Source: an uncultured Ruminococcus sp.
GTDB taxonomy: Bacteria > Bacillota > Clostridia > Oscillospirales > Acutalibacteraceae
DNA length: 64,000 nt
NCBI GenBank assembly: GCA_902765625.1
Contig: CACXAO010000001.1
Coordinates: 48,436-112,435, forward strand
Reading direction: 5' to 3'
Shown here: in pieces, positions 1 to 64,000 of the stretch
How positions within the stretch are numbered: the stretch's first letter is position 1
Layout: each line of letters starts with the position of its first letter
Notes under the pieces: generated by a model
Told to the model about the DNA's origin: nothing
Database searches by the model: none
The model's input: only the letters and a program-made list of their open reading frames with translations
Position numbers and translations under genes: made by a program

Positions 1-1125
1 AAGTCGCCCGAGCAGTTTCTTGAGTGCTACGGCGAATTTTACTCTCTTATCAGCGAGAGAGGCTGCTCCGATAAGCTTGCATACGCAATGACCGAGGCGG
101 CGCTTTTTGATGAAAACTGCTTTACAAGAGCCGCTGCCGGCGGAACGTACACGGAGCTTCCCGGGGACGTGCTGCATGCCGTGCGCCGCGACTGCGAGGC
201 GATTCTGGCTGCGGCTGAGCTTAGCGCCGATGAGGTGCTTGCCGCGTATCCGAGGGCTGAGGAGCTGTCTGAGGTGACCGAGGGTCTGCCGCGCTGGAGG
301 TGCGGCGACTGCGCCGAGAGCTTCAGAATGTTCGACGGCTCGCTCGATAACGTTGCCGCCTACTACCGCAAAAACGGCTGCGGAATGTTCGCGAGATACA
401 AGGCGTTTGTCTGGCGCGACGGCGATATCCGTCCCGTTCTCAATTACGACACGATTTCGCTCGACGAGTTTACGGGCTACGAGCGTCAGCGCGACAAGGT
501 AGTTCAGAACACCAAAGCATTTCTCGAGGGCAAAAGCTGCAACAACTGCCTGCTTTTCGGCGATATGGGTACCGGAAAAAGCTCTACCGTCAAGGCTGTC
601 GCCAACGCTTTCAGAGCAGACGGTCTGAGGATTGTTGAGATCCCCAAGGAGCGTCTCACCGACTTTCCTCTGCTTGCCGACAAGCTCTCGCAGCTGCCGA
701 TGAAGTTCATCATCTTTATCGACGACCTTTCGTTCCAGCATCAGGACAGAAGCTATACCACGTTAAAGGCGGTGCTCGAAGGCGGTCTGGCGGCGCGTCC
801 GCGAAACGCCCTGATCTACGCCACCTCGAACCGCAGGCACATCGTCAAGGAGAAGCTCTCCGACCGCGCCTTTGAAATTGACGACGTGAACACGCGCGAC
901 AATATGCAGGAGACCCTCTCGCTTTCCGACCGCTTCGGACTGACGGTCTGCTACACCGTTCCCAAGAAAAGCGAGTTCCTCGAAATAGTCGCGGCTATGG
1001 CTAAGGAAAAAGGTATTTCGATCAGCGAGACCGAGCTTTTCGCGGGAGCCGAGCGTTTTGCGCTTGTAAAGGGCGGACGTTCTCCGCGCTGCGCGAAGCA
1101 GTACGTTGAATCACTATACACATAA
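1..1125 (+). CDS. DUF815-family AAA-type ATPase, 5' end outside window
   Basis: The reading frame is open from base 1, so the gene begins upstream; an in-frame ATG at 88 is internal, because the residues before it (ending in SERGCSDKLAYA) read as protein. The visible 374 residues carry a P-loop, GDMGTGKSS, at about 11-13 kDa into the visible part (bases 559-585), and a Walker B stretch IIFIDDLSF at about 712-738. A sensor-like YATSNRRHI follows at 820. This arrangement matches the DUF815 family of cytoplasmic P-loop ATPases, whose cellular role is not established. It is followed after 16 bp by a lipoprotein gene with its own AGGAG site, so the two may be co-transcribed. Family assignment rests on remembered motif order. 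Confidence 0.8.
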   Translation, partial: KSPEQFLECYGEFYSLISERGCSDKLAYAMTEAALFDENCFTRAAAGGTYTELPGDVLHAVRRDCEAILAAAELSADEVLAAYPRAEELSEVTEGLPRWRCGDCAESFRMFDGSLDNVAAYYRKNGCGMFARYKAFVWRDGDIRPVLNYDTISLDEFTGYERQRDKVVQNTKAFLEGKSCNNCLLFGDMGTGKSSTVKAVANAFRADGLRIVEIPKERLTDFPLLADKLSQLPMKFIIFIDDLSFQHQDRSYTTLKAVLEGGLAARPRNALIYATSNRRHIVKEKLSDRAFEIDDVNTRDNMQETLSLSDRFGLTVCYTVPKKSEFLEIVAAMAKEKGISISETELFAGAERFALVKGGRSPRCAKQYVESLYT

Positions 1126-1141
1126 TATGGAGGAGATTTAA

Positions 1142-2470
1142 ATGAAAAAAATCATATCCGTTCTTCTCGCGGCAGTTATGGTCTGCACCGCGGCGGTAAT
1201 GTTCGCTGGCTGCGGCGACGGCAACTACCCCGTAACGGTCGCGAATATCACCATCGACAAGGAGCCTGCGGGAATCGTGGTTCTCGACCCGTCGGCTGCG
1301 GATATCATCTCATACATGAGCTACGACGGAAAGATCGTAGGCAGAAGCACGGAGGTTGACCAGAGCTACCTCGCTGTTGCGCCCGATTTCGGCACGGCTG
1401 CTAACCCCAACGCCGACTCGATCATTGAATCCGGCGCTCAGGTGGTTTTTGCCAACGACAAAATCAACGCTGATACCGTAAAGACCCTTGAGGAGAAGAA
1501 GATTAAGGTTATCAAGATGTCGCTTGCCGACACTCCCAAGGAGCTTGAAACAAACTACACCACAATCGGCAAGATCCTCGGCGGCGCGGTTACAGGTCTT
1601 GAAAAGGGCACATCCTCCTACCAAAAGCTCATTGAGCATATGGATAAGCTCAAAATCGAGGCGGCTTCTTCGACCGCTTCAACAGCGCTCGACACCGCTT
1701 GCTACCTCTATGTGGACGACGGCAGTCTCCGCGTTATGACGAGCGGAACATATGTTGATATGCTCATCGGCTACACCGGCGCTGTGAATGTCGCTGTAAA
1801 TATCGCTGACGGCAACGTCGACGTAAACACCCTGCGCATCGCCAATCCGAACTATATTTTCTATTCCGACGAGCAGACCCTCAACGCTATCCAGAGCGAC
1901 GACGTGCTCTCAAAGCTCACCGCGATCACATCCGGCAAGGCGCTGCAGATCTCAAACACAGAGATCACCCGTCAGGGTCTCACCGCTCTTTCAACGCTTG
2001 AGAAGATGATCAACTTCATGCATCCCGAGCTTGACAAGAAATCCACCTCCGACGAGGCGGCTGCTCAGACCGCGACTCAGGCGGCACAGCCTGCTCAGAC
2101 CGCGACAGAGGCGGCAACTCAGGCGGCTCAGGCGGCAACTCAGGCTGCTACCGAGGCACCTCACTCCGAGGCAGACAGATATGATATCAAAATCACCGAC
2201 GATCTCGTTCTCAAGAAGGGCGACGAGGACTCGGAAGACGTTAAGGACGTATGGGAGCTGCAGCACAGACTGTGGAACCTCGACTACATCATCGGCGTTG
2301 ACAACGTGACCGGATATTACGGCGATAAGACCGAGCAGGCTGTCAAGGATTATCAGAAGGCGGCAGGCATTGAAGAAACCGGTATTGCCGACAATAAGAC
2401 GATCGTCTCATTGTTTATGAGCGACGCACCCAAGGCGGTTCTTCCCGAGGGCGTAACCAACGATGAATAA
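1142..2470 (+). CDS. Lipoprotein: metal-receptor-type substrate-binding domain plus peptidoglycan-binding domain
   Basis: A 442-residue exported lipoprotein. Residues 1-25 form a signal peptide ending in a lipobox (MFAGC). Residues about 35-290 read like the helical-backbone metal/cobalamin/siderophore receptor fold of BtuF and FhuD (VVLDPSAADIISYM, then KVIKMSLADTPKELETNYTTIGKILG). Next comes a low-complexity Ala/Gln/Thr linker (about 300-345) and a C-terminal peptidoglycan-binding domain 1 (about 360-430; LQHRLWNLDYI, GYYGDKTEQAVKDYQ). The fusion suggests a receptor held at the cell wall. No ABC permease or ATPase lies next to it, so the substrate and the partner transporter are unknown. 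AGGAG at 1131-1135 supports the ATG at 1142. A hairpin terminator follows the stop. Confidence 0.75.
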   Translation: MKKIISVLLAAVMVCTAAVMFAGCGDGNYPVTVANITIDKEPAGIVVLDPSAADIISYMSYDGKIVGRSTEVDQSYLAVAPDFGTAANPNADSIIESGAQVVFANDKINADTVKTLEEKKIKVIKMSLADTPKELETNYTTIGKILGGAVTGLEKGTSSYQKLIEHMDKLKIEAASSTASTALDTACYLYVDDGSLRVMTSGTYVDMLIGYTGAVNVAVNIADGNVDVNTLRIANPNYIFYSDEQTLNAIQSDDVLSKLTAITSGKALQISNTEITRQGLTALSTLEKMINFMHPELDKKSTSDEAAAQTATQAAQPAQTATEAATQAAQAATQAATEAPHSEADRYDIKITDDLVLKKGDEDSEDVKDVWELQHRLWNLDYIIGVDNVTGYYGDKTEQAVKDYQKAAGIEETGIADNKTIVSLFMSDAPKAVLPEGVTNDE

Positions 2471-2490
2471 TACTAATATCTAAAAAATAA

Positions 2491-2527
2491 AGAGAAGCTT
2501 GAAATCAATCAGGCTTCTCTTTTTTAT
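2491..2527. terminator. Intrinsic terminator between convergent genes
   Basis: AGAGAAGCTTGA and TCAGGCTTCTCT form a stem with an AATCAA loop, followed by TTTTTATT on the plus strand. An A-rich run precedes it, so it can also stop transcripts of the convergent L,D-transpeptidase gene. Confidence 0.85.
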
Positions 2528-2543
2528 TATTTGTTTGTCAACG

Positions 2544-3722
2544 TTATTCCACCCAGATAATAACCGATTGTTCCGCGCTGCGGTTGAGGGCGTCGGTTAC
2601 TCGGTAGGTGATTTTGTACTCGCCCTTTCGCGTGCTTACAACGTTGCCTATCGCCTCGACCTTTCCCGTGATATCGTTGCCGCAGCTGTCGGTTGCCGTT
2701 ACGCCGCGGTAGATGTTATAGTCGTCGCCGACATGCACGATCGTGTTTTCGGGAAGCTTGATTTCGGGGGTCTTGCCGTTGTAGGGGTTGTCCTCCTCGT
2801 TGTCGGTGGGGTCCCAGCCGATTTTGAGGTCTGCGACCCTCATGGGAGTCGGCTTGCCGAGCGGTTCCTTGTCGCTGCTGTCGTAAATCTTAACGTAGGT
2901 GCCGACGGGACAGTTGTCAAAAATCCACTTCGCGTCGCTCACCGCGAGCCTTACGCAGCCCAGTGAAGCGTCTGTGCCCAGCTTGTTGTACTCCTCGCTT
3001 TCAAGACTGTCGTTTTCAAGAAGCTCGGTGTAGGGTACGCTGTGAAACAGAAAGTTGCCGTCTATGCCGGTTACGTACTTGCCGTAAACGTCGTCGAACA
3101 GCGCGTGCCATTCGGAGGTGAAGTAGGTCTCAAATTCGCCCGTGATCGTACCCTTGTTAAGTCCGCAGGAGCAGACCATCGCGCGTACGGGAACGGTGTA
3201 TTCGCCGTCGCCGTCGTAGGTGTAGACGGTCACGATGTTCTGTTCGCGGTTGACGAGGATGTGGTACAGAGCCTTGTCGCCCAGCTCGTTTTTATTCAGG
3301 ATATCCTCGTTTGCGGTGATCGCGGTCGAGTAGATATCGGTTTTGGCAGCGTCCTCCGGTTCCTCAACCGTGACGGTGTAAACGGTCTCGCTGCCGTCGC
3401 TGTAGCGCGCCGTGACCTCTGCGACGCCTGTTGTGAACGCGTCCAGCCGTCCTCCGCTGTCTACGGTCAGTATGCTCTCGTCGCTGCTTTCCCAAGAGAG
3501 CAGCTTTTCTTCGTTTTGCCCGGTGATATGTATGACAGTCGGCTCGTTTTGCTTCATGAGGAAGGCTTTCTCGGTGACGGTCGGTTCCGTGTCCTCGCGG
3601 AACGGAGTTTGCGCGTTTGTTATGCCGGCGTTCCGGGTGATTCCGACAATGCACAGCGCCGAGAGCAGCATAATTGCGGCGGCGATTACGTACAGCGCGG
3701 TAATCAGAATTCTTCTTGTCAT
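2544..3722 (-). CDS. L,D-transpeptidase (YkuD domain) with Ig-like domains
   Basis: A 392-residue cell-envelope enzyme expected to make 3-3 cross-links in peptidoglycan or to attach proteins to it. Residues 7-28 are an N-terminal membrane anchor (LITALYVIAAAIMLLSALCI). Residues about 50-125 look like a bacterial Ig-like (BIG2) domain (TVDSGGRLDAFTTGVAEVTA). The YkuD catalytic domain spans about 150-285, with HSVPYTELL and the active-site motif SLGCVRL, including the nucleophile Cys. A C-terminal Ig/HYR-like region follows (VTDALNRSAEQSVIIWV). The ATG at 3722 is preceded by AGAGG and a promoter. It is divergent from the DUF5662 gene. Confidence 0.88.
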   Translation of the reverse strand: MTRRILITALYVIAAAIMLLSALCIVGITRNAGITNAQTPFREDTEPTVTEKAFLMKQNEPTVIHITGQNEEKLLSWESSDESILTVDSGGRLDAFTTGVAEVTARYSDGSETVYTVTVEEPEDAAKTDIYSTAITANEDILNKNELGDKALYHILVNREQNIVTVYTYDGDGEYTVPVRAMVCSCGLNKGTITGEFETYFTSEWHALFDDVYGKYVTGIDGNFLFHSVPYTELLENDSLESEEYNKLGTDASLGCVRLAVSDAKWIFDNCPVGTYVKIYDSSDKEPLGKPTPMRVADLKIGWDPTDNEEDNPYNGKTPEIKLPENTIVHVGDDYNIYRGVTATDSCGNDITGKVEAIGNVVSTRKGEYKITYRVTDALNRSAEQSVIIWVE

Positions 3723-3751
3723 ATTGTTACCTCTTTGTAATACTTATTACT

Positions 3752-3780
3752 ATTATACAATCTTTTGCAAGAATAATCAA
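3752..3780 (-). promoter_or_regulatory. Sigma-A promoter for the L,D-transpeptidase gene
   Basis: On the minus strand TTGATT, 17 bp, TATAAT; the start codon lies about 30 bp downstream of the -10 box. Confidence 0.65.
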
Positions 3781-3784
3781 TAGT

Positions 3785-3813
3785 TTTACATTTGCAAATT
3801 TTTGTGGTAAAAT
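3785..3813 (+). promoter_or_regulatory. Sigma-A promoter for the DUF5662-glycosylase pair
   Basis: TTTACA, 17 bp, TAAAAT, ending 18 bp before the ATG at 3832. It lies back to back with the divergent promoter at 3752-3780. Confidence 0.65.
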
Positions 3814-3831
3814 AGGGAAGGTGATAGAATT

Positions 3832-4356
3832 ATGGGACATCCGATCAAACATTTCATTACAATTACAAACCACAGACACAAGGTCATCGCTAACTGCGCG
3901 CGCGCCGGAATACTCTGGCAGGGTCTGAGGCACGATTTGTCAAAGTACAGTCCGACCGAGTTTATACCCGGCGCGAAGTATTATCAGGGCAACCGCAGCC
4001 CGAACGAGAAGGAACGCGAGCTGTACGGCAGCTCGAGGGCGTGGATGCACCACAAGGGCAGAAACCGCCACCATTACGAGTACTGGAACGACTACAATCC
4101 CAAGACAAAGCAGATCGAGAACGTCGAAATGCCGACGCGCTTTTTGATAGAGATGTTCTGCGACCGCGTGGCGGCAAGCAAGATCTACAACGGCAAAAAT
4201 TACACCGACGCGCACCCCTACGAGTATTTTCTGCGCGTAAAGGGCAAGCGCCGCATGCACGAAAAAACCGAGGCCATGCTCGAAAAGCTGCTTGTAATGC
4301 TGCGCGACGAGGGTGAGGAAAAGACCTTTGCCTACATCCGGAGGATGAAGAAGTGA
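3832..4356 (+). CDS. DUF5662 family protein
   Basis: A 174-residue cytosolic protein rich in His, Arg and Tyr. It begins MGHPIKHFITITNHRHKVI and continues with LRHDLSKYS, HHKGRNRHHYEYW and FCDRVAASK. Repeated conserved HD/HH pairs give it the look of a small metal-dependent helical protein, but no catalytic activity is established for DUF5662. It is translationally coupled to the downstream glycosylase gene: the stop codon overlaps that GTG start. GGTGAT at 3820-3825 serves as ribosome site. Confidence 0.75.
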   Translation: MGHPIKHFITITNHRHKVIANCARAGILWQGLRHDLSKYSPTEFIPGAKYYQGNRSPNEKERELYGSSRAWMHHKGRNRHHYEYWNDYNPKTKQIENVEMPTRFLIEMFCDRVAASKIYNGKNYTDAHPYEYFLRVKGKRRMHEKTEAMLEKLLVMLRDEGEEKTFAYIRRMKK

Positions 4357-4844
4357 ACGCGCCGCAGAGGGTAGAGCATCCGTTTCCGCCGCTTTTTAAC
4401 AGCGAGTCCAAAACGCTGATTCTGGGCAGCTTCCCGTCGGTCAAATCGCGCGAGGCGATGTTCTTTTACGGCCATCCGCAAAACCGCTTCTGGAAGCTCA
4501 TCGCGCTGCTGTGCGGAGAAGATGTTCCGGTCACGACGGAGGAAAAATCAGCGCTGATTCTGAACAACCGCCTTGCGCTGTGGGATTCCGTTCAGTCCTG
4601 CACGGTCACAGGCTCGTCGGACAGCTCTGTGCGCGACGTTGTGCCTAACGACCTCAGCGTGATTTTTGAGAACAGCAGGGTGAACCGCGTCTTTTGCAAC
4701 GGCGCGCTCTCGTATAAGATGTACACGAAATATATTCTTCCCCAAACGGGCGTTGCGGCGGTAAAGCTGCCGTCGACAAGTCCGGCAAACGCCGCATATT
4801 CTCTGGAGCGGCTGGCTGAGGAGTGGAAGGTAATTTTTGAATAG
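4353..4844 (+). CDS. DNA-deoxyinosine (hypoxanthine) glycosylase, uracil-DNA glycosylase fold
   Basis: A 163-residue cytosolic base-excision repair enzyme. The UDG-fold signature LILGSFPSVKSREA at about 23-36 is followed by FYGHPQNRFWKLI, typical of the small hypoxanthine/uracil-DNA glycosylases. The C-terminal LPSTSPANA resembles motif 2 of the superfamily. The start is GTG at 4353, overlapping the TGA of the previous gene (GTGA), which indicates coupled translation. The substrate (deoxyinosine rather than uracil) is inferred from family resemblance only. A terminator follows. Confidence 0.8.
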   Translation: MNAPQRVEHPFPPLFNSESKTLILGSFPSVKSREAMFFYGHPQNRFWKLIALLCGEDVPVTTEEKSALILNNRLALWDSVQSCTVTGSSDSSVRDVVPNDLSVIFENSRVNRVFCNGALSYKMYTKYILPQTGVAAVKLPSTSPANAAYSLERLAEEWKVIFE

Positions 4845-4845
4845 A

Positions 4846-4886
4846 CAAAAAGAAAGCCCGAAGCAGATTTGCTCCGGGCTGTTTTG
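4846..4886. terminator. Bidirectional intrinsic terminator
   Basis: AGCCCG-AAGCA and TGCT-CCGGGCT form a stem at 4855-4880. A GTTTTGG run follows on the plus strand and TTTCTTTTTG on the minus strand, so it serves both convergent genes. Confidence 0.7.
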
Positions 4887-4895
4887 GTATATTGA

Positions 4896-5429
4896 TTATT
4901 TATTGAGAGAAGCGTAAATCTTGTCCATCAGGTTCTTGATGAAGGGAATTTGGCCGAGAAGCGGAATTTCAACAGTCTTGCCAGTAGCAGCGTTTACGAT
5001 ACCGATGATCGACATAACGGTGAAGAAGATGTAGCCGAGGCTGAAGATTGTGTTGAATACATAATAAATGTAGCTTGGTGTGTAGAAGCCGTAGTAGTAG
5101 GTTCTGGTGGGAAGGTCAATGATAAGAAGAAGGATTCTTGTTGCAATGACGTAAGCAAGCTCGCATGCACAAACGTTTGCGCCTTCCTTAACGTGGAACT
5201 TGCAGTATTCGGATGTCTTTCTTACAAAGAGGGGAATGAGGAAGAGCAGGTTTATGTATGAAAGCCATGCAATACCCTTGTTCTGCTGAACGTCAGCGTC
5301 GCCTGAAACTACCTGGGGCTGAACGGGAGCCTGCTGGGGCTGCTGAGCGTTACCTACTGTGGTGCCGCAGTTGGGGCAGAACGCCGCGTCGTCATTGATC
5401 TGCTGTCCGCAATTCTTACAAAATGCCAT
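4896..5429 (-). CDS. Zinc-ribbon membrane protein
   Basis: A 177-residue protein. The N terminus has a zinc ribbon (C5, C8, C18, C21: FCKNCGQ and AFCPNCGTT), then a Gln/Pro-rich linker to about residue 45, and then three to four hydrophobic segments (AWLSYINLLFLIPLFV, VIATRILLLIIDL, FFTVMSIIGIVNAATG). The membrane part resembles DUF4870-type small integral proteins. The function is unknown. AGGAG before the ATG and a consensus promoter at 5486-5514 indicate an independent transcript. Confidence 0.75.
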   Translation of the reverse strand: MAFCKNCGQQINDDAAFCPNCGTTVGNAQQPQQAPVQPQVVSGDADVQQNKGIAWLSYINLLFLIPLFVRKTSEYCKFHVKEGANVCACELAYVIATRILLLIIDLPTRTYYYGFYTPSYIYYVFNTIFSLGYIFFTVMSIIGIVNAATGKTVEIPLLGQIPFIKNLMDKIYASLNK

Positions 5430-5485
5430 GATTGTACTCCTTTTTTACAAATAGAAAATATAGTGTTTTGGCTTTAACACGCTAA

Positions 5486-5514
5486 ATTATAAGGCAATCA
5501 GAGCAGGTTGTCAA
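5486..5514 (-). promoter_or_regulatory. Consensus sigma-A promoter for the zinc-ribbon membrane protein
   Basis: On the minus strand TTGACA, 17 bp, TATAAT. The rest of 5430-5661 shows only this promoter and the purL terminator. Confidence 0.75.
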
Positions 5515-5625
5515 CGGCAAAATGCAAATTTGTAGCAATGCCTAAAAATAAAAAAGGCTAAAAAGACGGTTGGTGTATTTTAACAATGTAAACCGGCGTT
5601 TTTTGTAGGTAGTAGACAGAAAATA

Positions 5626-5652
5626 CCGGACAGTCGGTTGCCGACTGTCCGG
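5626..5652 (-). terminator. Terminator downstream of purL
   Basis: A perfect 12-bp stem (CCGGACAGTCGG with CCGACTGTCCGG) closes on a 3-base loop, and TATTTTCTG follows on the minus strand, 10 bases past the purL stop. Confidence 0.8.
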
Positions 5653-5661
5653 AAAAATATT

Positions 5662-8600
5662 TTACTTAAAGTAGTTTACGCCGCTCTCAAAGATTTTCTG
5701 ATCCTTCTCAAACGGAACGTTTTTGTAGAGATTTTCGCCCTTTCTCTCGCTGTGACCCATCTTGCCGAGCACTCTGCCGTCGGGCGAGGTGATACCCTCG
5801 ATAGCGCATACGGAGCCGTTGAGGTTGAACTCAATGCTGTCGGAGGGCTTGCCGCCGAGATCAACGTACTGGGTAGCGATCTGACCGTTTGCCGCAAGCT
5901 GCTTAACGGTTTCGAGGTCAGCCATAAACCTGCCCTCGCCGTGAGAAACGGGAATTGCGAATACGTCGCCTGCGTTAACGCCGCTGAACCACGGTGACTT
6001 GACCGAGGTAACGCGGGTGTAAGCCATGTGGGAGATATGTCTGCCCACGGTGTTGAAGGTCAGGGTCGGGTCGGTGGGCTTGAGCTCGCGGATCTCGCCG
6101 TAGGGAACAAGACCGAGCTTGATAAGCGCCTGGAAGCCGTTGCAGATACCGAGCATAAGACCGTCGCGGTTGTTGAGCAGATCGCTTACCGCCTCCGAAA
6201 CGCGCGGATTGCGGAAGGTTGTCGCGATGAACTTGCCGGAGCCGTCGGGTTCGTCGCCGCCCGAGAAGCCGCCGGGCAGCATTATCATCTGAGACTGACG
6301 GATGATCTGCTCCATGCGCTCGATCGTTTCCTCGATGCCGCTCTGGGTGAGGTTCTTAACGATGAGCATCTCGACCTCTGCGCCTGCCTTTTCAAAGGCT
6401 CTAGCTGTGTCTACCTCGCAGTTGGTGCCGGGGAATACGGGAATGAATACCTTGGGCTTAGCCGCCTTGATAACGGGCGACGAGGTGTTTCTCTCGGTGA
6501 AGAGAGGCGCGTCGACCGCGATTTCGGGGCATTCAGCCTGAGTCGGGAATACCTTTTCGAGAGGAGCCGTCCACTTTTCGACGATCTCGCTGAGAGCGAC
6601 AGACTTGCCGCCCATAGTGATCTTCGCGTCGTCGGTGACAGTACCGAGGTCGTAGCTGAGCACGCCGTCGAGGGTCGCGCCGTCCGCAAGCTCAAGAATA
6701 AGCGAGCCTGAAAGCGGTGCGAAAAGCTCCTTGTTTGTAAGCTCCTTGGTGAAGCTGAAGCCGAGGCTGTTGCCGAAGCAAGCCTTGCATACGCTCGCGG
6801 CAGCGCCGCCTTCCTTGACAACGGAAGCCGAGATCACCTTGCCGCTCTCCATGAGGGCGTAAACAGCCTTGTACATCTCGATCAGCTTATCCCATTCGGG
6901 CATGAGGGTTTCTTTGTTTTCGGGAACGGGAACGTAGATTACCTTCGAACCCGCGTTCTTGAACTCGGCGGAGATAGTCTTGCTAGCCTTTGTCATGGCG
7001 ACGGCGAAGCTTACGAGGGTGGGCGGTACGTCGATGTCCTCAAAGGAGCCTGACATACTGTCCTTGCCGCCGATGGAGGGCAGACCGAGCTTGAGCTGAG
7101 CCTGCATTGCGCCGAGCAGAGCCGCGGCGGGCTTGCCCCAGCGCGAGGGAACATCGTTGAGTCTTTCAAAATATTCCTGGAAGGTGAGTCTCGCGGTCAG
7201 CGGATCAGCGCCTATAGCGAGGAGCTTAGAGGTTGATTCAACAACCGCGTATGCCGAGCCGTGGAACGGACTCCAGCGCGATACGCCCGGAATAAAGCCG
7301 TAGCTCATCGCGGTCGCGTCGTCGGTTTCGCCCTGCTCAAGCGGAATCTTGGCAGCCATAGCCTCCTGCGGAGTGAGCTGGGTCTTGCCGCCGAAGGGCA
7401 TGATTACGGTAGCGGCGCCGATTGAAGCGTCAAAGCGTTCGCTCAGACCGATCTGAGAGCAAACCTCAAGCCTTGCCATGTTCTCGCCGATCGCCTCCTC
7501 AAAGGGCAGATTTGCAAGCTTTTCGGGACACGCCTCGCGGTAGCATTCCTCAGCCTTGGGAGCGGTGATGAACGCCTTGGCAACCTGGGTAACGCCGTTT
7601 GTGTTGAGGAACGCGCGGCTGAGGTCGACGATCTTGTCGCCTCTCCAGTGCATAGTCAGCCGCGGATTCTCGGTGACGACCGCCACTGCGGTAGCCTCGA
7701 GGTTCTCTGTCTCCGCGTATTTAATAAACTTGTCTACGTCGTTTTTATCGAGAACGACAGCCATTCTCTCCTGCGACTCCGAGATAGCAAGCTCGGTGCC
7801 GTCGAGACCGTCGTATTTCTTTGTGACCTTGTCAAGCTCCACGGTAAGACCGTCGGCAAGCTCGCCGATGGCAACGCAAACGCCGCCCGCGCCGAAGTCG
7901 TTGCAGCGCTTGATGAGCTTCGCTACGTCGGGGTTGCGGAAAAGACGCTGGATTTTGCGCTCTGTGGGCGGATTACCCTTCTGAACCTCAGCGCCGCAGG
8001 TTTCGATGGAGCTTTCGGTGTGAGCCTTTGAGGAGCCGGTAGCGCCGCCGCAGCCGTCGCGTCCCGTTCTGCCGCCGAGGAGTACGATAACGTCGTCGGG
8101 CATGGGAACCTCGCGGATAACGTTCTCCTTGGGAGAAGCGCCGATTACCGCGCCGATCTCCATTCTCTTGGCAACGTAGCCCTTGTCGTACAGCTCAACT
8201 ACCTGACCCGTGGCAAGACCGATCTGGTTGCCGTAGGAGGAGTAGCCGTTGGCCGCGCCGGTCGTGATCTTGCGCGAGGGCAGCTTGCCGTGCATAGTGT
8301 CCTTGAAGGGGATCGTCGGGTCGCCGGAGCCGGTCACGCGCATAGCCTGATAAACATAGGCGCGTCCGGACAGCGGATCGCGGATAGCGCCGCCGAGACA
8401 GGTTGCCGCGCCGCCGAAGGGTTCGATTTCGGTGGGATGGTTGTGGGTTTCGTTCTTGAACTGAACGAGCCATTTTTCGGTTTTGCCGTCGATCGTAACG
8501 GGAACCTCGATCGAGCAGGCGTTGATCTCGTCGCTTTCGTCGAGGTCGGGGATCATGCCCTTCTTTTTGAGCGACTTCATGCCCATGAGAGCCATATCCA

Positions 8601-9426
8601 TCAGCGAGACAATGCGGTCGGTGTCCTTGCCGTAAACCTCGTCGCGTGTCGCGTAGTATTCCTTCAGAGCGTCCTCGATAACGCTGCCGAGAGCCGCCTT
8701 TTCGATCTCAACCTCGCTCAGACGGGTGAGGAAGGTGGTGTGGCGGCAGTGGTCTGACCAGTAGGTGTCGATAACCCTCAGCTCGGTAACGCTGGGGTCG
8801 CGGTTTTCCTCGTCGCGGAAGTAGTCGCGGCAGAACTTGAGGTCGTCGAGCGTCATCGCGAAGCCCATCGAGCCGTAGTAGTCCGCCATCTCGTCGTCGT
8901 TCCACTTTATAAAGCCCTCAACGCGCTTAACGTCGTCGGGAACGGGAGTTTCCATGTCGAGCGTCTCGGGCTTGTCGAGAGAAGCGAGGCGGCTTTCAAC
9001 GGGGTTAATCAGGTAATCCTCAACCTTCTTCTGCTCCTCGTCAGTCAGGTCGCCCTTGAGAGCGATAACCCTTGCGGTGAGAACCTTGCACCTCTCGCCC
9101 TGGGTGAGAAGCTGCACGCACTGCTCGGCGGAGTCTCCGCGCTGGTCGTACTGACCGGGGAGGTATTCCATAGCGAACACTCTCCAACCGCTTTCAACGG
9201 GCAGAGTTTCCTCGTAAATAACGTCGGCGTTCGGCTCAGAGAGCACAATGCCCTTCGCCTTGTCGTACTCGTCGCGGGTAAGACCCTCGATATCGTAGCG
9301 CACGATGTAGCGCAGGTCGGTTACGGACCTCATGCCAAGGTTGTGGCGGATATCCCAAAGCGTCTGCTTTGCGACAACATTGAAGCCCTCGCGTTTTTCA
9401 ACAAAAATTCTGATTACGTCTGACAT
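5662..9426 (-). CDS. purL: Phosphoribosylformylglycinamidine synthase, single-chain
   Basis: The cytosolic purine pathway enzyme that converts FGAR, glutamine and ATP to FGAM. At 1254 residues it is the long fused form, with synthetase and glutaminase in one chain. The middle shows FKNETHNHPTEIEPFGGAATC and FGAGGVCVAIGELADG. The C-terminal class I amidotransferase domain (from about residue 985) has the nucleophile loop LGICNGFQ and the catalytic HGEGRF. An ATG at 9447 is in frame, but GGAGG lies between it and the ATG at 9426; I therefore take 9426 (MSDVIRIF) as the start. It is transcribed alone, with a leader hairpin upstream and a strong terminator downstream. Confidence 0.95.
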   Translation of the reverse strand: MSDVIRIFVEKREGFNVVAKQTLWDIRHNLGMRSVTDLRYIVRYDIEGLTRDEYDKAKGIVLSEPNADVIYEETLPVESGWRVFAMEYLPGQYDQRGDSAEQCVQLLTQGERCKVLTARVIALKGDLTDEEQKKVEDYLINPVESRLASLDKPETLDMETPVPDDVKRVEGFIKWNDDEMADYYGSMGFAMTLDDLKFCRDYFRDEENRDPSVTELRVIDTYWSDHCRHTTFLTRLSEVEIEKAALGSVIEDALKEYYATRDEVYGKDTDRIVSLMDMALMGMKSLKKKGMIPDLDESDEINACSIEVPVTIDGKTEKWLVQFKNETHNHPTEIEPFGGAATCLGGAIRDPLSGRAYVYQAMRVTGSGDPTIPFKDTMHGKLPSRKITTGAANGYSSYGNQIGLATGQVVELYDKGYVAKRMEIGAVIGASPKENVIREVPMPDDVIVLLGGRTGRDGCGGATGSSKAHTESSIETCGAEVQKGNPPTERKIQRLFRNPDVAKLIKRCNDFGAGGVCVAIGELADGLTVELDKVTKKYDGLDGTELAISESQERMAVVLDKNDVDKFIKYAETENLEATAVAVVTENPRLTMHWRGDKIVDLSRAFLNTNGVTQVAKAFITAPKAEECYREACPEKLANLPFEEAIGENMARLEVCSQIGLSERFDASIGAATVIMPFGGKTQLTPQEAMAAKIPLEQGETDDATAMSYGFIPGVSRWSPFHGSAYAVVESTSKLLAIGADPLTARLTFQEYFERLNDVPSRWGKPAAALLGAMQAQLKLGLPSIGGKDSMSGSFEDIDVPPTLVSFAVAMTKASKTISAEFKNAGSKVIYVPVPENKETLMPEWDKLIEMYKAVYALMESGKVISASVVKEGGAAASVCKACFGNSLGFSFTKELTNKELFAPLSGSLILELADGATLDGVLSYDLGTVTDDAKITMGGKSVALSEIVEKWTAPLEKVFPTQAECPEIAVDAPLFTERNTSSPVIKAAKPKVFIPVFPGTNCEVDTARAFEKAGAEVEMLIVKNLTQSGIEETIERMEQIIRQSQMIMLPGGFSGGDEPDGSGKFIATTFRNPRVSEAVSDLLNNRDGLMLGICNGFQALIKLGLVPYGEIRELKPTDPTLTFNTVGRHISHMAYTRVTSVKSPWFSGVNAGDVFAIPVSHGEGRFMADLETVKQLAANGQIATQYVDLGGKPSDSIEFNLNGSVCAIEGITSPDGRVLGKMGHSERKGENLYKNVPFEKDQKIFESGVNYFK

Positions 9427-9461
9427 CCCATCAGCCTCCTGAATCATATTATACTAACCGT

Positions 9462-9483
9462 AAATAAAGCGGAGTTCTCCGCT
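9462..9483 (-). promoter_or_regulatory. Hairpin with U-run in the purL leader, possible attenuator
   Basis: On the minus strand AGCGGA-GAAC-TCCGCT is followed by TTATTTA, 35 bases before the purL start codon. An extended -10 (TGGTAGAAT) lies upstream at about 9534-9545, which would put the hairpin inside the leader. A TATAAT-like element also sits just downstream of the hairpin (9447-9455), so transcription could start after it. I see no known purine riboswitch pattern. Confidence 0.4.
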
Positions 9484-9572
9484 CTTGCGTAATTGGGCGG
9501 CGCGTTTGACGCTGCCGATAATATTACATTTTATTCTACCATATCCGACGGTAATTATTTTTCGGAATAGGA

Positions 9573-9604
9573 AAAATAAAAAAGGTTTGGAACGAGCCAA
9601 ACCT
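9573..9604 (-). terminator. Terminator of the HAD hydrolase gene
   Basis: On the minus strand AGGTTTGG, loop, CCAAACCT-type stem followed by TTTTTTATTTTT. The stem begins at the stop codon of the HAD gene. Confidence 0.85.
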
Positions 9605-10323
9605 CACTTGTGCTTGTATGAATCCTGAATGAAATCGAAGAACTCTCCGAAGCTTCCGTTGCGGAACAGGGTAAGCTCCTTGTTATAGCGGTTGATAAGG
9701 CAGTCGGTGACAAGGAAGGTGTCGAACCCGAGCCGCGACGAAATCATATCCTCGTCAACGTCGTTTCCGATAACAAGGCTCTCCTCCGGGTGGATGCCGC
9801 AGACCGAGCAGATTTCCTCAAAGTAGTTGAGGTTCGGCTTGCAGGCAGAGGAGTTGTCGTAGGTGGTGATATACGAGAAGTCGTTCGGGCTAAGACCTGC
9901 CCACTCGATACGGCTGTAGGTTGAGGATTTGGGGAAAATCGGGTTGGTCGAAACGATGATATTGCCGCCGCGCTGCCTGATGTAGTCCACAACTATCCGC
10001 GCGAGAGGCTGAACCTTTGTGGCAGCCCGGCAGACCGAAAACTCGCCGCGGTAAAAATTGTCGAAATTGTCGCTGAAAACGCGCATGTCGCGCTTGCAGA
10101 CGGAATTCATCGTTTGCCAGAAAATATCTATGTTAAGGCAGTCGCCGTCGTTCTTCGCCATCTTCGCGACGCTCGTCCAGATAGCGTTCATCAGCGGTTT
10201 TGACTCGATCTTGGTAACGGGAACCATGCTCTTGCAAAACGCCGCGACGTAGAGGTCGATAAAATATTTCATATCCATCGGCAGCAGAGTGCCGTCGAGG
10301 TCAAAAAGAAAATTCTTATACAA
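9604..10323 (-). CDS. HAD-superfamily hydrolase
   Basis: A 239-residue cytosolic phosphatase-like protein. Motif I is FLFDLDGTLLP (Asp 8 and Asp 10), motif II is IIVSTNP, motif III is probably the Lys of SACKPNLNYF, and motif IV is VIGNDVDEDM. A helical cap lies between motifs I and II. The set is complete, so phosphohydrolase activity is expected; the substrate cannot be told. It has its own promoter (TTGCAA, 17 bp, TATAAT at 10358-10386, minus strand) and terminator. Confidence 0.85.
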   Translation of the reverse strand: MYKNFLFDLDGTLLPMDMKYFIDLYVAAFCKSMVPVTKIESKPLMNAIWTSVAKMAKNDGDCLNIDIFWQTMNSVCKRDMRVFSDNFDNFYRGEFSVCRAATKVQPLARIVVDYIRQRGGNIIVSTNPIFPKSSTYSRIEWAGLSPNDFSYITTYDNSSACKPNLNYFEEICSVCGIHPEESLVIGNDVDEDMISSRLGFDTFLVTDCLINRYNKELTLFRNGSFGEFFDFIQDSYKHK

Positions 10324-10357
10324 AGAGTATCACCTAATATCTTATATATCCATTTTA

Positions 10358-10386
10358 ATTATATTACAGAAAAATAGACTTTGCAA
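10358..10386 (-). promoter_or_regulatory. Promoter of the HAD hydrolase gene
   Basis: On the minus strand TTGCAA, 17 bp, TATAAT, 35 bp before the start codon. Its presence means the upstream transcript that ends at 10425 is a separate unit. Confidence 0.6.
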
Positions 10387-10424
10387 TATGTATTTGCAAG
10401 ATTTTGTTCAGGTAATTTAAAACC

Positions 10425-10536
10425 GAAAAAGGACGCTTGGCAGCGTCCCCTTCCGGATTTAGAAGTTTTGAAATTAACGTGAAAAACGTGGATTGGCATG
10501 ATGAAAATGTTCTGTCAGGTGAACTGTTCCTGACAG
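10425..10536 (-). ncRNA. Candidate small RNA of about 112 nt
   Basis: This intergenic stretch has no credible coding frame but a complete transcription unit on the minus strand. The promoter is TTGACT, 16 bp, TATAAT (10543-10570). The transcript would open with a stem-loop (CTGTCAGG pairing with CCTGACAG, 10512-10536), continue through an AU-rich middle and end in a terminator (GGACGC, loop TGCCAA, GCGTCC, then TTTTT at 10425-10448). The next gene has its own promoter, so this looks like an independent RNA rather than a leader. No known family is recognised. The first hairpin also has a T-run on the plus strand, so it could instead be a plus-strand terminator. The rest of 10574-10783 shows nothing else. 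Confidence 0.45.
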
Positions 10537-10783
10537 TTTTTTATTATACTCAGTTATTCGGAAAAGTCAACAAGAAAATAAGGGAATATTTGTAAGATAC
10601 GCTAATTGAATGTCATAAACTGCCAAATCTGAACGCTATTATTTGTTAATAATACCCAACAGATTTGCTGAAAAGGTTATTTTTGGCGCGCCTTTGAAAC
10701 CGCCGGTTGGAACTTTTCCACAACTTCCTCAAACCTTCGGCAAAAACAAGGTGAGGTTTTTACAAACTTCTCGTTTGAGCGTA

Positions 10784-10812
10784 TTGAGATTTCTTTTTGA
10801 TTGTGTTAAAAT
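10784..10812 (+). promoter_or_regulatory. Promoter of the phosphohexomutase gene
   Basis: TTGAGA, 17 bp, TAAAAT, ending 30 bp before the chosen ATG. Confidence 0.6.
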
Positions 10813-10842
10813 GAAAAAAACGAGTGAATGGAGAGATTTACT

Positions 10843-12345
10843 ATGCTCAATGAGTTTTTCAGACAGTTCAAAAGCGGCACCGATATCCGCGGAGTCGCCA
10901 CCGGGGGAGTTGCCGGTCAGCCGGTCAACCTGAGCGACGATGTTATCGAAAGCATGGCGGACGGCTTTGTGCTCTGGCTTTCCGAAAAGGTCGGCAAGCA
11001 GCCGTCTGAGCTTAAAATTTCGGTCGGCAGAGACAGCCGCATTTCGGGTCCTCATATAATGGAGCTTACCACCGCGAGGTTTAAGCGCGCAGGCGCAGAG
11101 GTGCTTTGCTGCGGCCTCGCCTCGACCCCGAGTATGTTTATGACAACGGTCGACCTCGGCTGCGACGGCGCTCTGCAGATCACCGCGAGCCACCATCCCT
11201 TCAACCGCAACGGACTCAAGTTCTTTACGCGCGGCGGCGGTCTTGAGGGCAGCGATATCGAGAAGATTCTCACCTTTGCGCAGGACGGCATCCAGCCCGG
11301 CGAGACGGACGGCGGCAGTATTACAGACGTGGACTATATGTCCGATTACGCCAAGGGACTCTGCGAGAAGATCAAGCGCGAGGTGAACGCCGAGGACTAC
11401 GACCATCCGCTTAAGGGCTTTAAGATCGTGGTTGACGCCGGAAACGGCGCCGGCGGATTTTACGCCGAAAAGGTTCTCGCCGTGCTCGGTGCGGACACCG
11501 AGGGCAGCCGCTATCTCGACCCCGACGGAATGTTCCCGAACCACGTTCCCAATCCCGAGGACGCTGCGGCAATGGCTTCCATCAGCGAGGCGGTGCGCGA
11601 AAACAACGCTGATCTGGGCGTTATATTTGATACGGACGTCGACCGCGGCGGCGCGGTTGACAGCAAGGGCAACGAGATAAACCGCAACCGCCTTGTGGCT
11701 GTGGCTGCGGCTATCGCGCTTGAGGGTAACGACGGCGGCACCGTTGTCACCGATTCGATCACCTCGAGCGGCCTGAAGGTTTTCATCGAGGAGAACCTCG
11801 GCGGAAAGCATTACCGCTACAGACGCGGCTACAAGAACGTTATCGACAAGGCGCTTGAGCTCAACGCTCAGGGCGTCAACTGTCCGCTCGCGATCGAGAC
11901 CTCGGGTCACGCCGCAATGCGCGAGAACTACTTCCTCGACGACGGCGCGTACCTCTGCACCAAAATCATCATCAAGGCTGCTCAGATGCGCAAGGAGGGC
12001 AAGGAGCTTGACGAGCTTACCGCCGACCTCAGGGAGCCGCTCGAAAGCCGCGAGATCCGCTATCAGATCACCGAGAAGGACTTCCGTGCCTGCGGAGAGA
12101 AAATCATTGCCGACCTGACCGCCTACGCCGAGGCTCAGCCCGAATGGCAGCTTGCCGACGACAACCGCGAGGGCGTTCGCGTCTCGTTTGACAAGGAGAA
12201 CGGCGACGGCTGGTTTTTGCTCAGACTCTCGGTTCACGACCCGATCATGCCGCTCAATATCGAGAGCGACAGCGAGGGCGGAGTTGAGGTCATCCTCGGC
12301 AAATTACAGGAATTCTTAAAGACAACAAGCGGCTTAAAGCTGTAA
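10843..12345 (+). CDS. Phosphomannomutase/phosphoglucomutase family enzyme
   Basis: A 500-residue cytosolic alpha-D-phosphohexomutase that interconverts sugar 1- and 6-phosphates. The active-site serine loop is TASHHPFNRNG (about residue 110), the metal loop is DTDVDRGG (about 268), and the sugar loop is ETSGHAAMREN (about 355). The phosphate-binding end GVRVSF...SVHDP resembles the GVRV...SNTEP arrangement of AlgC-type PMM/PGM, with VHD in place of NTE. An ATG at 10828 is in frame, but it is itself part of the GGAGAG ribosome site; the ATG at 10843, seven bases past it, fits better. Mannose or glucose specificity cannot be decided. It is followed by fbp, 40 bp downstream, probably in one transcript. 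Confidence 0.85.
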   Translation: MLNEFFRQFKSGTDIRGVATGGVAGQPVNLSDDVIESMADGFVLWLSEKVGKQPSELKISVGRDSRISGPHIMELTTARFKRAGAEVLCCGLASTPSMFMTTVDLGCDGALQITASHHPFNRNGLKFFTRGGGLEGSDIEKILTFAQDGIQPGETDGGSITDVDYMSDYAKGLCEKIKREVNAEDYDHPLKGFKIVVDAGNGAGGFYAEKVLAVLGADTEGSRYLDPDGMFPNHVPNPEDAAAMASISEAVRENNADLGVIFDTDVDRGGAVDSKGNEINRNRLVAVAAAIALEGNDGGTVVTDSITSSGLKVFIEENLGGKHYRYRRGYKNVIDKALELNAQGVNCPLAIETSGHAAMRENYFLDDGAYLCTKIIIKAAQMRKEGKELDELTADLREPLESREIRYQITEKDFRACGEKIIADLTAYAEAQPEWQLADDNREGVRVSFDKENGDGWFLLRLSVHDPIMPLNIESDSEGGVEVILGKLQEFLKTTSGLKL

Positions 12346-12385
12346 ACAAAACCTCTGAATAAATTTCGGCAAGGGAGGCTTTACC

Positions 12386-14260
12386 GTGGACGAACGGAAA
12401 AAATACTACGCGCTGCTTTCTGAGAAATACCCCACCATGCGCTCGCTTTCGCGCGAGATAATCAACCTCACGGCGATTCTCAATCTGCCAAAGGGCACAG
12501 AGCATTTTATGAGCGACATTCACGGCGAATATGAGGCGTTTTGCCACATTCTCAACAACTGTTCGGGCGTGGTGCGCGAAAAGGTAGATATGCTCTGCGG
12601 CGACAGCCTCTCTGCCGGGGAACGCGGCGAGCTGTGCACGCTGATTTACTATCCCAAGGAAAAGCTCAGCCTGATCCGCAAATCGGGCGAGCCTGACCGC
12701 GCGTGGTATGAGCAGACCATCAACAGGATGCTCGAGGTCGCGCGGCTGCTCTCGTCAAAGTACACGCGCTCAAAGGTGCGCAAGGCGATGCCCGAGGACT
12801 ACGCCTATATTATCGACGAGCTGCTCCACGCCCAGCGCGACGAGGACGACAATCAGGTTCGCTATCACAAGCAGATACTCGACACGATCATCGAGCTTGG
12901 CGCCGAGGACTTCATAATTTCGCTTGCGGAGCTTATCAAGCGTCTCGCTGTCGACAGGCTCCACATCGTGGGCGACATCTTCGACCGCGGCGACTCCGCC
13001 GAAAAGATCATCGATCTGCTGATGCGCCGCCATTCGCTCGATATCGAGTGGGGCAACCACGACATTCTCTGGATGGGCGCGGCGTCGGGCAGCGAGGCGT
13101 GCATCGCAAACGTCGTGCGCAACTGCGTTAAGTACCGCAACCTGCGCACCCTAGAGAGCGGCTACGGAATCAGCCTTCGCGCGCTGACACTTTTCGCTCG
13201 GGAAACCTACGGCGGCGACCCGATGGATGCGGCGCTTAAAGCAATCTCGGTCATACAGTTCAAGCTTGAGGGTCAGGCTATCCTCCGTCACCCCGAGTAC
13301 CGCATGGACGACAGACTGCTGCTCGGCAAAATACGCGGCGGCAGGGTTGAGTGCGGGGGCGTTGAATACGAGCTTAACGACAGCTTTTTCCCGACGGTCG
13401 ACCCCGATCACCCGTATGAGCTTACAGACGGTGAAAAGGAGGTTTCCGACGGCCTCAGAGCCGCTTTCCTCAACAGCGCGGTGCTCAGGCTGCATATCAC
13501 CTTCCTTTACGAAAAGGGCGGAATGTACCGCTGCTGCAACGGCAACCTGCTCTATCACGGCTGCGTTCCTCTCAGGGAGGACGGCAGCTTTGACGAGGTT
13601 GAGCACTTCGGCAGAACCTACAGCGGCAAGGCTTACTTCGATATGGCTGACAGCCGCGCGCGCAGGGCGTTTTTCGGCAGACATAAAAATCAGGACGAGC
13701 TGGACTTTATGTGGTACCTCTGGTGCGGCAGAAAGTCGCCTCTCTGCGGCAGGAACATCAAGACCTTTGAGCGCGCCTTTATCAGCGACAGGGCGGCGTG
13801 GCGCGAGGAGCAGAACCCGTATTACCGCCTGTATCACGAGCGCGAAACCTGCGAAAAAATCCTCGGCGAGTTCGGTCTGCGTTCACCCTACGCGCATATC
13901 GTGAACGGTCACACTCCCGTCCGCACCGTCAGAGGAGAGCTGCCTATCCGCGCAGGAGGCAGGCTGCTTGTGATTGACGGCGGATTTTGCCGCGACTATC
14001 ACGACACCACCGGAATTGCCGGCTACACGCTGATTTTCAATTCTCACGGTCTGCGGCTCAAGGCGCATCAGCCGTTCGAGAGCGTAGGCGCTGCGCTGAG
14101 GTCGAACCGCGACATTCAGTCAAGCTCCGAAATCGTCGAGACCGAGCGTTACCGCGTGATGGTTGACGACACCGACGCCGGCGAAAAGATACGCGGTCAG
14201 ATCGCCGATCTTTTCAGGCTGCTTCAAATGTACAAAAGCGGCGAAATCGAGCCAAAATAA
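12386..14260 (+). CDS. fbp: Fructose-1,6-bisphosphatase, class III
   Basis: A 624-residue gluconeogenic enzyme that hydrolyses fructose 1,6-bisphosphate to fructose 6-phosphate. The length and metallophosphoesterase motifs fit the Firmicute class III type: MSDIHGEYEAF (about 51-61), HIVGDIFDRGDSAEKI (about 193-208), WGNHDILWMG (about 222-231), and the late VNGHTPVRT (about 505). The start is GTG at 12386, nine bases after AGGGAGG; no better ATG lies nearby. It sits behind the phosphohexomutase gene, consistent with a shared role in hexose-phosphate supply during gluconeogenesis. The opposite-strand terminator at 14254-14284 lies just past its stop. Confidence 0.95.
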   Translation: MDERKKYYALLSEKYPTMRSLSREIINLTAILNLPKGTEHFMSDIHGEYEAFCHILNNCSGVVREKVDMLCGDSLSAGERGELCTLIYYPKEKLSLIRKSGEPDRAWYEQTINRMLEVARLLSSKYTRSKVRKAMPEDYAYIIDELLHAQRDEDDNQVRYHKQILDTIIELGAEDFIISLAELIKRLAVDRLHIVGDIFDRGDSAEKIIDLLMRRHSLDIEWGNHDILWMGAASGSEACIANVVRNCVKYRNLRTLESGYGISLRALTLFARETYGGDPMDAALKAISVIQFKLEGQAILRHPEYRMDDRLLLGKIRGGRVECGGVEYELNDSFFPTVDPDHPYELTDGEKEVSDGLRAAFLNSAVLRLHITFLYEKGGMYRCCNGNLLYHGCVPLREDGSFDEVEHFGRTYSGKAYFDMADSRARRAFFGRHKNQDELDFMWYLWCGRKSPLCGRNIKTFERAFISDRAAWREEQNPYYRLYHERETCEKILGEFGLRSPYAHIVNGHTPVRTVRGELPIRAGGRLLVIDGGFCRDYHDTTGIAGYTLIFNSHGLRLKAHQPFESVGAALRSNRDIQSSSEIVETERYRVMVDDTDAGEKIRGQIADLFRLLQMYKSGEIEPK

Positions 14261-14284
14261 AAATCCCTCCCAAACGGGAAGGAT
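14254..14284 (-). terminator. Terminator of the sensor kinase operon
   Basis: On the minus strand ATCCTTCCC, GTTT, GGGAGGGAT followed by TTTTTATTTT. It begins just past the kinase stop codon and reaches into the 3' end of fbp. Confidence 0.75.
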
Positions 14285-14286
14285 GA

Positions 14287-15747
14287 TTACAGTTTTTTTA
14301 CCGAAACGTCCTCTCTTGTGAGGGCGTTTTTTATTTCCTCGGCGCGCGGCGATTTGATAATGAACCTGCCCTTGCCGTCAAAGCGGAAGCCGACCGATTT
14401 TGTATACGGCATTCCGCCGTCAAATTCGGTGATGATCAGGCTGCACTTGCAGCGGCTCAGCGTGTCGAAGGTCTGCATAAAGCCTATTCCGGTGCCGCCG
14501 CTGTCGGGGTGGCTCGTAAAACGTTCGCGTCCCAGCTTGTCGTAGGTCGCGGTATCAAACGGAACGCCGTTGTCGAAAATGGTCATGGTGTAAGCGTTTC
14601 CGTCGCGTGCGAGGTTGAGCAGCATCTTGCCTTTTGCTTCGCTGCAGCTCTGCACGGCGGTTATCGCGTCCTTGACGTGGTCTGAAATAAGGGTCTGAAG
14701 CGCGGTGCGGCTGAGTTTGTCGCCGATTATCTCCGTCACGGGCGCGGTAACGTTAAGAACCAGCCTGACGTGGTTTGCCTCTGCGCGGAGTGCGAGAGCA
14801 TGGATCGTGCTGTCTATCATTTTGTCGCCTGTTTCGGGTATGAGCGAGGATTTTTGGATCTCGTTTTCAATCAGCTCGGTGCGTTCGCGTATGAGGGTGC
14901 GGATTTCCTCCGAAAGCTCGTCAAGGCTTTGAGCGTCGGACGCGGCGGTTCCGAGAGCGGCAAAAAGATGGCTGTCGCGGTGAACGACCGAAGAGAGCAG
15001 CTCGTTTGTACGGCGAAGTCGGTCAAGCTCTTCCTCGCAGCTCTCAAGCTCTTTAAGATACATAGTCGCGTCGCGGTCGCGCAGCTTCGACTTATAGTAC
15101 CTCGTGATATTCGCCTTGACCCAGATGAAAATTCCGATGCCGGACATCGTGATTCCCACGAGCAGCACCAGCAGCGAAGCGTCCGAAATGAACCCGTGCC
15201 GCATGTCGACGGAGGATAAAATAAAGACCAAGCTCGACAGAAACAGACCGACTCCGAGGTTTTCGTAGGACTGAAAGAACTGGATGCCGTTTCTGAACCG
15301 TCTGAACCGCGAGATCAGCTCAGCCTGAATAATCAGCAGCGCGTTTGCGGCGAGCGAGACAAAAAATGTGTATTCGAATATTCCGAGCGCGCTGAAAATC
15401 AGCGAAACGGTTATCATAGAGATAAATCTCAGCGAATGCGCGAAGCCGTTGGAGATGAAGCCGATGGCAACGGTTTTGTTGCGGTTCTCCGAAAGACTCA
15501 GCGAAAACGTCGCCGTGGAGCCTGCAAAGGAGATGACCTGCGCAAGCTGCGAGCTGTAAATACAAACGTCTGTGTAGACAAGCGCCTGGAGTATTCCGAT
15601 GCCGGCGAGCAGCAGGCGTTTTTTTGTTGTGATATTTGCGTTAAGCGATTTGTAAAACATCAGACCCGCCGATATATACGTCAGCAGACAGTTCAGAAAA
15701 TAGCTTATTGCGATATTGTTATGAAGAAAGAGTTGGCGAAGGTACAT
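14287..15747 (-). CDS. Membrane sensor protein with GHKL ATPase domain
   Basis: A 486-residue protein with about seven N-terminal membrane segments (to about residue 215), a coiled coil (ELESCEEELDRLRRTNELL), a possible phosphoacceptor region (SSVVHRDSHLFAAL) and a C-terminal GHKL domain. The D box (IFDNGVPFD) and G2 box (GGTGIGFM) are intact. The N box reads LISDHVKDAI, with Asp where the Mg-binding Asn normally stands. The gene lies 2 bp after the Spo0A-like regulator, so the pair is a likely two-component system. The odd N box leaves open whether it works as a kinase, a phosphatase or a sensor only. Confidence 0.8.
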   Translation of the reverse strand: MYLRQLFLHNNIAISYFLNCLLTYISAGLMFYKSLNANITTKKRLLLAGIGILQALVYTDVCIYSSQLAQVISFAGSTATFSLSLSENRNKTVAIGFISNGFAHSLRFISMITVSLIFSALGIFEYTFFVSLAANALLIIQAELISRFRRFRNGIQFFQSYENLGVGLFLSSLVFILSSVDMRHGFISDASLLVLLVGITMSGIGIFIWVKANITRYYKSKLRDRDATMYLKELESCEEELDRLRRTNELLSSVVHRDSHLFAALGTAASDAQSLDELSEEIRTLIRERTELIENEIQKSSLIPETGDKMIDSTIHALALRAEANHVRLVLNVTAPVTEIIGDKLSRTALQTLISDHVKDAITAVQSCSEAKGKMLLNLARDGNAYTMTIFDNGVPFDTATYDKLGRERFTSHPDSGGTGIGFMQTFDTLSRCKCSLIITEFDGGMPYTKSVGFRFDGKGRFIIKSPRAEEIKNALTREDVSVKKL

Positions 15748-15749
15748 TG

Positions 15750-16514
15750 TTATTTCTTGATTTTATCTGCGTAGTAGTATATAAATTCGGTGGTGGTCGG
15801 CACTCCCTTTGCGGGGTTTATGCGCGCGGTGTAGGAGGTTATCAGGGTGTCGATATCCGTCAGCTTCCACGCGCGGTTGACAGCGTGCTGCATTGCGCGT
15901 TCAACGCTTGCGGCGCTGGTTGAGTAGCGGTCAGCGATCACGGAGCTTATGTTAGGCTGCTTCCGTTCGGATATCAGGGCGATCGCCTCGCGAAGATACT
16001 GCCTGCCCTTGTGCTTTGGGTTAATGCCTATCTCGTCAAGCTCTTTGCAGATTCTTGAGTCAAGGTCTGAGCGATCGCCGGCTTCAACGGTTCTGACGGC
16101 GGACTTGTTGTCGCTGACAAGACACGCGCTGATGCTGCGCAGCATTGAGAGAACCATCTCGACGCTGTAGTCGCTCTGGTTTTTGGTGATGATAAAATCC
16201 GCACCCATTTTCCGCGCGAGAGAATGCGTTGCGGCGCTGATGTTGTTGGTTACAACCATGACGTAGGGGCGGTGACCGGTGGTAAGCTCCTGCAGCCCGG
16301 AGAGATACATAAGTCCGTTGCCGCTTCCGTTGTGAAGCTCAAGGTCGAGCACCACCGCGTCGGGAAGCTTTTCTTTTGTAAGCTGAAGACCCGACTGAGA
16401 AGAATTGGTTGTTCCGATAAGCGTGACGCCGCGCGACGGAGAGCAGAGCCGGGCGTATTCGCCGCAGACGGCTTCGTCGTCCTCGATCACAAGCAGGGAA
16501 AGAGTATTTGCCAT
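15750..16514 (-). CDS. Response regulator with Spo0A-type C-terminal domain
   Basis: A 254-residue cytosolic regulator. Residues 1-120 are a receiver domain (LLVIEDDEAV, phosphoacceptor Asp in VVLDLELHNG, switch VVTNN, Lys in IITKNQ). Residues about 150-254 resemble the Spo0A DNA-binding domain: GINPKHKGRQYLREAIALI, then SSVIADRYSTSAASVERAMQ and HAVNRAW. In Spo0A this domain binds 0A boxes. The start is ATG at 16514 after AAGGGAG; the longer frame to 16547 has no ribosome site. It differs from Spo0A in context (own GHKL partner) and is probably a paralogue, not Spo0A itself. Confidence 0.82.
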   Translation of the reverse strand: MANTLSLLVIEDDEAVCGEYARLCSPSRGVTLIGTTNSSQSGLQLTKEKLPDAVVLDLELHNGSGNGLMYLSGLQELTTGHRPYVMVVTNNISAATHSLARKMGADFIITKNQSDYSVEMVLSMLRSISACLVSDNKSAVRTVEAGDRSDLDSRICKELDEIGINPKHKGRQYLREAIALISERKQPNISSVIADRYSTSAASVERAMQHAVNRAWKLTDIDTLITSYTARINPAKGVPTTTEFIYYYADKIKK

Positions 16515-16584
16515 AATAAACTCCCTTTCAGAGTCTATAAAGTACATTTATTTGCCAAATTGACAATACGTTCTTGCGGTTTCT

Positions 16585-16613
16585 ATTGTATCACAAAAAC
16601 CAACAAAAACCAA
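16585..16613 (-). promoter_or_regulatory. Promoter of the Spo0A-like regulator operon
   Basis: On the minus strand TTGGTT, 17 bp, TACAAT, followed by AGAAAC. The divergent XRE promoter has the same AATAGAAAC at its -10 box, which hints at shared control. Confidence 0.5.
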
Positions 16614-16646
16614 CAATTTTTTGAAATATTTTTCAACAAAAAAGAA

Positions 16647-16676
16647 TTGTCTTACCGCTTTGTCATTGTATATAAT
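16647..16676 (+). promoter_or_regulatory. Promoter of the XRE regulator gene
   Basis: TTGTCT, 18 bp, TATAAT followed by AGAAAC, divergent from the promoter at 16585-16613. Between them lies the tandem sequence AAAAACCAACAAAAACCAAC. Confidence 0.55.
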
Positions 16677-16738
16677 AGAAACTGGAAAATAGGGAGATGT
16701 TTAAACCGGTTGATCCGGTAGTTAAGGAGATGGTATTA

Positions 16739-17113
16739 ATGCTGTTCGGAGAGTACGTCCGAAAAAAACGCAGAGAAAAAAAGTTGTCGATCCGGTTATT
16801 TGCGGAGCAGGTGGGTATTTCGCCGGTCTATCAGTCGAGCATCGAAACGGGAAAGCGATATGCGCCCAGCTATGAGGTGCTGCAGAGAATGGCGGAGCTG
16901 TTTGAGCTTGACGAAAACGAGCAGGCTCTGTTCTACGACCTCGCGGGCGCTTCCGCCTCGGAAAAGACCGTTCCAATGGACATCGTGACGTTTATTAATG
17001 AAAACGAGCGTATCCGCGTTATTATCCGTGCGGCAAGAGACGGCAAAATCTCCGATGAAGATATTACCCGGCTGATGAAAAAAATCAAAAAAACAAAGAC
17101 CGCCAAAAAGTAA
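16739..17113 (+). CDS. XRE-family helix-turn-helix regulator
   Basis: A 124-residue DNA-binding protein. Residues about 5-60 are an XRE/Cro helix-turn-helix (IRLFAEQVGISPVYQSSIETG). The C-terminal part is charged and ends in KKIKKTKTAKK. An ATG at 16697 is in frame, but its GGGAG is directly adjacent; AAGGAG at 16724-16729 fits the ATG at 16739. It is divergent from the two-component operon and shares a promoter region with it, so it may regulate that operon or itself. A bidirectional terminator follows. Confidence 0.8.
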   Translation: MLFGEYVRKKRREKKLSIRLFAEQVGISPVYQSSIETGKRYAPSYEVLQRMAELFELDENEQALFYDLAGASASEKTVPMDIVTFINENERIRVIIRAARDGKISDEDITRLMKKIKKTKTAKK

Positions 17114-17122
17114 CAAAAAACA

Positions 17123-17148
17123 ACAGGACGCCCGGCTGAGCGTCCTGT
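17123..17148. terminator. Bidirectional intrinsic terminator
   Basis: ACAGGACGC and GCGTCCTGT enclose an 8-base loop, with T-rich sequence on both sides, between convergent genes. Confidence 0.8.
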
Positions 17149-17172
17149 AATTATTTTAATTCAGTCTGAATT

Positions 17173-17880
17173 TTACTCTTTCTCAAGCTCCGAGGCTTCA
17201 ACAAGACGTCTGCCGCAGTCGTTGCAGAACATGGTCTCAACGTCAAAAATCTCAAAGCCGCAGTTGGTGCAGACCTTCTTGGTCGGCTCCTTGGGAGCTT
17301 CCTCCTCCGGCTTAACGTCCTCGCCGTCCTCGGTAACGAGACGTCTGCCGCAGTTTTCGCAGAACATCAGGTCGGGATCGTTGGTGGTGAAGCCGCAGTT
17401 AGCGCATTCCTTGAGCGCCTTGGGCGGCTCGGGCTCTTCGATCATGGAGTGGCCGCAGTTGGTGCAGAAGCGGATGCCTTCTCTTACAGCCTTGTTGCAG
17501 TGCTTGCACAGAACCATGCCGGGCAGAAGCTTAACGGGCATCTTTGCGCCGCAGTTGTTGCAGAAGAGAGCGTCCTCGTCAACCTGCTCGCCGCATTCCT
17601 CGCAGAAGGTGATATCAAACAGCTGACCGATTTTAAGCTTGCTGTCCTTGATCTTCTTCTTTGAAGCGTTAACGCCTGCAACCAGCGCGCCAAGCTCGCC
17701 GTCGGTCTTGTGGGAGTTGTTCTTGTAGTAGAGCCTGCCGATTTTCTCGTACTCGCCCTCGATTTTTTCCTTTTCCGCGGTAATAACCCCGGTCAGTTCT
17801 TTGATTTCGGCTTCGTGCGGTGCTTTGGCTGTAATGCCGTTTTCCATAATGTCCTTGACAAATTCATCAATGTGTGGCAT
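17173..17880 (-). CDS. Protein with four tandem zinc ribbons
   Basis: A 235-residue cytosolic protein. Residues 1-85 are charged and probably helical (EIKELTGVITAEKEKIEGEY). Four CxxC-CxxC zinc ribbons follow at about 90-235: CEECGEQ with FCNNCG, CKHCNKA with FCTNCG, CANCGFT with FCENCGRRL, and CTNCGFE with FCNDCGRRL. The last two are near copies. The function is unknown; such proteins can be adaptors. AAGGAGG precedes the ATG at 17880, so the longer frame to 17952 is rejected. Confidence 0.8.
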   Translation of the reverse strand: MPHIDEFVKDIMENGITAKAPHEAEIKELTGVITAEKEKIEGEYEKIGRLYYKNNSHKTDGELGALVAGVNASKKKIKDSKLKIGQLFDITFCEECGEQVDEDALFCNNCGAKMPVKLLPGMVLCKHCNKAVREGIRFCTNCGHSMIEEPEPPKALKECANCGFTTNDPDLMFCENCGRRLVTEDGEDVKPEEEAPKEPTKKVCTNCGFEIFDVETMFCNDCGRRLVEASELEKE

Positions 17881-17998
17881 AGAAATATCCTCCTTGTTGT
17901 TTTTATTCGTAATCGCGCAGGCTGTGCTGCGCAAACTACAATTTTTCCTCAACTATTATACATCGTATTGTGTAAAGTGTCAATGGACTAATGAATTT

Positions 17999-18784
17999 TT
18001 ATCTGACTTTTAATACGGGTTTTCGGATTTCGACGTCCTCAAAATTCACGGGCGTTATTCCGAGGGCATTCAGATATCCCATGCAGGCGTCGAAGTGGTT
18101 CTGCTCAAGCAGCGCGCCGGGTTCGTGAGCGTCGTAGCCGAGCACGACCTTATTGCCGACCTCGGCGGCAGCCTGCCAGAAAATCGGGTTCGGATACCAT
18201 TTTTTGTTGCGGTAGCCCAGAATGTTGTACTCAACGGGAATGTTCATTTCCTTCAGCTGCCTGCAAAAGTACGTCATCAGCTCACGGTAAAAAACCGAGT
18301 CCTCGTGGCGCAGAATGTCGGGGTGAGCGATGTAGGTGAACGCGCCTGTCCGCAGTCCCTCGAGGGTCTGTCTGACGTATTGCTTCGCGTCGTCGTAGCT
18401 GGGATTGCTCGCGTAGTAATCGGGCACCTCGTACTCGTTGTGGATAAAGTGCTGTCCCATTATCATGTAGTCAAGCTCAAGCGGCTCGATAAACTCCATG
18501 AATTTTCCGAAAAGCTCGGGATAGTATTCGGTCTCAAAGCCTATGAGAATATCGATGTCGTCCTTGTATTCCTTTTTCAGCGCGCGCAGGCTTTCGACGT
18601 ATTCTGCGGCAGCCTCGGGACGCATTCTGAAGGTGCTGTAGTAACCGTTTGGAAAAAACTGCGGACAGTGGTCGGCAAAGCCGAGGGTTTTCATGCCGGC
18701 TTTTATAGCCGCTTCAACGTATTCTCTGTCGGAACCCGAAGCGTGACGGCAGCGGTAGGTGTGGGTGTGCAGGTTGTATCGCAT
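17999..18784 (-). CDS. PHP-domain histidinol-phosphatase-like protein
   Basis: A 261-residue cytosolic metal-dependent phosphoesterase. The PHP signature starts at once (YNLHTHTYRCRHASG) and continues with LGFADHCPQFF, IGFETEYYP, IMGQHFIHN, YIAHPDIL and the late VVLGYDAHEP. This pattern is that of the HisK/HisJ histidinol-phosphatases. No his genes are nearby, so the substrate is not proven. Confidence 0.82.
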   Translation of the reverse strand: MRYNLHTHTYRCRHASGSDREYVEAAIKAGMKTLGFADHCPQFFPNGYYSTFRMRPEAAAEYVESLRALKKEYKDDIDILIGFETEYYPELFGKFMEFIEPLELDYMIMGQHFIHNEYEVPDYYASNPSYDDAKQYVRQTLEGLRTGAFTYIAHPDILRHEDSVFYRELMTYFCRQLKEMNIPVEYNILGYRNKKWYPNPIFWQAAAEVGNKVVLGYDAHEPGALLEQNHFDACMGYLNALGITPVNFEDVEIRKPVLKVR

Positions 18785-18875
18785 AATTACCTCCGATGGT
18801 GAATATTGCCTATATTATATCTTATTTTTACGAGCTTTTCAATAAGTTGCCGATAATTAGAATTTGGCAGTTAAA

Positions 18876-18917
18876 TTGATTTAAATCAATGTTGAAAGAC
18901 GGTATGATTGCTATACT
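18876..18917 (+). promoter_or_regulatory. FNR-type box and class II promoter of pflA-pflB
   Basis: TTGATTTAAATCAA at 18876-18889 is a perfect FNR consensus (TTGAT-N4-ATCAA). A -10 box TATACT lies at 18912-18917 with no good -35 box at the proper spacing. With a start site about 7 bases past the -10 box, the centre of the box is at -41.5, the class II activator position of FNR/CRP proteins. The gene encoded at 22956 is a fitting regulator. Confidence 0.75.
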
Positions 18918-18957
18918 AAAAACATAGTAAAAACGGTTTTGAAAGGGGCGGGATACG

Positions 18958-19689
18958 GTGCTTCAAGGCAGAATCCACTCCACCGAGAGCTTTGGTTCGG
19001 TCGACGGTCCGGGCGTGCGTTTCCTGATATTTTTACAGGGCTGCAAGCTCAGGTGCCGCTACTGTCACAACGCCGACACGTGGAAAACCGACGGCGGTAC
19101 GCTGATGACCTCCGACGAGCTGCTCGACAAGGCTGAACGCTGCAGACCCTATTGGGGCGACAAGGGTGGAATAACCGTCAGCGGCGGCGAGCCTCTGCTG
19201 CAAATCGACTTTTTGCTCGACCTCTTCAAAAAGGCAAAGCGGCGCGGTATCAATACCTGTATCGACACCGCAGGTCAGCCGTTCACCCGGGAGGAACCGT
19301 TCTTTTCAAAGTTCGGAGAGCTGTGCGCGCTGTGCGACCTCTTTCTCGTCGACATAAAGCACATCGACCCCGCGGCGCACAAGTCGCTCACGGGAGCCGC
19401 GAACGAAAACATCCTCGATATGCTCCGGTATTTGTCGGAGATAAAAAAGCCCGTCTGGATACGCCATGTTCTCGTCCCGGAAATCACGGACGACGACGCG
19501 GCGCTCAGGAAAACAAGGGAGTTCATCGAAACCCTGCAAAACGTAGAGAGGGCAGAGGTGCTGCCTTACCACAGCATGGGCGCCTACAAGTGGAAGCAGC
19601 TCGGCTGCCGCTACACGCTTGAGGACACTCAGCCGCCCTCGGCTGAAAGAGTAAAGAACGCAAACGATATTCTTAACGGATTGGTATAA
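18958..19689 (+). CDS. pflA: Pyruvate formate-lyase activating enzyme
   Basis: A 243-residue radical SAM enzyme that installs the glycyl radical on PflB. The [4Fe-4S] motif CxxxCxxC is at C29, C33 and C36 ([15 protein letters not shown]). The glycine-rich SAM motif is [10 protein letters not shown] at about 77-86. The start is GTG at 18958 after GGGGCGGG. It lies 13 bp before pflB under the FNR-type promoter, so both should be induced without oxygen. The order pflA then pflB is the reverse of that in many bacteria. Confidence 0.95.
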
Positions 19690-19702
19690 AGGAGAGTTTG
19701 AA

Positions 19703-21991
19703 ATGACCTTTGAAACAGGAGTAACCTTCGCTGTAACCAAAGAGATGGAGCACGCATGGAGAGGCTTCGTCGGAAGAAAATGGCGCGAGGACGTAAACGT
19801 CCGCGAATTTATCCAGAGCAACTACACCATGTACGACGGCGACGAGAGCTTTCTTGAGGCTCCCACCGAGGCTACCGACAAGCTCTGGGGCAGACTTCAG
19901 GAGCTGCAGAAGGAGGAACGCGCAAAGGGCGGCGTTCTCGAGTGCGAAACCGAGATCGTTTCGTCGCTCACAGGCTACGGTCCGGGCTACATCGACGAGA
20001 GCATGAAGGACCTCGAAAAGGTTGTAGGCTTGCAGACCGACAAGCCTCTCAAGCGCGCGTTTATGCCCTACGGCGGCATCAAGATGGCTGTTCAGGCGGC
20101 TTCAACCTACGGCTACACCGTTAATCAGGACTTGGTAAAAATCTTTACCGAGTATCATAAAACCCACAATCAGGCGGTTTTCGACGCCTACACCCCCGAG
20201 ATGAAGCGCGCGCGTCACAGCCACGTCATCACCGGTCTGCCCGACACCTACGGCAGAGGACGTATCGTAGGCGACTACCGCAGAGTAGCGCTCTACGGAC
20301 TCGATTACCTTATCTACACCAAGGAGAAGGACTTGTTCTACTGCGGCGGCAGAAACATGAGCGAGGAGCACGTTCGCCTCAGAGAAGAGATCGCCGAGCA
20401 GATCCGCGCGCTCAAGGGCATGAAGCAGATGGCTGAGATTTACGGCTACGATATTTCAGCGCCGGCTCAGAACGCGAGAGAAGCGGTTCAGTGGCTCTAC
20501 TTCGGCTACCTCGCCGCGATAAAGACCCAGAACGGCGCCGCAATGAGCGTAGGCAGGATCTCGACCTTCCTCGACATCTACATTCAGCGCGACCTTGAGG
20601 AGGGCACCCTGACCGAGAAAGAGGCTCAGGAGCTTATCGACCACCTCGTGCTCAAGTTCCGCATGGTCAAGTTTGCCCGTATTCCGTCCTACAACGAGCT
20701 GTTCTCGGGCGACCCCGTATGGGTAACCCTCGAGATGGCAGGTATCGGCATGGACGGCAGACACATGGTAACGAAGAACGACTTCCGTTTTCTCCACACT
20801 CTCGAGAACATGGGACCCGCACCGGAGCCTAACCTCACTGTGCTCTGGTCGTCAAGACTTCCCGAGGCGTTCAAAAAGTACGCTGCGAAGATCTCGGTCA
20901 ACACCTCTTCTATCCAGTACGAGAACGACTGCGTAATGCGTCCTGTCTGGGGCGACGACTACAGCATCTGCTGCTGCGTATCAGCCACCCAGACCGGCAA
21001 GGAGATCCAGTTCTTCGGCGCAAGAGCGAACCTCGCAAAGTGCCTTATCTACGCGCTCAACGGCGGCGTGGACGTAGCCACCGGCGAGCAGGTAGGTCCC
21101 GAAATCGCGCCTGTCACCTCCGAGTACCTCAACTACGACGAGGTCATGCACAAGTTCAACGCCATGATGAGCTGGCTTGTGGAGCTTTACGTCAACACCC
21201 TCAACCTCATTCACTATATGCACGACAAGTACTACTACGAGGCTGCCGAGATGGCGCTTATCGACACCTACACGCGCCGCACCTTCGCGACCGGTATCGC
21301 CGGCTTCTCGCACGTTGTCGATTCCCTCTGTGCTATCAAGTACGCCAAGGTAAAGCCCGTCCGCAACGAGGCCGGTCTGATCGTTGATTACGAGATCGAA
21401 GGCGACTTCCCGCGCTACGGCAACGACGACGAGCGCGCTGACTCCATCGCCATCTGGCTGCTCAAGGCGTTCATGAAGAAGGTGAGAGAGCACCACACCT
21501 ACCGTCATTCCGAGCCTACCACCTCGATACTCACCATCACCTCGAACGTCGTTTACGGCAAGGCGACCGGCGCTACTCCCGACGGCAGAAAGGCTCACGC
21601 ACCCTTTGCGCCCGGCGCGAATCCCTCCTACGGCGCAGAGAAAAACGGCTTGCTCGCGTCGCTCAATTCAGTCGCGAAGCTGCCCTATGAGTACGCTCTC
21701 GACGGTATCTCAAACACCCAGACCATCAGCCCCGACGCTCTCGGTCATTCGCTTGAGGAGAGAAAGGACAACCTCTGGCACATCCTCGACGGATACTTCG
21801 ATCAGGGCGCTCACCATCTCAACGTCAACGTGTTCGGCGTTGAAAAGCTCAGGGACTGCATGGAGCATCCCGAAAAGCCCGAGTACGCGAACTTTACCAT
21901 CCGCGTTTCAGGCTATGCGGTCAAGTTCATCGACCTCACCCGTGAGCAGCAGCTCGACGTTATCATGAGAACCGAACACAAAACCTTATAA
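19703..21991 (+). CDS. pflB: Formate C-acetyltransferase (pyruvate formate-lyase)
   Basis: A 762-residue cytosolic glycyl-radical enzyme that splits pyruvate with CoA into acetyl-CoA and formate in anaerobic fermentation. The active-site cysteines lie in [11 protein letters not shown] (about residue 420; three Cys in a row rather than the usual two). The glycyl radical site is RVSGYAVKF with Gly about 737. N-terminal landmarks are [16 protein letters not shown] and [24 protein letters not shown] precedes the ATG. A strong terminator ends the pflA-pflB transcript. Confidence 0.97.
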
Positions 21992-22000
21992 TAAAAAATG

Positions 22001-22038
22001 CGCGGCAGCGGGTGATTCGCTGCCGCGTAAATTTTTTT
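22001..22038 (+). terminator. Terminator of the pfl operon
   Basis: CGCGGCAGCG, loop, CGCTGCCGCG followed by TAAATTTTTTT. Confidence 0.88.
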
Positions 22039-22834
22039 ATCCGAACAAAATCCTCTCGGCGTTTTCGCTGAGAATTTTTTGTTTTTCGCCGTCGTCAAGC
22101 GGCGAGTTTTCAATGATTTTTCGGTACTCGCCCTGATGCTTCCACGGCGAGTCCGTCGCGAAAAGAATCCTGTCAGCGCCGTGCTTCCTGATGATCTCAA
22201 AGCACTTTTCGGGGTAGAGGTCGAGCACCGCAGCCGTGTCCATGTAAACGGGCTTGCCGCAGATTTTGTCCAGAACCTCGCCGGGCATTTCGTAGCTGCC
22301 CATGTGCGCGAGAATCAGCCTGTCGTCGATCAATCCGCCGAGCTGACCGAGAACATTGAGTATCATATCGGGAGTACAGTGCACGTGTTCGCGGAAGCTC
22401 ACGTCGATCCCGGCGTGGGTAACGATGTACAGACCGCGCTTCGCAGCCTCGCGCATGATATTGACGTATCTCGGGTCGTCAAAGTGGACTCCCTGATAAT
22501 CGGGGTGGAGCTTTATGCCGAAAAGACCGCTTTCTTTGATAAAATCGAGCGTGCCGCAGACGTCCGCGCAGTCGGGATGGATGCCGCCGGCGTAAAAAAT
22601 TCCGTCCCTGCCGTTAAGCTCCGCCGAGAGAGAGTTGATCGAGCTCTCCTGCTTAGGACTAGTGGCAACGGGCAGAACAACGCTGCGGTCGATCCCGTTT
22701 TCTCTCATCGAGGCGAGAAGCGAGCTGCGCTTGCTGTCGTTCTGCGGAGTGATACCGCAGATTTTTGAGAGCTGCATTATGGTTTTCTCAGCCATTTTAT
22801 CGGGAAAGGTGTGGGTGTGGAAATCTATAACCAA
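22037..22834 (-). CDS. Amidohydrolase family (TIM-barrel metal-dependent hydrolase)
   Basis: A 265-residue cytosolic protein of the amidohydrolase 2 type. The N-terminal metal motif is IDFHTHTFPDKM; later residues include IVTHAGIDVS, LILAHMGSYE and the C-terminal Asp in FATDSPWKHQG. The substrate is unknown. An ATG at 22852 is in frame, but GGAGG is contained in its first codons; a TTG start at 22834, just before VIDFHTH, fits the ribosome site better. It is divergent from the Fnr-like regulator gene. Confidence 0.75.
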   Translation of the reverse strand: MVIDFHTHTFPDKMAEKTIMQLSKICGITPQNDSKRSSLLASMRENGIDRSVVLPVATSPKQESSINSLSAELNGRDGIFYAGGIHPDCADVCGTLDFIKESGLFGIKLHPDYQGVHFDDPRYVNIMREAAKRGLYIVTHAGIDVSFREHVHCTPDMILNVLGQLGGLIDDRLILAHMGSYEMPGEVLDKICGKPVYMDTAAVLDLYPEKCFEIIRKHGADRILFATDSPWKHQGEYRKIIENSPLDDGEKQKILSENAERILFG

Positions 22835-22894
22835 AAAAATACCTCCATTCATTCCAAAGCTAAGTATATCACCGTTTTACCGGCGTTGCAAGTC

Positions 22895-22923
22895 TTTACA
22901 CGCGCAAAAAAATACGCTATAAT
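22895..22923 (+). promoter_or_regulatory. Promoter of the Crp/Fnr-family gene
   Basis: TTTACA, 17 bp, TATAAT, 33 bp before the GTG start. Confidence 0.7.
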
Positions 22924-22955
22924 ACAATCGTGATAAAATATAAAGGAGGGTGCGC

Positions 22956-23660
22956 GTGAAGTTCAATCCAAACTGTAAAAAGCCGAACACCTGCGAGGAA
23001 TGCACGGACAGATGTATAAAAAACATCGCTTTTCTCTACGGTCTGCCCGAGGAAAAGCAGATTGACATTCTGCGCCACTCAACCCATAAGACCCTGCGGC
23101 GCGGCGACTTCGTTTTTCACGAGGGCGACAGCGTGGAATCCATCGTGATTATTAAGCAGGGTCAGGTCAAACTCAGCACCTACGAGGCGGACGGCAGAGA
23201 GAACATCATCGGCATTTTCGCCGACAACGACACCATCTGGGAGGGAGTTTTCTCGGCGGCGAGCAGCTATCCGTATTCGGCTGTCTGCCTTACCAAGACA
23301 TATTGCTGCTACATCCGCCGCGCCGACGTTGAGTCGGCCATCAGCGACCCGAAGGTCGCGCTCAAGGTCATCCATATGCTCAGCAACAAGCTCCACGACG
23401 CAAACGAGCGCAGCCGCATTCTCTCTATCAGCGAGCCTGTAAAGCGCGTGGCGGCGTTCCTTATTTACCGCGAAAAGCGCAGCAACGAGCCGTATTTTAC
23501 CCTCCGTCTCGACGATATAGCCGGCAGCGTCGGTCTGCGTGCCGAGACGGTCAGCCGCAACGTGCGAAAGCTTGTGAGCGACGGACTGATTGAGAAGGTC
23601 GGCAGAAGCGGCTTCCGCATTCCTGACTTTGAGCGGCTCAACAGCTTTATTTCGGAGTGA
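22956..23660 (+). CDS. Crp/Fnr family regulator with N-terminal cysteine cluster
   Basis: A 234-residue regulator. The N terminus holds four clustered cysteines (NCKKPNTCEECTDRC), compatible with an oxygen-sensitive Fe-S cluster as in FNR. Residues about 25-140 form a cyclic-nucleotide-binding-like beta barrel. The C-terminal winged helix has the recognition helix RAETVSRNVRKL; its E-xx-SR matches the FNR residues that read TTGAT. A GTG at 22950 overlaps the ribosome site GGAGGG, so GTG at 22956 is the better start. A perfect TTGAT-N4-ATCAA box lies before pflA. I infer an anaerobic activator of pfl; Fe-S binding is not proven. tcdA follows by 4 bp. Confidence 0.85.
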   Translation: MKFNPNCKKPNTCEECTDRCIKNIAFLYGLPEEKQIDILRHSTHKTLRRGDFVFHEGDSVESIVIIKQGQVKLSTYEADGRENIIGIFADNDTIWEGVFSAASSYPYSAVCLTKTYCCYIRRADVESAISDPKVALKVIHMLSNKLHDANERSRILSISEPVKRVAAFLIYREKRSNEPYFTLRLDDIAGSVGLRAETVSRNVRKLVSDGLIEKVGRSGFRIPDFERLNSFISE

Positions 23661-23664
23661 AAAT

Positions 23665-24378
23665 ATGAACCAGTTTGAAAGAACGGAGCTGCTTCTCGGA
23701 AGCGAGGCTCTTGAAATACTAAAAAATTCGCGCGTCGCGGTTTTCGGAGTCGGCGGAGTCGGCGGCTATACCGTAGAGGCTCTCGCGCGCTCGGGAGTCG
23801 GCAGTCTGGAGCTTGTCGACAGCGACACCGTAAGCCTTACTAACCTCAACCGTCAGATCATCGCGCTGCACAGCACCGTGGGTCAGTACAAGGTCGACGC
23901 TGCGGCTGCGCGCGTGCGCGATATAAATCCCGGCTGCGAGGTAATTGCGCGCAGGATATTCTATCTTCCCGAGACCGCGGAGCAGTTTGATTTCAGCAGA
24001 TACGACTATGTCGTCGACGCGATCGATACCGTAAGCGGAAAGCTTGAGCTTGCCAAGCGCGCGCAGGAGGCAGGCACCCCGATCATCAGCTCAATGGGCG
24101 CCGGCAACAAGCTCGACCCCACAGCCTTTGAGGTCGCGGATATCAGTAAAACCTCGGTTTGTCCTCTTGCACGGGTAATGCGTATCGAGTGCCGCAAACG
24201 GGGAATCAAAAAGCTAAAGGTCGTCTACTCAAAGGAGCAGGCGCGAAAGCCCGTCAGAAAGCCCGCCGAGGATTCAGGCGTGCGCCGCGATATTCCGGCT
24301 TCAAACGCGTTTGTGCCGTCGGTCGCGGGTCTGATAATCGCGGGCGAGGTAATAAAGGATCTGTGCAATATCAGGTAA
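23665..24378 (+). CDS. tcdA: tRNA threonylcarbamoyladenosine dehydratase
   Basis: A 237-residue E1-like (ThiF/HesA fold) ATP-dependent enzyme that cyclises t6A37 of ANN-decoding tRNAs to ct6A. The N terminus FERTELLLGSEALEIL is followed by the nucleotide loop VFGVGGVGGYTVEAL (about 29-43) and the DSDTVSLTNLNRQII motif (about 54-68). YVVDAIDTV at about 113 and the C-terminal FVPSVAGLIIAGEVI fit the TcdA/CsdL family. The start is the ATG at 23665, 4 bp past the regulator stop. It is probably co-transcribed with that regulator. Confidence 0.88.
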   Translation: MNQFERTELLLGSEALEILKNSRVAVFGVGGVGGYTVEALARSGVGSLELVDSDTVSLTNLNRQIIALHSTVGQYKVDAAAARVRDINPGCEVIARRIFYLPETAEQFDFSRYDYVVDAIDTVSGKLELAKRAQEAGTPIISSMGAGNKLDPTAFEVADISKTSVCPLARVMRIECRKRGIKKLKVVYSKEQARKPVRKPAEDSGVRRDIPASNAFVPSVAGLIIAGEVIKDLCNIR

Positions 24379-24393
24379 GAAAGAGTGAACGAT

Positions 24394-24879
24394 ATGAAAA
24401 AATATATTGCGGCGGTAATTCTCGCCGCGGCTGCCTGCGCGGCTTTGTCGGGATGCGGCGGCGATTCGTCGTCACAGGCGGCAACCGCGGCTCAGACAGA
24501 AGCCGTTACAACAACTCAGTCCGCTTCCAAACCGTCTGAAAGCGCGTCGGCGGAAGCTTCGGAGACCTCGTCGCACTCGTCAACGGAGAATCCCGTTTCG
24601 GAGACAACAACTCAGGCAGGCGACAGCCCGGAGACCTCTCAGACAGAAAGCACGGACGCGCTCAAAGAAATGGTCTACGCCGGAATGAGCTACGACGAAG
24701 CGATATCCGATGCGGTTGAAAAAGCGGGCGGCGGCACTGCTGTCAGCGCGGAGCTGCAGACGGACGATGAAGGCGTTCAGGAATGGGTCATCGGCGTGAA
24801 AAAGGACGGCGAATCAGACGTTGAGTACGTTCACGTCAAAAATAAACCGGGCGCGGCGATCGAAACTCCGCTCAGATAA
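24394..24879 (+). CDS. Small Ser/Thr-rich lipoprotein
   Basis: A 161-residue exported protein. The signal peptide ends in a lipobox (ALSGC). A low-complexity Ser/Thr/Glu/Ala region covers about 28-90. A small C-terminal domain follows (about 95-161), with MSYDEAISDAVEKAG and EWVIGVKKDGESDVEYV, which resembles PepSY-like modules in secondary structure only. The function is unknown. A GTG nine bases upstream is an alternative start. It directly precedes the first kinase of the large signalling cluster and could be its extracellular partner. Confidence 0.65.
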   Translation: MKKYIAAVILAAAACAALSGCGGDSSSQAATAAQTEAVTTTQSASKPSESASAEASETSSHSSTENPVSETTTQAGDSPETSQTESTDALKEMVYAGMSYDEAISDAVEKAGGGTAVSAELQTDDEGVQEWVIGVKKDGESDVEYVHVKNKPGAAIETPLR

Positions 24880-24921
24880 AACCGTCAGGCAAATCAGCGT
24901 GTTTTAATGCGAGGGATTCAG

Positions 24922-26682
24922 ATGAATTACTGTAATAACTGTATGAGGCAAATTGAGGGAAAATCCAAATGTGAATTCTGCGGATATTCCGGCGGAGACG
25001 AGATACCGGCGCATCATCTTTTGCCGGGAACCGTCCTTTTAGGCAGGTACGTGGTCGGCAACGCTTTGGGCGAGGGCGGCTTTGGTATAACGTATATCGG
25101 CCGCGACATAAAGCTCGATATGAGAATCGCCATAAAGGAGTATTTCCCTTACGGATATGCCACGCGCTTCAATTCGGCGTCCGAAAACGTGACCGAGACA
25201 AAAGCCGGGAAAAACGGAATTTTCGACAAGGGCAGGCAAAACTTCCTGAAGGAAGCGAGGATTCTGGGCAGGTTCTCGGGAGATAAAAGCATAGTTGACG
25301 TCCGCGACTTTTTTGAGGCGAACAACACAGCCTATATCGTTATGGAGTTTGTCGACGGAATCACGTTAAGGCAGTATCTTAAAAAGAACGGCAGACTGCG
25401 TTTTGCCGATATCTGCACAATGATAACTCCGCTTTGCTCGGCTCTCGGAAGGATCCACCGCGACGGCCTGATTCACCGCGACATCAGTCCCGACAATATT
25501 ATGATACTGAAGGACGGCAGCCTGAAGCTGATGGACTTCGGCTCTGCGAGATACTACGATTTCGGAGCGGAACGCAGCCTTTCGGTAATGCTGAAGCCCG
25601 GTTACGCGCCCGAGGAGCAGTACCGCACAAAGGGCAACCAGGGACCGTGGACAGATATATACGCCATCTGCGCGACGATATACAGATCAATTACGGGAAT
25701 GACGCCGGAGGACTCCGTCGAGAGGGTCTACTCCGATAATTTGAAGCTTCCCTCCAAGCTGGGAGTGCGCATTACACCAAACCAGGAAGCGGTTCTGTTG
25801 AAGGGCTTAGCCGTCTATCAGCAGGAGAGATACAAGAGCATAGATGAATTTCTGGGCGCACTGACCCCGGTGATTTCCGAGGAATACGTTCCGCCGAGGG
25901 AGGACGGGAGCCGGAAAAAGGAAATCGCAAAAACGCCCGATCCGGTTTGCGAACCTGTCGGAGAGGACTCCGTGACAATGCCGCTGCATGAGGAACCGAA
26001 ATCCGTGCGGCAGCCATCCGAAGAACCCGTACCGCCAAAGCCTGCGCAGGAGGAACCCAAAGCGCCTGAAAGCGTTGCGCAGGAACCTTCGCCCGACGAC
26101 GCGCTGCATATGCCTTTGCCTAAGAAAAAGAGTAAAAAAGGTCTGATAATCGCAGGCATTGCCGTCGCAGCTGTTGCGCTGCTGGGAGCTGCGGCTTTTC
26201 TTGTGATAAACGCGGTTTCGGCAGGCTCATATGTAAGGGTGCCGAGGTTTGTGGCGTTTACGCTCGAGGAAGCCGAGAAAAAGGCTGAGGAAAACGAGCT
26301 AAAGCTGAGCGTCTCGGAAAAGGTGCACGATTCCTCGGTCAAGATGGGATATGTTATCTCTCAGTCTAACCCCGTCAATTCCGATGTTAAGAAGGGCAGC
26401 ACGGTTTATGTCACCGTAAGCCTGGGCAAATCGGATATCGAGGTTCCCGACCTTGCAGGCAAAACAGTGGACGAAGCAAAGGAAGCTCTTGAAAAGCTCG
26501 GCTTGGTGCTTAAAACCGAGGAGGAATACAGCGACGACGTTGACGAAGGCGAGATCATAAGCCAGAGCGTTGAAGCCGAGGAGAAGGCGGACGAAGGCAC
26601 CGAGATTACGGTTACAGTCAGCAAAGGAGAGGCGCCCGAAGACGATGACGAGGAAGATGCGGACGACTCGTCTGAGGAATAA
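24922..26682 (+). CDS. Zinc-ribbon Ser/Thr protein kinase with two PASTA domains
   Basis: A 586-residue membrane kinase. Residues 4-20 are a zinc ribbon (C4, C7, C17, C20). The kinase domain (about 35-305) has the Gly loop LGEGGFGITYIG, Lys in AIKEYFP, catalytic loop IHRDISPDNIM and LMDFGSARY. The catalytic loop has Ser where most kinases have Lys (HRDxKPxN). A Pro/Glu-rich linker, one membrane segment (about 407-432) and two PASTA domains (about 434-575) follow, ending in an acidic tail. PASTA domains of PknB-type kinases sense peptidoglycan fragments. The GAGG at 24910-24913 favours ATG 24922 over ATG 24907. It opens the cluster; a terminator separates it from the next genes. Confidence 0.88.
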   Translation: MNYCNNCMRQIEGKSKCEFCGYSGGDEIPAHHLLPGTVLLGRYVVGNALGEGGFGITYIGRDIKLDMRIAIKEYFPYGYATRFNSASENVTETKAGKNGIFDKGRQNFLKEARILGRFSGDKSIVDVRDFFEANNTAYIVMEFVDGITLRQYLKKNGRLRFADICTMITPLCSALGRIHRDGLIHRDISPDNIMILKDGSLKLMDFGSARYYDFGAERSLSVMLKPGYAPEEQYRTKGNQGPWTDIYAICATIYRSITGMTPEDSVERVYSDNLKLPSKLGVRITPNQEAVLLKGLAVYQQERYKSIDEFLGALTPVISEEYVPPREDGSRKKEIAKTPDPVCEPVGEDSVTMPLHEEPKSVRQPSEEPVPPKPAQEEPKAPESVAQEPSPDDALHMPLPKKKSKKGLIIAGIAVAAVALLGAAAFLVINAVSAGSYVRVPRFVAFTLEEAEKKAEENELKLSVSEKVHDSSVKMGYVISQSNPVNSDVKKGSTVYVTVSLGKSDIEVPDLAGKTVDEAKEALEKLGLVLKTEEEYSDDVDEGEIISQSVEAEEKADEGTEITVTVSKGEAPEDDDEEDADDSSEE

Positions 26683-26699
26683 CTAAAAAATATCAATCG

Positions 26700-26732
26700 T
26701 CCCTGTCGCAGAAAACGCGGCAGGGATTTTTG
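26700..26732 (+). terminator. Terminator after the first PASTA kinase gene
   Basis: CCCTGTCGC, loop AGAAAAC, GCGGCAGGG, then ATTTTTGC. Confidence 0.8.
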
Positions 26733-26775
26733 CATTTAAGGGATTATGCGCGGCTCACAAATTGTTGAAAAACTA

Positions 26776-26804
26776 TTGCAAATAATAAAAGATAATGATA
26801 AAAT
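26776..26804 (+). promoter_or_regulatory. Promoter for the vWA-PP2C-kinase operon
   Basis: TTGCAA, 17 bp, TAAAAT in a very AT-rich stretch, 40 bp before the first vWA gene. Confidence 0.6.
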
Positions 26805-26843
26805 ATTTATAAATTTAAAATACAATAAAAGGAAAATAAGCGT

Positions 26844-27629
26844 ATGAATAACGAAATGAAAAGAAGCATTTTTTCCAATACCGGCAAGAGACTGCTGATC
26901 ACGTTTTGTCTGGACGTTTCTCCGTCAATGGGAAACCGCGTTTTCGGCAAAAAGCCGGCTATCACCGTGCTGAATGAAACGGTCAGCGGAATCATCGCCG
27001 AGCTTTCCAAGGAGAAAAAATTGCTCAGTATGATCGAGCTGATGTTCGTTACCTTCTGCACCGACATCGTGGATGTGCACTGCACGCCGCTCAGTCAGTA
27101 CGAGCATATCAAGTTTGTCGAGCAGCCTGTAGGCGGCTCGGATATCCCGTACGCGGTGCTCGAAACCTTCAGCAGAATCGACGCGCGCATAGGCGAATAT
27201 CAGAGGGCGGGCGTGCGCTACCACAGCCCCATCTTTGTGCTGATAAGCGACGGCAATCCCGATTACGTCGAGGCGGACGATATCGAGCGTCAGGCGATGA
27301 ATCTTGTGAACGAGCGCTGCCAGAGCAACGTCACCGGCTCAGTCTGCCCGTTCATCATCGGCATCGGCGACGAACTTAACGAAAGCACCCAAACCACAAT
27401 GGCAGGCTACGCAAAGGGCTTTATGGACGGATATTTTCACATCATGGGCGACGACGCGCTGCAGTCGCGTATCGCCAAGATGATCGTCAAGCTTTTCACC
27501 TGCAGCGTAAGATACGTTGCGCAGAGCAGCAACAATTCCGCAAGGTCGCTCGGAGAGGCTGCCTGCGAAATGAATCGCGTGCAAAATCAGATCAACGAAA
27601 CAATACAGCAATACAGAAGCTTTAACTGA
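26844..27629 (+). CDS. TerY-like vWA domain protein (first copy)
   Basis: A 261-residue cytosolic von Willebrand A protein. The MIDAS motif is CLDVSPSMG at about 17-25; the second MIDAS element reads GGSDIPYAVLETF, with Ser where Thr is usual, and the third is LISDGNPDY. The arrangement matches TerY, the vWA member of TerY-P triads (vWA, PP2C, kinase). There is no signal peptide. The next gene, 20 bp downstream, is a PP2C phosphatase, and a similar vWA-PP2C pair recurs at 30823-33127. A scaffold role for phosphorylated clients is the usual proposal for TerY; it is inference here. Confidence 0.85.
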   Translation: MNNEMKRSIFSNTGKRLLITFCLDVSPSMGNRVFGKKPAITVLNETVSGIIAELSKEKKLLSMIELMFVTFCTDIVDVHCTPLSQYEHIKFVEQPVGGSDIPYAVLETFSRIDARIGEYQRAGVRYHSPIFVLISDGNPDYVEADDIERQAMNLVNERCQSNVTGSVCPFIIGIGDELNESTQTTMAGYAKGFMDGYFHIMGDDALQSRIAKMIVKLFTCSVRYVAQSSNNSARSLGEAACEMNRVQNQINETIQQYRSFN

Positions 27630-27649
27630 TATTTCGGCATGAGGTTGTT

Positions 27650-28930
27650 ATGAGCCAGTGGAAGTACGGGGAATATATTAAAACAGGCATCGTCCACGAG
27701 CGTTACGGAATGCCTTGCCAGGACAGCGTGTACGAGCTTGAGGACGAAAACTGCGCTGTAGCTGCGCTGTGCGACGGAATCGGTTCGCTGCCGCATTCCG
27801 GCAGAGCAGGACGGATCGCGTCTATGGCGGCGTGCCATATTCTGAAAAAGTGCGGCGGGATCGACTTTTACCGCCACGCCGAAGCTCCCGACGGCATGAT
27901 AAAGGACTTGCTTGAGAGAATCGACGCGTATATTTCCTACAAGTTCAACGAGAAGCATATCGACCGCACTCAGGGTGACAGCACGCTCGCGTTTGTATTT
28001 GTTTCCAAGAAATTCGGCTTTGTTTTTGCCGGATGTCTGGGTGACAGCGCGGTTTGCCTTATCAAAAAATCCGGAAACGTCTGTCTCACCGAGAACAACC
28101 CGAATATAGAGAGCACCGCGAGCGTCGGTATGCGCGAACCGTGGAAATACTGCAAAACCGCGTTGCTCAGACTCAATTCCGACGATTTTCTCGGCGCTAT
28201 CCTGACCTCCGACGGCATGGACGGCGAGATCTACGCAAAAAATACCTCGCAGGTATATCAGAACGCCGCCTATTACTTCAACTGCGCGCAGAAGGGGAAT
28301 TTCAGGGACGCGATCGCCGCGAGGGTCGAGCCGATGGTCAGGAGGAGCGGAAGCTGCTTTGACGACGATATCAGCGTCGCCGTTATCAGCCGCGCTCAGG
28401 GCGCGGTAGCTTTTCCGAAGGACTCAACGTGGCTGTGCTGCTGCGGAGAGCGCAACAGGCTCGACGACACCTACTGCAACGGCTGCGGCAGAGATTTTCT
28501 CGACGTTTACCGCAACGCACCGTTTGAAAGGTTCGGCGGCAAAACGCAGTTTTTCCGTTACGCAAATTCTCATCCCGACTTTGAAAGAAAAGCGGTGCTG
28601 CCTGCGCAGAATCCGAACGGCGGAGGCTCAAACAGCAGCCCTTTTTCAGAAACGGAGCAGGCGCATGCGGAGGTACAATCCGCAGAAAACAGACCGGAAG
28701 CTCCGGACGAAAGGTTCGAAAATAATTATGACTGGGAAAAAATCGCGGCGGCGGGCTGTCTTGCGGACGGCGAGGTCAGCTGCGGACGCGGCGTATTAAA
28801 CGGCACCGGCGGAAATCCCGACCGGGGCATGGAATGGTGGCAGAAGGTCTCGCTGCTTGTTGCCGGAGCCACAACCATAGCCGTCGGCATAACCGTGGTC
28901 GCTCTTCACAGGAAGGGCGGTAAATCATAA
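27650..28930 (+). CDS. PP2C phosphatase with zinc ribbon and C-terminal membrane anchor (first copy)
   Basis: A 426-residue protein. Residues 1-250 are a PP2C domain: CQDSVYE, ALCDGIGSLPHSG, AGCLGDSAVCL, LTSDGMDGEI and DDDISVAVIS supply the metal-binding Asp residues. A zinc ribbon follows (WLCCCGERN with YCNGCGRDFLD, about 262-285), then a disordered linker, and a single membrane segment at the C terminus (about 398-420), so the phosphatase faces the cytosol. It probably reverses the action of the neighbouring kinases. The zinc-ribbon pattern is shared with the second PP2C of the cluster. Confidence 0.88.
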   Translation: MSQWKYGEYIKTGIVHERYGMPCQDSVYELEDENCAVAALCDGIGSLPHSGRAGRIASMAACHILKKCGGIDFYRHAEAPDGMIKDLLERIDAYISYKFNEKHIDRTQGDSTLAFVFVSKKFGFVFAGCLGDSAVCLIKKSGNVCLTENNPNIESTASVGMREPWKYCKTALLRLNSDDFLGAILTSDGMDGEIYAKNTSQVYQNAAYYFNCAQKGNFRDAIAARVEPMVRRSGSCFDDDISVAVISRAQGAVAFPKDSTWLCCCGERNRLDDTYCNGCGRDFLDVYRNAPFERFGGKTQFFRYANSHPDFERKAVLPAQNPNGGGSNSSPFSETEQAHAEVQSAENRPEAPDERFENNYDWEKIAAAGCLADGEVSCGRGVLNGTGGNPDRGMEWWQKVSLLVAGATTIAVGITVVALHRKGGKS

Positions 28931-28979
28931 AGGCGCACCGCGCATTCCGCGGCTAAGCCTGAAAACGAGGAGAAGCCTA

Positions 28980-30800
28980 ATGACAGGGCAATTTGAATTA
29001 TACAATGTAGTTCTGATCGATTCGTCGCTGTTTCCGCGGACGCTTTCCGACGAACTGATAAACGGACTTAAAAGCATAAAAAACGTGTATGTCACAGGCA
29101 CCTTTCACGCCGAGACGTCGGAGCTTATGGAGCTTTTGTCTCCGGCTGACAAGGCGAACTGTGAGAACAACCTGAGATTACTCAATACGATCATTCATCC
29201 CAAGGAGATGAACCTGTCGGAATTTCCGGACATGAACTGCGACGTGTGGGATTTTCTCGCATTGAGCGCGACCCGTCCGAATGCCGACAAAATGCTGATA
29301 ATCACAGCCAACCAAGCCTTGATACAGAGGGTGGTATGCAGCCGTTTTTCGATGGATATTTACGACCTCAATAAATCGTGCTTCATCTCTCACAAGGATT
29401 ACCGCACTTTAGACAAGGAGTACTCCGTCGATAACAACGACAAGCCGGTCTGCGATATCGCCTTTAAAGGGCTGCGTGAGGGAGCCCGGCTTTATGCGGT
29501 GCGCAGAGAGGGCAAAATTAATGAAACCGTCACTCTCGGCAGTATGCTCGGCGACGGAACCGGCGGCGAAGGAAACGTTTACCACCTGACGGGAAGGTAC
29601 TCGAACGAGGTCGCCAAAATTCTTAAATCTGGTCAGTTTCCGGGCAATAAGTACCTTGTGACGACCGAAATGGTCAGAAATCCGCGTTTCGGAGCAATTG
29701 AGTGGACGGAGTTCCCCACGGGTATTCTTTACGCGGACGCCGCCTGCACTCAGCCGGTCGGCATTATGGAGCGTTACACCGAAACCCACAGCAGCCTTTA
29801 TGACGACGAGCTGTTTTTCGGAGACACCGGCAACTGGTCGAGCGCGCTGCTGAGCGTGCGCGTGGTCGATCTGCTCTACCTCTGCAAATGTATTACGCGC
29901 CAGATCTGCTTTTTGAATATGCTCGGCGTTCTGGTCGGCGATTATAATATAAAAAATTTCGACTATCCCGCGTCGCTGCGCAGCGCTCAGGCAGGTCATC
30001 CGCAAAACGGCGTCTGCCGGTATATTCAGATGTGGGATTCCGACAGCTTCGGCTACAACAACTATTTCAGCGGCTACATGGCTGACGTCAACTGCAAGCA
30101 TTACGACATCACGCGCAGGCTCGATATCCTCAATCTGTGCAACGACGAGCTGTACACATTTTTGTTTCAGATACTTACCCTCGGCGATAATCCCTACAAC
30201 CCGGTGACGGGCAGGTTCAACTACGAGGATGAAAACTACGGCGAGTACGCGCGCAGGGAGTTTGTTCCGAAATCGATCTGGAACGCGTTTGAGCGCTTCT
30301 TTACCGGAAAATCCACATCGTCTCCGCAGATGATGCTGTATCTGCTTCACAACGAGCTCAAAAAGCGCGAAGCGTCGCCCGAAATTGATATCACCTACAA
30401 GGACATTGTCGGCAATATTGACGTCGGATTTTTTGAGGAGCAGGACCGCGTTCTGCCTGCTGTTTACTCACCGGCGCTAAATATTTTCCCGAAGAGCGGC
30501 AGGGTTGAGCCACAAAATACGGTACCGCCGCAAAAAGTCGCACCACCTCAAAGGGTCGTACCTCCGCAAAAAGTCGTACCGCCGCAAAGAGTCGTACCGC
30601 CGCAAAAAGTCGTACCGCCGCAAAGAGTCGTGCCGCCGCAAATGGTCGTGCCGCCGCAAAGAGTCATGCCTCCGCAGAACAAGCGGCAGATTACGCCTGT
30701 TCAGCCCAAAAAGAGCAAACGCGGCCTGATGATCGCAGGCATTGTTGCAGGCTCGATATTTACACTGCTTTTGTTAATTTTACTGTTCTTTTTCATATAA
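28980..30800 (+). CDS. Fusion of PIN-like domain, divergent protein kinase and membrane anchor
   Basis: A 606-residue protein. Residues about 8-150 look like a PIN domain: Asp 14 in VVLIDSSLF, Glu 45 in GTFHAETSEL, DVWDFLAL and the strand MLIITANQALI, which lacks the usual final acidic residue (TND). Residues about 185-480 resemble a divergent kinase: Gly loop GDGTGGEGNVYHL (about 191), Lys in EVAKILK (about 211), catalytic-loop equivalent LVGDYNIKNFD (about 318) and WDSDSFGY (about 353) as DFG. A repeat-rich Pro/Gln linker leads to a C-terminal membrane segment (about 582-604). It lies between the two vWA-PP2C pairs and may be the kinase of the triad. Domain calls are by eye. Confidence 0.65.
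   Translation: MTGQFELYNVVLIDSSLFPRTLSDELINGLKSIKNVYVTGTFHAETSELMELLSPADKANCENNLRLLNTIIHPKEMNLSEFPDMNCDVWDFLALSATRPNADKMLIITANQALIQRVVCSRFSMDIYDLNKSCFISHKDYRTLDKEYSVDNNDKPVCDIAFKGLREGARLYAVRREGKINETVTLGSMLGDGTGGEGNVYHLTGRYSNEVAKILKSGQFPGNKYLVTTEMVRNPRFGAIEWTEFPTGILYADAACTQPVGIMERYTETHSSLYDDELFFGDTGNWSSALLSVRVVDLLYLCKCITRQICFLNMLGVLVGDYNIKNFDYPASLRSAQAGHPQNGVCRYIQMWDSDSFGYNNYFSGYMADVNCKHYDITRRLDILNLCNDELYTFLFQILTLGDNPYNPVTGRFNYEDENYGEYARREFVPKSIWNAFERFFTGKSTSSPQMMLYLLHNELKKREASPEIDITYKDIVGNIDVGFFEEQDRVLPAVYSPALNIFPKSGRVEPQNTVPPQKVAPPQRVVPPQKVVPPQRVVPPQKVVPPQRVVPPQMVVPPQRVMPPQNKRQITPVQPKKSKRGLMIAGIVAGSIFTLLLLILLFFFI
30522..30680 (+). repeat. About nine 18-bp coding repeats (PPQ-R/K-VV)
   Basis: Tandem units of the form GTCGTACCGCCGCAAARA encode VVPPQ[KR] repeats in the linker before the membrane anchor. 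Third-base differences between units show some age. Copy number could vary between strains. Confidence 0.85.
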
Positions 30801-30822
30801 ACACAAAAAGGAGATGATCCGT

Positions 30823-31590
30823 GTGAATGACGCAAGAAGATTCGGAAATACAATCAAGCGGCTTCCGATCGTATTTTGTCTGGACGTCTCGCCTTCCATG
30901 GGCTGGGATATAGATAACCGGGATATTATCCCGATGGAGCTGCTCAACAATTCGGTAAATACTTTCATCCGCGAGATAAACAGCGACGGCAGAACACGCT
31001 CGTCAGCCGAGGTTTCCTATGTAACCTTTTCAACCGACATAGAGGTGGATTCTCCGTTTATTCCGGCGCGAAATCTCGACAATATCCATCTCAGACCCGT
31101 CAGCGAGGGCGGAACGAATATGGCGCAGGCGGTACTTCGCTCGTACCAGAAGCTTGAGGAACGCGTAAACGAATATGTCAGAAGCGGCATACGCTTTAAC
31201 GTGCCGTTTTTCGTTCTTGTCACCGACGGAAATCCCGACGACAACGACGACGGCTACCTTCAGGAGCAGGCGATCGCCACCGTTAACGCCCACTGCCATT
31301 CGCATCAGGGCGCAAGCGGACTTGTCATCCCGTTCATCGTCGGGGTAGGCAAGAGGGTAGACAGCAAAACGCTGCTGAGGTACTCGCAGGGCTTTACAAA
31401 CGGTTTCTTCCATATCCGCGGAGATTCCGAGCAGGTGCAGACCTGTTTTTCGGACGTGTTCAGGGTAATAAGCAACAGCACAAAGGCAAGCGTTCACCTT
31501 AATCTTTCGACCGACGCGATTGTCGACACGATAAGGGCTACGATGAACAAGGGCTTGGACGATCTCGACAGAGAGCTTGCAGGATATTAG
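30823..31590 (+). CDS. TerY-like vWA domain protein (second copy)
   Basis: A 255-residue cytosolic vWA protein. MIDAS elements are CLDVSPSMGWD, GGTNMAQAVLRSY (Thr present, unlike the first copy) and LVTDGNPDDND. Overall order and the conserved EYVRSGIRFNVPFFVL segment match the first copy, so the vWA-PP2C pair is a tandem duplication that has diverged. AAGGAG at 30808-30813 lies directly before an ATG at 30814, too close to serve it; the GTG at 30823, nine bases away, is the better start. Confidence 0.85.
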   Translation: MNDARRFGNTIKRLPIVFCLDVSPSMGWDIDNRDIIPMELLNNSVNTFIREINSDGRTRSSAEVSYVTFSTDIEVDSPFIPARNLDNIHLRPVSEGGTNMAQAVLRSYQKLEERVNEYVRSGIRFNVPFFVLVTDGNPDDNDDGYLQEQAIATVNAHCHSHQGASGLVIPFIVGVGKRVDSKTLLRYSQGFTNGFFHIRGDSEQVQTCFSDVFRVISNSTKASVHLNLSTDAIVDTIRATMNKGLDDLDRELAGY

Positions 31591-31609
31591 TCGTTAGACA
31601 GAGGTTGAT

Positions 31610-33127
31610 ATGAATAACTGGAGATATACATATTATCAGCAAAGAGGAATCCGCCACAGAGTATGTCAGGACTGCGTAAGGGTTTATTCGGATAATCAGC
31701 GCATTATCGCCTGCCTTTGCGACGGTCTCGGTTCGCTGAATAATTCAGATTTGGCGGCTCAGGTCGCGGTGAAGTCCGTCATTGAGATACTCGGCGAATA
31801 CAATCCGTTTCGCTGTTCCGACGTAACCGCGGACAATCTCGCGCATTTCAAAAAGAAGCTGATTTCGGAAGTGCAAAGACGCATTGCGGCAGCGGCAAAG
31901 GAAAAGGGCTTTTCGCTCGCCTCGCTTGACTGTACGCTGCTGTTTGTCTGCATGTTCCCTCAGTACAACACCGTCCTGACAGGAAATCTCGGCGACAGCG
32001 CGCTCTGCATTATCCGTGATAACCGGTCGCCCGAAATTTTATGCGACAGCACCTTTGTCGGTACGCGCGCAGTAATGGACAAGGACGCGGCGGAGCAGAT
32101 CCACTGCAAGGTTTTTCCGCTTGACGAGCACGTCAAGAGCATTCTGCTCACCTCCGACGGACTTGAAAACGAGATATTCTTCAAGGGTCTTGATTTTCTC
32201 GGCAAAGAAACCGAGATATATCTTAACGCGATGCTCTCAGACCGTCCGAAGGAGATAATTCAAAACAGAATCCGTCTTTTGACCTCAGACAGAGATACGA
32301 TCTTTGACGACGACATAAGCATCGCCGTGATCAGCTGCCTAAATCAGCCGGTTGTGCTTGAGGATGAACCGACGTGGCCGTGCGTGTGCGGAAATGAAAA
32401 TCCGCTCTACGAGACCTTCTGCACCAACTGCTCAAGAGACTTCCTTGATTTGTACAGGAACATAGATTTCAAGGGCAAAAAGACCGAGTTCTTCCGCAGG
32501 CTTCAGCGCAATCCGGCAGAGAAAAAGGCTCTTACCGACGCGATGCACGGAGGCAGCGCGAGAGCGTATGAAAATCCCTTTGCTTCAAAACCCCGTCCCT
32601 CGGCGCAAAACGCGTCCTTTGCTCAGCCTGGCGTAAGGCAGCCGGGCGGCGGAAAGGTACCGCCCGCCGCAAACGCCCCGGCGCCGCCCGGCGCTCCGCA
32701 GAGCTTTCAGCCGCGTTTTGCTGAACAGGAGAAATATCCCGGCAGCTCCTTCAACACCCCGGTCCGTCAGCCCGAACCGGAGCTGAGACCGGTTCAAGGC
32801 GTTTCGCCGGAAGGAGGCAGAAGCGGAATATCAACGCCGATAGCCGTCATCCTCGTCGTTGCGGCGTTGATCGCGGGAATGCTCATAAGCGGCGTGGTCG
32901 TGATGCTGCTCAAGGACAGGCAGATCAAAGGTCTGGAGGAGCAGCTTTCTCAGGCGCTCGAGTATACGATCGTAACAGAAGCCGAGGAAGCTACTGCGGA
33001 CTCAAGCGCGAAAGCGACCGCCGACGAGCACGGCGAAAACTCATCAAACGCAGAGTCAGGCGAATCGCAGCATGATCACAGCTCGGCAGACGCGCAGGAA
33101 TTTGCGGATGAAATTATTGCAGATTAA
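31610..33127 (+). CDS. PP2C phosphatase with zinc ribbon and membrane anchor (second copy)
   Basis: A 505-residue protein with the same plan as the first copy: a PP2C domain (CQDCVRVY, CLCDGLGSLNNS, TGNLGDSALC, LTSDGLENEI, DDDISIAVIS), a zinc ribbon (WPCVCGNEN with FCTNCSRDFLD, about 258-282), a long Pro/Ala/Gln linker and a membrane segment (about 404-428). Unlike the first copy it has a further extracellular tail rich in Glu, Ser and Ala. The conserved W-x-C-x-CG-x2-N and RDFLD-x-YRN around the ribbon show a common origin. A terminator follows. Confidence 0.88.
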   Translation: MNNWRYTYYQQRGIRHRVCQDCVRVYSDNQRIIACLCDGLGSLNNSDLAAQVAVKSVIEILGEYNPFRCSDVTADNLAHFKKKLISEVQRRIAAAAKEKGFSLASLDCTLLFVCMFPQYNTVLTGNLGDSALCIIRDNRSPEILCDSTFVGTRAVMDKDAAEQIHCKVFPLDEHVKSILLTSDGLENEIFFKGLDFLGKETEIYLNAMLSDRPKEIIQNRIRLLTSDRDTIFDDDISIAVISCLNQPVVLEDEPTWPCVCGNENPLYETFCTNCSRDFLDLYRNIDFKGKKTEFFRRLQRNPAEKKALTDAMHGGSARAYENPFASKPRPSAQNASFAQPGVRQPGGGKVPPAANAPAPPGAPQSFQPRFAEQEKYPGSSFNTPVRQPEPELRPVQGVSPEGGRSGISTPIAVILVVAALIAGMLISGVVVMLLKDRQIKGLEEQLSQALEYTIVTEAEEATADSSAKATADEHGENSSNAESGESQHDHSSADAQEFADEIIAD

Positions 33128-33135
33128 AAAAGTAT

Positions 33136-33176
33136 CAGCCACTTTGAACAAAAATTCAGGGTGGCTGTATTGTTTT
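33136..33176 (+). terminator. Terminator after the second PP2C gene
   Basis: CAGCCAC and GTGGCTG enclose a longer loop and are followed by TATTGTTTT. Confidence 0.6.
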
Positions 33177-33231
33177 GCCGTCCCGGGGTCATTTTTTAAT
33201 ATAAATCCTGAACATAATGTCGAAAATATAG

Positions 33232-33260
33232 TGGACTTTATCGCGAATTTGTGGTAGAAT
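33232..33260 (+). promoter_or_regulatory. Promoter for the downstream ATPase operon
   Basis: A weak -35 (TGGACT), 17 bp, then TAGAAT preceded by TGG (extended -10), 47 bp before the RCC1/LRR gene. No terminator is seen from here to 48208, so the genes from 33307 to 48196 may form one transcript of about 15 kb. Confidence 0.5.
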
Positions 33261-33306
33261 ATATAGGATATAGAGAGAACGTTCAGTTACAGGAGATGGC
33301 GGTAAT

Positions 33307-34584
33307 ATGAGTAATAATAAAATGCTCATAACATATTTACGATTAAACGAACAGGAAAAGCAGGAACGCTTTTTGCCTTCGTGCGCTTCCGATATGCTGA
33401 AAAACAAAAGATTTGCCTTAGGAAGCGCGCATATAGTTGTGCTGGAAGAAAACGGCGCGGTAACGGCATACGGCGACAACGGTATGGGTCAGTGCGACGT
33501 ATCCGGATGGGATAATGTAACCAAGGTCGCCGCAGGAGATTTTCATACCGTCGCGCTCAAAAACGACGGAACCGTCCTTGCAGCAGGCGATAATAAATTC
33601 GGTCAGTGCAGCGTGAGCGACTGGAACGGGATAAAGGATATTTTCGCGGAAAAAAATCTGACCGTCGGAATCCGCGAAAACGGCGAAATGCTTGTTGCGT
33701 CAGGCAAGCCTGAGGCGGAGAAGCCCGATGAAAGCGCCGACGAGCAGAATCAAATCACAAACGATGAGCTTGCCGATAAAATATGCGAGCGCTTAGAGAA
33801 GCTTTTGCATGAATACGAGGGCGCGCACGAGAGGGACTATGACAGGATCGCCGAGTGCGTTGAGCAAACGCTGAAAAACTATTTGTTCAGAAATAATTTT
33901 TCTTCTCAGCCCGCGGCTTCAAAGCCTACTCCGACCCGTATAGTCGCTCAGTACAGGGCTGTTCCCGGTCAGTCTCCTCCGCCCAAGACGGCGCAGTCAA
34001 AATCAAACGGCAAGGGTTCCTACTCAACTCCCGCAGAGGATTTTGAGTTTCAGATAACAGACAATTCGGTGAAAATCCAGCGCTACATCGGCTCCTCCGG
34101 CAACGTGGTCGTTCCGGAGATGATCGACGGAAAACCGGTTGAAACGATAGACGTGCGCGCGTTTGAAAAAAACACCGCGCTTGAGCACGTCACCCTGCCG
34201 CGCACCCTGATTATGATCGGCGGATACGCGTTCAGAAATTGCACAAGATTAAGGCGGCTTGAAATACCCTCCGACGGAAAGCTGAAATCGATCGGAGAGT
34301 GCGCTTTTGAAAAGTGCCAGAGTCTCAGGGGTATGATAAACGAAAAAAACAGGGAGTCTCTGGTGCTTCCCGACGAAGTTGAAAGTATAGGCAGGTGGGC
34401 GTTTGCACAGTGCTCGTCGCTGAAAACGGTGTTCATACCCTCCTCGGTTCAGTCAATCGGCTTCGGTGCGTTCAGCGAGTGCGATCTGCTGACTAATCTC
34501 GATCTTCCGTATTCGCGCAGAGTCGGTTACCGCAGACCCGATCTGTTTGTCGATAACGTCGAAGTGATCAACTGGTACAAGTAG
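33307..34584 (+). CDS. RCC1-like and leucine-rich repeat protein
   Basis: A 425-residue cytosolic protein. Residues about 35-140 contain RCC1-type beta-propeller repeats (VTAYGDNGMGQCDVSGW, VAAGDFHTVALKNDG, VLAAGDNKFGQCSVSDW). Residues about 145-235 are a helical acidic linker. Residues about 245-415 are BspA-type LRR_5 repeats (LPRTLIMIGGYAFRNCTRLR, SIGECAFEKCQSL, SIGRWAFAQCSSLK). There is no signal peptide, so these protein-binding repeats should act inside the cell. It probably binds a partner in the cluster; no enzymatic motif is seen. Confidence 0.8.
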   Translation: MSNNKMLITYLRLNEQEKQERFLPSCASDMLKNKRFALGSAHIVVLEENGAVTAYGDNGMGQCDVSGWDNVTKVAAGDFHTVALKNDGTVLAAGDNKFGQCSVSDWNGIKDIFAEKNLTVGIRENGEMLVASGKPEAEKPDESADEQNQITNDELADKICERLEKLLHEYEGAHERDYDRIAECVEQTLKNYLFRNNFSSQPAASKPTPTRIVAQYRAVPGQSPPPKTAQSKSNGKGSYSTPAEDFEFQITDNSVKIQRYIGSSGNVVVPEMIDGKPVETIDVRAFEKNTALEHVTLPRTLIMIGGYAFRNCTRLRRLEIPSDGKLKSIGECAFEKCQSLRGMINEKNRESLVLPDEVESIGRWAFAQCSSLKTVFIPSSVQSIGFGAFSECDLLTNLDLPYSRRVGYRRPDLFVDNVEVINWYK

Positions 34585-34642
34585 CCGCAATTTTTATAAA
34601 AGCGCCGTTAAGGTGCGGTACGGAAAAGGTGAGACATTTATT

Positions 34643-36253
34643 ATGTTTGACGCGAACAAAGGCTTTTACTATCTGGTTTTCGCAAATACGGACGACTGCT
34701 TTTTTACCGAATCGTACGTCAGAATGGATTTTGAATCCTACATGAAAATGCAGCTGCTCGAAAACGGCTACAGGCATATCTGCGTTTTCGAAAAGGCTCC
34801 GGTCTCCTGCGATTACGCCTACAGGCTTGAGTACCGCGGTTCGCTCAGCGACGACCCGTTCGCCTTTCTGAAAAAGAAAAAGAAGCGCACCCACGATATA
34901 AAGCGCAGGTATACGGCGAAGGTCGACATCAGCGAGTACGCCGACTTCGGCACCGCCAAAAGGCTTCGCGCGGAGTTTGATTTCACCGTGCTTTACGAAT
35001 GCCTGTGCCACCTGCTTGAGATAATGGAGTACGAAAGAGAAATCGCGGTTGTCTGCCCGATAGAGATGTTCGCGGAGTGCTGCGAATCAGAGCAGTTTGA
35101 GAAAAAGCTCATAAGCAGCCGTTCGCGTTCGGTTCACAACATCGTTGTGCTCACAAGCAGCGTCGACGCGGCTGATAACGATATGTACTTCCGCAATCCG
35201 GCGTTTGAGTATAACGCAAAAAATCAGCGTCTCGCGTTCAGGATGTTTTATAACGAAAGGCTCTTTCCGGATGTGGTCGAAAAATTCAGCGACGGCTTTT
35301 CGAACACTCCCAAGCTCGTCCACACCTACGACGCGCTTCAGGAGATATTTGCCGACCGCATGGAGATTTTGAACGAACTGAGCTTTGAGGAGCTGCGGAC
35401 CGCCGTGGGTTACGTGTTGATGCGCGACCGCATGGGCAACTTCCGCTATTCGCCCGACGCCTACGCCGCTGTGGTCTGGGCGTGGTACGAAAACGAAGCC
35501 TTCAAGGAAAAGTACAGCTTTTTGAAGCTGCCCGACAACCCCTTCCGTTCAATGCGCGTGATCACGGATTATCTGGCGCAGAACAATGTGATCAACGCGG
35601 CAAACGAGATCATCGTCTCGGAAAAGGTCTGGATGATGCGCGAGTTCTTTAACCGCTGGCGCTACGAGGAAAAAAGCGCGGCGATTGTCTACGGACCCGC
35701 AGAATTAAAAACCGGCCGCTGTTATCCGATAATCAGTATGCTCCGCACGTACAAAAAGGCTCTCAGAGGTCACGAAAGCGTTCTGGGAGACGGCGGAGAG
35801 GCTCAGCTCAACGCGATTTTGAAGTATTTTTACAAGCCGTCCTACACCTCGTATTACAACAAGGTCAAGCTGCCGCACGAGCGGTTTGCCGAGCCTGAGA
35901 ACCAAAACGCGATACTGACAGTGCTCAATACGCTCAGGCAAAAGGACGAGTGGACGGGCTGGGACGACAGCGCAATGCTGCTGCTGTATACGCTCTTTGA
36001 GCAGTGCTACCTCCAGTCAAAGACAATGTGCAGCATAGACCAGTACAACGAGCTGGGAAAATCCGTATTTGAAAAAAGCCTGCAGGCCGTGAGGTACTGC
36101 ATGTACTGCTCCGAGGATCTGCCGCGTTCACCGGAGGAGCTTAAAATATTCACAAAACGCGCGAATCAGTTCGTAACCGACGCGCAGAGAATACTCAGAA
36201 GCGGCAACAACAAAAGAATCAAGGATTTTATTATATTGAAGGGAGAAACGTAA
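34643..36253 (+). CDS. Unrecognised cluster protein, possibly a degenerate P-loop ATPase
   Basis: A 536-residue cytosolic protein without a motif I can name. It has a basic stretch (FLKKKKKRTHDIKRRY, about 75-90). The middle has alternating strand and helix (REIAVVCPIEMF, then VHNIVVLTSSVDA) that recalls a Walker B/sensor 1 pair of AAA+ proteins. No P-loop is present. The C-terminal half is helical. It lies 4 bp before the Hsp70-like gene and is clearly part of the operon. The AAA reading is a weak inference. The start at 34643 follows AAGGTGAG; an in-frame GTG at 34613 has no good site. Confidence 0.55.
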   Translation: MFDANKGFYYLVFANTDDCFFTESYVRMDFESYMKMQLLENGYRHICVFEKAPVSCDYAYRLEYRGSLSDDPFAFLKKKKKRTHDIKRRYTAKVDISEYADFGTAKRLRAEFDFTVLYECLCHLLEIMEYEREIAVVCPIEMFAECCESEQFEKKLISSRSRSVHNIVVLTSSVDAADNDMYFRNPAFEYNAKNQRLAFRMFYNERLFPDVVEKFSDGFSNTPKLVHTYDALQEIFADRMEILNELSFEELRTAVGYVLMRDRMGNFRYSPDAYAAVVWAWYENEAFKEKYSFLKLPDNPFRSMRVITDYLAQNNVINAANEIIVSEKVWMMREFFNRWRYEEKSAAIVYGPAELKTGRCYPIISMLRTYKKALRGHESVLGDGGEAQLNAILKYFYKPSYTSYYNKVKLPHERFAEPENQNAILTVLNTLRQKDEWTGWDDSAMLLLYTLFEQCYLQSKTMCSIDQYNELGKSVFEKSLQAVRYCMYCSEDLPRSPEELKIFTKRANQFVTDAQRILRSGNNKRIKDFIILKGET

Positions 36254-36256
36254 AAT

Positions 36257-37903
36257 ATGGTTAATCTCGGCGTGGACTTCGGAAGCACCTACACAATGGT
36301 TGCTATCTATGAAAACGGCGAACCCAAAACGGTGCAGCCAAGCCATTTGACGTTCCATTACCCGTCGATCGTATGCTACGATGAGCAGAAGGATAAGTAT
36401 TTCTACGGAACCTCGGCGAGAGATAAGCTCGGCAAAAAGGGCATAATCGGGTTCCGCGGCTTCAAAATGCTGCTGAACCATCAGATGAGCGAGGAAATGC
36501 TTAAGGAGAGAAACTACGGCGGCAAGCATACTCCCGAGTTTATAACGGCGTTTTTTCTCCGTTCAATAATTCAGAATACACTCAAAAAGCTAAATCAGGA
36601 CAAGGTCGATCTGCTTGTGATCGGCGCGCCGGAATGCTGGTTTCAGAGCATCCGCACGATCGACGCGCGCGGCGTGCTGAGAGATATCTGTCTGGGCTTC
36701 AAGGACCTTGTCAACCGTGTGGAGCTCCGCAGCGAGCCTACCGACGCGGCGGCGTTCTGCGTATGGAATTACGAGAAAGAGAATCAGAGCAATTTTGACG
36801 GCAAAATCCTCGTCGTGGACTACGGCGGAGGAACGCTCGACACCGCTCTTGTCAGCGTGAACCGAATAGACGACAAGGTTCAGATCAAGCCCGAAATGCT
36901 CAGCGGCATCGGCGAGAACAGCGAGCGCGAGATCGGCAAGGCGGGTATCGCGTATCAGGAGGCGGTCGTGCGCAAGGCGATCGCCGAGGCGCTCGGTATT
37001 TCAGGGTCGGAGATCGAGACGGGTCCTTCGTTTGACAGAGCCGTCAAGGAATTTGAGGACACGCTGATCACGGACTGCGAGTTTGTAGACGAGACCTTCG
37101 AGGATTTCGCGGCGGTACCGCATCAGCTCAAGGATGAAAAATTCATCACCGTCAGCTACGAGGGCGAGGAGGTCGACATAAACTTCGCGCAGATGAAGCA
37201 GGCGTATAACGAAACGATCTTTCCGCAGCTTCAAAGGGTTCTCGACGAATCCTCCGAGAGTCTTGCGGCAGACGAAAAGCCGTATCTTGCGCTGGTCGGC
37301 GGTTTCTGCAACTTCTACCTCGTCAGGGAGCAGATACAGAACCATTTCCAGATGGGCGAGTTCAATTCCAGGGTCAAAACCCTGTTCCACAAGGAGGAGG
37401 ACCGCGAAAAGGCTATCGCTTACGGCGCGTGCCTGCTCGCAAACAAGGTCATCGACGTCTGCTGCGTGGCAAACTTCGGAATCGGAATGTATATCAAGTA
37501 CAGCAACCGCGACAAGGTGTTTATGCGCTACGCCATAAACTACGGTCAGGAGTACGTGCCCGACAAAATCTATTTCGCAAGGGATAACGACAAGACTATC
37601 GCTCCGATGATCCTGACCGAGGCGGACACCTTCCTTCTTAATTTCAACAAAAAGCCCGAGTACGGCTTCGCAGCCTGCCCGAAGGCAAAATTCGCCGCGG
37701 CGCTCAATAAAGCCAAGCACGACTCAATAGTGGTCGTTGGGTTTTCGATCGACGCCGCCGAGCGTATCAACGTTCACATTTTTAACTACAACTATGAAGC
37801 GGACGACGAGCAGTACGGCACCTCGATACCGCCTGTCGCCACGATTACGCTTTCAACCTTCAGAGGCAGCTTTGATAATCTGAAAATTCCAAAGAGGGAG
37901 TGA
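36257..37903 (+). CDS. Hsp70/actin-fold ATPase
   Basis: A 548-residue cytosolic protein. The phosphate 1 motif is LGVDFGSTYTMVAIY (about 4-18), then YPSIVCYD, and the phosphate 2 motif is LVVDYGGGTLDTALVSV (about 189-205). ALVGGFCNFYLVREQI (about 345-360) corresponds to the adenosine motif. Length and motifs match the nucleotide-binding domain of DnaK-like proteins with a non-canonical C terminus; the usual substrate-binding beta sandwich with its lid is not evident. A coiled-coil gene follows 6 bp downstream. It may act as a chaperone-like motor within the cluster. Confidence 0.85.
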   Translation: MVNLGVDFGSTYTMVAIYENGEPKTVQPSHLTFHYPSIVCYDEQKDKYFYGTSARDKLGKKGIIGFRGFKMLLNHQMSEEMLKERNYGGKHTPEFITAFFLRSIIQNTLKKLNQDKVDLLVIGAPECWFQSIRTIDARGVLRDICLGFKDLVNRVELRSEPTDAAAFCVWNYEKENQSNFDGKILVVDYGGGTLDTALVSVNRIDDKVQIKPEMLSGIGENSEREIGKAGIAYQEAVVRKAIAEALGISGSEIETGPSFDRAVKEFEDTLITDCEFVDETFEDFAAVPHQLKDEKFITVSYEGEEVDINFAQMKQAYNETIFPQLQRVLDESSESLAADEKPYLALVGGFCNFYLVREQIQNHFQMGEFNSRVKTLFHKEEDREKAIAYGACLLANKVIDVCCVANFGIGMYIKYSNRDKVFMRYAINYGQEYVPDKIYFARDNDKTIAPMILTEADTFLLNFNKKPEYGFAACPKAKFAAALNKAKHDSIVVVGFSIDAAERINVHIFNYNYEADDEQYGTSIPPVATITLSTFRGSFDNLKIPKRE

Positions 37904-37909
37904 TAAACC

Positions 37910-39874
37910 GTGCGTTTTGAAAAGACTACAGGGGATTTAATGATTGTCAACGGCGTTTCTCCGCGCGATATCGGACTCTACGAGGTCTTTAACGTCATGC
38001 TCGACGTACTTCTCGACGTCCGCAGCGAAACGGGTCAGGAGCTGTACAGCCTCAACGTCGACGAACAGGCGGTTGCAAAGTGGATAGCCGTGGCAAACGC
38101 GCTGCTGAGCGTACCCGTCGAATCCGGCAGCACTAATATGACCAGACGGCGCGCCGAACGCCTGACGCAGCTTCAAAACGAGCTCAAGCAAAAGGCGGAG
38201 AGCGTTTCGCAGTCTGAAAAAGAAATCGACATGCTGCTTCGCGAGGAAGAGGAAATGGAGCAAAAGCTCACCGAGTACCGCAAAAGGCACGCCGAGTTAA
38301 GCTCCCTCAGCGAGAAGAAGCAGGATATGCAGGAAGAAATAAAGCGTCTTGAAGCCGATATCGAAGCCATGGACAAGATAGACTACGATACGATTTCGGA
38401 ACGCAGAAACCAGCTCAGGCAGACAAAGGCGGACAAGGAAAAACGTCTGCAGGCATATAACGACTACAACGAGCAGCTCGATATGCTCCTCGGCGAGCTG
38501 GAACAGACAAACGCCTCGATAGCCGGGGTCAGCAAGCAGATAGCCGAGGCTGAAAAGCAAAACAGCGAGGCAAAGGACGAGCTGCGCGACAAGCTGCTCG
38601 TCATTCAGCAAAAGCAGCAGGAGCAAAAGCAGGAAGCCGAAAAGCTGAACGCGGAAATTGAAAATCAGGAATCGTTATACAGTCGGCAGCAGGAGGAGTA
38701 CGCCGAAAAAAACGGCGAGCTTCAAAGGATCCGCGGCAGCATAGACGCTCAAAAGACGATGAACAAAAACCTGCTGCAGGATATTGAAAACGCGCGCGAA
38801 AGCCTGAGCGAACAGGAAAAAGAAACCGAGTCCGCGGAGCAGCAAAAGAAAGAGCTTCAGGAAGAAATAACGGCGGCGACCGTTAAAAAGGAAAGCGCGC
38901 AGACTAAATTAAAGGAACTGAACGGCGAGATAAAGCGCGTTAAATGGGAGACGGAGGAGCTTGAGGAACGAAACTCCGCCTTCCGTCAGAAGCTGGGCGA
39001 GCTTGAGGAAGAAAAAGAAAAGCTCTCATATGCAGTTGCAGCGTGCTGCGAGAATATCAACCGCAGCAACTCAGAGCTTGCCCGTATAAACGTTCAGATA
39101 AAGCAAGAGGAAGAAAAGCTCAGGGAATCCGAATCAGAGCTTGAAATAGCCAACAGGCGGCTTGAAAAAGCCCTCGGGGAGGAGAGCCGCGTCAGCGGAG
39201 AGATAAATACTCTGCGCAAGGAGCTTACGGACGTAAACAACCGAATCGTCGAAATAAATACCGAGGAGTCGGAGCTAAAGGCAAAGCTTTCGGTGCAGAA
39301 GGAAGAGCTGAAAAATAAAACCGAAAGCACCGGCAAGGCGATCAGGCAGCTCAACGACGAAATAGCAAAGCAAACCGAGCAGCTCAGAGGACTTGAGGAG
39401 GTATGCGAAACCCTTGAGTGCGAGAGAACGGAGGCGAATAAGCGCTATTCCGACAAGCAGGAGCAGCTCGCCTCGCTTCACGGAGAGATCAGCACCCTCA
39501 GCGTAGAGCTTGAGAGCCTGCAGCAGCAAAAGGAACGCTGCGAAAAAAACAAGATGCTCGCCGAAAAAAGGCTTGCAGACCTCGAACACGAAATAAGCTG
39601 CTACAAGACGTTCTTCGATTCGGACGAATGCAAAAAAACGCAGCTTGAAATAAACAGACTTGAGCGGGTTGCGCGGTTGTATCAGGACGGAATCAAACGC
39701 CTGTTCAACGGAATGTCGCCGCCCGTGGAGCATCTGGGAAATCTGCAAAATTATTTTATCGGAATGCGCAACAAGCTGAACAATCAGCTGTATGCGGTTC
39801 GCAGCAGTCTTGATAATCTCAGTAAGGATTATCTCGATCTGATTGCGGAGATCGAGAAAGAGGTGAACGGATGA
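37910..39874 (+). CDS. Long coiled-coil protein
   Basis: A 654-residue protein. Residues 1-75 form a small globular part (LMIVNGVSPRDIGLYEVFNV). Residues about 85-580 are nearly continuous heptad-type coiled coil rich in Glu, Lys and Gln. The last 70 residues are again globular (YQDGIKRLFNGMSPPVEHLG). There is no P-loop or hinge, so it is not an SMC protein. It lies between the Hsp70-like gene and a zinc-ribbon gene that overlaps its stop by 4 bp. The start is GTG at 37910. A structural or tethering role is inferred. Confidence 0.8.
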   Translation: MRFEKTTGDLMIVNGVSPRDIGLYEVFNVMLDVLLDVRSETGQELYSLNVDEQAVAKWIAVANALLSVPVESGSTNMTRRRAERLTQLQNELKQKAESVSQSEKEIDMLLREEEEMEQKLTEYRKRHAELSSLSEKKQDMQEEIKRLEADIEAMDKIDYDTISERRNQLRQTKADKEKRLQAYNDYNEQLDMLLGELEQTNASIAGVSKQIAEAEKQNSEAKDELRDKLLVIQQKQQEQKQEAEKLNAEIENQESLYSRQQEEYAEKNGELQRIRGSIDAQKTMNKNLLQDIENARESLSEQEKETESAEQQKKELQEEITAATVKKESAQTKLKELNGEIKRVKWETEELEERNSAFRQKLGELEEEKEKLSYAVAACCENINRSNSELARINVQIKQEEEKLRESESELEIANRRLEKALGEESRVSGEINTLRKELTDVNNRIVEINTEESELKAKLSVQKEELKNKTESTGKAIRQLNDEIAKQTEQLRGLEEVCETLECERTEANKRYSDKQEQLASLHGEISTLSVELESLQQQKERCEKNKMLAEKRLADLEHEISCYKTFFDSDECKKTQLEINRLERVARLYQDGIKRLFNGMSPPVEHLGNLQNYFIGMRNKLNNQLYAVRSSLDNLSKDYLDLIAEIEKEVNG

Positions 39875-40368
39875 AGTGTGATTGCTGCCGCAGTCCCGTA
39901 GACGAAGAAAACGCCTGCTGTCAGGTTTGCGGCTTTCCGCTGCTGGGCGGAGACGGAAGCGATATGAGCTCGATCATCGGCGATTATCGCAGATCCCTGC
40001 TCGGCGGCACCGTTCTTTCTATAGAGCAGTTCTATTACGGCTACAACGGCGACGGAGAGCTTGAGGAGCTTAAAAGCGAGTATGTTGATATTGCAAACGC
40101 AGCCGATCTGCCGCAGGACGAGATCATGTGGTTCGACTGCGGGTACGAGCCGCTTGAGCTGCAAAGAGAATTTGAGCTTCACGCTCTTGTTCGGAACAGC
40201 AAATATTCGTTCCGGGCGAATTTACTTGTAAAACCGGACTCTGTCAAAACATTCAGCAAACTCGGCGTTTGCACAGAGGACGGATGCCGCGTTCGGTTCG
40301 TCGTCGGCGACGGAACAGATAATTTTTACACGGAAAGTATACCCTTACTGATAAAACAGAATCAATAA
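39871..40368 (+). CDS. Zinc-ribbon protein of unknown function
   Basis: A 165-residue cytosolic protein. The N-terminal zinc ribbon has MKCDCCRSP and CCQVCGFP. The remaining 135 residues form a beta-rich domain (EIMWFDCGYEPLELQREFEL, FRANLLVKPDSVK) that I do not recognise. ATGA overlap with the preceding coiled-coil gene indicates translational coupling, so the two products may form a complex. Zinc ribbons recur in six proteins of this window. Confidence 0.7.
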   Translation: MKCDCCRSPVDEENACCQVCGFPLLGGDGSDMSSIIGDYRRSLLGGTVLSIEQFYYGYNGDGELEELKSEYVDIANAADLPQDEIMWFDCGYEPLELQREFELHALVRNSKYSFRANLLVKPDSVKTFSKLGVCTEDGCRVRFVVGDGTDNFYTESIPLLIKQNQ

Positions 40369-40383
40369 TTGGAGGTACAAATA

Positions 40384-41817
40384 ATGGCATTATTTGGAAA
40401 ACGGAAAAAAGCGGAGGTTTTGGGCAGCGCCGTCAAGGAGTCCATAAACGAAGCTGAGCAGACTCAAAAAACACAGCAGCAGCTCATGCAGAACCGCTCG
40501 GTGCGCAACAGAATTGAAGAAGGCTTTTTTGATTTACTCACAAATCCCGAAATCGCCGCAAAAAGCCGCAAGGCGGCAGAGGCGAACGAGGTTAAGCTCG
40601 ATAAAATGAAGGCTTCCGTAGACGCTTTGGAAGCAACCGGAGAAGAAAAAATCAGCAAGCTCTGGGAGATGGAGAAGGATTTGTATATCGTTCCGGGCGG
40701 ATACGCTCAGCTTCCCTCGGAGGACAACGATGTTCCCAAAACAAATCTTGACGTATATAACCGCGCGGTAGAGGGTCTTGCGCGCAGCTTCAAGCAAAAA
40801 ACCACAGCCGACGCGGTTGCCTCGGGCGCAGACAGGCTCGAAAACTTTGTCGTTCAGTTTATCGGAAATCTCCGCAACGCGCTCGAAACAGGCCGCGCAA
40901 TGAAGGCGAACGCCTGCGTGGATATGATCAAGTACGTGCTTGTTGTCGGCTACAGATACGAGGACGCCGCCGATCCCCAGAAGTTTGAGGAGCGCATCAA
41001 AAAGAAGGTCGACTTTATCAGCACGATCGGCACCCACCTTATCGAGGCGATCGATTACTACTACACGCTTCTCACCAATTACGAGCTTGATGAAGCCGTT
41101 TACGCCCAGAACCTGCGCGAATTCGACAACATGGTCGAGCCGTTCCAGAGAGACTGTCCTCCCGAAATCAAGGATAAGCTCAACCGTCTCGGCTTTAAGC
41201 GCGCCATGCGCGAGCTGCCCGCCGGCGACGACGCCAGAAAGTATATGGGCATTCTGATCTCCTCCGAGTCGTATCTCACAAAGGCGCTCATGAGCAGCCT
41301 TCGTCTTGAGGCGTTCGCAATGGAGATCCTCAGAGAGCGCGGCAACATTCAGGAGCTTGTCAACGAGTGCAAAAAGGCGTTCGTGGCTTCGGGCGACGAC
41401 TTCGATTACCACGATCATTTCAGACTGATGGAAAAAATCCGTCAGAAGAACATCAACGAGATCAACAAGCTCAACGACATCGTTGCCGAGGAGGAGGACT
41501 TCACCAGAAGAACGCAGGCTCTCCTCGACGAAGCGGCTCAGAACGAAAAGCTCGCGAACGCGGTTGCCAACGCGTCAATGGCTATCGAAAAATACCAGCG
41601 CCTTCAGGATCGCAACGAGAAGCTCAAAAAGCGCGAGAAGGAAACCCGCGGCGCCTACAGAATCGAGAAGGAACGCCTCGAGCAGGAGCGCATTGAGCAG
41701 GAGCGCTTAGAGGAGATCGAGCGTCAGCTTGAGCTTGAGGAGCTTGAGCGTATGCGCGAGCAGGAAGAAATCATTGAAGAACAGACGGAAGAACCTGAAA
41801 TCTTATTAAACGAATAA
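40384..41817 (+). CDS. Helical cluster protein with charged C-terminal coiled coil
   Basis: A 477-residue cytosolic protein predicted to be almost all helical. It begins with a short basic segment (MALFGKRKKAEVLG). The middle contains YVLVVGYRYEDAADP and HLIEAIDYYYTLLTNYELD. Residues about 380-470 are an Arg/Glu coiled coil ending in an acidic tail. It is not TelA or any family I can name. TTGGAGG holds the ribosome site, so ATG 40384 is the start. With the next two genes it forms a trio: two helical proteins, then an AAA+ ATPase. Confidence 0.65.
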   Translation: MALFGKRKKAEVLGSAVKESINEAEQTQKTQQQLMQNRSVRNRIEEGFFDLLTNPEIAAKSRKAAEANEVKLDKMKASVDALEATGEEKISKLWEMEKDLYIVPGGYAQLPSEDNDVPKTNLDVYNRAVEGLARSFKQKTTADAVASGADRLENFVVQFIGNLRNALETGRAMKANACVDMIKYVLVVGYRYEDAADPQKFEERIKKKVDFISTIGTHLIEAIDYYYTLLTNYELDEAVYAQNLREFDNMVEPFQRDCPPEIKDKLNRLGFKRAMRELPAGDDARKYMGILISSESYLTKALMSSLRLEAFAMEILRERGNIQELVNECKKAFVASGDDFDYHDHFRLMEKIRQKNINEINKLNDIVAEEEDFTRRTQALLDEAAQNEKLANAVANASMAIEKYQRLQDRNEKLKKREKETRGAYRIEKERLEQERIEQERLEEIERQLELEELERMREQEEIIEEQTEEPEILLNE

Positions 41818-41835
41818 CGGGGAGGAGTATCTCTA

Positions 41836-42711
41836 ATGGCTTTTGAAAACTGGAAATTAAACAGAAAAGTGCATAAGCAGGAAAAGAAGATCGCTAAGAA
41901 AGAGGAGTTAGCTCAGACCACAGTCCGCGCCAACGACTCCATGACCAATATCACCAACAGAACCGAAAAGGTTAAGGAAAAGCTCAACGCCGAGGAGTGG
42001 TACTCAAAGCATCTTGACCGCGCAAATCTCGACACCGAGATCCACGAGGCAAGGCAGAACCTCTTTATTCAGCGCGAACGCCTGCTCAGAAGACTTATCA
42101 CCTTCAACCGCGAGTACAAATACATTCTGCAGAAGCCCGATACCAGCATTAAGCGCCGTGAGCTTGAGCGCTGTTCGACCGGAGCAAAAAACGCCGCCTA
42201 CGCGCTCGCAATTGTAGACGAGGCTATCGACCGTCTTGACAACATCCGTTCGGAGCACGAGTGGAGAGATATCATGCGCGATCTGACAAAGGGCTATAAG
42301 CTCGTCAACGCCGTTTCCATAGGCTCAGACCTCATGACCCGCCTCGCGTTCTGGATGCAGAAGGCGAAGAGCGAAATCAAGGGCGATATCTCGGTCGAGG
42401 CGATGGAGTATTACTTCGGAATGCCCATCGACAAGCTTCTCGAGGAGCAGACCGGCTCAGAAAAGGCTGCCGATATGCTGATCGAAAACTCCGTTCTTGA
42501 TCTGGAGGACGAGGACGCCGTGCTTGAAGCCATCCGCTGGGGCACCGTATTCACCGTCACTCCCAACGAGGCTTCAAACGTAGCGGAGCAGCAGAGCAAC
42601 AAGGCTAAGAGTGTCGGCGGAACCCCGATCTTCACAAAGCCCGACGAAACCTTTAAGGAAGTAAAGGACTTCTCCGCAATCAATATTGACGATCTGCCCA
42701 CGATGTTTTGA
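41836..42711 (+). CDS. Helical cluster protein with basic N terminus and acidic C terminus
   Basis: A 291-residue cytosolic protein. The N terminus is strongly basic (LNRKVHKQEKKIAKKEE). Residues about 40-150 look like a long helical hairpin (LFIQRERLLRRLITFNREY). The last 40 residues are disordered and end in the short hydrophobic-acidic motif INIDDLPTMF. A basic helical hairpin with a C-terminal linear motif, placed 17 bp before a Vps4-like AAA+ gene, has the general plan of an ESCRT-III-type AAA substrate. I see no sequence identity that would prove it. Confidence 0.6.
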   Translation: MAFENWKLNRKVHKQEKKIAKKEELAQTTVRANDSMTNITNRTEKVKEKLNAEEWYSKHLDRANLDTEIHEARQNLFIQRERLLRRLITFNREYKYILQKPDTSIKRRELERCSTGAKNAAYALAIVDEAIDRLDNIRSEHEWRDIMRDLTKGYKLVNAVSIGSDLMTRLAFWMQKAKSEIKGDISVEAMEYYFGMPIDKLLEEQTGSEKAADMLIENSVLDLEDEDAVLEAIRWGTVFTVTPNEASNVAEQQSNKAKSVGGTPIFTKPDETFKEVKDFSAINIDDLPTMF

Positions 42712-42728
42712 TCAGAAAGGAAAACAAA

Positions 42729-44414
42729 ATGGATACTACTTTGCTGCGCAGTTTACAGGACAAAGAAAACCTTTGCAGAAATTACCGCAGACAGGCGGAT
42801 ACCGTATACATTCAGAATAACCGCCAGTACAGCGAGGATCAGTGCGTTCTCCTGCAGCGCGCCGCCGACCTTGAGTCCGAGATGGCGGCAATGACCATCG
42901 GCGCCGAGAGAGACCACCATATCAGAGAGAAAAACCGTTTGGATTACGATATCATGCGCATCCGCAGCTCGCTTGAAAAGAGCAGCGGCAGCGCGGCTCC
43001 GTCGGCAGGCAAGGATTCAAAGAAAGCCGACAAGCAAAATCCCGATAACAAGGAAAAGACCAAGGACGAGCAGGAGCTTGACCGCGCTGTCCGCACATGG
43101 TACAAGGAGAAGCCCAAGCACTCCTTTGAGGACGTAGCCGGCATGGAGGAGATGAAGAAAAAGCTCCAGGGCTGCATCGCCGACGCTCAGGCGGGCGACC
43201 TGAGAGAATATCTCAAGATCCCCAAGCTCAATTCCTATTTCTTTGTAGGCCCTCCCGGCTGCGGTAAAACATATATCATCGAGGCGTTCGCGCACGAGCT
43301 GATGGATCAGGACTACAAGTTCATCTCGATCCTCGGTTCCGACATTATCAGCAAATACGTAGGCGCGGCTGAAAAGAGCGTTACAAGACTGTTCGAGGAA
43401 GCCGCCAACAACGCTCCCTGCATCGTGTTCGTTGACGAGATCGACAGCCTCTGCAAAAACCGCTCTCTGCCTAACCTTCCCGAGTATGCGGCAAACATCA
43501 CGACCTCGTTCCTCACCGGCTACAACCGCATCCACAGCGAGGACTCCAAGGTCATCTTCATCGCCGCGACCAACTACCCCAACCGCGTCGACGCCGCAAT
43601 GCTCGACCGCGCCGAGATCATCCGTCTGCCGCTTCCCGATGCCGAGGCGAGAAAGGCGGCGTTCGTCCGCTTCTTTGACGGCATTGTCACATTGAAAAAC
43701 GGTCTGTCATATGATCTGATGGCAGAAAAGACATGGCGGTTCAATTACCGCGACATCGAGCGCCTCACCTCAGCTCTCAAGCTTGCGCTGTTCCGCGACG
43801 TAATGGAGCTGTTCGGCGATCAGAATATCGCTATCGACGCTCTCAAAAACGGAAAGTACCGGCTCTCGAAGGAGAAGTTCGAGGAGGTTCTCGACGCGTT
43901 CAAGCCGTCGCCCAAGGAAATGATACTCAAGGATCTGGTTGCATGGGAAAAATCCGTTCAGTCCGTTGTCGATTTCGCCGAGACCGGTTCCGAAGCGCTG
44001 TACGACTGCGAGCCTGCACTGACCGTTCAGACTCCTGCGGCGGACGACGAAAAAGCTTCCGATCCCGAGATGGACGCTCTGGTGGATCGTATCATGCACC
44101 TTGATGTCAGCGAGCCTGAGAGCACCGAGGCGGTATATCCCGTTAAGAAAGAATTTACCTTTGATCCCATGAAGGGAGTTGTACGTATCAGCTTCAAAAT
44201 TGGCGCGCGTAAAGCGACAAACGTCAAGGTCGTGGTTAACAGCGAGCTTATTGTACCGGACGTCGACGGCGAAGTTTACAGCTTTCCTTTTGAGCCTGAC
44301 GATGATAAAACCACAGAGGTTGACGTATTCGTAAAGGACGACGAGGGCTATATCGGTTCGTTTACCGCCGTATTCAAGAGGGAAATCAGCATGGCAAAGG
44401 AATTTGAAATATAA
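42729..44414 (+). CDS. AAA+ ATPase of the Vps4/katanin-like type
   Basis: A 561-residue cytosolic ATPase. Residues 1-85 form a helical N-terminal domain (LQRAADLESEMAAM), then a charged linker. The AAA+ core (about 125-370) has Walker A GPPGCGKTYIIEAF, the pore-loop-region SDIISKYVGAAEKSVTRLF, Walker B CIVFVDEIDSL and sensor 1 VIFIAATNYPNRVD. This is close to the classical AAA clade that contains Vps4, katanin and spastin. The usual arginine-finger segment appears as DAAMLDRAEIIRLPLP. A beta-rich C-terminal domain (about 475-560) is unusual. AAAGGAAA precedes the ATG; a TTG at 42708 is rejected. Confidence 0.85.
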   Translation: MDTTLLRSLQDKENLCRNYRRQADTVYIQNNRQYSEDQCVLLQRAADLESEMAAMTIGAERDHHIREKNRLDYDIMRIRSSLEKSSGSAAPSAGKDSKKADKQNPDNKEKTKDEQELDRAVRTWYKEKPKHSFEDVAGMEEMKKKLQGCIADAQAGDLREYLKIPKLNSYFFVGPPGCGKTYIIEAFAHELMDQDYKFISILGSDIISKYVGAAEKSVTRLFEEAANNAPCIVFVDEIDSLCKNRSLPNLPEYAANITTSFLTGYNRIHSEDSKVIFIAATNYPNRVDAAMLDRAEIIRLPLPDAEARKAAFVRFFDGIVTLKNGLSYDLMAEKTWRFNYRDIERLTSALKLALFRDVMELFGDQNIAIDALKNGKYRLSKEKFEEVLDAFKPSPKEMILKDLVAWEKSVQSVVDFAETGSEALYDCEPALTVQTPAADDEKASDPEMDALVDRIMHLDVSEPESTEAVYPVKKEFTFDPMKGVVRISFKIGARKATNVKVVVNSELIVPDVDGEVYSFPFEPDDDKTTEVDVFVKDDEGYIGSFTAVFKREISMAKEFEI

Positions 44415-44480
44415 TAAAATCCGCCGGAAAACACGCTTTTGTTCGCACAGCCTGCGCGGAGATGAATAAGGAATGATAAT

Positions 44481-45950
44481 ATGTCAGTGAATACCGAAAT
44501 CATTGAGAAAAAGAGTTTTGAGGAACGCTTTCACACCTGCTTTGGAAAAATGCTCGTCTGCAAGTCGTCCTCAAATACCAAATTTTTCGCGGAGCAGAGT
44601 CTGCCTTCGTTTATCAGGGACTGGCTTGTCATGCGCTTTTCAGACAGCGACGGCGCTGTGGATGAAGAAAAGCTCTCCGCGTACATAAAGAAAACCATTC
44701 CGAACAAGGAGCAGTGGAACAACATTCTGGTGGATATGCTCTATCATAATGAATCGGCGCGGTTTCTGGCGAAGGTAAAAATCGATTTTGATATGAAGAA
44801 AAAGCAGGCGCTGTTCTCCTTACCGGCGTTTCAGGTGCCTGAGCGAAAGGGCGGAGCGGTTGTTGACTGGAGCGTCATCGAACGCCACCGCGACGAGCTT
44901 TTGTCCTCGGCGGACGTCTGGGGAATCGTTACGATCCGCTGCGAGTCCGACGGGGAAGGCAAAAACAACGTCTTTAAGCTTGTAGACTTCACTCCGTTCT
45001 GCCCGTATAATATCGATTTGAACTACTATTCAAACGCAAGGCAGTATTTCACGACCGAAGAATGGATCGATATCATCCTCTCAGCTATCGACTATAATCC
45101 TGACGCTTATTCGAATCAGGAGGAAAAGCTCTCCGTCCTCAAGCGTCTGCTGCCTTTTGCAGAGAAGCGCGTAAATCTTATTGAGCTTGCGCCCAAGGAG
45201 ACAGGCAAATCGTATATGTTCTCAAGGCTGAGTCAGTACGGCTGGCTGATCAGCGGCGGAAGCATATCTCGCGCAAAGATGTTTTACGACATTTCGAAGC
45301 GCACAAACGGCCTTGTCTCAAAGTACGACTACGTTGCGCTCGACGAGATCTCAAGCATCAAGTTTACCGATAAAATGGAAATGCAGGGCGCGCTGAAAGG
45401 ATATCTTGAAAGCGGCGACTACCACGTCGGCGATTACCGCGGCGTGGGCGACGCAGGCATGGTGCTGCTCGGAAACATCGCCCACGAAACGATGGACACA
45501 AACGTCAATATGTTTGAGCAGCTCTCCGATCTGTTCTGCGATTCCGCGCTGCTCGACCGCTTTCACGGCTTTATTAAGGGCTGGGAGATTCCCAAAATGC
45601 GCGAGAGCCTGAAGGCGAACGGTTGGGCGCTCAACACCGAATACTTTGTCGAGATACTTCACACTCTGCGCGGCAAAACCGTCTACCGCTCGGTTGTGAA
45701 TCAGCTTGTAGAGGTGGGACCCGACGCCGCCACGCGCGACACCGAGGCGGTAAAGCGGCTCGCTACGGCATACCTCAAGCTGCTCTTCCCGGACGCGACG
45801 GATGTGAGCAAGGTAGACCGCGAGGAGTTCAGACGATATTGTCTGGAGCCTGCCGTTGAAATGCGCAGCGTGATAAAAACCCAGCTCGGCATTATCGACC
45901 CGGGCGAATTTCAGGGAAAGACCGTCCCGGAATTTACTCTCAAAAATTAG
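44481..45950 (+). CDS. BrxL-like AAA+ protein lacking the Lon protease domain
   Basis: A 489-residue cytosolic protein. The sequence follows BrxL, the Lon-like protein of BREX phage-defence systems: FTTEEWIDIIL, the P-loop region VNLIELAPKETGKSYMFS, WLISGGSISRAKMFYD, Walker B YDYVALDEISSIK, VLLGNIAHE, and LLDRFHGFIKGWEIPKMR near the arginine-finger region. BrxL proteins are about 680 residues and end in a Lon (S16) domain; here the chain stops after the AAA+ lid (EMRSVIKTQLGIIDPGEF). The P-loop has Glu where BrxL has Gly (PKG to PKE). No other BREX gene is in the window. Confidence 0.82.
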   Translation: MSVNTEIIEKKSFEERFHTCFGKMLVCKSSSNTKFFAEQSLPSFIRDWLVMRFSDSDGAVDEEKLSAYIKKTIPNKEQWNNILVDMLYHNESARFLAKVKIDFDMKKKQALFSLPAFQVPERKGGAVVDWSVIERHRDELLSSADVWGIVTIRCESDGEGKNNVFKLVDFTPFCPYNIDLNYYSNARQYFTTEEWIDIILSAIDYNPDAYSNQEEKLSVLKRLLPFAEKRVNLIELAPKETGKSYMFSRLSQYGWLISGGSISRAKMFYDISKRTNGLVSKYDYVALDEISSIKFTDKMEMQGALKGYLESGDYHVGDYRGVGDAGMVLLGNIAHETMDTNVNMFEQLSDLFCDSALLDRFHGFIKGWEIPKMRESLKANGWALNTEYFVEILHTLRGKTVYRSVVNQLVEVGPDAATRDTEAVKRLATAYLKLLFPDATDVSKVDREEFRRYCLEPAVEMRSVIKTQLGIIDPGEFQGKTVPEFTLKN

Positions 45951-45962
45951 GAGACCTTCATT

Positions 45963-47612
45963 ATGACTGAAACCGAAAGAGTAGATCTCGAGCAGTTCAG
46001 GATGACCTGCGACGCGGTAAAACAGATGGAAATAAACGTTGCGGACAGCCTGAGCAACAGCCCGAACCGTCTTGTGGGCTATGCGGACTACACCGACGTT
46101 TTCCGCAGCATGATCCCGATAGTTCAGTTTGACAGGAGCGGAGACGTCAGCGGCTGGGACGACTTTTCCGAAATTTTTCCCGATACCCTGCCGTACGGGC
46201 GTTCCACCACCGCGGCGGTAATGTTCACGGGTCAGACAGGCTGCGGACGGCACACGGCTGACAAAACGATGATGAGCGTTGCTCTCGATACCGTGAGAAA
46301 AGCGGCTGAGTCTGCCGAGGATGACGACGATTTGTTCGGGATGCTGGACGAGCCAGATTACGATAAGGATATCCGCTACTATCTGATTGATTTTAACGCG
46401 TTCGGCGGAGTTCCCGAGCGGTTGTTTATGAAGGACATGGACGAGCTGTTTTCGCAGATGATGAAAACTGCGGCGGCAGAGCCTTCTGCGGTGTTTTATT
46501 ACTCGCTGGGAAACGTCACCGATATTCTTAACAACAAAAAGCTTACCGCGAGGTTCCTCTACAACGTAGGGCGAATCAAAATGAATCCGCGTTCGCGCTG
46601 TATTCTCACGTGCATCTACGACGGAAAGGCCGAAACCCTTACCGAAAACATTAAGCAACCGTTTTTTGTTCTGGAATTTGATTTGCCGACAAAACGCGCC
46701 CGGCAGGAGTATTTCCGCTACCTTACAGACCGCTACATGAATATAAAAATAGATCTGAACGCCGACGAGCTTACCGAGCTTACAGAGGGCTTTACGTTCG
46801 CGATGATAAAAAAGCTCGCCGCTCATATGATGATGACAGTAAAGGCGGAGATCGTCGCGAAGAAGCTGAACCCCGACAACTACGTCCGTCAGGCGACCAT
46901 CAACGAGCTTGAGGTTCTCATAATCGACGCAAAGAAAATCAAACGGCTCGTTAAGCTCATCAAAATAACGCAGTATACCGAGCTGTCGCCGCCTGCAGCG
47001 GCTTACCCTGCGGCGTATCCGGTTGCGTACGCGCCTCAGGCTGCGGTTCCCTCCGAACCCGCGCAGGCTGCTCCGCAGCAGGCGATGCCCGAGATGAACG
47101 ACGAGGATTTGGACAAGTCGGTTGAAGCCAGCATAGAAAACATAGACACGCCCGATCAGTTCTTTGAGGTGCGCGAAAATATGCTGCGGCCTACGGGCTA
47201 TTCGCCCGTGATTCTGATGGAGCGCGGAAAGATGTATCCGCAGGCGTTCCGCGACGAAAATATTCCGCTCAGGCATTTTCTTATCAGGTGCCGCGAGGAG
47301 GGCTTTGCTTCGCTCGACAACATCCACACCGCCTTTGCGGAGGCGAACAAAAACGGAGGTCTCGGCTTCCGTCCGCTCAATTCTTCGCTGCTTCTCAAGG
47401 ACAGGACTGAAATTGCCGAGGACGACGGCAGAATTTTGTTCGGCGAAGTTATTATGGAGGGAAAGGCGATTGCCGCCAACCTTTCTGAGCTGGGTCACGA
47501 CGTGAACTGGCTCAAGGCTCAGCTTGTTGAGCAGGGTTGTTCCTCGACCGCAGAGGTTTTCCTCGGAATCTGCGAAGCAAAAGACAAGCTCGTTTTATTC
47601 AAAAACGAGTAG
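45963..47612 (+). CDS. Degenerate AAA+ ATPase
   Basis: A 549-residue cytosolic protein. The Walker A region reads VMFTGQTGCGRHTADK (about 81-96), with Arg-His in place of Lys-Ser/Thr, so ATP hydrolysis is doubtful. YYLIDFNAF is the probable Walker B strand, and CILTCIYDGKAETL resembles sensor 1. FVLEFDLPTKRARQEYFRYL and the following helical segment look like an AAA+ lid. The linker from about 345 to 385 is Ala/Pro/Tyr-rich, and a separate C-terminal domain (about 410-545) follows. It lies 12 bp after the BrxL-like gene; a heteromeric ring with an active ATPase is possible. Confidence 0.65.
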   Translation: MTETERVDLEQFRMTCDAVKQMEINVADSLSNSPNRLVGYADYTDVFRSMIPIVQFDRSGDVSGWDDFSEIFPDTLPYGRSTTAAVMFTGQTGCGRHTADKTMMSVALDTVRKAAESAEDDDDLFGMLDEPDYDKDIRYYLIDFNAFGGVPERLFMKDMDELFSQMMKTAAAEPSAVFYYSLGNVTDILNNKKLTARFLYNVGRIKMNPRSRCILTCIYDGKAETLTENIKQPFFVLEFDLPTKRARQEYFRYLTDRYMNIKIDLNADELTELTEGFTFAMIKKLAAHMMMTVKAEIVAKKLNPDNYVRQATINELEVLIIDAKKIKRLVKLIKITQYTELSPPAAAYPAAYPVAYAPQAAVPSEPAQAAPQQAMPEMNDEDLDKSVEASIENIDTPDQFFEVRENMLRPTGYSPVILMERGKMYPQAFRDENIPLRHFLIRCREEGFASLDNIHTAFAEANKNGGLGFRPLNSSLLLKDRTEIAEDDGRILFGEVIMEGKAIAANLSELGHDVNWLKAQLVEQGCSSTAEVFLGICEAKDKLVLFKNE

Positions 47613-47656
47613 AAAAGCGGCGTTTAATTGCGGAATAATTGAAACGGAGAAATGTT

Positions 47657-48196
47657 ATGTTTGTCAGGCAAACTGTTTTGCGGAGTATAACGGCGGTGTT
47701 CTTCGCGCTTTCGGTATTGTTGATGATAACCGAAATGCTGGATACGCGCATTTACTCGGTCACCTTTTATTTGTTTCTGTACTATCTGTCGCCTGTCGCC
47801 GGACTTCTGACCGCATTGCTGATAGGGAAGTTCGAAAAATTGTCTTTGATCGTTCTGACCGTTGCGACCTGCCTGCTGCATATCATGATTTTTGGCAGTC
47901 AGTTCAAAGATTTGCCGCTTGATATGTCGAGCACGAAGTTCGAATTGATTTCGAACGTGCTGGTTATTGCAGGCTGCGCTGCGCTATTTCTCGGCGGCGT
48001 TTTGCTCAGAAGCGTGCCGCGCAGAGTTTTGTGCCTTTGCGCCTGCGCCGCCTTTGTGCTTGCGGCGGCATTTGAGGGATGTATATGCGTCAGGTATCTT
48101 GTGACCGACGTCGGTCTTACAAATCTCATCAGAACCTCCCTTCTTGCCGTCTGCAAATCTCTCGGCATGGCAGGCTTGGCGCTTCAGCGAAAATAG
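47657..48196 (+). CDS. Small integral membrane protein
   Basis: A 179-residue protein with about five hydrophobic segments (ITAVFFALSVLLMITEML, FYLFLYYLSPVAGLLTALLI, LIVLTVATCLLHIMIF, LVIAGCAALFLGGVLL, LCLCACAAFVLAAAFEG). No family is recognised. GGAGA supports ATG 47657 rather than the TTG at 47639. It ends the plus-strand operon and precedes a bidirectional terminator shared with the convergent kinase gene. Confidence 0.7.
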   Translation: MFVRQTVLRSITAVFFALSVLLMITEMLDTRIYSVTFYLFLYYLSPVAGLLTALLIGKFEKLSLIVLTVATCLLHIMIFGSQFKDLPLDMSSTKFELISNVLVIAGCAALFLGGVLLRSVPRRVLCLCACAAFVLAAAFEGCICVRYLVTDVGLTNLIRTSLLAVCKSLGMAGLALQRK

Positions 48197-48207
48197 TATA
48201 AAAAAAC

Positions 48208-48249
48208 CCGAAGTCCGGAAGATGAGCCGGATTTCGGAGTTTCTTTTTT
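48208..48249. terminator. Bidirectional terminator at the convergence of the cluster halves
   Basis: CCGAAGTCCGG and CCGGATTTCGG form an 11-bp stem. T-runs follow on both strands (TTTCTTTTTT on plus, GTTTTTTT on minus). Confidence 0.88.
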
Positions 48250-50209
48250 AAAGAAGGCTGTACGCCTCGTTTTTTGCCTGAGTCTCAAACGGACACGAGA
48301 TGTTTCCGTAATCGTAGGTGTTTTTGTTGTTGTCGATATATCGGATAAGGATGTCGTCGGAAAAATACAGGCGGTGTTCTTCCGTACCGTCAAAAATCAG
48401 CGCAAAATACAGCTTATTGTCTTTGTAGTAATATTCTCTTGAGTAGTTCCAGCCGGAGTAGCCGTTGGAACAAACGATCTTTGTTGTTTTGCCGTTTCTT
48501 TTGTAATACGTTACGTCGCCGTCTGTGGTCTTTTTTCCGGGATATGCCTGAGTCGCGTAGTAGTCAATGCGGATCTGAGAGATCTCGCCGTCAACGTCAA
48601 TATACGGAAGGGTGGTTGGAGCCTGCGTTGTGGGTTCCGTGGGCTTGCCCGAGGATACAAACAGCATAATCGTGTCGCCCTTGTTTACCTCTCGTCCTGA
48701 TTGAATGCTCTGGCGGATAACGTAACCCTCGGCGACCTCGCTGCTTTCCTCATACTCGGTGTCGACCTTCAAACCGAGCTTTTCAAGCTCCGACTTTGCG
48801 TCCGAGAGCTTTTTGCCGGACACGTCGGTTACCGTAACGGTTTGCTTTTCGGTAGGCTTCGCGGTTGTGGGAGCTTCGGTTTTTGGGGCTTCCGTCGGCT
48901 TTGCGGTTTCGGCGGAGGTTGAGGCTGCGGTCTCGTTTTTGGAATTGTTGTTTATGATAAATATCGCTGCCATCGCGGCCAATATCCCGACGATCAGAAC
49001 CGAGATGATAACGATTGCCGCAATCAGACCCGCGTTTTTCTTTTTGCGCTGAGCGCCGTTCTGCTGATTCTTCTGCATACGGTCAGCTCTTTTTTTATTG
49101 GAATACAAATCCTCCTGCGGTTTTTGGTTGTTGTACGAATCTCCGTAGGTTCTGTGGAGGGGCGCAGTGGTTCTTTCGCTGTCGTCCGGCTTTTTCATGC
49201 GGTTGATGTCAAACTTAGGTACTGGCGGTTCGTCAGTCGGAACCATCTCGTTGCGCAGCGCCGCTTCGGTAAGCTGTATCAGCTTTGACATGTTCGGACA
49301 GCGGTTTTCGGGGTACACCGCAAGACCGTACATGAGAACCTTTTGCAGCGGAGCGCTGATTCGTATACCCAGTTCGGACGGCTTTTTAAGCGTGTCGAGC
49401 CGCGCGCGGTTGAGCGAATCGGTGGGTATGCAGTCTGTGATGCACTTGTAAATCGTTGCGCAAATGCCGTAAACATCCGTCCACGGACCCTGATTTCCGT
49501 TGCTGGTGTACTGCTCGTACGGCGCAAAGCCCGGCTTGAGCAAAACCGACATGGTCTTTTTCTGCGCGCCGGCAAAGAACCTCGCGGAGCCGAAATCCAT
49601 AAGCTTCAGACTTCCGTCCTCCGTAACCTTGATGTTGTCGGGCGCGATGTCGCGGTGAATGATGTTCTCGCTGTGCATTTTTTCGAGCGAGCGCATAATG
49701 GGGAGCATGAGGGTAAAGATGCTTTCCGCCTCAAAAACACGGCCTTTTCTGACAAGCTCCGAAAGTGTCTGCCCGTCGACGTATTCCATGATGATGTAGG
49801 CGGTATTGTTTTCGGTAAAGTAATCCCTTACGTCGACGATTCCCTTTTCCTTTGAGAACTTGGCAAGGCTCTGAGCCTCGCGCAAAAACTGACTTCTGCC
49901 GTTCTTGAAGTATTCTCCCTCGTTTTGGTAATTGATCGTTATGTTGTTGGTCGCCTTGTTGTTTCTGTTGGCGAAGCCGTTCGGGTAGAACTCCTTGACG
50001 GCGATTTTTAAATTCAGATTCAGATCCAAGCCTACGTAGGTAATGCCGAAGCCGCCTTCGCCGATAGAAGCTCCGACGAGGTATTTGTTCTGAAGCAGGG
50101 TTCCGGGAATGAGGTGGTGCGGAACATCCTTGATCTGGGTGCTGCCGCCGCAGTGCGGACAAAAAAGCTCTCCGTCCCCGATCTGATTCATACAATGATA
50201 GCAGTACAT
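48248..50209 (-). CDS. Zinc-ribbon Ser/Thr protein kinase with one PASTA domain
   Basis: A 653-residue membrane kinase of the same plan as the one at 24922. A zinc ribbon has C3, C6, C17 and C20. The kinase domain has IGEGGFGITYVG, AVKEFYPNGFANR, IIHRDIAPDNI (Ala for the usual Lys) and LMDFGSARF. A Lys-rich linker precedes a membrane segment (about 407-432), a Thr/Pro-rich linker, one PASTA domain (about 475-540) and a unique extracellular C-terminal domain with many Tyr and Asp residues. AAAGAGGG before ATG 50209 decides the start; the frame to 50242 lacks a site. It lies downstream of the third PP2C gene, which may oppose it. Confidence 0.88.
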   Translation of the reverse strand: MYCYHCMNQIGDGELFCPHCGGSTQIKDVPHHLIPGTLLQNKYLVGASIGEGGFGITYVGLDLNLNLKIAVKEFYPNGFANRNNKATNNITINYQNEGEYFKNGRSQFLREAQSLAKFSKEKGIVDVRDYFTENNTAYIIMEYVDGQTLSELVRKGRVFEAESIFTLMLPIMRSLEKMHSENIIHRDIAPDNIKVTEDGSLKLMDFGSARFFAGAQKKTMSVLLKPGFAPYEQYTSNGNQGPWTDVYGICATIYKCITDCIPTDSLNRARLDTLKKPSELGIRISAPLQKVLMYGLAVYPENRCPNMSKLIQLTEAALRNEMVPTDEPPVPKFDINRMKKPDDSERTTAPLHRTYGDSYNNQKPQEDLYSNKKRADRMQKNQQNGAQRKKKNAGLIAAIVIISVLIVGILAAMAAIFIINNNSKNETAASTSAETAKPTEAPKTEAPTTAKPTEKQTVTVTDVSGKKLSDAKSELEKLGLKVDTEYEESSEVAEGYVIRQSIQSGREVNKGDTIMLFVSSGKPTEPTTQAPTTLPYIDVDGEISQIRIDYYATQAYPGKKTTDGDVTYYKRNGKTTKIVCSNGYSGWNYSREYYYKDNKLYFALIFDGTEEHRLYFSDDILIRYIDNNKNTYDYGNISCPFETQAKNEAYSLL

Positions 50210-50223
50210 ATTATCCCTCTTTG

Positions 50224-50339
50224 TTAAGGCAATACCGCACAATTACGGTGTGCGGATTGCGAAGTAAGTTTTTTTGGACAGTCTGACGGAATAAGATTCA
50301 AGCAAGACGTGCGCCGCGAATTATGCGGTGCTGCCTTAA
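50224..50339. mobile_element. MITE-like element of 116 bp
   Basis: The ends are inverted repeats over about 20 bp: TTAAGGCAATACCGCACAAT on the left, and TTAAGGCAGCACCGCATAAT as the complement of the right. Both ends are bounded by TTAA, possibly the target duplication. The inside has no coding frame. The stop codon of the PP2C gene (50336-50338) lies within the right end. Confidence 0.6.
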
Positions 50340-51121
50340 ACTTTTTCAATCACCATACAGGTAACGTTGTCCTCGCCGCCGTTTTCAAGCGCCTTGTCTG
50401 TGAGCTGAATAGTATAAGGCTGATCCGGTACCGAAAGGATCCTGCGGATTTCCTCGTCGCTGCACATATCATACAGGCCGTCGCTGCAAATCAGCAGCTT
50501 ATCGCCCTCGTCGAGGGTCAGCTCGCCGTAGGATTCCGCGAAGAACTCGGGCGACTCCTCGTCCATTCCCAGAAAACGGGTGAGAATATGGCTTTCGGAG
50601 CTTTCTTCCGCTTCCTCAAGCGTAAAAATATTCGCCTCATATTTCTTTTGGGCAAGGGTGTGATCCCTCGAAACGCGCGTCAGTCTGCCGCCGCGGTACA
50701 GATAAATCCTCGAATCGCCCATTGTGAACAGCTCCGCCGTGCCGTCGTTCAGGTAAGCCATCGCAAATGTGCTGCCGCCGCGGTTGAGCTTGTTCATATC
50801 GAGAAACTGCCTGATCTGACCGGTGGCGCTTTGAACATATTTCTGAATTACTTCGGAGGCGGGCTGCTTTTCGCTCGAAAGATAGTCGTATAGCTTCGCC
50901 GCGACGAGAGCCGAGATCTGCGACGCTTCTCTGCCGCCTTTTTCGCCGCCCATCCCGTCAAAAACCGCGCACAGAAGAGGCTCGGACGTACAATTTGCCC
51001 TTAGATGCTGAGTCTTGTCACCGGATTCTCTGACGATGTTTTTGATTGTAAAATTGTCCTCGTTTACGGCTCTTAATTTGCCTTTGTCGGTAGAAATTAA
51101 TACCTTGTAGTTAATACACAT
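50336..51121 (-). CDS. PP2C-type Ser/Thr phosphatase (Stp/PrpC-like)
   Basis: A 261-residue cytosolic phosphatase of the compact type that pairs with PASTA kinases. Motifs are RAVNEDNF, AVFDGMGGEKGG, TMGDSRIYLYRGG, LLICSDGLYDMC and GGEDNVTCMVIE, so all metal-binding Asp residues are present. It has no zinc ribbon or membrane anchor, unlike the other two PP2Cs of the cluster. Its stop codon is provided by the terminal repeat of the MITE-like element, so its C terminus (VIEKV) may have been trimmed or altered. It has its own promoter at 51170-51198. Confidence 0.92.
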   Translation of the reverse strand: MCINYKVLISTDKGKLRAVNEDNFTIKNIVRESGDKTQHLRANCTSEPLLCAVFDGMGGEKGGREASQISALVAAKLYDYLSSEKQPASEVIQKYVQSATGQIRQFLDMNKLNRGGSTFAMAYLNDGTAELFTMGDSRIYLYRGGRLTRVSRDHTLAQKKYEANIFTLEEAEESSESHILTRFLGMDEESPEFFAESYGELTLDEGDKLLICSDGLYDMCSDEEIRRILSVPDQPYTIQLTDKALENGGEDNVTCMVIEKV

Positions 51122-51169
51122 AATATATACCCGGTTTGCTGCCGTTATTATTTCTGTAAATACGCTTCT

Positions 51170-51198
51170 ATTTTACCATGTTACTGATATCTTATCAA
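51170..51198 (-). promoter_or_regulatory. Promoter of the PP2C-PASTA kinase pair
   Basis: On the minus strand TTGATA, 17 bp, TAAAAT, about 50 bp before the PP2C start. Confidence 0.6.
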
Positions 51199-51267
51199 TA
51201 TTTGCGGAAGAATTTTCTTCGAAATCTTTATTATGGACGGCAGGTCGATTAATTTGATAAAAGATAC

Positions 51268-51330
51268 TTGACAATACCGCCGCGGCGGTGTAAAATAGTT
51301 TTATATCAAACAGTTTATTTTGAAACTGTT
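51268..51330 (+). promoter_or_regulatory. Promoter and operators of the MarR-ABC exporter operon
   Basis: TTGACA, 17 bp, TAAAAT (51268-51296). A 14-bp perfect palindrome, ACCGCCGCGGCGGT, fills the spacer (51276-51289). Just downstream is AACAGTTT, 6 bp, AAACTGTT (51309-51330), a dyad of the size MarR proteins bind. Both are well placed for repression. Confidence 0.7.
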
Positions 51331-51356
51331 GAAATCTGAACTAACGGGGTGATTGC

Positions 51357-51824
51357 TTGACTGAGAAAACCAAAATCGGCGCTATCGGGCGTGAGATCAA
51401 GGCGATCGATCATCTGATGCAGCGCGAGATCCAAAAAACCGCGTCCGGACTCGGGGTAGACAGGGTCACGGTCATGCACGGCTGGATAATCGGCTATCTT
51501 GCGAATGCCGGCGGCGACGTGTATCAGAAGGACATCGAATCTCACTTTGCGATTTCGCGTTCCACAGTGACCAATATCGTCAAATGTATGGAGAAAAAGG
51601 GATATATTATCCGTGAGTCGGTCGATTCCGACGCGCGGCTCAAAAAGCTGATTCTGACCGAACGCGGCAGAGAGGTCGGCGAAACAATGCGCTCTGCCGT
51701 AATAGAAACAGAAAAACGGTTCGACGGAATGCTTTCCGAGGAAGAAAGCGAGCAGTTCCTCGCGCTTATCAGCAAGCTCAGACTCGGACTTGAAAATTAC
51801 TCGACGAAAGGAGAAAACGTATGA
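51357..51824 (+). CDS. MarR family transcriptional regulator
   Basis: A 155-residue DNA-binding protein with a winged helix (QKDIESHFAISRSTVTNIVKCM, then RESVDSDARLKKLILTERG). The N and C termini are helical, as in MarR dimers. The start is TTG at 51357 after GGGGTGAT. The downstream ABC gene overlaps its stop by 4 bp. As in many MarR-exporter operons, it probably represses its own operon until a toxic ligand binds; two dyads in the promoter support this. Confidence 0.88.
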   Translation: MTEKTKIGAIGREIKAIDHLMQREIQKTASGLGVDRVTVMHGWIIGYLANAGGDVYQKDIESHFAISRSTVTNIVKCMEKKGYIIRESVDSDARLKKLILTERGREVGETMRSAVIETEKRFDGMLSEEESEQFLALISKLRLGLENYSTKGENV

Positions 51825-53569
51825 TTAAAACCTTAGCGGTACATATCAAGGGTTATGTGCGCGAATCGGTGCTGACGCCGCTGCTGATGATTCTTGAGGT
51901 CATTATGGAAACCGTCATTCCGTGGCTTATGGCGACGATGATCGACGACGGAATCAACAAAGGAAATATGCAGCACATTGTGATAACGGGTCTGTGGATG
52001 CTTCTGTGCGCGCTGATCGCGCTGTTTGCCGGCGCAATGGGAGCTGTTTACGGAGCAAAGGCTTCTGCGGGCTTCGCGAAAAACCTCCGTCTCGGAATGT
52101 TTGAGAACATCCAGAGCTTTTCGTTCGCGAATATCGACAAGTACTCCACGGCGGGTCTTGTGACAAGAATGACAACCGACGTCACCAACGTTCAGAACGC
52201 GTATATGATGCTGCTGCGCATCTGCTTCCGCGCGCCGTTTAACCTGATCGCGGCTATGACAATGACGTTTATCATCAACGCAAGGCTAGCGAGCGTATAT
52301 CTGATCGCGGTCGCGTTCCTGTCGATCGTGATGGCGTTTGTTATTTCGCGCACGCATAAGTATTTCACGCAGGTTTTCGAGCGTTACGACGACCTCAATG
52401 CGAGCGTTCAGGAGAACGTCTCGTCAATACGCGTTGTAAAGGCGTTTGTCCGCGAAAAGCACGAGGTAACAAAGTTCCGGAAGGCTGCAACCAACCTCTA
52501 CAGGCTGTTTGTCAAGGCTGAAAAGCTGATGGTTTCGGTAACTCCGCTGATGACCCTGACCGTTTACGGTTCGGTGATCGCAATAAGCTGGTTCGGCGCG
52601 AACATGATCGTCGGCGGCGAGCTTACAACAGGCGAGCTTACCACCATGCTTACCTACTGCATGCAGATCCTCATGAGCCTGATGATGGTCGGCTTCATCT
52701 TCGTAATGCTCACAATGAGTATGGCGAGCGCGCAGCGAATCGCGGGCGTGCTTGACGAGAAGTCCACGCTCACAAATCCGGAAAAGCCCGATTTCAACGT
52801 GCCCGACGGCAGTATTGATTTTGAAAACGTTTCGTTCAGCTACAGCGAAAAGAGCGAACGTCCGGTGCTCAGCGACGTCAACCTCCACATCAGATCAGGA
52901 GAGACGATCGGAATCTGCGGCGGCACCGGCAGCTCAAAAACCAGCCTTGTCAACCTTATCGGCAGACTGTACGACGTAAGCGGGGGAAGCGTAAAGGTCG
53001 GCGGCAAGGATGTACGTTCCTACGACCTCGAAACTCTGCGCAACGAGGTTTCGGTCGTGCTTCAGAAGAACGTTCTGTTCAGCGGCACGATTTTCGACAA
53101 CCTCCGCTGGGGCAACGAGAACGCCACCGACGAGGAGTGTATAGCCGCCTGCAAGCTTGCCTGCGCGGACGAATTTATCAGCGCCTTTCCGGACGGCTAC
53201 AATACAAAAATCGAGCAGGGAGGAACGAACGTCTCCGGCGGACAGAAGCAGCGTATCTGCATTGCGAGAGCGCTTCTTAAAAAGCCGAAAATCCTCATTC
53301 TCGACGACTCGACCTCTGCGGTAGATACCGCGACAGACGCAAAAATCTGCCGCGCCTTCGCGGAGGAGATACCGAATACAACAAAGCTCATCATCTCGCA
53401 GCGTATCTCAAGCGTGATCCATGCAGACCGCATTATCGTCATGGAGCACGGCAAAATCAACGCCGTCGGTTCTCACGACGAGCTGATGGAGAGCTGCCCG
53501 ATTTACCGCGAAACCTATATCGCCCAGACCGAGGGCAGCGGCGACTTTGACAAGAAGGGAGGAAAATGA
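51821..53569 (+). CDS. ABC exporter half-transporter (multidrug type), subunit 1
   Basis: A 582-residue protein with six membrane segments (to about residue 310) and an ATPase domain. Walker A reads GGTGSSKTSL, with Ser where Gly is usual before Lys-Thr; the signature is NVSGGQKQR, and Walker B is ILILDDSTSAVD, with Asp instead of the catalytic Glu. This site is therefore probably the degenerate one of a heterodimer with the next gene. Heterodimeric ABC exporters such as BmrCD have one such site. It is translationally coupled to the MarR gene. Confidence 0.9.
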   Translation: MIKTLAVHIKGYVRESVLTPLLMILEVIMETVIPWLMATMIDDGINKGNMQHIVITGLWMLLCALIALFAGAMGAVYGAKASAGFAKNLRLGMFENIQSFSFANIDKYSTAGLVTRMTTDVTNVQNAYMMLLRICFRAPFNLIAAMTMTFIINARLASVYLIAVAFLSIVMAFVISRTHKYFTQVFERYDDLNASVQENVSSIRVVKAFVREKHEVTKFRKAATNLYRLFVKAEKLMVSVTPLMTLTVYGSVIAISWFGANMIVGGELTTGELTTMLTYCMQILMSLMMVGFIFVMLTMSMASAQRIAGVLDEKSTLTNPEKPDFNVPDGSIDFENVSFSYSEKSERPVLSDVNLHIRSGETIGICGGTGSSKTSLVNLIGRLYDVSGGSVKVGGKDVRSYDLETLRNEVSVVLQKNVLFSGTIFDNLRWGNENATDEECIAACKLACADEFISAFPDGYNTKIEQGGTNVSGGQKQRICIARALLKKPKILILDDSTSAVDTATDAKICRAFAEEIPNTTKLIISQRISSVIHADRIIVMEHGKINAVGSHDELMESCPIYRETYIAQTEGSGDFDKKGGK

Positions 53570-53570
53570 T

Positions 53571-55484
53571 ATGGCAGGACCAATGGGACACGGAAGAAGA
53601 GGAAATACAACTCCCAGACCGAAGGTCAAAGACCCCAAAAAGACGTTCAAGCGACTGCTCGGTCTTATTCTCAAAAATTACAAGGTTCACCTGATAATCG
53701 TATTTATCAGTATCATTATCAGCGTTTTCTCGAGCGTTCAGGGTACTCTGTTCATCCGCAACCTGATTGACGACTACATCGTTCCGATGCTTTCTCAGCC
53801 TACGCCCGATTTCACTCCGCTCATTCTTGCTATCCTGCGCGTCGCGGCGTTCTACCTTGTCGGCGCGATCGCCACCTACGCCTATTCGAGAATTATGATT
53901 TACGTAACGCAGGGTACAATGCGCGATTTGCGCTGCGACATCTTCAATCACATGGAGAGCCTGCCTATCAAGTATTTCGACACCCACTCGCACGGCGATA
54001 TCATGAGCGTCTACACCAACGACGTCGACACCCTCCGCCAGATGATTAGCCAGAGTATGCCGCAGGTATTCTCAAGCGCCATCACTATCGTGTCGGTGCT
54101 TGTCAGTATGTTCGTGATAAGCGTACCGCTGACCCTTGTCACCCTCTCAATGATCTTTGTTGTGATGATGATAACGAAGAAAATCGGCGGCAAAAGCAGC
54201 AATTACTTCCTTGCACAGCAGGTTGACCTCGGCAAGGAGAACGGCTTCATCGAGGAAATGATGCAGGGTCAGAAGGTCGTAAAGGTTTTCAATCACGAGA
54301 AAAAGAGCGTGGAGGAATTCACGCGCCTCAACGACACCCTTTTCCACAGCTCCTACAACGCCAATATGTTCGCCAATATCCTCATGCCGATAAACGCCCA
54401 GATGGGCAACGTCAGCTATGTTCTCTGCGCAATAACAGGCGGCGTTCTGGCTACTGCAGTCAGCGGTTTTCTCGGTATTTCACTCGGCAGCCTTGTCAGC
54501 TTTCTCTCGTTCAACAAGAGCTTCAGCCAGCCGATCACTCAGGTGAGCCAGCAGTTCAACAGCATTATCATGGCGCTTGCCGGCGCTGAGCGTATTTTCG
54601 AGCTGCTCGACGAGCCGTCCGAGGAGGACAACGGCTACGTAACCCTCGTCAACGCAAAGAAGGTTGACGGCAAGCTCACCGAAACAGAGGAACGCACCGG
54701 CTTGTGGGCATGGAAGCACACTCATCAGGCGACAGGCGACGTCGACTATATTCCGCTTCAGGGCGCGCTTGTTATGGACGACGTGGATTTCGGCTACACA
54801 GACGAAAAAATCGTGCTGCACAACATCGATATCAACGCCAAACCCGGACAGAAGATCGCGTTCGTCGGCTCGACCGGAGCAGGCAAAACCACGATCACCA
54901 ACCTCATCAACCGATTTTACGACATTCAGGACGGCAAGATCCGCTACGACGGAATCAATATCAATAAAATCCGCAAGTCCGACCTGCGCCGTTCTCTCGG
55001 CATCGTGCTGCAGGAGACGAACCTGTTCAGCGACACGATCATGGAGAACATCCGCTACGGCAGACTCGACGCCACCGACGAGGAGGTCATCGCCGCTGCA
55101 AAACTCGCCAACGCCGACGACTTTATCCGTCAGCTTCCCGACGGCTACAACACCGTTATCAAGGCTGACGGCGGCAATCTCAGTCAGGGTCAGCGCCAGA
55201 TGCTCGCGATTGCGCGCGCCGCTGTTGCCGATCCGCCTGCGCTTATTCTTGACGAGGCGACAAGCTCCATCGATACCCGCACCGAGAGAATGGTTCAGGA
55301 GAGTATGGATAAGCTGATGAAGGGCCGCACCACATTTGTTATCGCGCACCGCCTGTCTACCGTTAAAAACTCAGACTGCATCATCGTCCTTGAGCAGGGC
55401 AGAATCATCGAGCGCGGCACGCACGATGAGCTGCTTGAGCAAAAGGGCAAGTACTACAGCCTCTACACCGGCAAGGCTTCATAA
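53571..55484 (+). CDS. ABC exporter half-transporter (multidrug type), subunit 2
   Basis: A 637-residue partner of the previous protein. An N-terminal Gly/Arg-rich segment precedes six membrane segments, and an insert lies before the ATPase domain. Walker A is GSTGAGKTTI, the signature is NLSQGQRQM (Gln rather than Gly in second place) and Walker B is LILDEATSSID with the catalytic Glu. The pair has the asymmetry of heterodimeric exporters. GGGAGG at 53559-53564 decides ATG 53571 over a TTG at 53547. Confidence 0.9.
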   Translation: MAGPMGHGRRGNTTPRPKVKDPKKTFKRLLGLILKNYKVHLIIVFISIIISVFSSVQGTLFIRNLIDDYIVPMLSQPTPDFTPLILAILRVAAFYLVGAIATYAYSRIMIYVTQGTMRDLRCDIFNHMESLPIKYFDTHSHGDIMSVYTNDVDTLRQMISQSMPQVFSSAITIVSVLVSMFVISVPLTLVTLSMIFVVMMITKKIGGKSSNYFLAQQVDLGKENGFIEEMMQGQKVVKVFNHEKKSVEEFTRLNDTLFHSSYNANMFANILMPINAQMGNVSYVLCAITGGVLATAVSGFLGISLGSLVSFLSFNKSFSQPITQVSQQFNSIIMALAGAERIFELLDEPSEEDNGYVTLVNAKKVDGKLTETEERTGLWAWKHTHQATGDVDYIPLQGALVMDDVDFGYTDEKIVLHNIDINAKPGQKIAFVGSTGAGKTTITNLINRFYDIQDGKIRYDGININKIRKSDLRRSLGIVLQETNLFSDTIMENIRYGRLDATDEEVIAAAKLANADDFIRQLPDGYNTVIKADGGNLSQGQRQMLAIARAAVADPPALILDEATSSIDTRTERMVQESMDKLMKGRTTFVIAHRLSTVKNSDCIIVLEQGRIIERGTHDELLEQKGKYYSLYTGKAS

Positions 55485-55514
55485 TAATTTTACCGCTTCC
55501 GTCTGTATTGCGTA

Positions 55515-55543
55515 TTGAATAACGCCACAATATGTTGTATAAT
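55515..55543 (+). promoter_or_regulatory. Promoter of the MBL-fold/DUF3006 pair
   Basis: TTGAAT, 17 bp, TATAAT, 18 bp before the ATG at 55562. Confidence 0.65.
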
Positions 55544-55561
55544 ACAGATGGAGGTGGGCAT

Positions 55562-56452
55562 ATGAAACACAAAAGCTTGTTATCGGCGGTTTTGGCGGCA
55601 ATCATGCTGCTCGTCACGTTCTGCTCATGCGATATCGCCGATTTTTTCGAAGAAACCACGTCGGATTTTACTCCCGACATGTATGTCCACTTTCTGGACG
55701 TGGGTCAGGGCGATTCGATTTTTATTGAGCTGCCAACCGGCAAAACCATGCTGATCGACGCCGGCGAAAACTACCACGGCGAAGCTATCATCTCGTATAT
55801 CTCCGACCGGGGCTATGATAAGATCGACTATCTTGTCGGCACACATCCTCATTCCGACCATATCGGTTCAATGGCGTACATAGTCCGGAATTTCAAAATC
55901 GGTTCGGTGTATCTGCCCAAGGTGACTTCAAATACAGTGATGTACGAAAAGCTGCTTGAGGCTGTTGAGAAAAAGAACCGCAAGGTGAAAAACGGCAGGG
56001 CGGGAATAACCATAGCCAAGGATGAAGAAAAAGACTTTTCCGCAAAGATCATCGCGCCCGTCGAGATCAACGAGAAAAATCTCAACAACAGCTCCGTTAT
56101 GATAATCATTGATTACAAGGAATCGACGTTCCTGTTTACGGGCGACGCCGAAAAAGAGGAGCTGAAAACGGTCAAGGCGGATGTTACAGCCGATGTGCTC
56201 AAGGTGGGGCACCACGGCAGCCGAAACGCCAACCCGGAGTTTTTTCTCAAAAAGGTCAGTCCGCAAATCGCCGTAATTTCCTGCGGAGTCGATAACGACT
56301 ACGGTCATCCGCACAAGGAAACGCTGAAATATCTCGAAAAGCTGAACTGCGAGGTTTACCGCACCGACAAGGACGGTACCGTTACGGTATACACCGACGG
56401 AGAAAAGCTAGGCGTGGATACCGGCGGACAGGTAATGGAAAGGGCGAAGTGA
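55562..56452 (+). CDS. Secreted ComEC-like metallo-beta-lactamase-fold protein
   Basis: A 296-residue protein with a signal peptide (residues 1-22, ending near VTFCSC, possibly a lipobox). The MBL-fold motifs are VHFLDVGQGDSIFI, LIDAGEN, the metal motif THPHSDHIG, FTGDAEKEEL and VGHHGSRNA. This is the beta-lactamase-like domain found at the C terminus of ComEC, here as a separate exported protein. Such proteins are thought to be nucleases or phosphodiesterases at the cell surface. The downstream DUF3006 gene overlaps its stop. GGAGG supports ATG 55562. Confidence 0.88.
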   Translation: MKHKSLLSAVLAAIMLLVTFCSCDIADFFEETTSDFTPDMYVHFLDVGQGDSIFIELPTGKTMLIDAGENYHGEAIISYISDRGYDKIDYLVGTHPHSDHIGSMAYIVRNFKIGSVYLPKVTSNTVMYEKLLEAVEKKNRKVKNGRAGITIAKDEEKDFSAKIIAPVEINEKNLNNSSVMIIIDYKESTFLFTGDAEKEELKTVKADVTADVLKVGHHGSRNANPEFFLKKVSPQIAVISCGVDNDYGHPHKETLKYLEKLNCEVYRTDKDGTVTVYTDGEKLGVDTGGQVMERAK

Positions 56453-56673
56453 TGAAGAAGTTTACTGTAGACCGCATCGAGGGCGATATCGCCGTACTTG
56501 AATGCGAAAACGGCAGCTTTGTCAATATGGAGCTTAGTTCGCTTCCAAAGAATATCAGCGAAGGCGACATAATACGCTTTGCCGCGAACAGCTGTTTTCT
56601 CAGCGACGAGGAAACGTCGCGCCGGCGCCAAAAAATGAAAAAGCTGATGGACAAGCTGTTTACAGAGGAATAA
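56452..56673 (+). CDS. DUF3006 family small protein
   Basis: A 73-residue cytosolic protein (FTVDRIEGDIAVLECENG, then LPKNISEGDIIRF). DUF3006 proteins often sit next to ComEC-like MBL-fold genes, as here. Their role is unknown. The ATG at 56452 overlaps the TGA of the previous gene. Confidence 0.85.
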   Translation: MKKFTVDRIEGDIAVLECENGSFVNMELSSLPKNISEGDIIRFAANSCFLSDEETSRRRQKMKKLMDKLFTEE

Positions 56674-56680
56674 TAAAGAT

Positions 56681-56720
56681 TAAAAAATCGCTCCCTCATC
56701 CGGGAGCGATAAATTTATTT
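56681..56720. terminator. Bidirectional terminator
   Basis: ATCGCTCCC, 6-base loop, GGGAGCGAT, with AAATTTATTT on the plus side and TTTTTT on the minus side. The comF stop lies in the stem. Confidence 0.85.
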
Positions 56721-57373
56721 ACGGAAGCCACGCATACAACGGCGCAGCAAATCTCAGCGCATTTTCCTTTCATCAAAATACGCGAGCATTCGCCGAGGGT
56801 ATGTCCGGTGGTAATAACATCGTCGATCAGCAAAACGCGTTTGCCGCTCAAGTCGGTATTGCCGAGCAGTCTGTAAACGCCGCGCACGTTTTTTTCGCGT
56901 TCATCTTTGCTGGTTTCGTGCTGAGGCTGATTTTGTTTGAATTTTTCAAGTGTGCCGAGATAAGGAAGCTCCAGAAGCTCGGCGCATTCACGGGCAAGAA
57001 GCTCAGCTTGATTGTAGCCTCTGAGCTTTCTGTTGATCTTGTGCATAGGAACGCAGGTGACAAGGTCGAAGTGTAAATCACCGTATAATTCTTTAACGGC
57101 GCGGACGATCTGCATAGCCAAGGGTTTAGCCAAATCGGTGCGGTTTTTGAATTTGAGTTTGTGAATAGCCTTCGAGTAAGCGTCCTTATACGGAAGCGCC
57201 GCAGCGCAAATATAGCCGCCAGCCGCATAGGTTTTCCAGCAATATTCCGGGATTTGCTTCCTACACCTTTTGCAGGCGCACTCGCTGTCGTCAATAACCT
57301 TGTTGCAATAAGGGCACCGCGACGGAAAAAACGCCACTGCCCAGAAATGAAGAAATTTTTTTAAAGAAGTCAT
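56696..57373 (-). CDS. comF: ComF family protein (phosphoribosyltransferase fold)
   Basis: A 225-residue protein. The N-terminal four-cysteine ribbon is CPYCNKVI with CACKRCRKQI. The phosphoribosyltransferase domain has CVPMHKINRKLRGYNQAELLA and the PRPP-binding loop VLLIDDVITTGHTL. ComF assists DNA uptake in competence; other competence genes are absent here apart from the ComEC-like MBL protein nearby. It overlaps the XRE gene upstream by 4 bp, so the two are co-transcribed. Confidence 0.9.
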   Translation of the reverse strand: MTSLKKFLHFWAVAFFPSRCPYCNKVIDDSECACKRCRKQIPEYCWKTYAAGGYICAAALPYKDAYSKAIHKLKFKNRTDLAKPLAMQIVRAVKELYGDLHFDLVTCVPMHKINRKLRGYNQAELLARECAELLELPYLGTLEKFKQNQPQHETSKDEREKNVRGVYRLLGNTDLSGKRVLLIDDVITTGHTLGECSRILMKGKCAEICCAVVCVASVNKFIAPG

Positions 57374-57594
57374 GTCAGTAAATCGTCGTAGGAGACATCA
57401 AGTATTTCTTTCAGCATTTTCAGTTCGTCTGAATAAAGGTGCCTTTGACCGACCTCAAGCTTTGCAAGAGCCGACCTTGTAATATCGCAGCCGTTAATCT
57501 GCAGCTTTGCAGAGAGCTGTTCCTGAGTAAAATTTCTTTTTTCCCGGAGTCTGCGGATATTTTTGCCAACGGTTTTTTCATAATTACGATTCAT
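57370..57594 (-). CDS. Small XRE-family regulator
   Basis: A 74-residue Cro/XRE protein, almost entirely the helix-turn-helix domain (NIRRLREKRNFTQEQLSAKL, then DITRSALAKLEVGQRHL). The ATG at 57594 follows a GGCGGG site; a GTG at 57612 is an alternative. Its promoter is flanked by two copies of CTCAWWTAAGTGCA in opposite orientation, which I take as its own operators. It is coupled to comF by a 4-bp overlap. Confidence 0.8.
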   Translation of the reverse strand: MNRNYEKTVGKNIRRLREKRNFTQEQLSAKLQINGCDITRSALAKLEVGQRHLYSDELKMLKEILDVSYDDLLT

Positions 57595-57607
57595 ACCCAA
57601 CCCGCCT

Positions 57608-57683
57608 TGCACTTAAATGAGAACAAAAGCTATAATAATATTTTATCCTCATAATGCAAATCTGCTGCACTCAAATAAGTGCA
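57608..57683 (-). promoter_or_regulatory. Autoregulatory promoter region of the XRE-comF operon
   Basis: On the minus strand TTGCAT, 16 bp, TATTAT. CTCATTTAAGTGCA lies downstream (57608-57621, minus strand) and CTCAAATAAGTGCA upstream (57670-57683, plus strand). The upstream one is also a dyad, TGCACT-6-AGTGCA. Confidence 0.55.
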
Positions 57684-57726
57684 AAAAACATTATTTTGAA
57701 ATTACGAAAAAATTTCGAAAAAACTA

Positions 57727-57755
57727 TTGACAACTCAGCACCTCTGTGATATAAT
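57727..57755 (+). promoter_or_regulatory. Consensus promoter of the tRNA-Leu gene
   Basis: TTGACA, 17 bp, TATAAT, 38 bp before the mature tRNA 5' end. Confidence 0.85.
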
Positions 57756-57793
57756 ATCCCTTGTTGAGTTCACAAAGAACAAAAACAAAATAT

Positions 57794-57874
57794 GCGAGTG
57801 TGCTGGAATAGGCAGACAGGCACGTTTGAGGGGCGTGTGTCTTTGACGTACGGGTTCAAGTCCCGTCACTCGAT
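57794..57874 (+). tRNA. tRNA-Leu (anticodon GAG), 3' end replaced by an integrated element
   Basis: The cloverleaf is clear: acceptor GCGAGTG, anticodon arm CACGT-TTGAGGG-GCGTG with GAG at 34-36, a long variable arm as in class II tRNAs, and T arm ACGGG-TTCAAGT-CCCGT. The 3' acceptor strand reads CACTCG-A and then T. Base 72 is therefore A opposite G1, and base 73 is T instead of the A that leucyl-tRNA synthetase needs. The original end, CACTCGCACCA, is found at 63809-63819. The gene may be impaired. Confidence 0.85.
57851..57872 (+). repeat. attL: left direct repeat
   Basis: The sequence starts CGGGTTCAAGTCCCG and ends CACTCG, identical to 63793-63814. It covers the tRNA T loop, T stem 3' side and six acceptor bases. 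Confidence 0.88.
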
Positions 57875-57963
57875 TATAACGGCTTGGCTATGCGGTTTTT
57901 TCTATATTTTTTTGTTTACTTTTGTAAACTTAAATTTATAAAAATAAAATTAAATTTTTCAAA

Positions 57964-57986
57964 ATGCAACACGCCATGCAACACGC
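57964..57986 (+). repeat. Paired arm-type repeats near the left end
   Basis: Two direct copies of ATGCAACACG with a 12-bp period. The same pair recurs at 63724-63745 near the right end, in the same orientation. The second copy is also the left arm of a terminator hairpin. Confidence 0.6.
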
Positions 57987-58012
57987 TTTCTCCGGCGTGT
58001 TGCTTTTCTTTT
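57978..58012 (+). terminator. Terminator downstream of the tRNA, at the left end of the element
   Basis: GCAACACGC, loop, GCGTGTTGC, then TTTTCTTTT. It would stop read-through from the tRNA promoter into the element. Confidence 0.8.
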
Positions 58013-58023
58013 GTAAAAAAATA

Positions 58024-58075
58024 TTTATATAAATGTAAATAAATGCTTGACTTTTATATAAATGTGAGTTATAAT
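58024..58075 (+). promoter_or_regulatory. Promoter with 13-bp direct repeats
   Basis: TTGACT, 17 bp, TATAAT (58047-58075). TTTATATAAATGT occurs twice, at 58024-58036 and 58053-58065, 29 bp apart; the second copy lies in the spacer. A repressor site is plausible. Confidence 0.55.
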
Positions 58076-58124
58076 ATAGATACAGTAAAGGAGCGGTGAA
58101 GCTCCTATAGAAAGGGTTTTGAAA

Positions 58125-58562
58125 ATGTTAAAAATCAACGCTTACTCAAAAAATAAAAACCTCCCGGTGTCTCTCGACACCTTCGGCCGTAACGGCCTTC
58201 TTGAAAAGGTCATCAACGATCAGCCTTTTGACGGCGATATCATCGCCGAGGCGCTGAACGGAACACGCCGCATTTACGATAAATACAAGGCGGTTTTTCA
58301 GTCCGATGAGCTCATTCGTCTCGAGGCGGTTGATTATTGTGACAACGTGTATGTGATTGAAATTAGAATTGAGCATAGCTTGAAGGATCGCCTGTTCGCC
58401 AAAACTGTCGCGGCTCGTGATCGTTATCTTGCTACACGTGAGGGCGACTACAATCACGAGAAGCTGTACGGTGCTTTCTGTTCTCTTTATGAACTGATAG
58501 AGGACAGCGAGCTCGAGGGCGAATATGAAGAATGGCTCATCAAAACCGGAAACGAACGCTAA
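58125..58562 (+). CDS. Hypothetical protein of the element
   Basis: A 145-residue cytosolic protein, mixed alpha/beta and acidic at the C terminus (ELIEDSELEGEYEEWLI). I do not recognise a family. It starts at ATG 58125 after AGAAAGGG, with a TTG two codons upstream as alternative. A hairpin without a T-run (58576-58598, GGCGCCGG with CCGGCGCC) separates it from the next gene and may protect or process the transcript. Confidence 0.6.
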   Translation: MLKINAYSKNKNLPVSLDTFGRNGLLEKVINDQPFDGDIIAEALNGTRRIYDKYKAVFQSDELIRLEAVDYCDNVYVIEIRIEHSLKDRLFAKTVAARDRYLATREGDYNHEKLYGAFCSLYELIEDSELEGEYEEWLIKTGNER

Positions 58563-58619
58563 AAAAAAATATATCGGCGCCGGCTTCGCTCCGGCGCCAC
58601 CAACGAAAGGAGTTTTATT

Positions 58620-58784
58620 ATGAAACACGAGGCTTTGGAATACCTGAAGGAAATGCTCGAGCACAAATATGGTGACTTGACCGATGATTGTGGTTGTTAT
58701 CTCCGTAACGAATTTGGCGAGCCGGAATGGTTCTCGGTCGCCGCGATCGTTGAGCTGATTGACCGCGCTGATGAAGAATGTTAG
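58620..58784 (+). CDS. Small hypothetical protein, 54 residues
   Basis: Starts MKHEALEYLKEMLEHKYGDL and ends with LIDRADEEC. AAAGGAG lies 8 bases before the ATG, and GGAGG of the next gene overlaps the stop, so it is a real member of the operon. It is probably a small helical protein of unknown function. Confidence 0.6.
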   Translation: MKHEALEYLKEMLEHKYGDLTDDCGCYLRNEFGEPEWFSVAAIVELIDRADEEC

Positions 58785-58796
58785 GAGGCTTTTATT

Positions 58797-59318
58797 ATGA
58801 AATTCAACGGTTATCTTATTATCGAAAGCGACAGGATCGTCAATTGGAAATGCCCGCACACGGAAGAACAGGCTGATTCTTTCGAATGGGACGTGATCAC
58901 GCTGTGCCGCCAAGTGAAAACCGAAAACCAGTCAAGCGATGTAGCGATGTATCGGTTTACCGACGGCACCTTGATTCACATTACTTATAGCAGAACGACG
59001 GGCGCGATCGAGCAAATCGCCATTAAGCTGTCAAACGCAAACTTCTACACCTGCTTATATCGCAAAATCTCGAACGAGGCTTTTCTCAGCTGGCGCGACA
59101 ATATCCGCGAATCTGCCGACGATCTTCGCAAAATCAGCGAATATCTCAACGATGACGGTCTCCAGCGGCTCGACGCTCTCCGTGCTCTGAACGAGCTGTG
59201 TGCCGATTGCGAGTATGCGTATGAACTTATAGGAATGATCGACGACACTCGGATTGAGGACATGCACGACGAGTATCTTCACGATTGGGATATTTTATTT
59301 ATGATTGTTATTGCATGA
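58797..59318 (+). CDS. Hypothetical protein of the element
   Basis: A 173-residue protein with an N-terminal beta-rich part (FNGYLIIESDRIVNWKC, then YRFTDGTLIHITYSRT) and a helical, acidic C-terminal part (DDLRKISEYLNDDGLQRL). No family is recognised. It follows the 54-residue gene by 12 bp with GGAGG in between. A terminator ends this three-gene operon. Confidence 0.6.
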   Translation: MKFNGYLIIESDRIVNWKCPHTEEQADSFEWDVITLCRQVKTENQSSDVAMYRFTDGTLIHITYSRTTGAIEQIAIKLSNANFYTCLYRKISNEAFLSWRDNIRESADDLRKISEYLNDDGLQRLDALRALNELCADCEYAYELIGMIDDTRIEDMHDEYLHDWDILFMIVIA

Positions 59319-59334
59319 AATTGTGTGTTAGCAT

Positions 59335-59373
59335 GCACTTAACGCCCACAAATGAGCGTTAAGTGCCTTTTTA
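59335..59373 (+). terminator. Terminator of the left operon of the element
   Basis: GCACTTAACGC, 10-base loop, GCGTTAAGTGC, then CTTTTTAAT. Confidence 0.85.
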
Positions 59374-59418
59374 ATGTGTTTTTCCGTGCGTTATTTTCAA
59401 AAACGGCGATTTCTGAAA

Positions 59419-60107
59419 TTAGCCGCACAAGGAGCTGAATGTTGCCGGGCCCGCGATTCCGTCTGCCACGAGACCGTTGTCGTTCTGATACTGAACGACG
59501 GCGTTCTCGGTTCCGCTTCCGAAGATTCCATCAAAGCCGTTGGTGTCGTAGCCGTTACAGATCAAAAATCCCTGCAGCGTCTTGGTGTAGTTTCCGCGAG
59601 CCCCATTTGAAATGTTCTGAATGGCTGCTCTCGTTGCGGGACCGCAGATTCCGTCTACATCCAGATCGGCGCCGAACTGTTCGTTGAGCTCCGTCTGCAT
59701 TGCCATGGTCAGCGCAGCGCGTGTCTGGCTGCCATAGATGCCGTCGATGTAGATGTCGAATCCATAGTAGCTGTTGAGCCAGCGCTGGACTTCGTTGACC
59801 TCTGCGTCTCCTATGGCGGCGGGCGTTATATCTTCGGCGGGCTCTGAGGAAGAATCGCCATCCGCGTATTTGGGACGGGCACAAGCGGAGATGTCGCTGC
59901 GGCTGCGCGTTTTGATTTGGAAATCGTCGCACTCATAACCGCCGTTATTCGCGCCGATGCTGAGGATGGTGTCGTCAAATACCTTGAGGCAGAGCTCGAC
60001 GTGGTCGAAGCACATATAGCCGAGGCTGTTCAGCGGCGACACCGATGTGCGTTTATGGCTCCATGAAAAAATAACGAGGTCGCCGGGCTTGACTTCGCTC
60101 GGCTTGC
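59419..60107 (-). pseudogene. Endolysin fragment: C-terminal half of CHAP domain plus peptidoglycan-binding domains
   Basis: The open frame has no start of its own. It begins at the junction near 60107 with RKPSEVKPGDLVIFSW and FDHVELCL, the second half of a CHAP amidase domain including its His, and continues into two peptidoglycan-binding domain 1 repeats (VQRWLNSYYGFDIYIDGIYG, then LQGFLICNGYDTNGFDGIFG). The first half of the CHAP domain lies in the plus-strand fragment just to the right. A GTG at 60042 could start a shorter protein. Confidence 0.82.
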
Positions 60108-60956
60108 GGTTTCGGTGAGAACATCAGCGAACAGGACGACACGCAGTGGGAAGAAAACGTCCGCAAGGCAGAGGCGGCCGGGCTCCCGTGGGGCGCCTAT
60201 TTCTACAGCTATGCGTGCACAGAGGCGTCCGCCAAGAGCGAGCTGCAGCACGTCCTCCGCTTGCTCAAGGGCAAGAAACCGACGCTCCCTGTCGCGTTTG
60301 ATATGGAGGATGCCGACGGCTACAAAGCACGCCACGGAGGCTGGAATTATACCAACGTAACAAGAGCTTGCAAGATTTTCCTTGAAGGCATCGCAGCAGC
60401 GGGATATTATCCCCTGCTTTATACAGGATTCGAGGAGATCGACAATTACATCGATCCGGCGATCGTAAGCAAGTTTGACATCTGGTTCGCGCACTGGGCT
60501 CGCGCTTGCGGCTACACCGGCAAAGGCTTGTCGATGTGGCAGTATGGCGGTGAGACTAATCTGATCGACGGAAACAGCATTCCCGGTGTCGGCGTGATTG
60601 ACAAGGATCTTTGTTACAAGGATTACCCAACGATCATCAAGGGCAGCGGAAAGAACGGCTGGAGCAGCGGCTCCGGCAAGGCACCGGCGCCGGCAGGACT
60701 GACAACAGCGCAGGCAATGAGCACTGCAAGAGCGCTCGTGGGCAAGGATGAGGATCCGGACGAATGCGACATCATGAAGTGGTATGGCACGTTCGACACC
60801 GACATCAACGCCGTCGCCTGCTGCTGCGCCGGCATGATGTATTTGTTTTTCAAGAAGCTCAACGCAGGAAACCTCATCCCCGGAGGCAAGTGTGCTGATT
60901 GCGGATCGCTCGCGTATAACTTCTATAAAGCCGGGCAGCTCCACAAAGCATGTTGA
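60093..60956 (+). pseudogene. Endolysin fragment: GH25 lysozyme without N terminus plus first half of CHAP domain
   Basis: The plus-strand frame is open from 60093 without a start. It has GFGENISEQDDTQWEENV, LPWGAYFYSYA, PVAFDMEDADG and LSMWQYGG, which is a GH25 muramidase lacking about 30 N-terminal residues. Then KWYGTFDTDINAVACCCAGM and CADCGSLAYNFYKAGQLHKA begin a CHAP domain that breaks off at 60950. Re-inverting about 60100-60955 joins GQLHK directly to PSEVKPGDL in the minus-strand fragment, giving a normal GH25-CHAP-PGB endolysin. Confidence 0.82.
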
Positions 60957-61116
60957 TGAATTCTTCGTTCTCGCGTTGCTCTCTCTGCAGCGCGGTGGGG
61001 TTTTGAAACGCTTCGGTGTGCCTGTTGTCGAGGCACACCTTGATTTCTGTTGTTGCTTCGAACTCTGCGTTTCCTTTTCGCTTTGTCATTGTGTAAACGA
61101 TGGTTGCTTCCGTCAT
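60874..61116 (-). pseudogene. Small phage-type gene, 3' end altered by the inversion
   Basis: The frame starts with MTEATIVYTMTKRKGNAEF and runs to EEFINML near 60956; from there to 60874 it reads antisense to the inverted endolysin segment, so the original C terminus (or the join to the next gene) is lost. GAAAGG precedes the ATG at 61116. No family is recognised. Confidence 0.5.
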
Positions 61117-61163
61117 TTGCTCCATCCTTTCTTTGCTATGCGCTGAGTACGTTTTGCACGCAC

Positions 61164-61337
61164 TCAGCTTGCTTTTTCCGTGAGTTTGGAATCCTTCAGG
61201 GCGATTTCCTTTCCTGCTTTCAATCCCGCCAAGAGCGCCAGACCTTGGAGCTTTTCTTCGTCGGTCATAGTTTCGACGATTCTTGCGATTTCCTCCCCGA
61301 TGTTGAGCTTTTGGCTGTTCTTCACGGCTGTTGTCAT
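61164..61337 (-). CDS. Small hypothetical protein, 57 residues
   Basis: Starts MTTAVKNSQKLNIGEEIARI and is helical, ending in LTEKAS. AAAGGAGG precedes the ATG at 61337. It is the first gene behind the minus-strand side of the divergent operator region, where phages often encode Cro-like or small regulatory proteins; no DNA-binding motif is visible. A stem (GCTGAGTGCGT with ACGTACTCAGC) follows its stop. Confidence 0.65.
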   Translation of the reverse strand: MTTAVKNSQKLNIGEEIARIVETMTDEEKLQGLALLAGLKAGKEIALKDSKLTEKAS

Positions 61338-61357
61338 ATTTCTTCTGCCTCCTTTCT

Positions 61358-61461
61358 CTACCTTGTGCTATTATTTTACTACATATATTCTACCTTGTCA
61401 AGAGTATTTTTTATTATTATTCTATTAAAATATTGACAAGGTAGAATTTTTTTGCTATTAT
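61358..61461. promoter_or_regulatory. Divergent promoters with repeated operator CTACCTTGTCAA
   Basis: The 15-bp TTGACAAGGTAGAAT occurs on the minus strand at 61387-61401 and on the plus strand at 61433-61447, as inverted copies. Each carries the -35 of its promoter: plus TTGACA-17-TATTAT (61433-61461), minus TTGACA-17-TAAAAT (61373-61401). A third, partial copy (CTACCTTGT) lies at 61358-61366, downstream of the minus promoter. This is the layout of a phage repressor switch. Confidence 0.8.
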
Positions 61462-61491
61462 ATTATTATACTAATGAAAGGAGGTGCTTGT

Positions 61492-61854
61492 ATGGGAATC
61501 AATGACCGAATTAAAGAAATTAGGAGGGACGCCGGGCTTTCGCAACAGGAATTCGGCGAAGCGATAAATATTTCCGGAAACTCGGTATATAGAATCGAGA
61601 GCGGTTCGCGCGGTGTCTCCGAGCGCACGATGAAGGATATATGTTCCGAATTCAACGTCAACCTTGAATGGCTGCAAACCGGCGCTGGCGAAAAATACAA
61701 GGAAACGAACGAAAGCATTATTGCTGTCCTGAAAGCGGAATACAAATTAGACGATATCGATATATCGATAATCGATTCTTATTTGAACCTGTCGCCTTTA
61801 GAGCGTCAGGTGTTCAAAGATTTTATAGATAAAATAAAAGGGAGTGCTGGTTAG
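61492..61854 (+). CDS. XRE-family repressor of the element
   Basis: A 120-residue protein. The helix-turn-helix is at about 5-60 (DRIKEIRRDAGLSQQEFGEA, then SGNSVYRIESGSRGVSERTM). The C-terminal part is a helical oligomerisation region. AAAGGAGG supports ATG 61492. It has no peptidase domain, so it is not cleaved like lambda CI; induction must go by another route. It is transcribed from the plus side of the shared operator region and is the likely repressor acting there. Confidence 0.85.
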   Translation: MGINDRIKEIRRDAGLSQQEFGEAINISGNSVYRIESGSRGVSERTMKDICSEFNVNLEWLQTGAGEKYKETNESIIAVLKAEYKLDDIDISIIDSYLNLSPLERQVFKDFIDKIKGSAG

Positions 61855-61861
61855 CACTCCC
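61831..61861 (-). terminator. Terminator of the 39-residue SOS-controlled gene
   Basis: On the minus strand GGGAGTGCT, AACC, AGCACTCCC, then TTTTATTTTAT. It overlaps the 3' end of the repressor gene. Confidence 0.75.
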
Positions 61862-61871
61862 GACGCTCCTA

Positions 61872-61991
61872 TTACAAGCGCCCTTGCTTGTGAAGCGTGT
61901 AGACTTCGTTAATGATATTCAAAATCATCTTTAGTATTCTTTTGTCGCTTATTTTATCTATTATATGTATTATTTGTTCTTTTTCTGTCAT
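61872..61991 (-). CDS. 39-residue helical protein under a LexA box
   Basis: The protein starts MTEKEQIIHIIDKISDKRIL and ends NEVYTLHKQGRL; it is one or two amphipathic helices. AAAGGAAG precedes the ATG at 61991. It has its own promoter with an SOS box in the spacer and its own terminator. It is convergent with the repressor gene, which lacks a self-cleavage domain. An anti-repressor role is a reasonable guess, not shown. Confidence 0.6.
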   Translation of the reverse strand: MTEKEQIIHIIDKISDKRILKMILNIINEVYTLHKQGRL

Positions 61992-62022
61992 GGTGTTGAC
62001 TTCCTTTCTATTTAGTGTTATT

Positions 62023-62051
62023 ATTTTAGAACACTTGTTCGAGAATGTCAA
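62023..62051 (-). promoter_or_regulatory. Promoter with Gram-positive LexA (SOS) box
   Basis: On the minus strand TTGACA, 17 bp, TAAAAT. The spacer contains CGAACAAGTGTTCT (62028-62041), one base off the Bacillus SOS box consensus CGAACRNRYGTTYC. Confidence 0.7.
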
Positions 62052-62091
62052 TATCATAAAAGAATTATTATTATTTTTCTGAGGTGATTTT

Positions 62092-62580
62092 ATGAAGAAA
62101 ATACTTCCAATCATCATTGCGCTATTGGCGATGTGCTCTGCTGGCTGCTCCGGATCAACTTCGTCATCTGATGTTAAGGCATCTGATCCAACCGGCGCCG
62201 CTGGTCTCACCAATTATGAAGTAGAGATGTACTTTTATAAGGAAGTCCCGGATTCGATCCTTGTGGTCAGCTCTATTCGCGACGACGGTTCGTACTCCCT
62301 TGACTTTTCTCTGGCAAGCGACAAGTCCGAATGGGAATACAACTATGACGAATATGCTCTTGCCGTTCAAAACGCTTGTAAAAAATTCTCGGATGAATAC
62401 GATGTCAAAGCCGGGATATTTTCCATTCATTTCTTTTCGGGCGACGACAGCTCCATTTATTGGCTCTCTTTGGACGGTGGTAAAACCGGAACCCTGAACG
62501 AAGCGCTCGCGCCTTCCTATAAGCGCGAGCAGAAAATGACTTTTGATGAGCTCGTAGAATATTATTCTGCGAAAAAATAA
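62092..62580 (+). CDS. Small lipoprotein of the element
   Basis: A 162-residue exported protein with a signal peptide and lipobox (CSAGC at 16-20), a short Ser-rich linker and a beta-rich domain (DSILVVSSIRDDGSYSLDF, then IYWLSLDGGK). No family is recognised. GAGGTGAT precedes the ATG. Lipoprotein cargo next to a repressor and integrase resembles lysogenic-conversion genes of prophages; superinfection exclusion is one possible role. Confidence 0.6.
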   Translation: MKKILPIIIALLAMCSAGCSGSTSSSDVKASDPTGAAGLTNYEVEMYFYKEVPDSILVVSSIRDDGSYSLDFSLASDKSEWEYNYDEYALAVQNACKKFSDEYDVKAGIFSIHFFSGDDSSIYWLSLDGGKTGTLNEALAPSYKREQKMTFDELVEYYSAKK

Positions 62581-62585
62581 AAAAA

Positions 62586-62616
62586 CCGCTCCCGGTGCGG
62601 CCAACATCGGGAGCGG
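62586..62616. terminator. Strong hairpin between lipoprotein and integrase genes
   Basis: CCGCTCCCGGTG and CATCGGGAGCGG pair across 7 bases. The T-run (GGTTTTTTTATTTT) is on the minus strand, so it would stop minus-strand transcripts entering from the integrase side; its effect on the plus strand is unclear. Confidence 0.55.
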
Positions 62617-62623
62617 AGCCGCC

Positions 62624-62688
62624 GAGTATGTTTACTCAGCTTGTAGAAAATTTTGGACGATCTTCTACGGGCTTATTATAACATACTC
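62624..62688 (+). promoter_or_regulatory. Nested palindrome with integrase promoter
   Basis: GAGTATGTT (62624-62632) pairs with AACATACTC (62680-62688), and GTAGAA (62643-62648) with TTCTAC (62663-62668). Within it TTGGAC, 18 bp, TATAAC (62653-62682) can serve as the integrase promoter. Regulator or excisionase binding is possible. Confidence 0.5.
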
Positions 62689-62716
62689 ATTTTATAAAAA
62701 CAAGGAGTGTGTTCTA

Positions 62717-63763
62717 ATGAAAGCAAAAAAACTACCGAGCGGGAACTGGCGTGTCCTCGTGTATGATTACACGGACGCCGCCGGGAAGCGGCATTATAAG
62801 TCGTTTACGGATCCCGACAAAAATGTGGCGATGTTTATGGCGAATGATTACCTTTCACATCATCGCGGCGAGGCTGTGGCGACTTATGCCGATCTGACGC
62901 TGAAACAGGCAGCAGAGCGGTATGTGGATAGCAAGGAGGGCGTGCTGTCTCCGTCTACGGTCAAGGAATATCGGCGAATCATCAAAAAAGATTTCGAGCG
63001 GCTCATGCCGATGAAGCTCTCGAAAATCACGCCGGAGCTGGTTCAGGTCGCGATCAGTGAGCTCAGTCTGCGCGTCGCTCCGAAAACGGCGCGGAATCGG
63101 CACGGCTTTCTTCATTCTGTTATTTCGACGTATCGCCCGGACTTCCAATTTCAGACGCGCCTTCCGCAGATGGTTGACGCCGACTGCGTTATTCCGATCA
63201 CGGCTGAGGTGCAGCTGCTGCTCTCCGTTTCAAATGAATTCTTGAGGGTTCCGGTGCTGCTGGCGTCTCAGGGATCCTTGAGGCGCTCTGAGATCTGCGC
63301 TCTGACTCCGGATGATTTCACCGATCTCGGTGTCCGGGTAAACAAGGCGGCTGTGGAGGACGAGCTGGGGAATGTAGTCATCAAGCCTCCGAAAACAAAG
63401 GCGGGCGATAGGTTCTGCCCGCTGCCGGCAGGAGTGATCGCTGAAGCACGCGCTTGGAAGCACTTCGGCATCAAGCCGAACGCCTTGTCCGGGTATTTCT
63501 ACCGCGCACGCAACAAGGTTGACATCCCTCCGTTCCCATTCCACAAGCTCCGGCATTATTGGGCGTCGGAACTCCACGCTCAAGGCGTGCCGGATCAGTA
63601 CATCTGCGAAGCCGGCGGCTGGGAAACTCCGGAAATGCTCCAACGTATTTACCAGCACGCGCTGCGCGATCATAGCAATGCGATGTCGAGCAAGATTGTT
63701 GACATATTCGATAAAAATTTCTCATGCAACACGAAATGCAACACAAAAATAAAAAGCTCCTGA
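62717..63763 (+). CDS. Tyrosine recombinase (integrase)
   Basis: A 348-residue site-specific recombinase. The N-terminal arm-binding domain is LPSGNWRVLVYDYTDAAGKR, followed by a SAM-like core-binding domain (about 60-150). The catalytic residues are Arg in SQGSLRRSEICAL (about 189-201), His-x-x-Arg in FHKLRHYWAS (about 275), Trp in AGGWETPEM and the nucleophile Tyr in RIYQHAL (about 317). AAGGAG precedes the ATG. It lies next to attR, and its last codons overlap a pair of arm-type repeats. It is expected to have catalysed the insertion into tRNA-Leu. Confidence 0.93.
   Translation: MKAKKLPSGNWRVLVYDYTDAAGKRHYKSFTDPDKNVAMFMANDYLSHHRGEAVATYADLTLKQAAERYVDSKEGVLSPSTVKEYRRIIKKDFERLMPMKLSKITPELVQVAISELSLRVAPKTARNRHGFLHSVISTYRPDFQFQTRLPQMVDADCVIPITAEVQLLLSVSNEFLRVPVLLASQGSLRRSEICALTPDDFTDLGVRVNKAAVEDELGNVVIKPPKTKAGDRFCPLPAGVIAEARAWKHFGIKPNALSGYFYRARNKVDIPPFPFHKLRHYWASELHAQGVPDQYICEAGGWETPEMLQRIYQHALRDHSNAMSSKIVDIFDKNFSCNTKCNTKIKSS
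63724..63745 (+). repeat. Paired arm-type repeats near the right end
   Basis: Two direct copies of ATGCAACAC with a 12-bp period inside the 3' end of the integrase gene, matching 57964-57986. Confidence 0.6.
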
Positions 63764-63792
63764 TTTTATGCGGTTTTTGAATGATTTGACAG

Positions 63793-63820
63793 CGGGTTCA
63801 AGTCCCGTCACTCGCACCAG
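63793..63820 (+). repeat. attR with the displaced original tRNA-Leu 3' end
   Basis: The 22-bp repeat (63793-63814) continues into CACC A, restoring CACTCGC-A-CCA, the natural 3' end that would pair with the GCGAGTG of the tRNA 5' end. Confidence 0.88.
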
Positions 63821-63821
63821 T

Positions 63822-63869
63822 ATGAGTGTTCATAACGGATTTATGTTATGGACACTCATTCTTTTTATT
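63822..63869 (+). terminator. Original terminator of the tRNA-Leu gene
   Basis: ATGAGTGTTCATAAC and GTTATGGACACTCAT enclose 8 bases, followed by TCTTTTTATT. It lies two bases after the displaced CCA end. Confidence 0.85.
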
Positions 63870-63891
63870 CAATTTCATCCGGTTCGTATGT

Positions 63892-63924
63892 GGTGAGCAG
63901 GTTTTGTGCCTGCTCACCTTTTCT
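63892..63924. terminator. Second hairpin near the right edge
   Basis: GGTGAGCAGG, loop, CCTGCTCACC, then TTTTCTCTT on the plus strand. It lies just beyond the stop of a minus-strand gene and may serve either direction. Confidence 0.6.
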
Positions 63925-63925
63925 C

Positions 63926-64000
63926 TTATGCGGATTTTGCTGTTGGGATATACTCCACATCTACGCCTTTTCGGGTGTTGGCTTTGTAGTTTTCGTCCTC
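63926..64000 (-). CDS. C-terminal end of an unidentified gene
   Basis: On the minus strand the frame reads EDENYKANTRKGVDVEYIP and ends in TAKSA with TAA at 63926-63928. Only 24 residues are in the window. I do not recognise it. Confidence 0.45.
   Translation of the reverse strand, partial: EDENYKANTRKGVDVEYIPTAKSA

Follow-up and report, generated by a model that had tools for sequence, protein, structure and literature searches.

The 64,000-nucleotide stretch analysed here (the window), from an uncultured Ruminococcus sp., encodes a dense run of kinases, PP2C phosphatases, vWA proteins, an Hsp70-like ATPase and AAA+ proteins, and raises the question of whether these genes constitute one system and, if so, what it does. 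Each gene named in the first-pass annotation is an open frame at its assigned position. The view that all of them form a single unit is not upheld: eight genes separate as a core, the genes for vWA proteins, two phosphatases and the protein PINK probably form their own operon, and the flanking kinases and third phosphatase are likely neighbours. Domain assignments are from Pfam and NCBIfam scans of 20 cluster proteins.

The conserved block and its distribution

Some Clostridia carry a conserved eight-gene Hsp70/AAA block, sometimes joined by a gene for a DNA motor. In the window it occupies positions 34613-44414 plus 45963-47612 and encodes UNK546, an Hsp70-like ATPase, a coiled-coil protein, a zinc-ribbon protein, two helical proteins (HEL-A and HEL-B), a Cdc48/Vps4-like AAA ATPase and a degenerate AAA partner (DEG). 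Five of the eight lack a known family. We identified at least 73 related loci, 71 from Clostridia, in a sample of 80 of 145 relatives; seven of these 80 (L100-L106), which match the AAA protein only in part (27-34% identity) and come from other phyla or unnamed sources, were excluded before counting. Sufficient flank is available for 48 of the 73 (full loci), the other 25 being left out of the counts. The 73 are not all independent, as they include a few near-copies or loci of single-isolate origin, and L059, L064, L068, L080, L086 and L087 are apparently the contigs of G100, G447, G514, G106, G500 and G435. All eight genes are present in 41 of the 48 full loci, as counted with profiles that started from the proteins of the window and were constructed from these loci themselves. 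Their order is kept among relatives, so the clustering is beyond chance. The co-occurrence expected at first pass thus holds for the Hsp70, AAA, coiled-coil and helical genes, but not for BrxL or the vWA genes (see below). We found no published description of this gene set in the searchable literature, which bears out the initial statement that it matches no known system. Named carriers include Anaeromassilibacillus sp. An172 (L080) and Hominifimenecus microfluidus CLA-AA-H215 (L092), and several record titles of core loci give gut or rumen sites.

All core genes in the window are on the forward strand. UNK546 (34613..36253; 46/48 full loci) is without a known family; when 44 members were scanned with Pfam at E 0.1, none of the best 25 of 27 families occurred in more than one member. 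Its C-terminal half is related to HEL-A (hhalign 98%), and PDB profile matches of both proteins are mainly to coiled-coil and helical-bundle structures. The Hsp70-like ATPase (36257..37903) is present in all 48 full loci and matches HSP70 with 43.6 bits (cut-off 20.6; 1.6e-11). Its nucleotide-binding motifs are intact, with 93-100% conservation across 61 sequences, and no solved relative was found by sequence at the limits used. Next are genes for the coiled-coil protein (37910..39874; 48/48) and a zinc-ribbon protein of 165 aa (39871-40368; 45/48). The latter gene had been overlooked, as had that for a 185-aa hydrophobic protein, TM185 (47639-48196, forward strand), which lies 3' of the core and is not conserved (0/73 loci). 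HEL-A (HEL482; 40369..41817, likely start 40384) is represented in 46 of the 48 full loci by an open frame of corresponding length immediately 5' to HEL-B, a count that relies partly on position alone. HEL-B (HEL291; 41836..42711; 47/48) is modelled by AlphaFold2 (pLDDT 89) as a long helical hairpin followed by shorter helices.

The AAA ATPase (42708..44414, likely start 42729) is of the Cdc48/Vps4/katanin type (AAA, 109.9 bits, 1.6e-31) and has intact Walker motifs. Its AlphaFold2 model (pLDDT 85.5) has Foldseek matches to p97 and katanin and includes a predicted N-terminal three-helix domain (residues 2-29, 36-55 and 58-86); the window form also carries a C-terminal beta domain. The best NCBIfam matches, CDC48 and CdvC, are both under their cut-offs. 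DEG (45963..47612; 47/48) is related to the AAA family (hhalign 99.9%); a motif check did not find the Walker B Asp-Glu, and the window form ends in a YetF-like domain (PF04239, 3.3e-14). PADLOC searches with UNK546, the Hsp70-like protein, HEL-A, AAA and DEG returned a strong match only for AAA, to IetA/TRIP13 models.

The block is patchily distributed, occurring in 3 of 150 genomes of the family and 5 of 394 of the order. Two further genomes, G519 (locus L027, nearest to the window on the AAA tree) and G520 (L028), share 15 genes with the window (26844-47612) in the same order at 41-80% protein identity, and neither has any of the genes tested from the flanks of the block in the window. Searches give no support for carriage by phages or plasmids: the Hsp70 query had no match in the phage collection, viral contigs yielded only two distant AAA matches, and plasmids only partial AAA matches below 60% identity. 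GC content of the block is similar to its surroundings. Of 179 candidate proteins encoded in the downstream flanks, 97 were scanned: metabolic families were commonest in the best 25 of 148 families, and no PADLOC family among the best 25 of 46 occurred in more than four proteins, a setting that does not look like rich defence islands. Nearly all genus genomes compared (28 of 30) have a gene closely related to the adjoining ABC transporter (E 1e-100 or better). An empty site in the genus could not be demonstrated because the upstream sides differ in the four ABC-transporter loci compared.

Signalling genes, repeat proteins and DNA motors

Upstream of the core is a set of five forward-strand genes (26844-33127). 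The first encodes VWA1 (26844..27629), a TerY-like vWA protein recognized through 37% identity to VWA2 (its VWA match, 15.1 bits at E 0.028, is under the cut-off of 23.8), with orthologues at 75% and 70% identity in G519 and G520, respectively. PP2C1 (27650..28930; PP2C_2, 1.9e-18), also with orthologues in both genomes, and PP2C2 (31610..33127; PP2C_2, 5.9e-20), encoded last in the operon, both match PP2C above cut-off, and each has a zinc-ribbon-like Cys motif and a hydrophobic segment, C-terminal in PP2C1. Between them are genes for PINK (28980..30800) and VWA2 (30814..31590; VWA, 39.6 bits, 8.1e-10, above cut-off; orthologues about 79%). PINK has a putative PIN-like N-terminus, a kinase-like region and a hydrophobic C-terminal segment. 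The earlier reading of this protein as a PIN-like/kinase fusion rests on candidate residues (D14, E45/E48 and D91; K213, D321 and D353/D355) conserved in all three homologues; Pfam, NCBIfam and PDB profiles give the label no support, and no solved relative was found at the limits used.

The whole set is kept in G519 and G520, its kinase being identified by motif only. The vWA profile at E 1e-6 matched 2 of 38 core-bearing genomes and was silent in 36, so the triad seems to be an extra carried by one small clade; this profile has two rows (VWA1 and VWA2), may miss more divergent vWA proteins and covers 38 of the 73 loci. A TerY-P-like set does stand beside the core in three genomes, but the description of the cluster as an expanded TerY-P system is not supported. 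TerY-P triads comprise a vWA protein, a PP2C and a kinase with a C-terminal zinc ribbon (PMC11090510). The operon here resembles them in having two vWA genes, two PP2C genes and one kinase-like gene. It differs in that the phosphatases bear the zinc-ribbon-like motifs, that PINK combines its kinase-like part with a PIN-like region and has a hydrophobic tail rather than a C-terminal zinc ribbon, and that the triad is an inconstant addition to the core.

KIN1 (24907..26682, forward strand; PADLOC PD-T4-6 model, 225 bits) and KIN2 (48248..50242, reverse strand) flank these genes. Both are PASTA Ser/Thr-type kinases with Pkinase and PASTA matches above cut-off and zinc ribbons seen as Cys motifs, KIN2 having in addition a sub-threshold zinc-ribbon match. 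These membrane kinases are probably not part of the block: neither is present beside it in G519 or G520, and the family consists of genus paralogues, found in 13 of 30 genomes with five copies in the genome of the window. The Stp1-like phosphatase PP2C3 (50336..51121, reverse strand) has a PP2C match above cut-off, reaches 149 bits with NF033484 (230 needed) and has a profile match in 1 of 73 loci. For PP2C3, as for the two PASTA kinases, we conclude that it is most likely no more than a local neighbour. A kinase as constant core partner was considered and dropped. The KIN1 profile matched in 14 loci, but ten proteins checked with Pfam at E 1e-6 (eight KIN-profile matches and two others) comprised two with a kinase domain, seven with RCC1, LRR or DUF285 repeats and one with PASTA and LRR.

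Co-regulation of the cluster in one run is also improbable. Two gaps, of 161 bp and 179 bp, divide KIN1, VWA1-PP2C2 and the genes from the RCC1/LRR gene onward, and both contain a hairpin resembling a terminator (26699-26727 and 33136-33167); KIN2 and PP2C3 are on the strand opposite to the core. Terminator-like sites in 24700-34700 are as frequent as chance predicts (13 against 12.8 expected), so the support for these two hairpins is their strength and place; 34 were found in 34601-51400 (24.0 expected), and another hairpin (48208-48237) follows TM185. The two vWA genes, the two PP2C genes and PINK are thus probably an operon separate from the core.

Directly 5' of the core is a gene for a protein with RCC1 and BspA-type LRR repeats (33307..34584, forward strand; LRR_5, RCC1_2), a recurrent accessory with profile matches in 28 of 48 full loci. 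A small control of six core-less stretches (L015, L111 and L155-L158) gave none. The profile count is preferred over a regular-expression repeat count (20/48), which was too strict and missed known RCC1 cases. Repeat proteins near the core frequently have DUF285, LRR or PASTA domains.

Between AAA and DEG, the window encodes a protein of 489 aa (44481..45950, forward strand) that was first described as BrxL-like. It is a genuine, short-form BrxL (TIGR02688, 431.7 bits; cut-off 329.3) but an accessory rather than a constant part, present in 12 of 73 loci. HerA-type motors are encoded in another 12, never together with BrxL. Motor genes are located 3' of AAA or of DEG, BrxL always between the two or 3' of AAA. 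Neither motor is encoded in 29 of the 48 full loci (49/73 overall), so they are not essential. On the AAA tree, considering labelled rows only, BrxL and HerA rows fall on opposite sides of one supported branch (100/99). Other motors near the core are FtsK-type (L055, L099) and a DUF4011-helicase-MTES_1575 protein (L072). According to PMC12839542, BrxL and HerA are both known from antiviral systems, and the short BrxL resembles the Type 4 form of that paper. BREX seems absent, and BrxL is optional in the module. PglZ had no match in the genome of the window (88.9% complete) and matched in 1 of 13 BrxL-carrying genomes; PglX and BrxC had none among the cluster proteins.

Possible functions of the core

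We tentatively read the block as a patchy clostridial multi-ATPase module that, with a probability we would put just short of even, serves defence against phage or other invading DNA by means of an NTP-driven complex. This reading draws on the constancy of the eight genes, their patchy spread, the antiviral-type motors and the CoCoNuT parallel considered below. The Hsp70-like, coiled-coil, zinc-ribbon and helical proteins could assemble into an oligomeric, ATP-gated scaffold, and a mixed ring of AAA and DEG would remodel or dismantle this scaffold or its target. The RCC1/LRR repeat protein may provide recognition, a BrxL or HerA motor may act on invading DNA, and the threshold might be set by a membrane-tethered kinase and PP2C with vWA partners. 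Pfam and NCBIfam identified no nuclease, methylase or toxin domain in the window core; the restricting step is thus missing, which counts against defence. Also counted against it are the motor-less loci, metabolic flanks, lack of a phage match, unremarkable GC content and the strong PADLOC match for AAA only.

Disaggregation classically pairs an Hsp70 with an AAA unfoldase, and the block could instead act in protein quality control or envelope stress, serving a particular client, for example a secreted or surface protein with RCC1, LRR or DUF285 repeats. The repeat proteins near the core and the metabolic families that predominate in the flanks fit this explanation. We consider it unlikely, however, as a housekeeping chaperone would not be expected to show patchy spread or linkage to BrxL, HerA or further DNA motors, and Pfam found no J-domain or GrpE match in the cluster. 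The notion that the TerY-P-like triad and the Hsp70-AAA module are two unrelated systems adjoining by chance would account for their apparently separate transcription units and the rarity of the vWA match in core-bearing genomes. It is the least probable alternative, given the 15-gene order kept in two genomes despite divergence and differing flanks, and given that PINK, among 245 genomes of the order, matches only in the genome of the window (besides three hits in the proline-rich tail).

A bacterial ESCRT-like membrane-remodelling machine is a rather doubtful possibility. HEL-B, perhaps with HEL-A, would polymerize like ESCRT-III, AAA would recycle the polymer via an MIT-like N-domain, and Hsp70 and the coiled-coil protein would regulate assembly. 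The hairpin predicted for HEL-B, its gene directly 5' of that for AAA, and the three-helix domain of AAA, whose size we take to be fitting for MIT, are in keeping with this, as are the sub-cut-off CDC48 and CdvC matches; closed-form archaeal CdvB ranks 4 of 252 weak Foldseek matches to HEL-B (E 0.61). No HEL-B match falls below E 0.001, though, and the top ranks also include SNARE, F-BAR and designed bundles. Pfam on 76 HEL-B members gave no Snf7/PspA among the best 25 of 116 families (each in at most six members), the N-terminal domains of 45 AAA proteins gave no MIT among the best 25 of 29, and PDB profile searches with HEL-B and the AAA N-terminus returned only unrelated weak matches. The hhalign probability of HEL-B with ESCRT-III/PspA is under 1%, a comparison that cannot decide homology because the positive control, ESCRT-III against PspA, also fails. 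Combining the two ideas, the core might be an ESCRT-like immune machine, in which HEL-B (and HEL-A) polymers on membranes or invader complexes would be disassembled by the Vps4-type AAA, through its MIT-like domain, and DEG, with Hsp70 gating and an exchangeable DNA motor, working by ATP-driven remodelling. We regard this as distinctly improbable.

Relation to known systems

The defence reading has a close parallel in CoCoNuT restriction systems, of which those with Hsp70 are accompanied by TerY-P triads. CoCoNuT systems share with our cluster coiled-coil proteins, an Hsp70-like ATPase, zinc ribbons and TerY-P with duplicated vWA genes, and include one variant with a Cdc48-like AAA and LRR, as here. 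The 20 cluster proteins differ in having no Pfam match to McrC/DUF2357, a UPF1-like helicase or a HEPN nuclease. McrB is usually assigned to AAA_5, whereas the AAA protein here scores 109.9 bits with AAA versus 27.5 with AAA_5 (cut-off 22) and has a p97/katanin-like fold. It also matches an IetA model, from IetAS (90.8 bits). IetS is a serine protease; Pfam found no protease domain in the cluster, save by the naming of BrxL.

The Hsp70 and kinase-PP2C-vWA conflict systems of Kaur et al. (2020; PMC7159879) share the theme of NTP-driven assembly and centre on GTPases or MoxR, domains for which Pfam found no match in the cluster. PMC11237479 reports Vps4 transfers in bacteria in which an unrelated gene has taken the place of snf7. 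The cluster is similar in placing a Vps4-like AAA next to helical partners, and differs in that no Snf7/PspA homologue was detected and in the additional Hsp70, degenerate AAA and coiled-coil proteins.

In summary, these Clostridia may encode a bacterial machine of a new type, for defence or for remodelling. If it serves defence, it would be of a new kind, its constant part being an Hsp70-type ATPase plus a Cdc48/Vps4-type AAA and its accessory part the DNA motor, and it would give BrxL a defined setting other than BREX. If it remodels membranes or scaffolds, it would represent an ESCRT-like machine in Clostridia. On either reading, the constant parts of the module are now defined and testable.

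Gene content and a conserved eight-gene core

The 64 kb window has 52% GC and its source genome (2.14 Mb, 93 contigs) is 88.9% complete. Nineteen genes lie within 24907-51121. Domain scans of window genes identified two kinases with PASTA domains, three PP2C phosphatases and two vWA proteins, of which one scored under its cut-off. They also identified an RCC1/LRR protein, an Hsp70-like ATPase, an AAA protein of Cdc48/Vps4 type and a genuine BrxL. No family scored above cut-off for UNK546, the coiled-coil protein (CC), the 165-aa zinc-ribbon protein (ZnR) or the helical proteins HEL-A and HEL-B. In a PADLOC scan of 10 of the 19 proteins, the kinase KIN1 matched PD-T4-6 kinases, AAA matched IetA/TRIP13 models and BrxL matched BrxL. 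Using hhalign, the family of the degenerate AAA partner (DEG) was found to be related to that of its AAA neighbor (99.9% probability), and HEL-A to be homologous to the C-terminal half of UNK546 (98%).

Protein searches placed the Hsp70-like gene in 3 of 150 family genomes and AAA in 5 of 394 order genomes, own genome counted in each; three further same-genus genomes named among the 394 lacked an AAA match. Distant carriers have the same neighbor genes. A scan of genome contigs with the AAA alignment yielded 145 relatives, and the loci examined were drawn from 80 of these. Seven (L100-L106) match no more than a part of the AAA, at 27-34%, and were left out of counts. The remaining 73 loci (L027-L099) represent 71 Clostridia, one member of the Bacilli (by name) and one other bacterium.

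Profiles made from the window proteins show that the order UNK-Hsp70-CC-ZnR-HEL-A-HEL-B-AAA-DEG (34613-44414 and 45963-47612) recurs across loci, with some local swaps. All eight genes occur together in 41 of the 48 full loci (flanks of 9 kb or more upstream and 3 kb or more downstream), where Hsp70 and CC are present in 48, HEL-B and DEG in 47, UNK and HEL-A in 46, and ZnR in 45. HEL-A was scored by position and length because its sequence varies. The first-pass annotation had proposed one 26-kb cluster (24922-51121) and took single, scattered homologues in other genomes as a sign against it; for the core, at the limits used, homologues are not scattered in this way. One locus has three tandem HEL-A copies (L035:4887-9037; single copy in other loci) and another a tandem pair of AAA copies (L061:8978-11750).

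We found no description of the eight-gene set in the literature, although most subscription journals and bioRxiv preprints lay outside the search and the absence is weak evidence.

Motifs and predicted structures

The Hsp70-like motifs DFGSTY, DYGGGTLD and GGF are 93-100% conserved in 61 sequences including the window, and it is therefore plausible, from sequence, that this protein binds and hydrolyses ATP. In AAA, the P-loop K180, D236/E237 and R294 are invariant in 55 sequences. In its predicted structure, residues 2-86 form an N-terminal three-helix domain (block pLDDT 86-97 up to residue 80), the core matches p97/Cdc48 and katanin and, in the window form, there is a C-terminal beta domain. 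The HEL-B model is confident (pLDDT 89) and shows a long hairpin with short helices after it.

DEG retains a P-loop-like glycine pattern. The Walker B Asp-Glu pair is absent from all 18 rows listed of 67, so DEG is likely inactive in most members, not necessarily all: four of the 18 have two adjacent acidic residues at this place (DD, ED, ED, EE). The C-terminal part of DEG (45963-47612) matches the YetF (DUF421) C-terminal domain, an odd partner.

Putative transcription units, signalling operon and flanking kinases

Intergenic gaps are -4 to 66 bp within the runs 26844-33127 and 33307-48196. The two wider gaps measure 161 and 179 bp, and in each a terminator-like hairpin immediately follows the gene end (26699-26727 and 33136-33167); a third hairpin (48208-48237) lies 3' of the gene for the hydrophobic protein TM185 (47639-48196). 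Given the wider gaps with hairpins at gene ends, the sequence can be read as three putative units: KIN1 (24907-26682, + strand), the signalling operon VWA1-PP2C1-PINK-VWA2-PP2C2 (26844-33127), and the genes from RCC (the RCC1/LRR protein, 33307-34584) to TM185. Terminator-like hairpins are not in excess in 24700-34700 (13, against 12.8 by chance). KIN2 (48248-50242) and PP2C3 (50336-51121) are on the opposite strand.

Whole genomes were searched for vWA proteins because the 10-kb locus flanks mostly end short of the signalling operon. Of the 38 core-bearing genomes searched with a two-vWA profile, G519 (locus L027) and G520 (locus L028) have both proteins; the remaining 36 gave no match at E 1e-6. 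In G519 and G520, 15 genes from VWA1 to DEG are kept in order, with 41-80% protein identity. Neither the flanking window genes tested nor KIN1, KIN2, PP2C3 and TM185 gave a tblastn match, at the limit applied, on the stretches read. KIN1 relatives occur in 13 of 30 genus genomes, with five copies in the source genome. Based on the kept gene order, the flanking genes not found and the genus-wide KIN1 paralogues, the block 26844-47612 looks like a unit, and the most likely reading of both PASTA kinases and of PP2C3 is that of local neighbors.

Among 245 order genomes, PINK (a putative PIN-like/kinase protein) was detected in its own genome only, plus three matches to its proline-rich tail. An 18-nt tandem repeat (30491-30688) encodes a proline-rich linker in PINK; the repeat is shorter or missing in the two relatives. 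The PASTA-kinase genes form a 112-nt inverted repeat pair (25444-25555 and 49576-49687; 75%), 24 kb apart and flanking the block, which could favor inversion of the segment between. A tRNA-Leu (gag) gene (57794-57874) lies about 6.7 kb downstream of PP2C3, in a region that also aligns in one genus relative.

Accessory genes and possible function

BrxL was identified in 12 of 73 loci, each time as the next profile match 3' of the AAA gene. A HerA-type ATPase is also present in 12 of 73 (ten 3' of DEG, two between AAA and DEG), and no locus of the 73 has both. In an AAA tree of 70 rows (69 loci plus the window), the 13 BrxL rows fit one change and the 12 HerA rows one change, counting labelled rows only; the 45 unlabelled rows, some of them inside, are uncounted. 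The HerA of L014 has a DUF87 HerA central domain. FtsK-type ATPases are encoded in L099 and L055, and a DUF4011 helicase carrying an MTES_1575 domain in L072. The N-terminal region of the L055 ATPase (L055:18122-22027) looks coiled-coil, which recalls EssC-like ATPases in extended CoCoNuT operons.

RCC-profile matches occur in 28 of 48 full loci, and further repeat proteins (DUF285, LRR, PASTA, Sel1) lie close to the core in several loci. In L053, L054, L060 and L061, large repeat proteins of DUF285/LRR type are encoded 3' of AAA or of DEG. That of L053 has an N-terminal zinc ribbon; in L054 a series of short frames looks broken up.

The source for TerY-P is reportedly Anantharaman et al. 2012. 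Among described systems, the closest in spirit are CoCoNuT systems with TerY-P (PMC11090510, which we follow for TerY-P), Hsp70-containing conflict systems (PMC7159879) and bacterial Vps4-like AAA proteins (PMC11237479); as far as these descriptions were read, none has the eight-gene core. Our comparison with BREX draws on PMC12839542. Of 13 BrxL-carrying genomes, mostly drafts, 12 gave no PglZ match, among them that of the window, and thus BrxL probably acts outside BREX in this module.

Several observations speak against an invader response. Neither BrxL nor HerA is present in 29 of 48 full loci; no PADLOC family, among those listed, occurs in more than four of the 97 flank proteins scanned (of 179 candidates); and the queries used gave no close match in phage, plasmid and viral-contig collections. 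Scans of the core identified no nuclease. Nevertheless, the constant ATPases, the DNA motors as accessories, the repeat proteins that recur and the patchy distribution together fit best with an invader-response system, in which assembly would lead, via steps that we infer, to interference with the invader.
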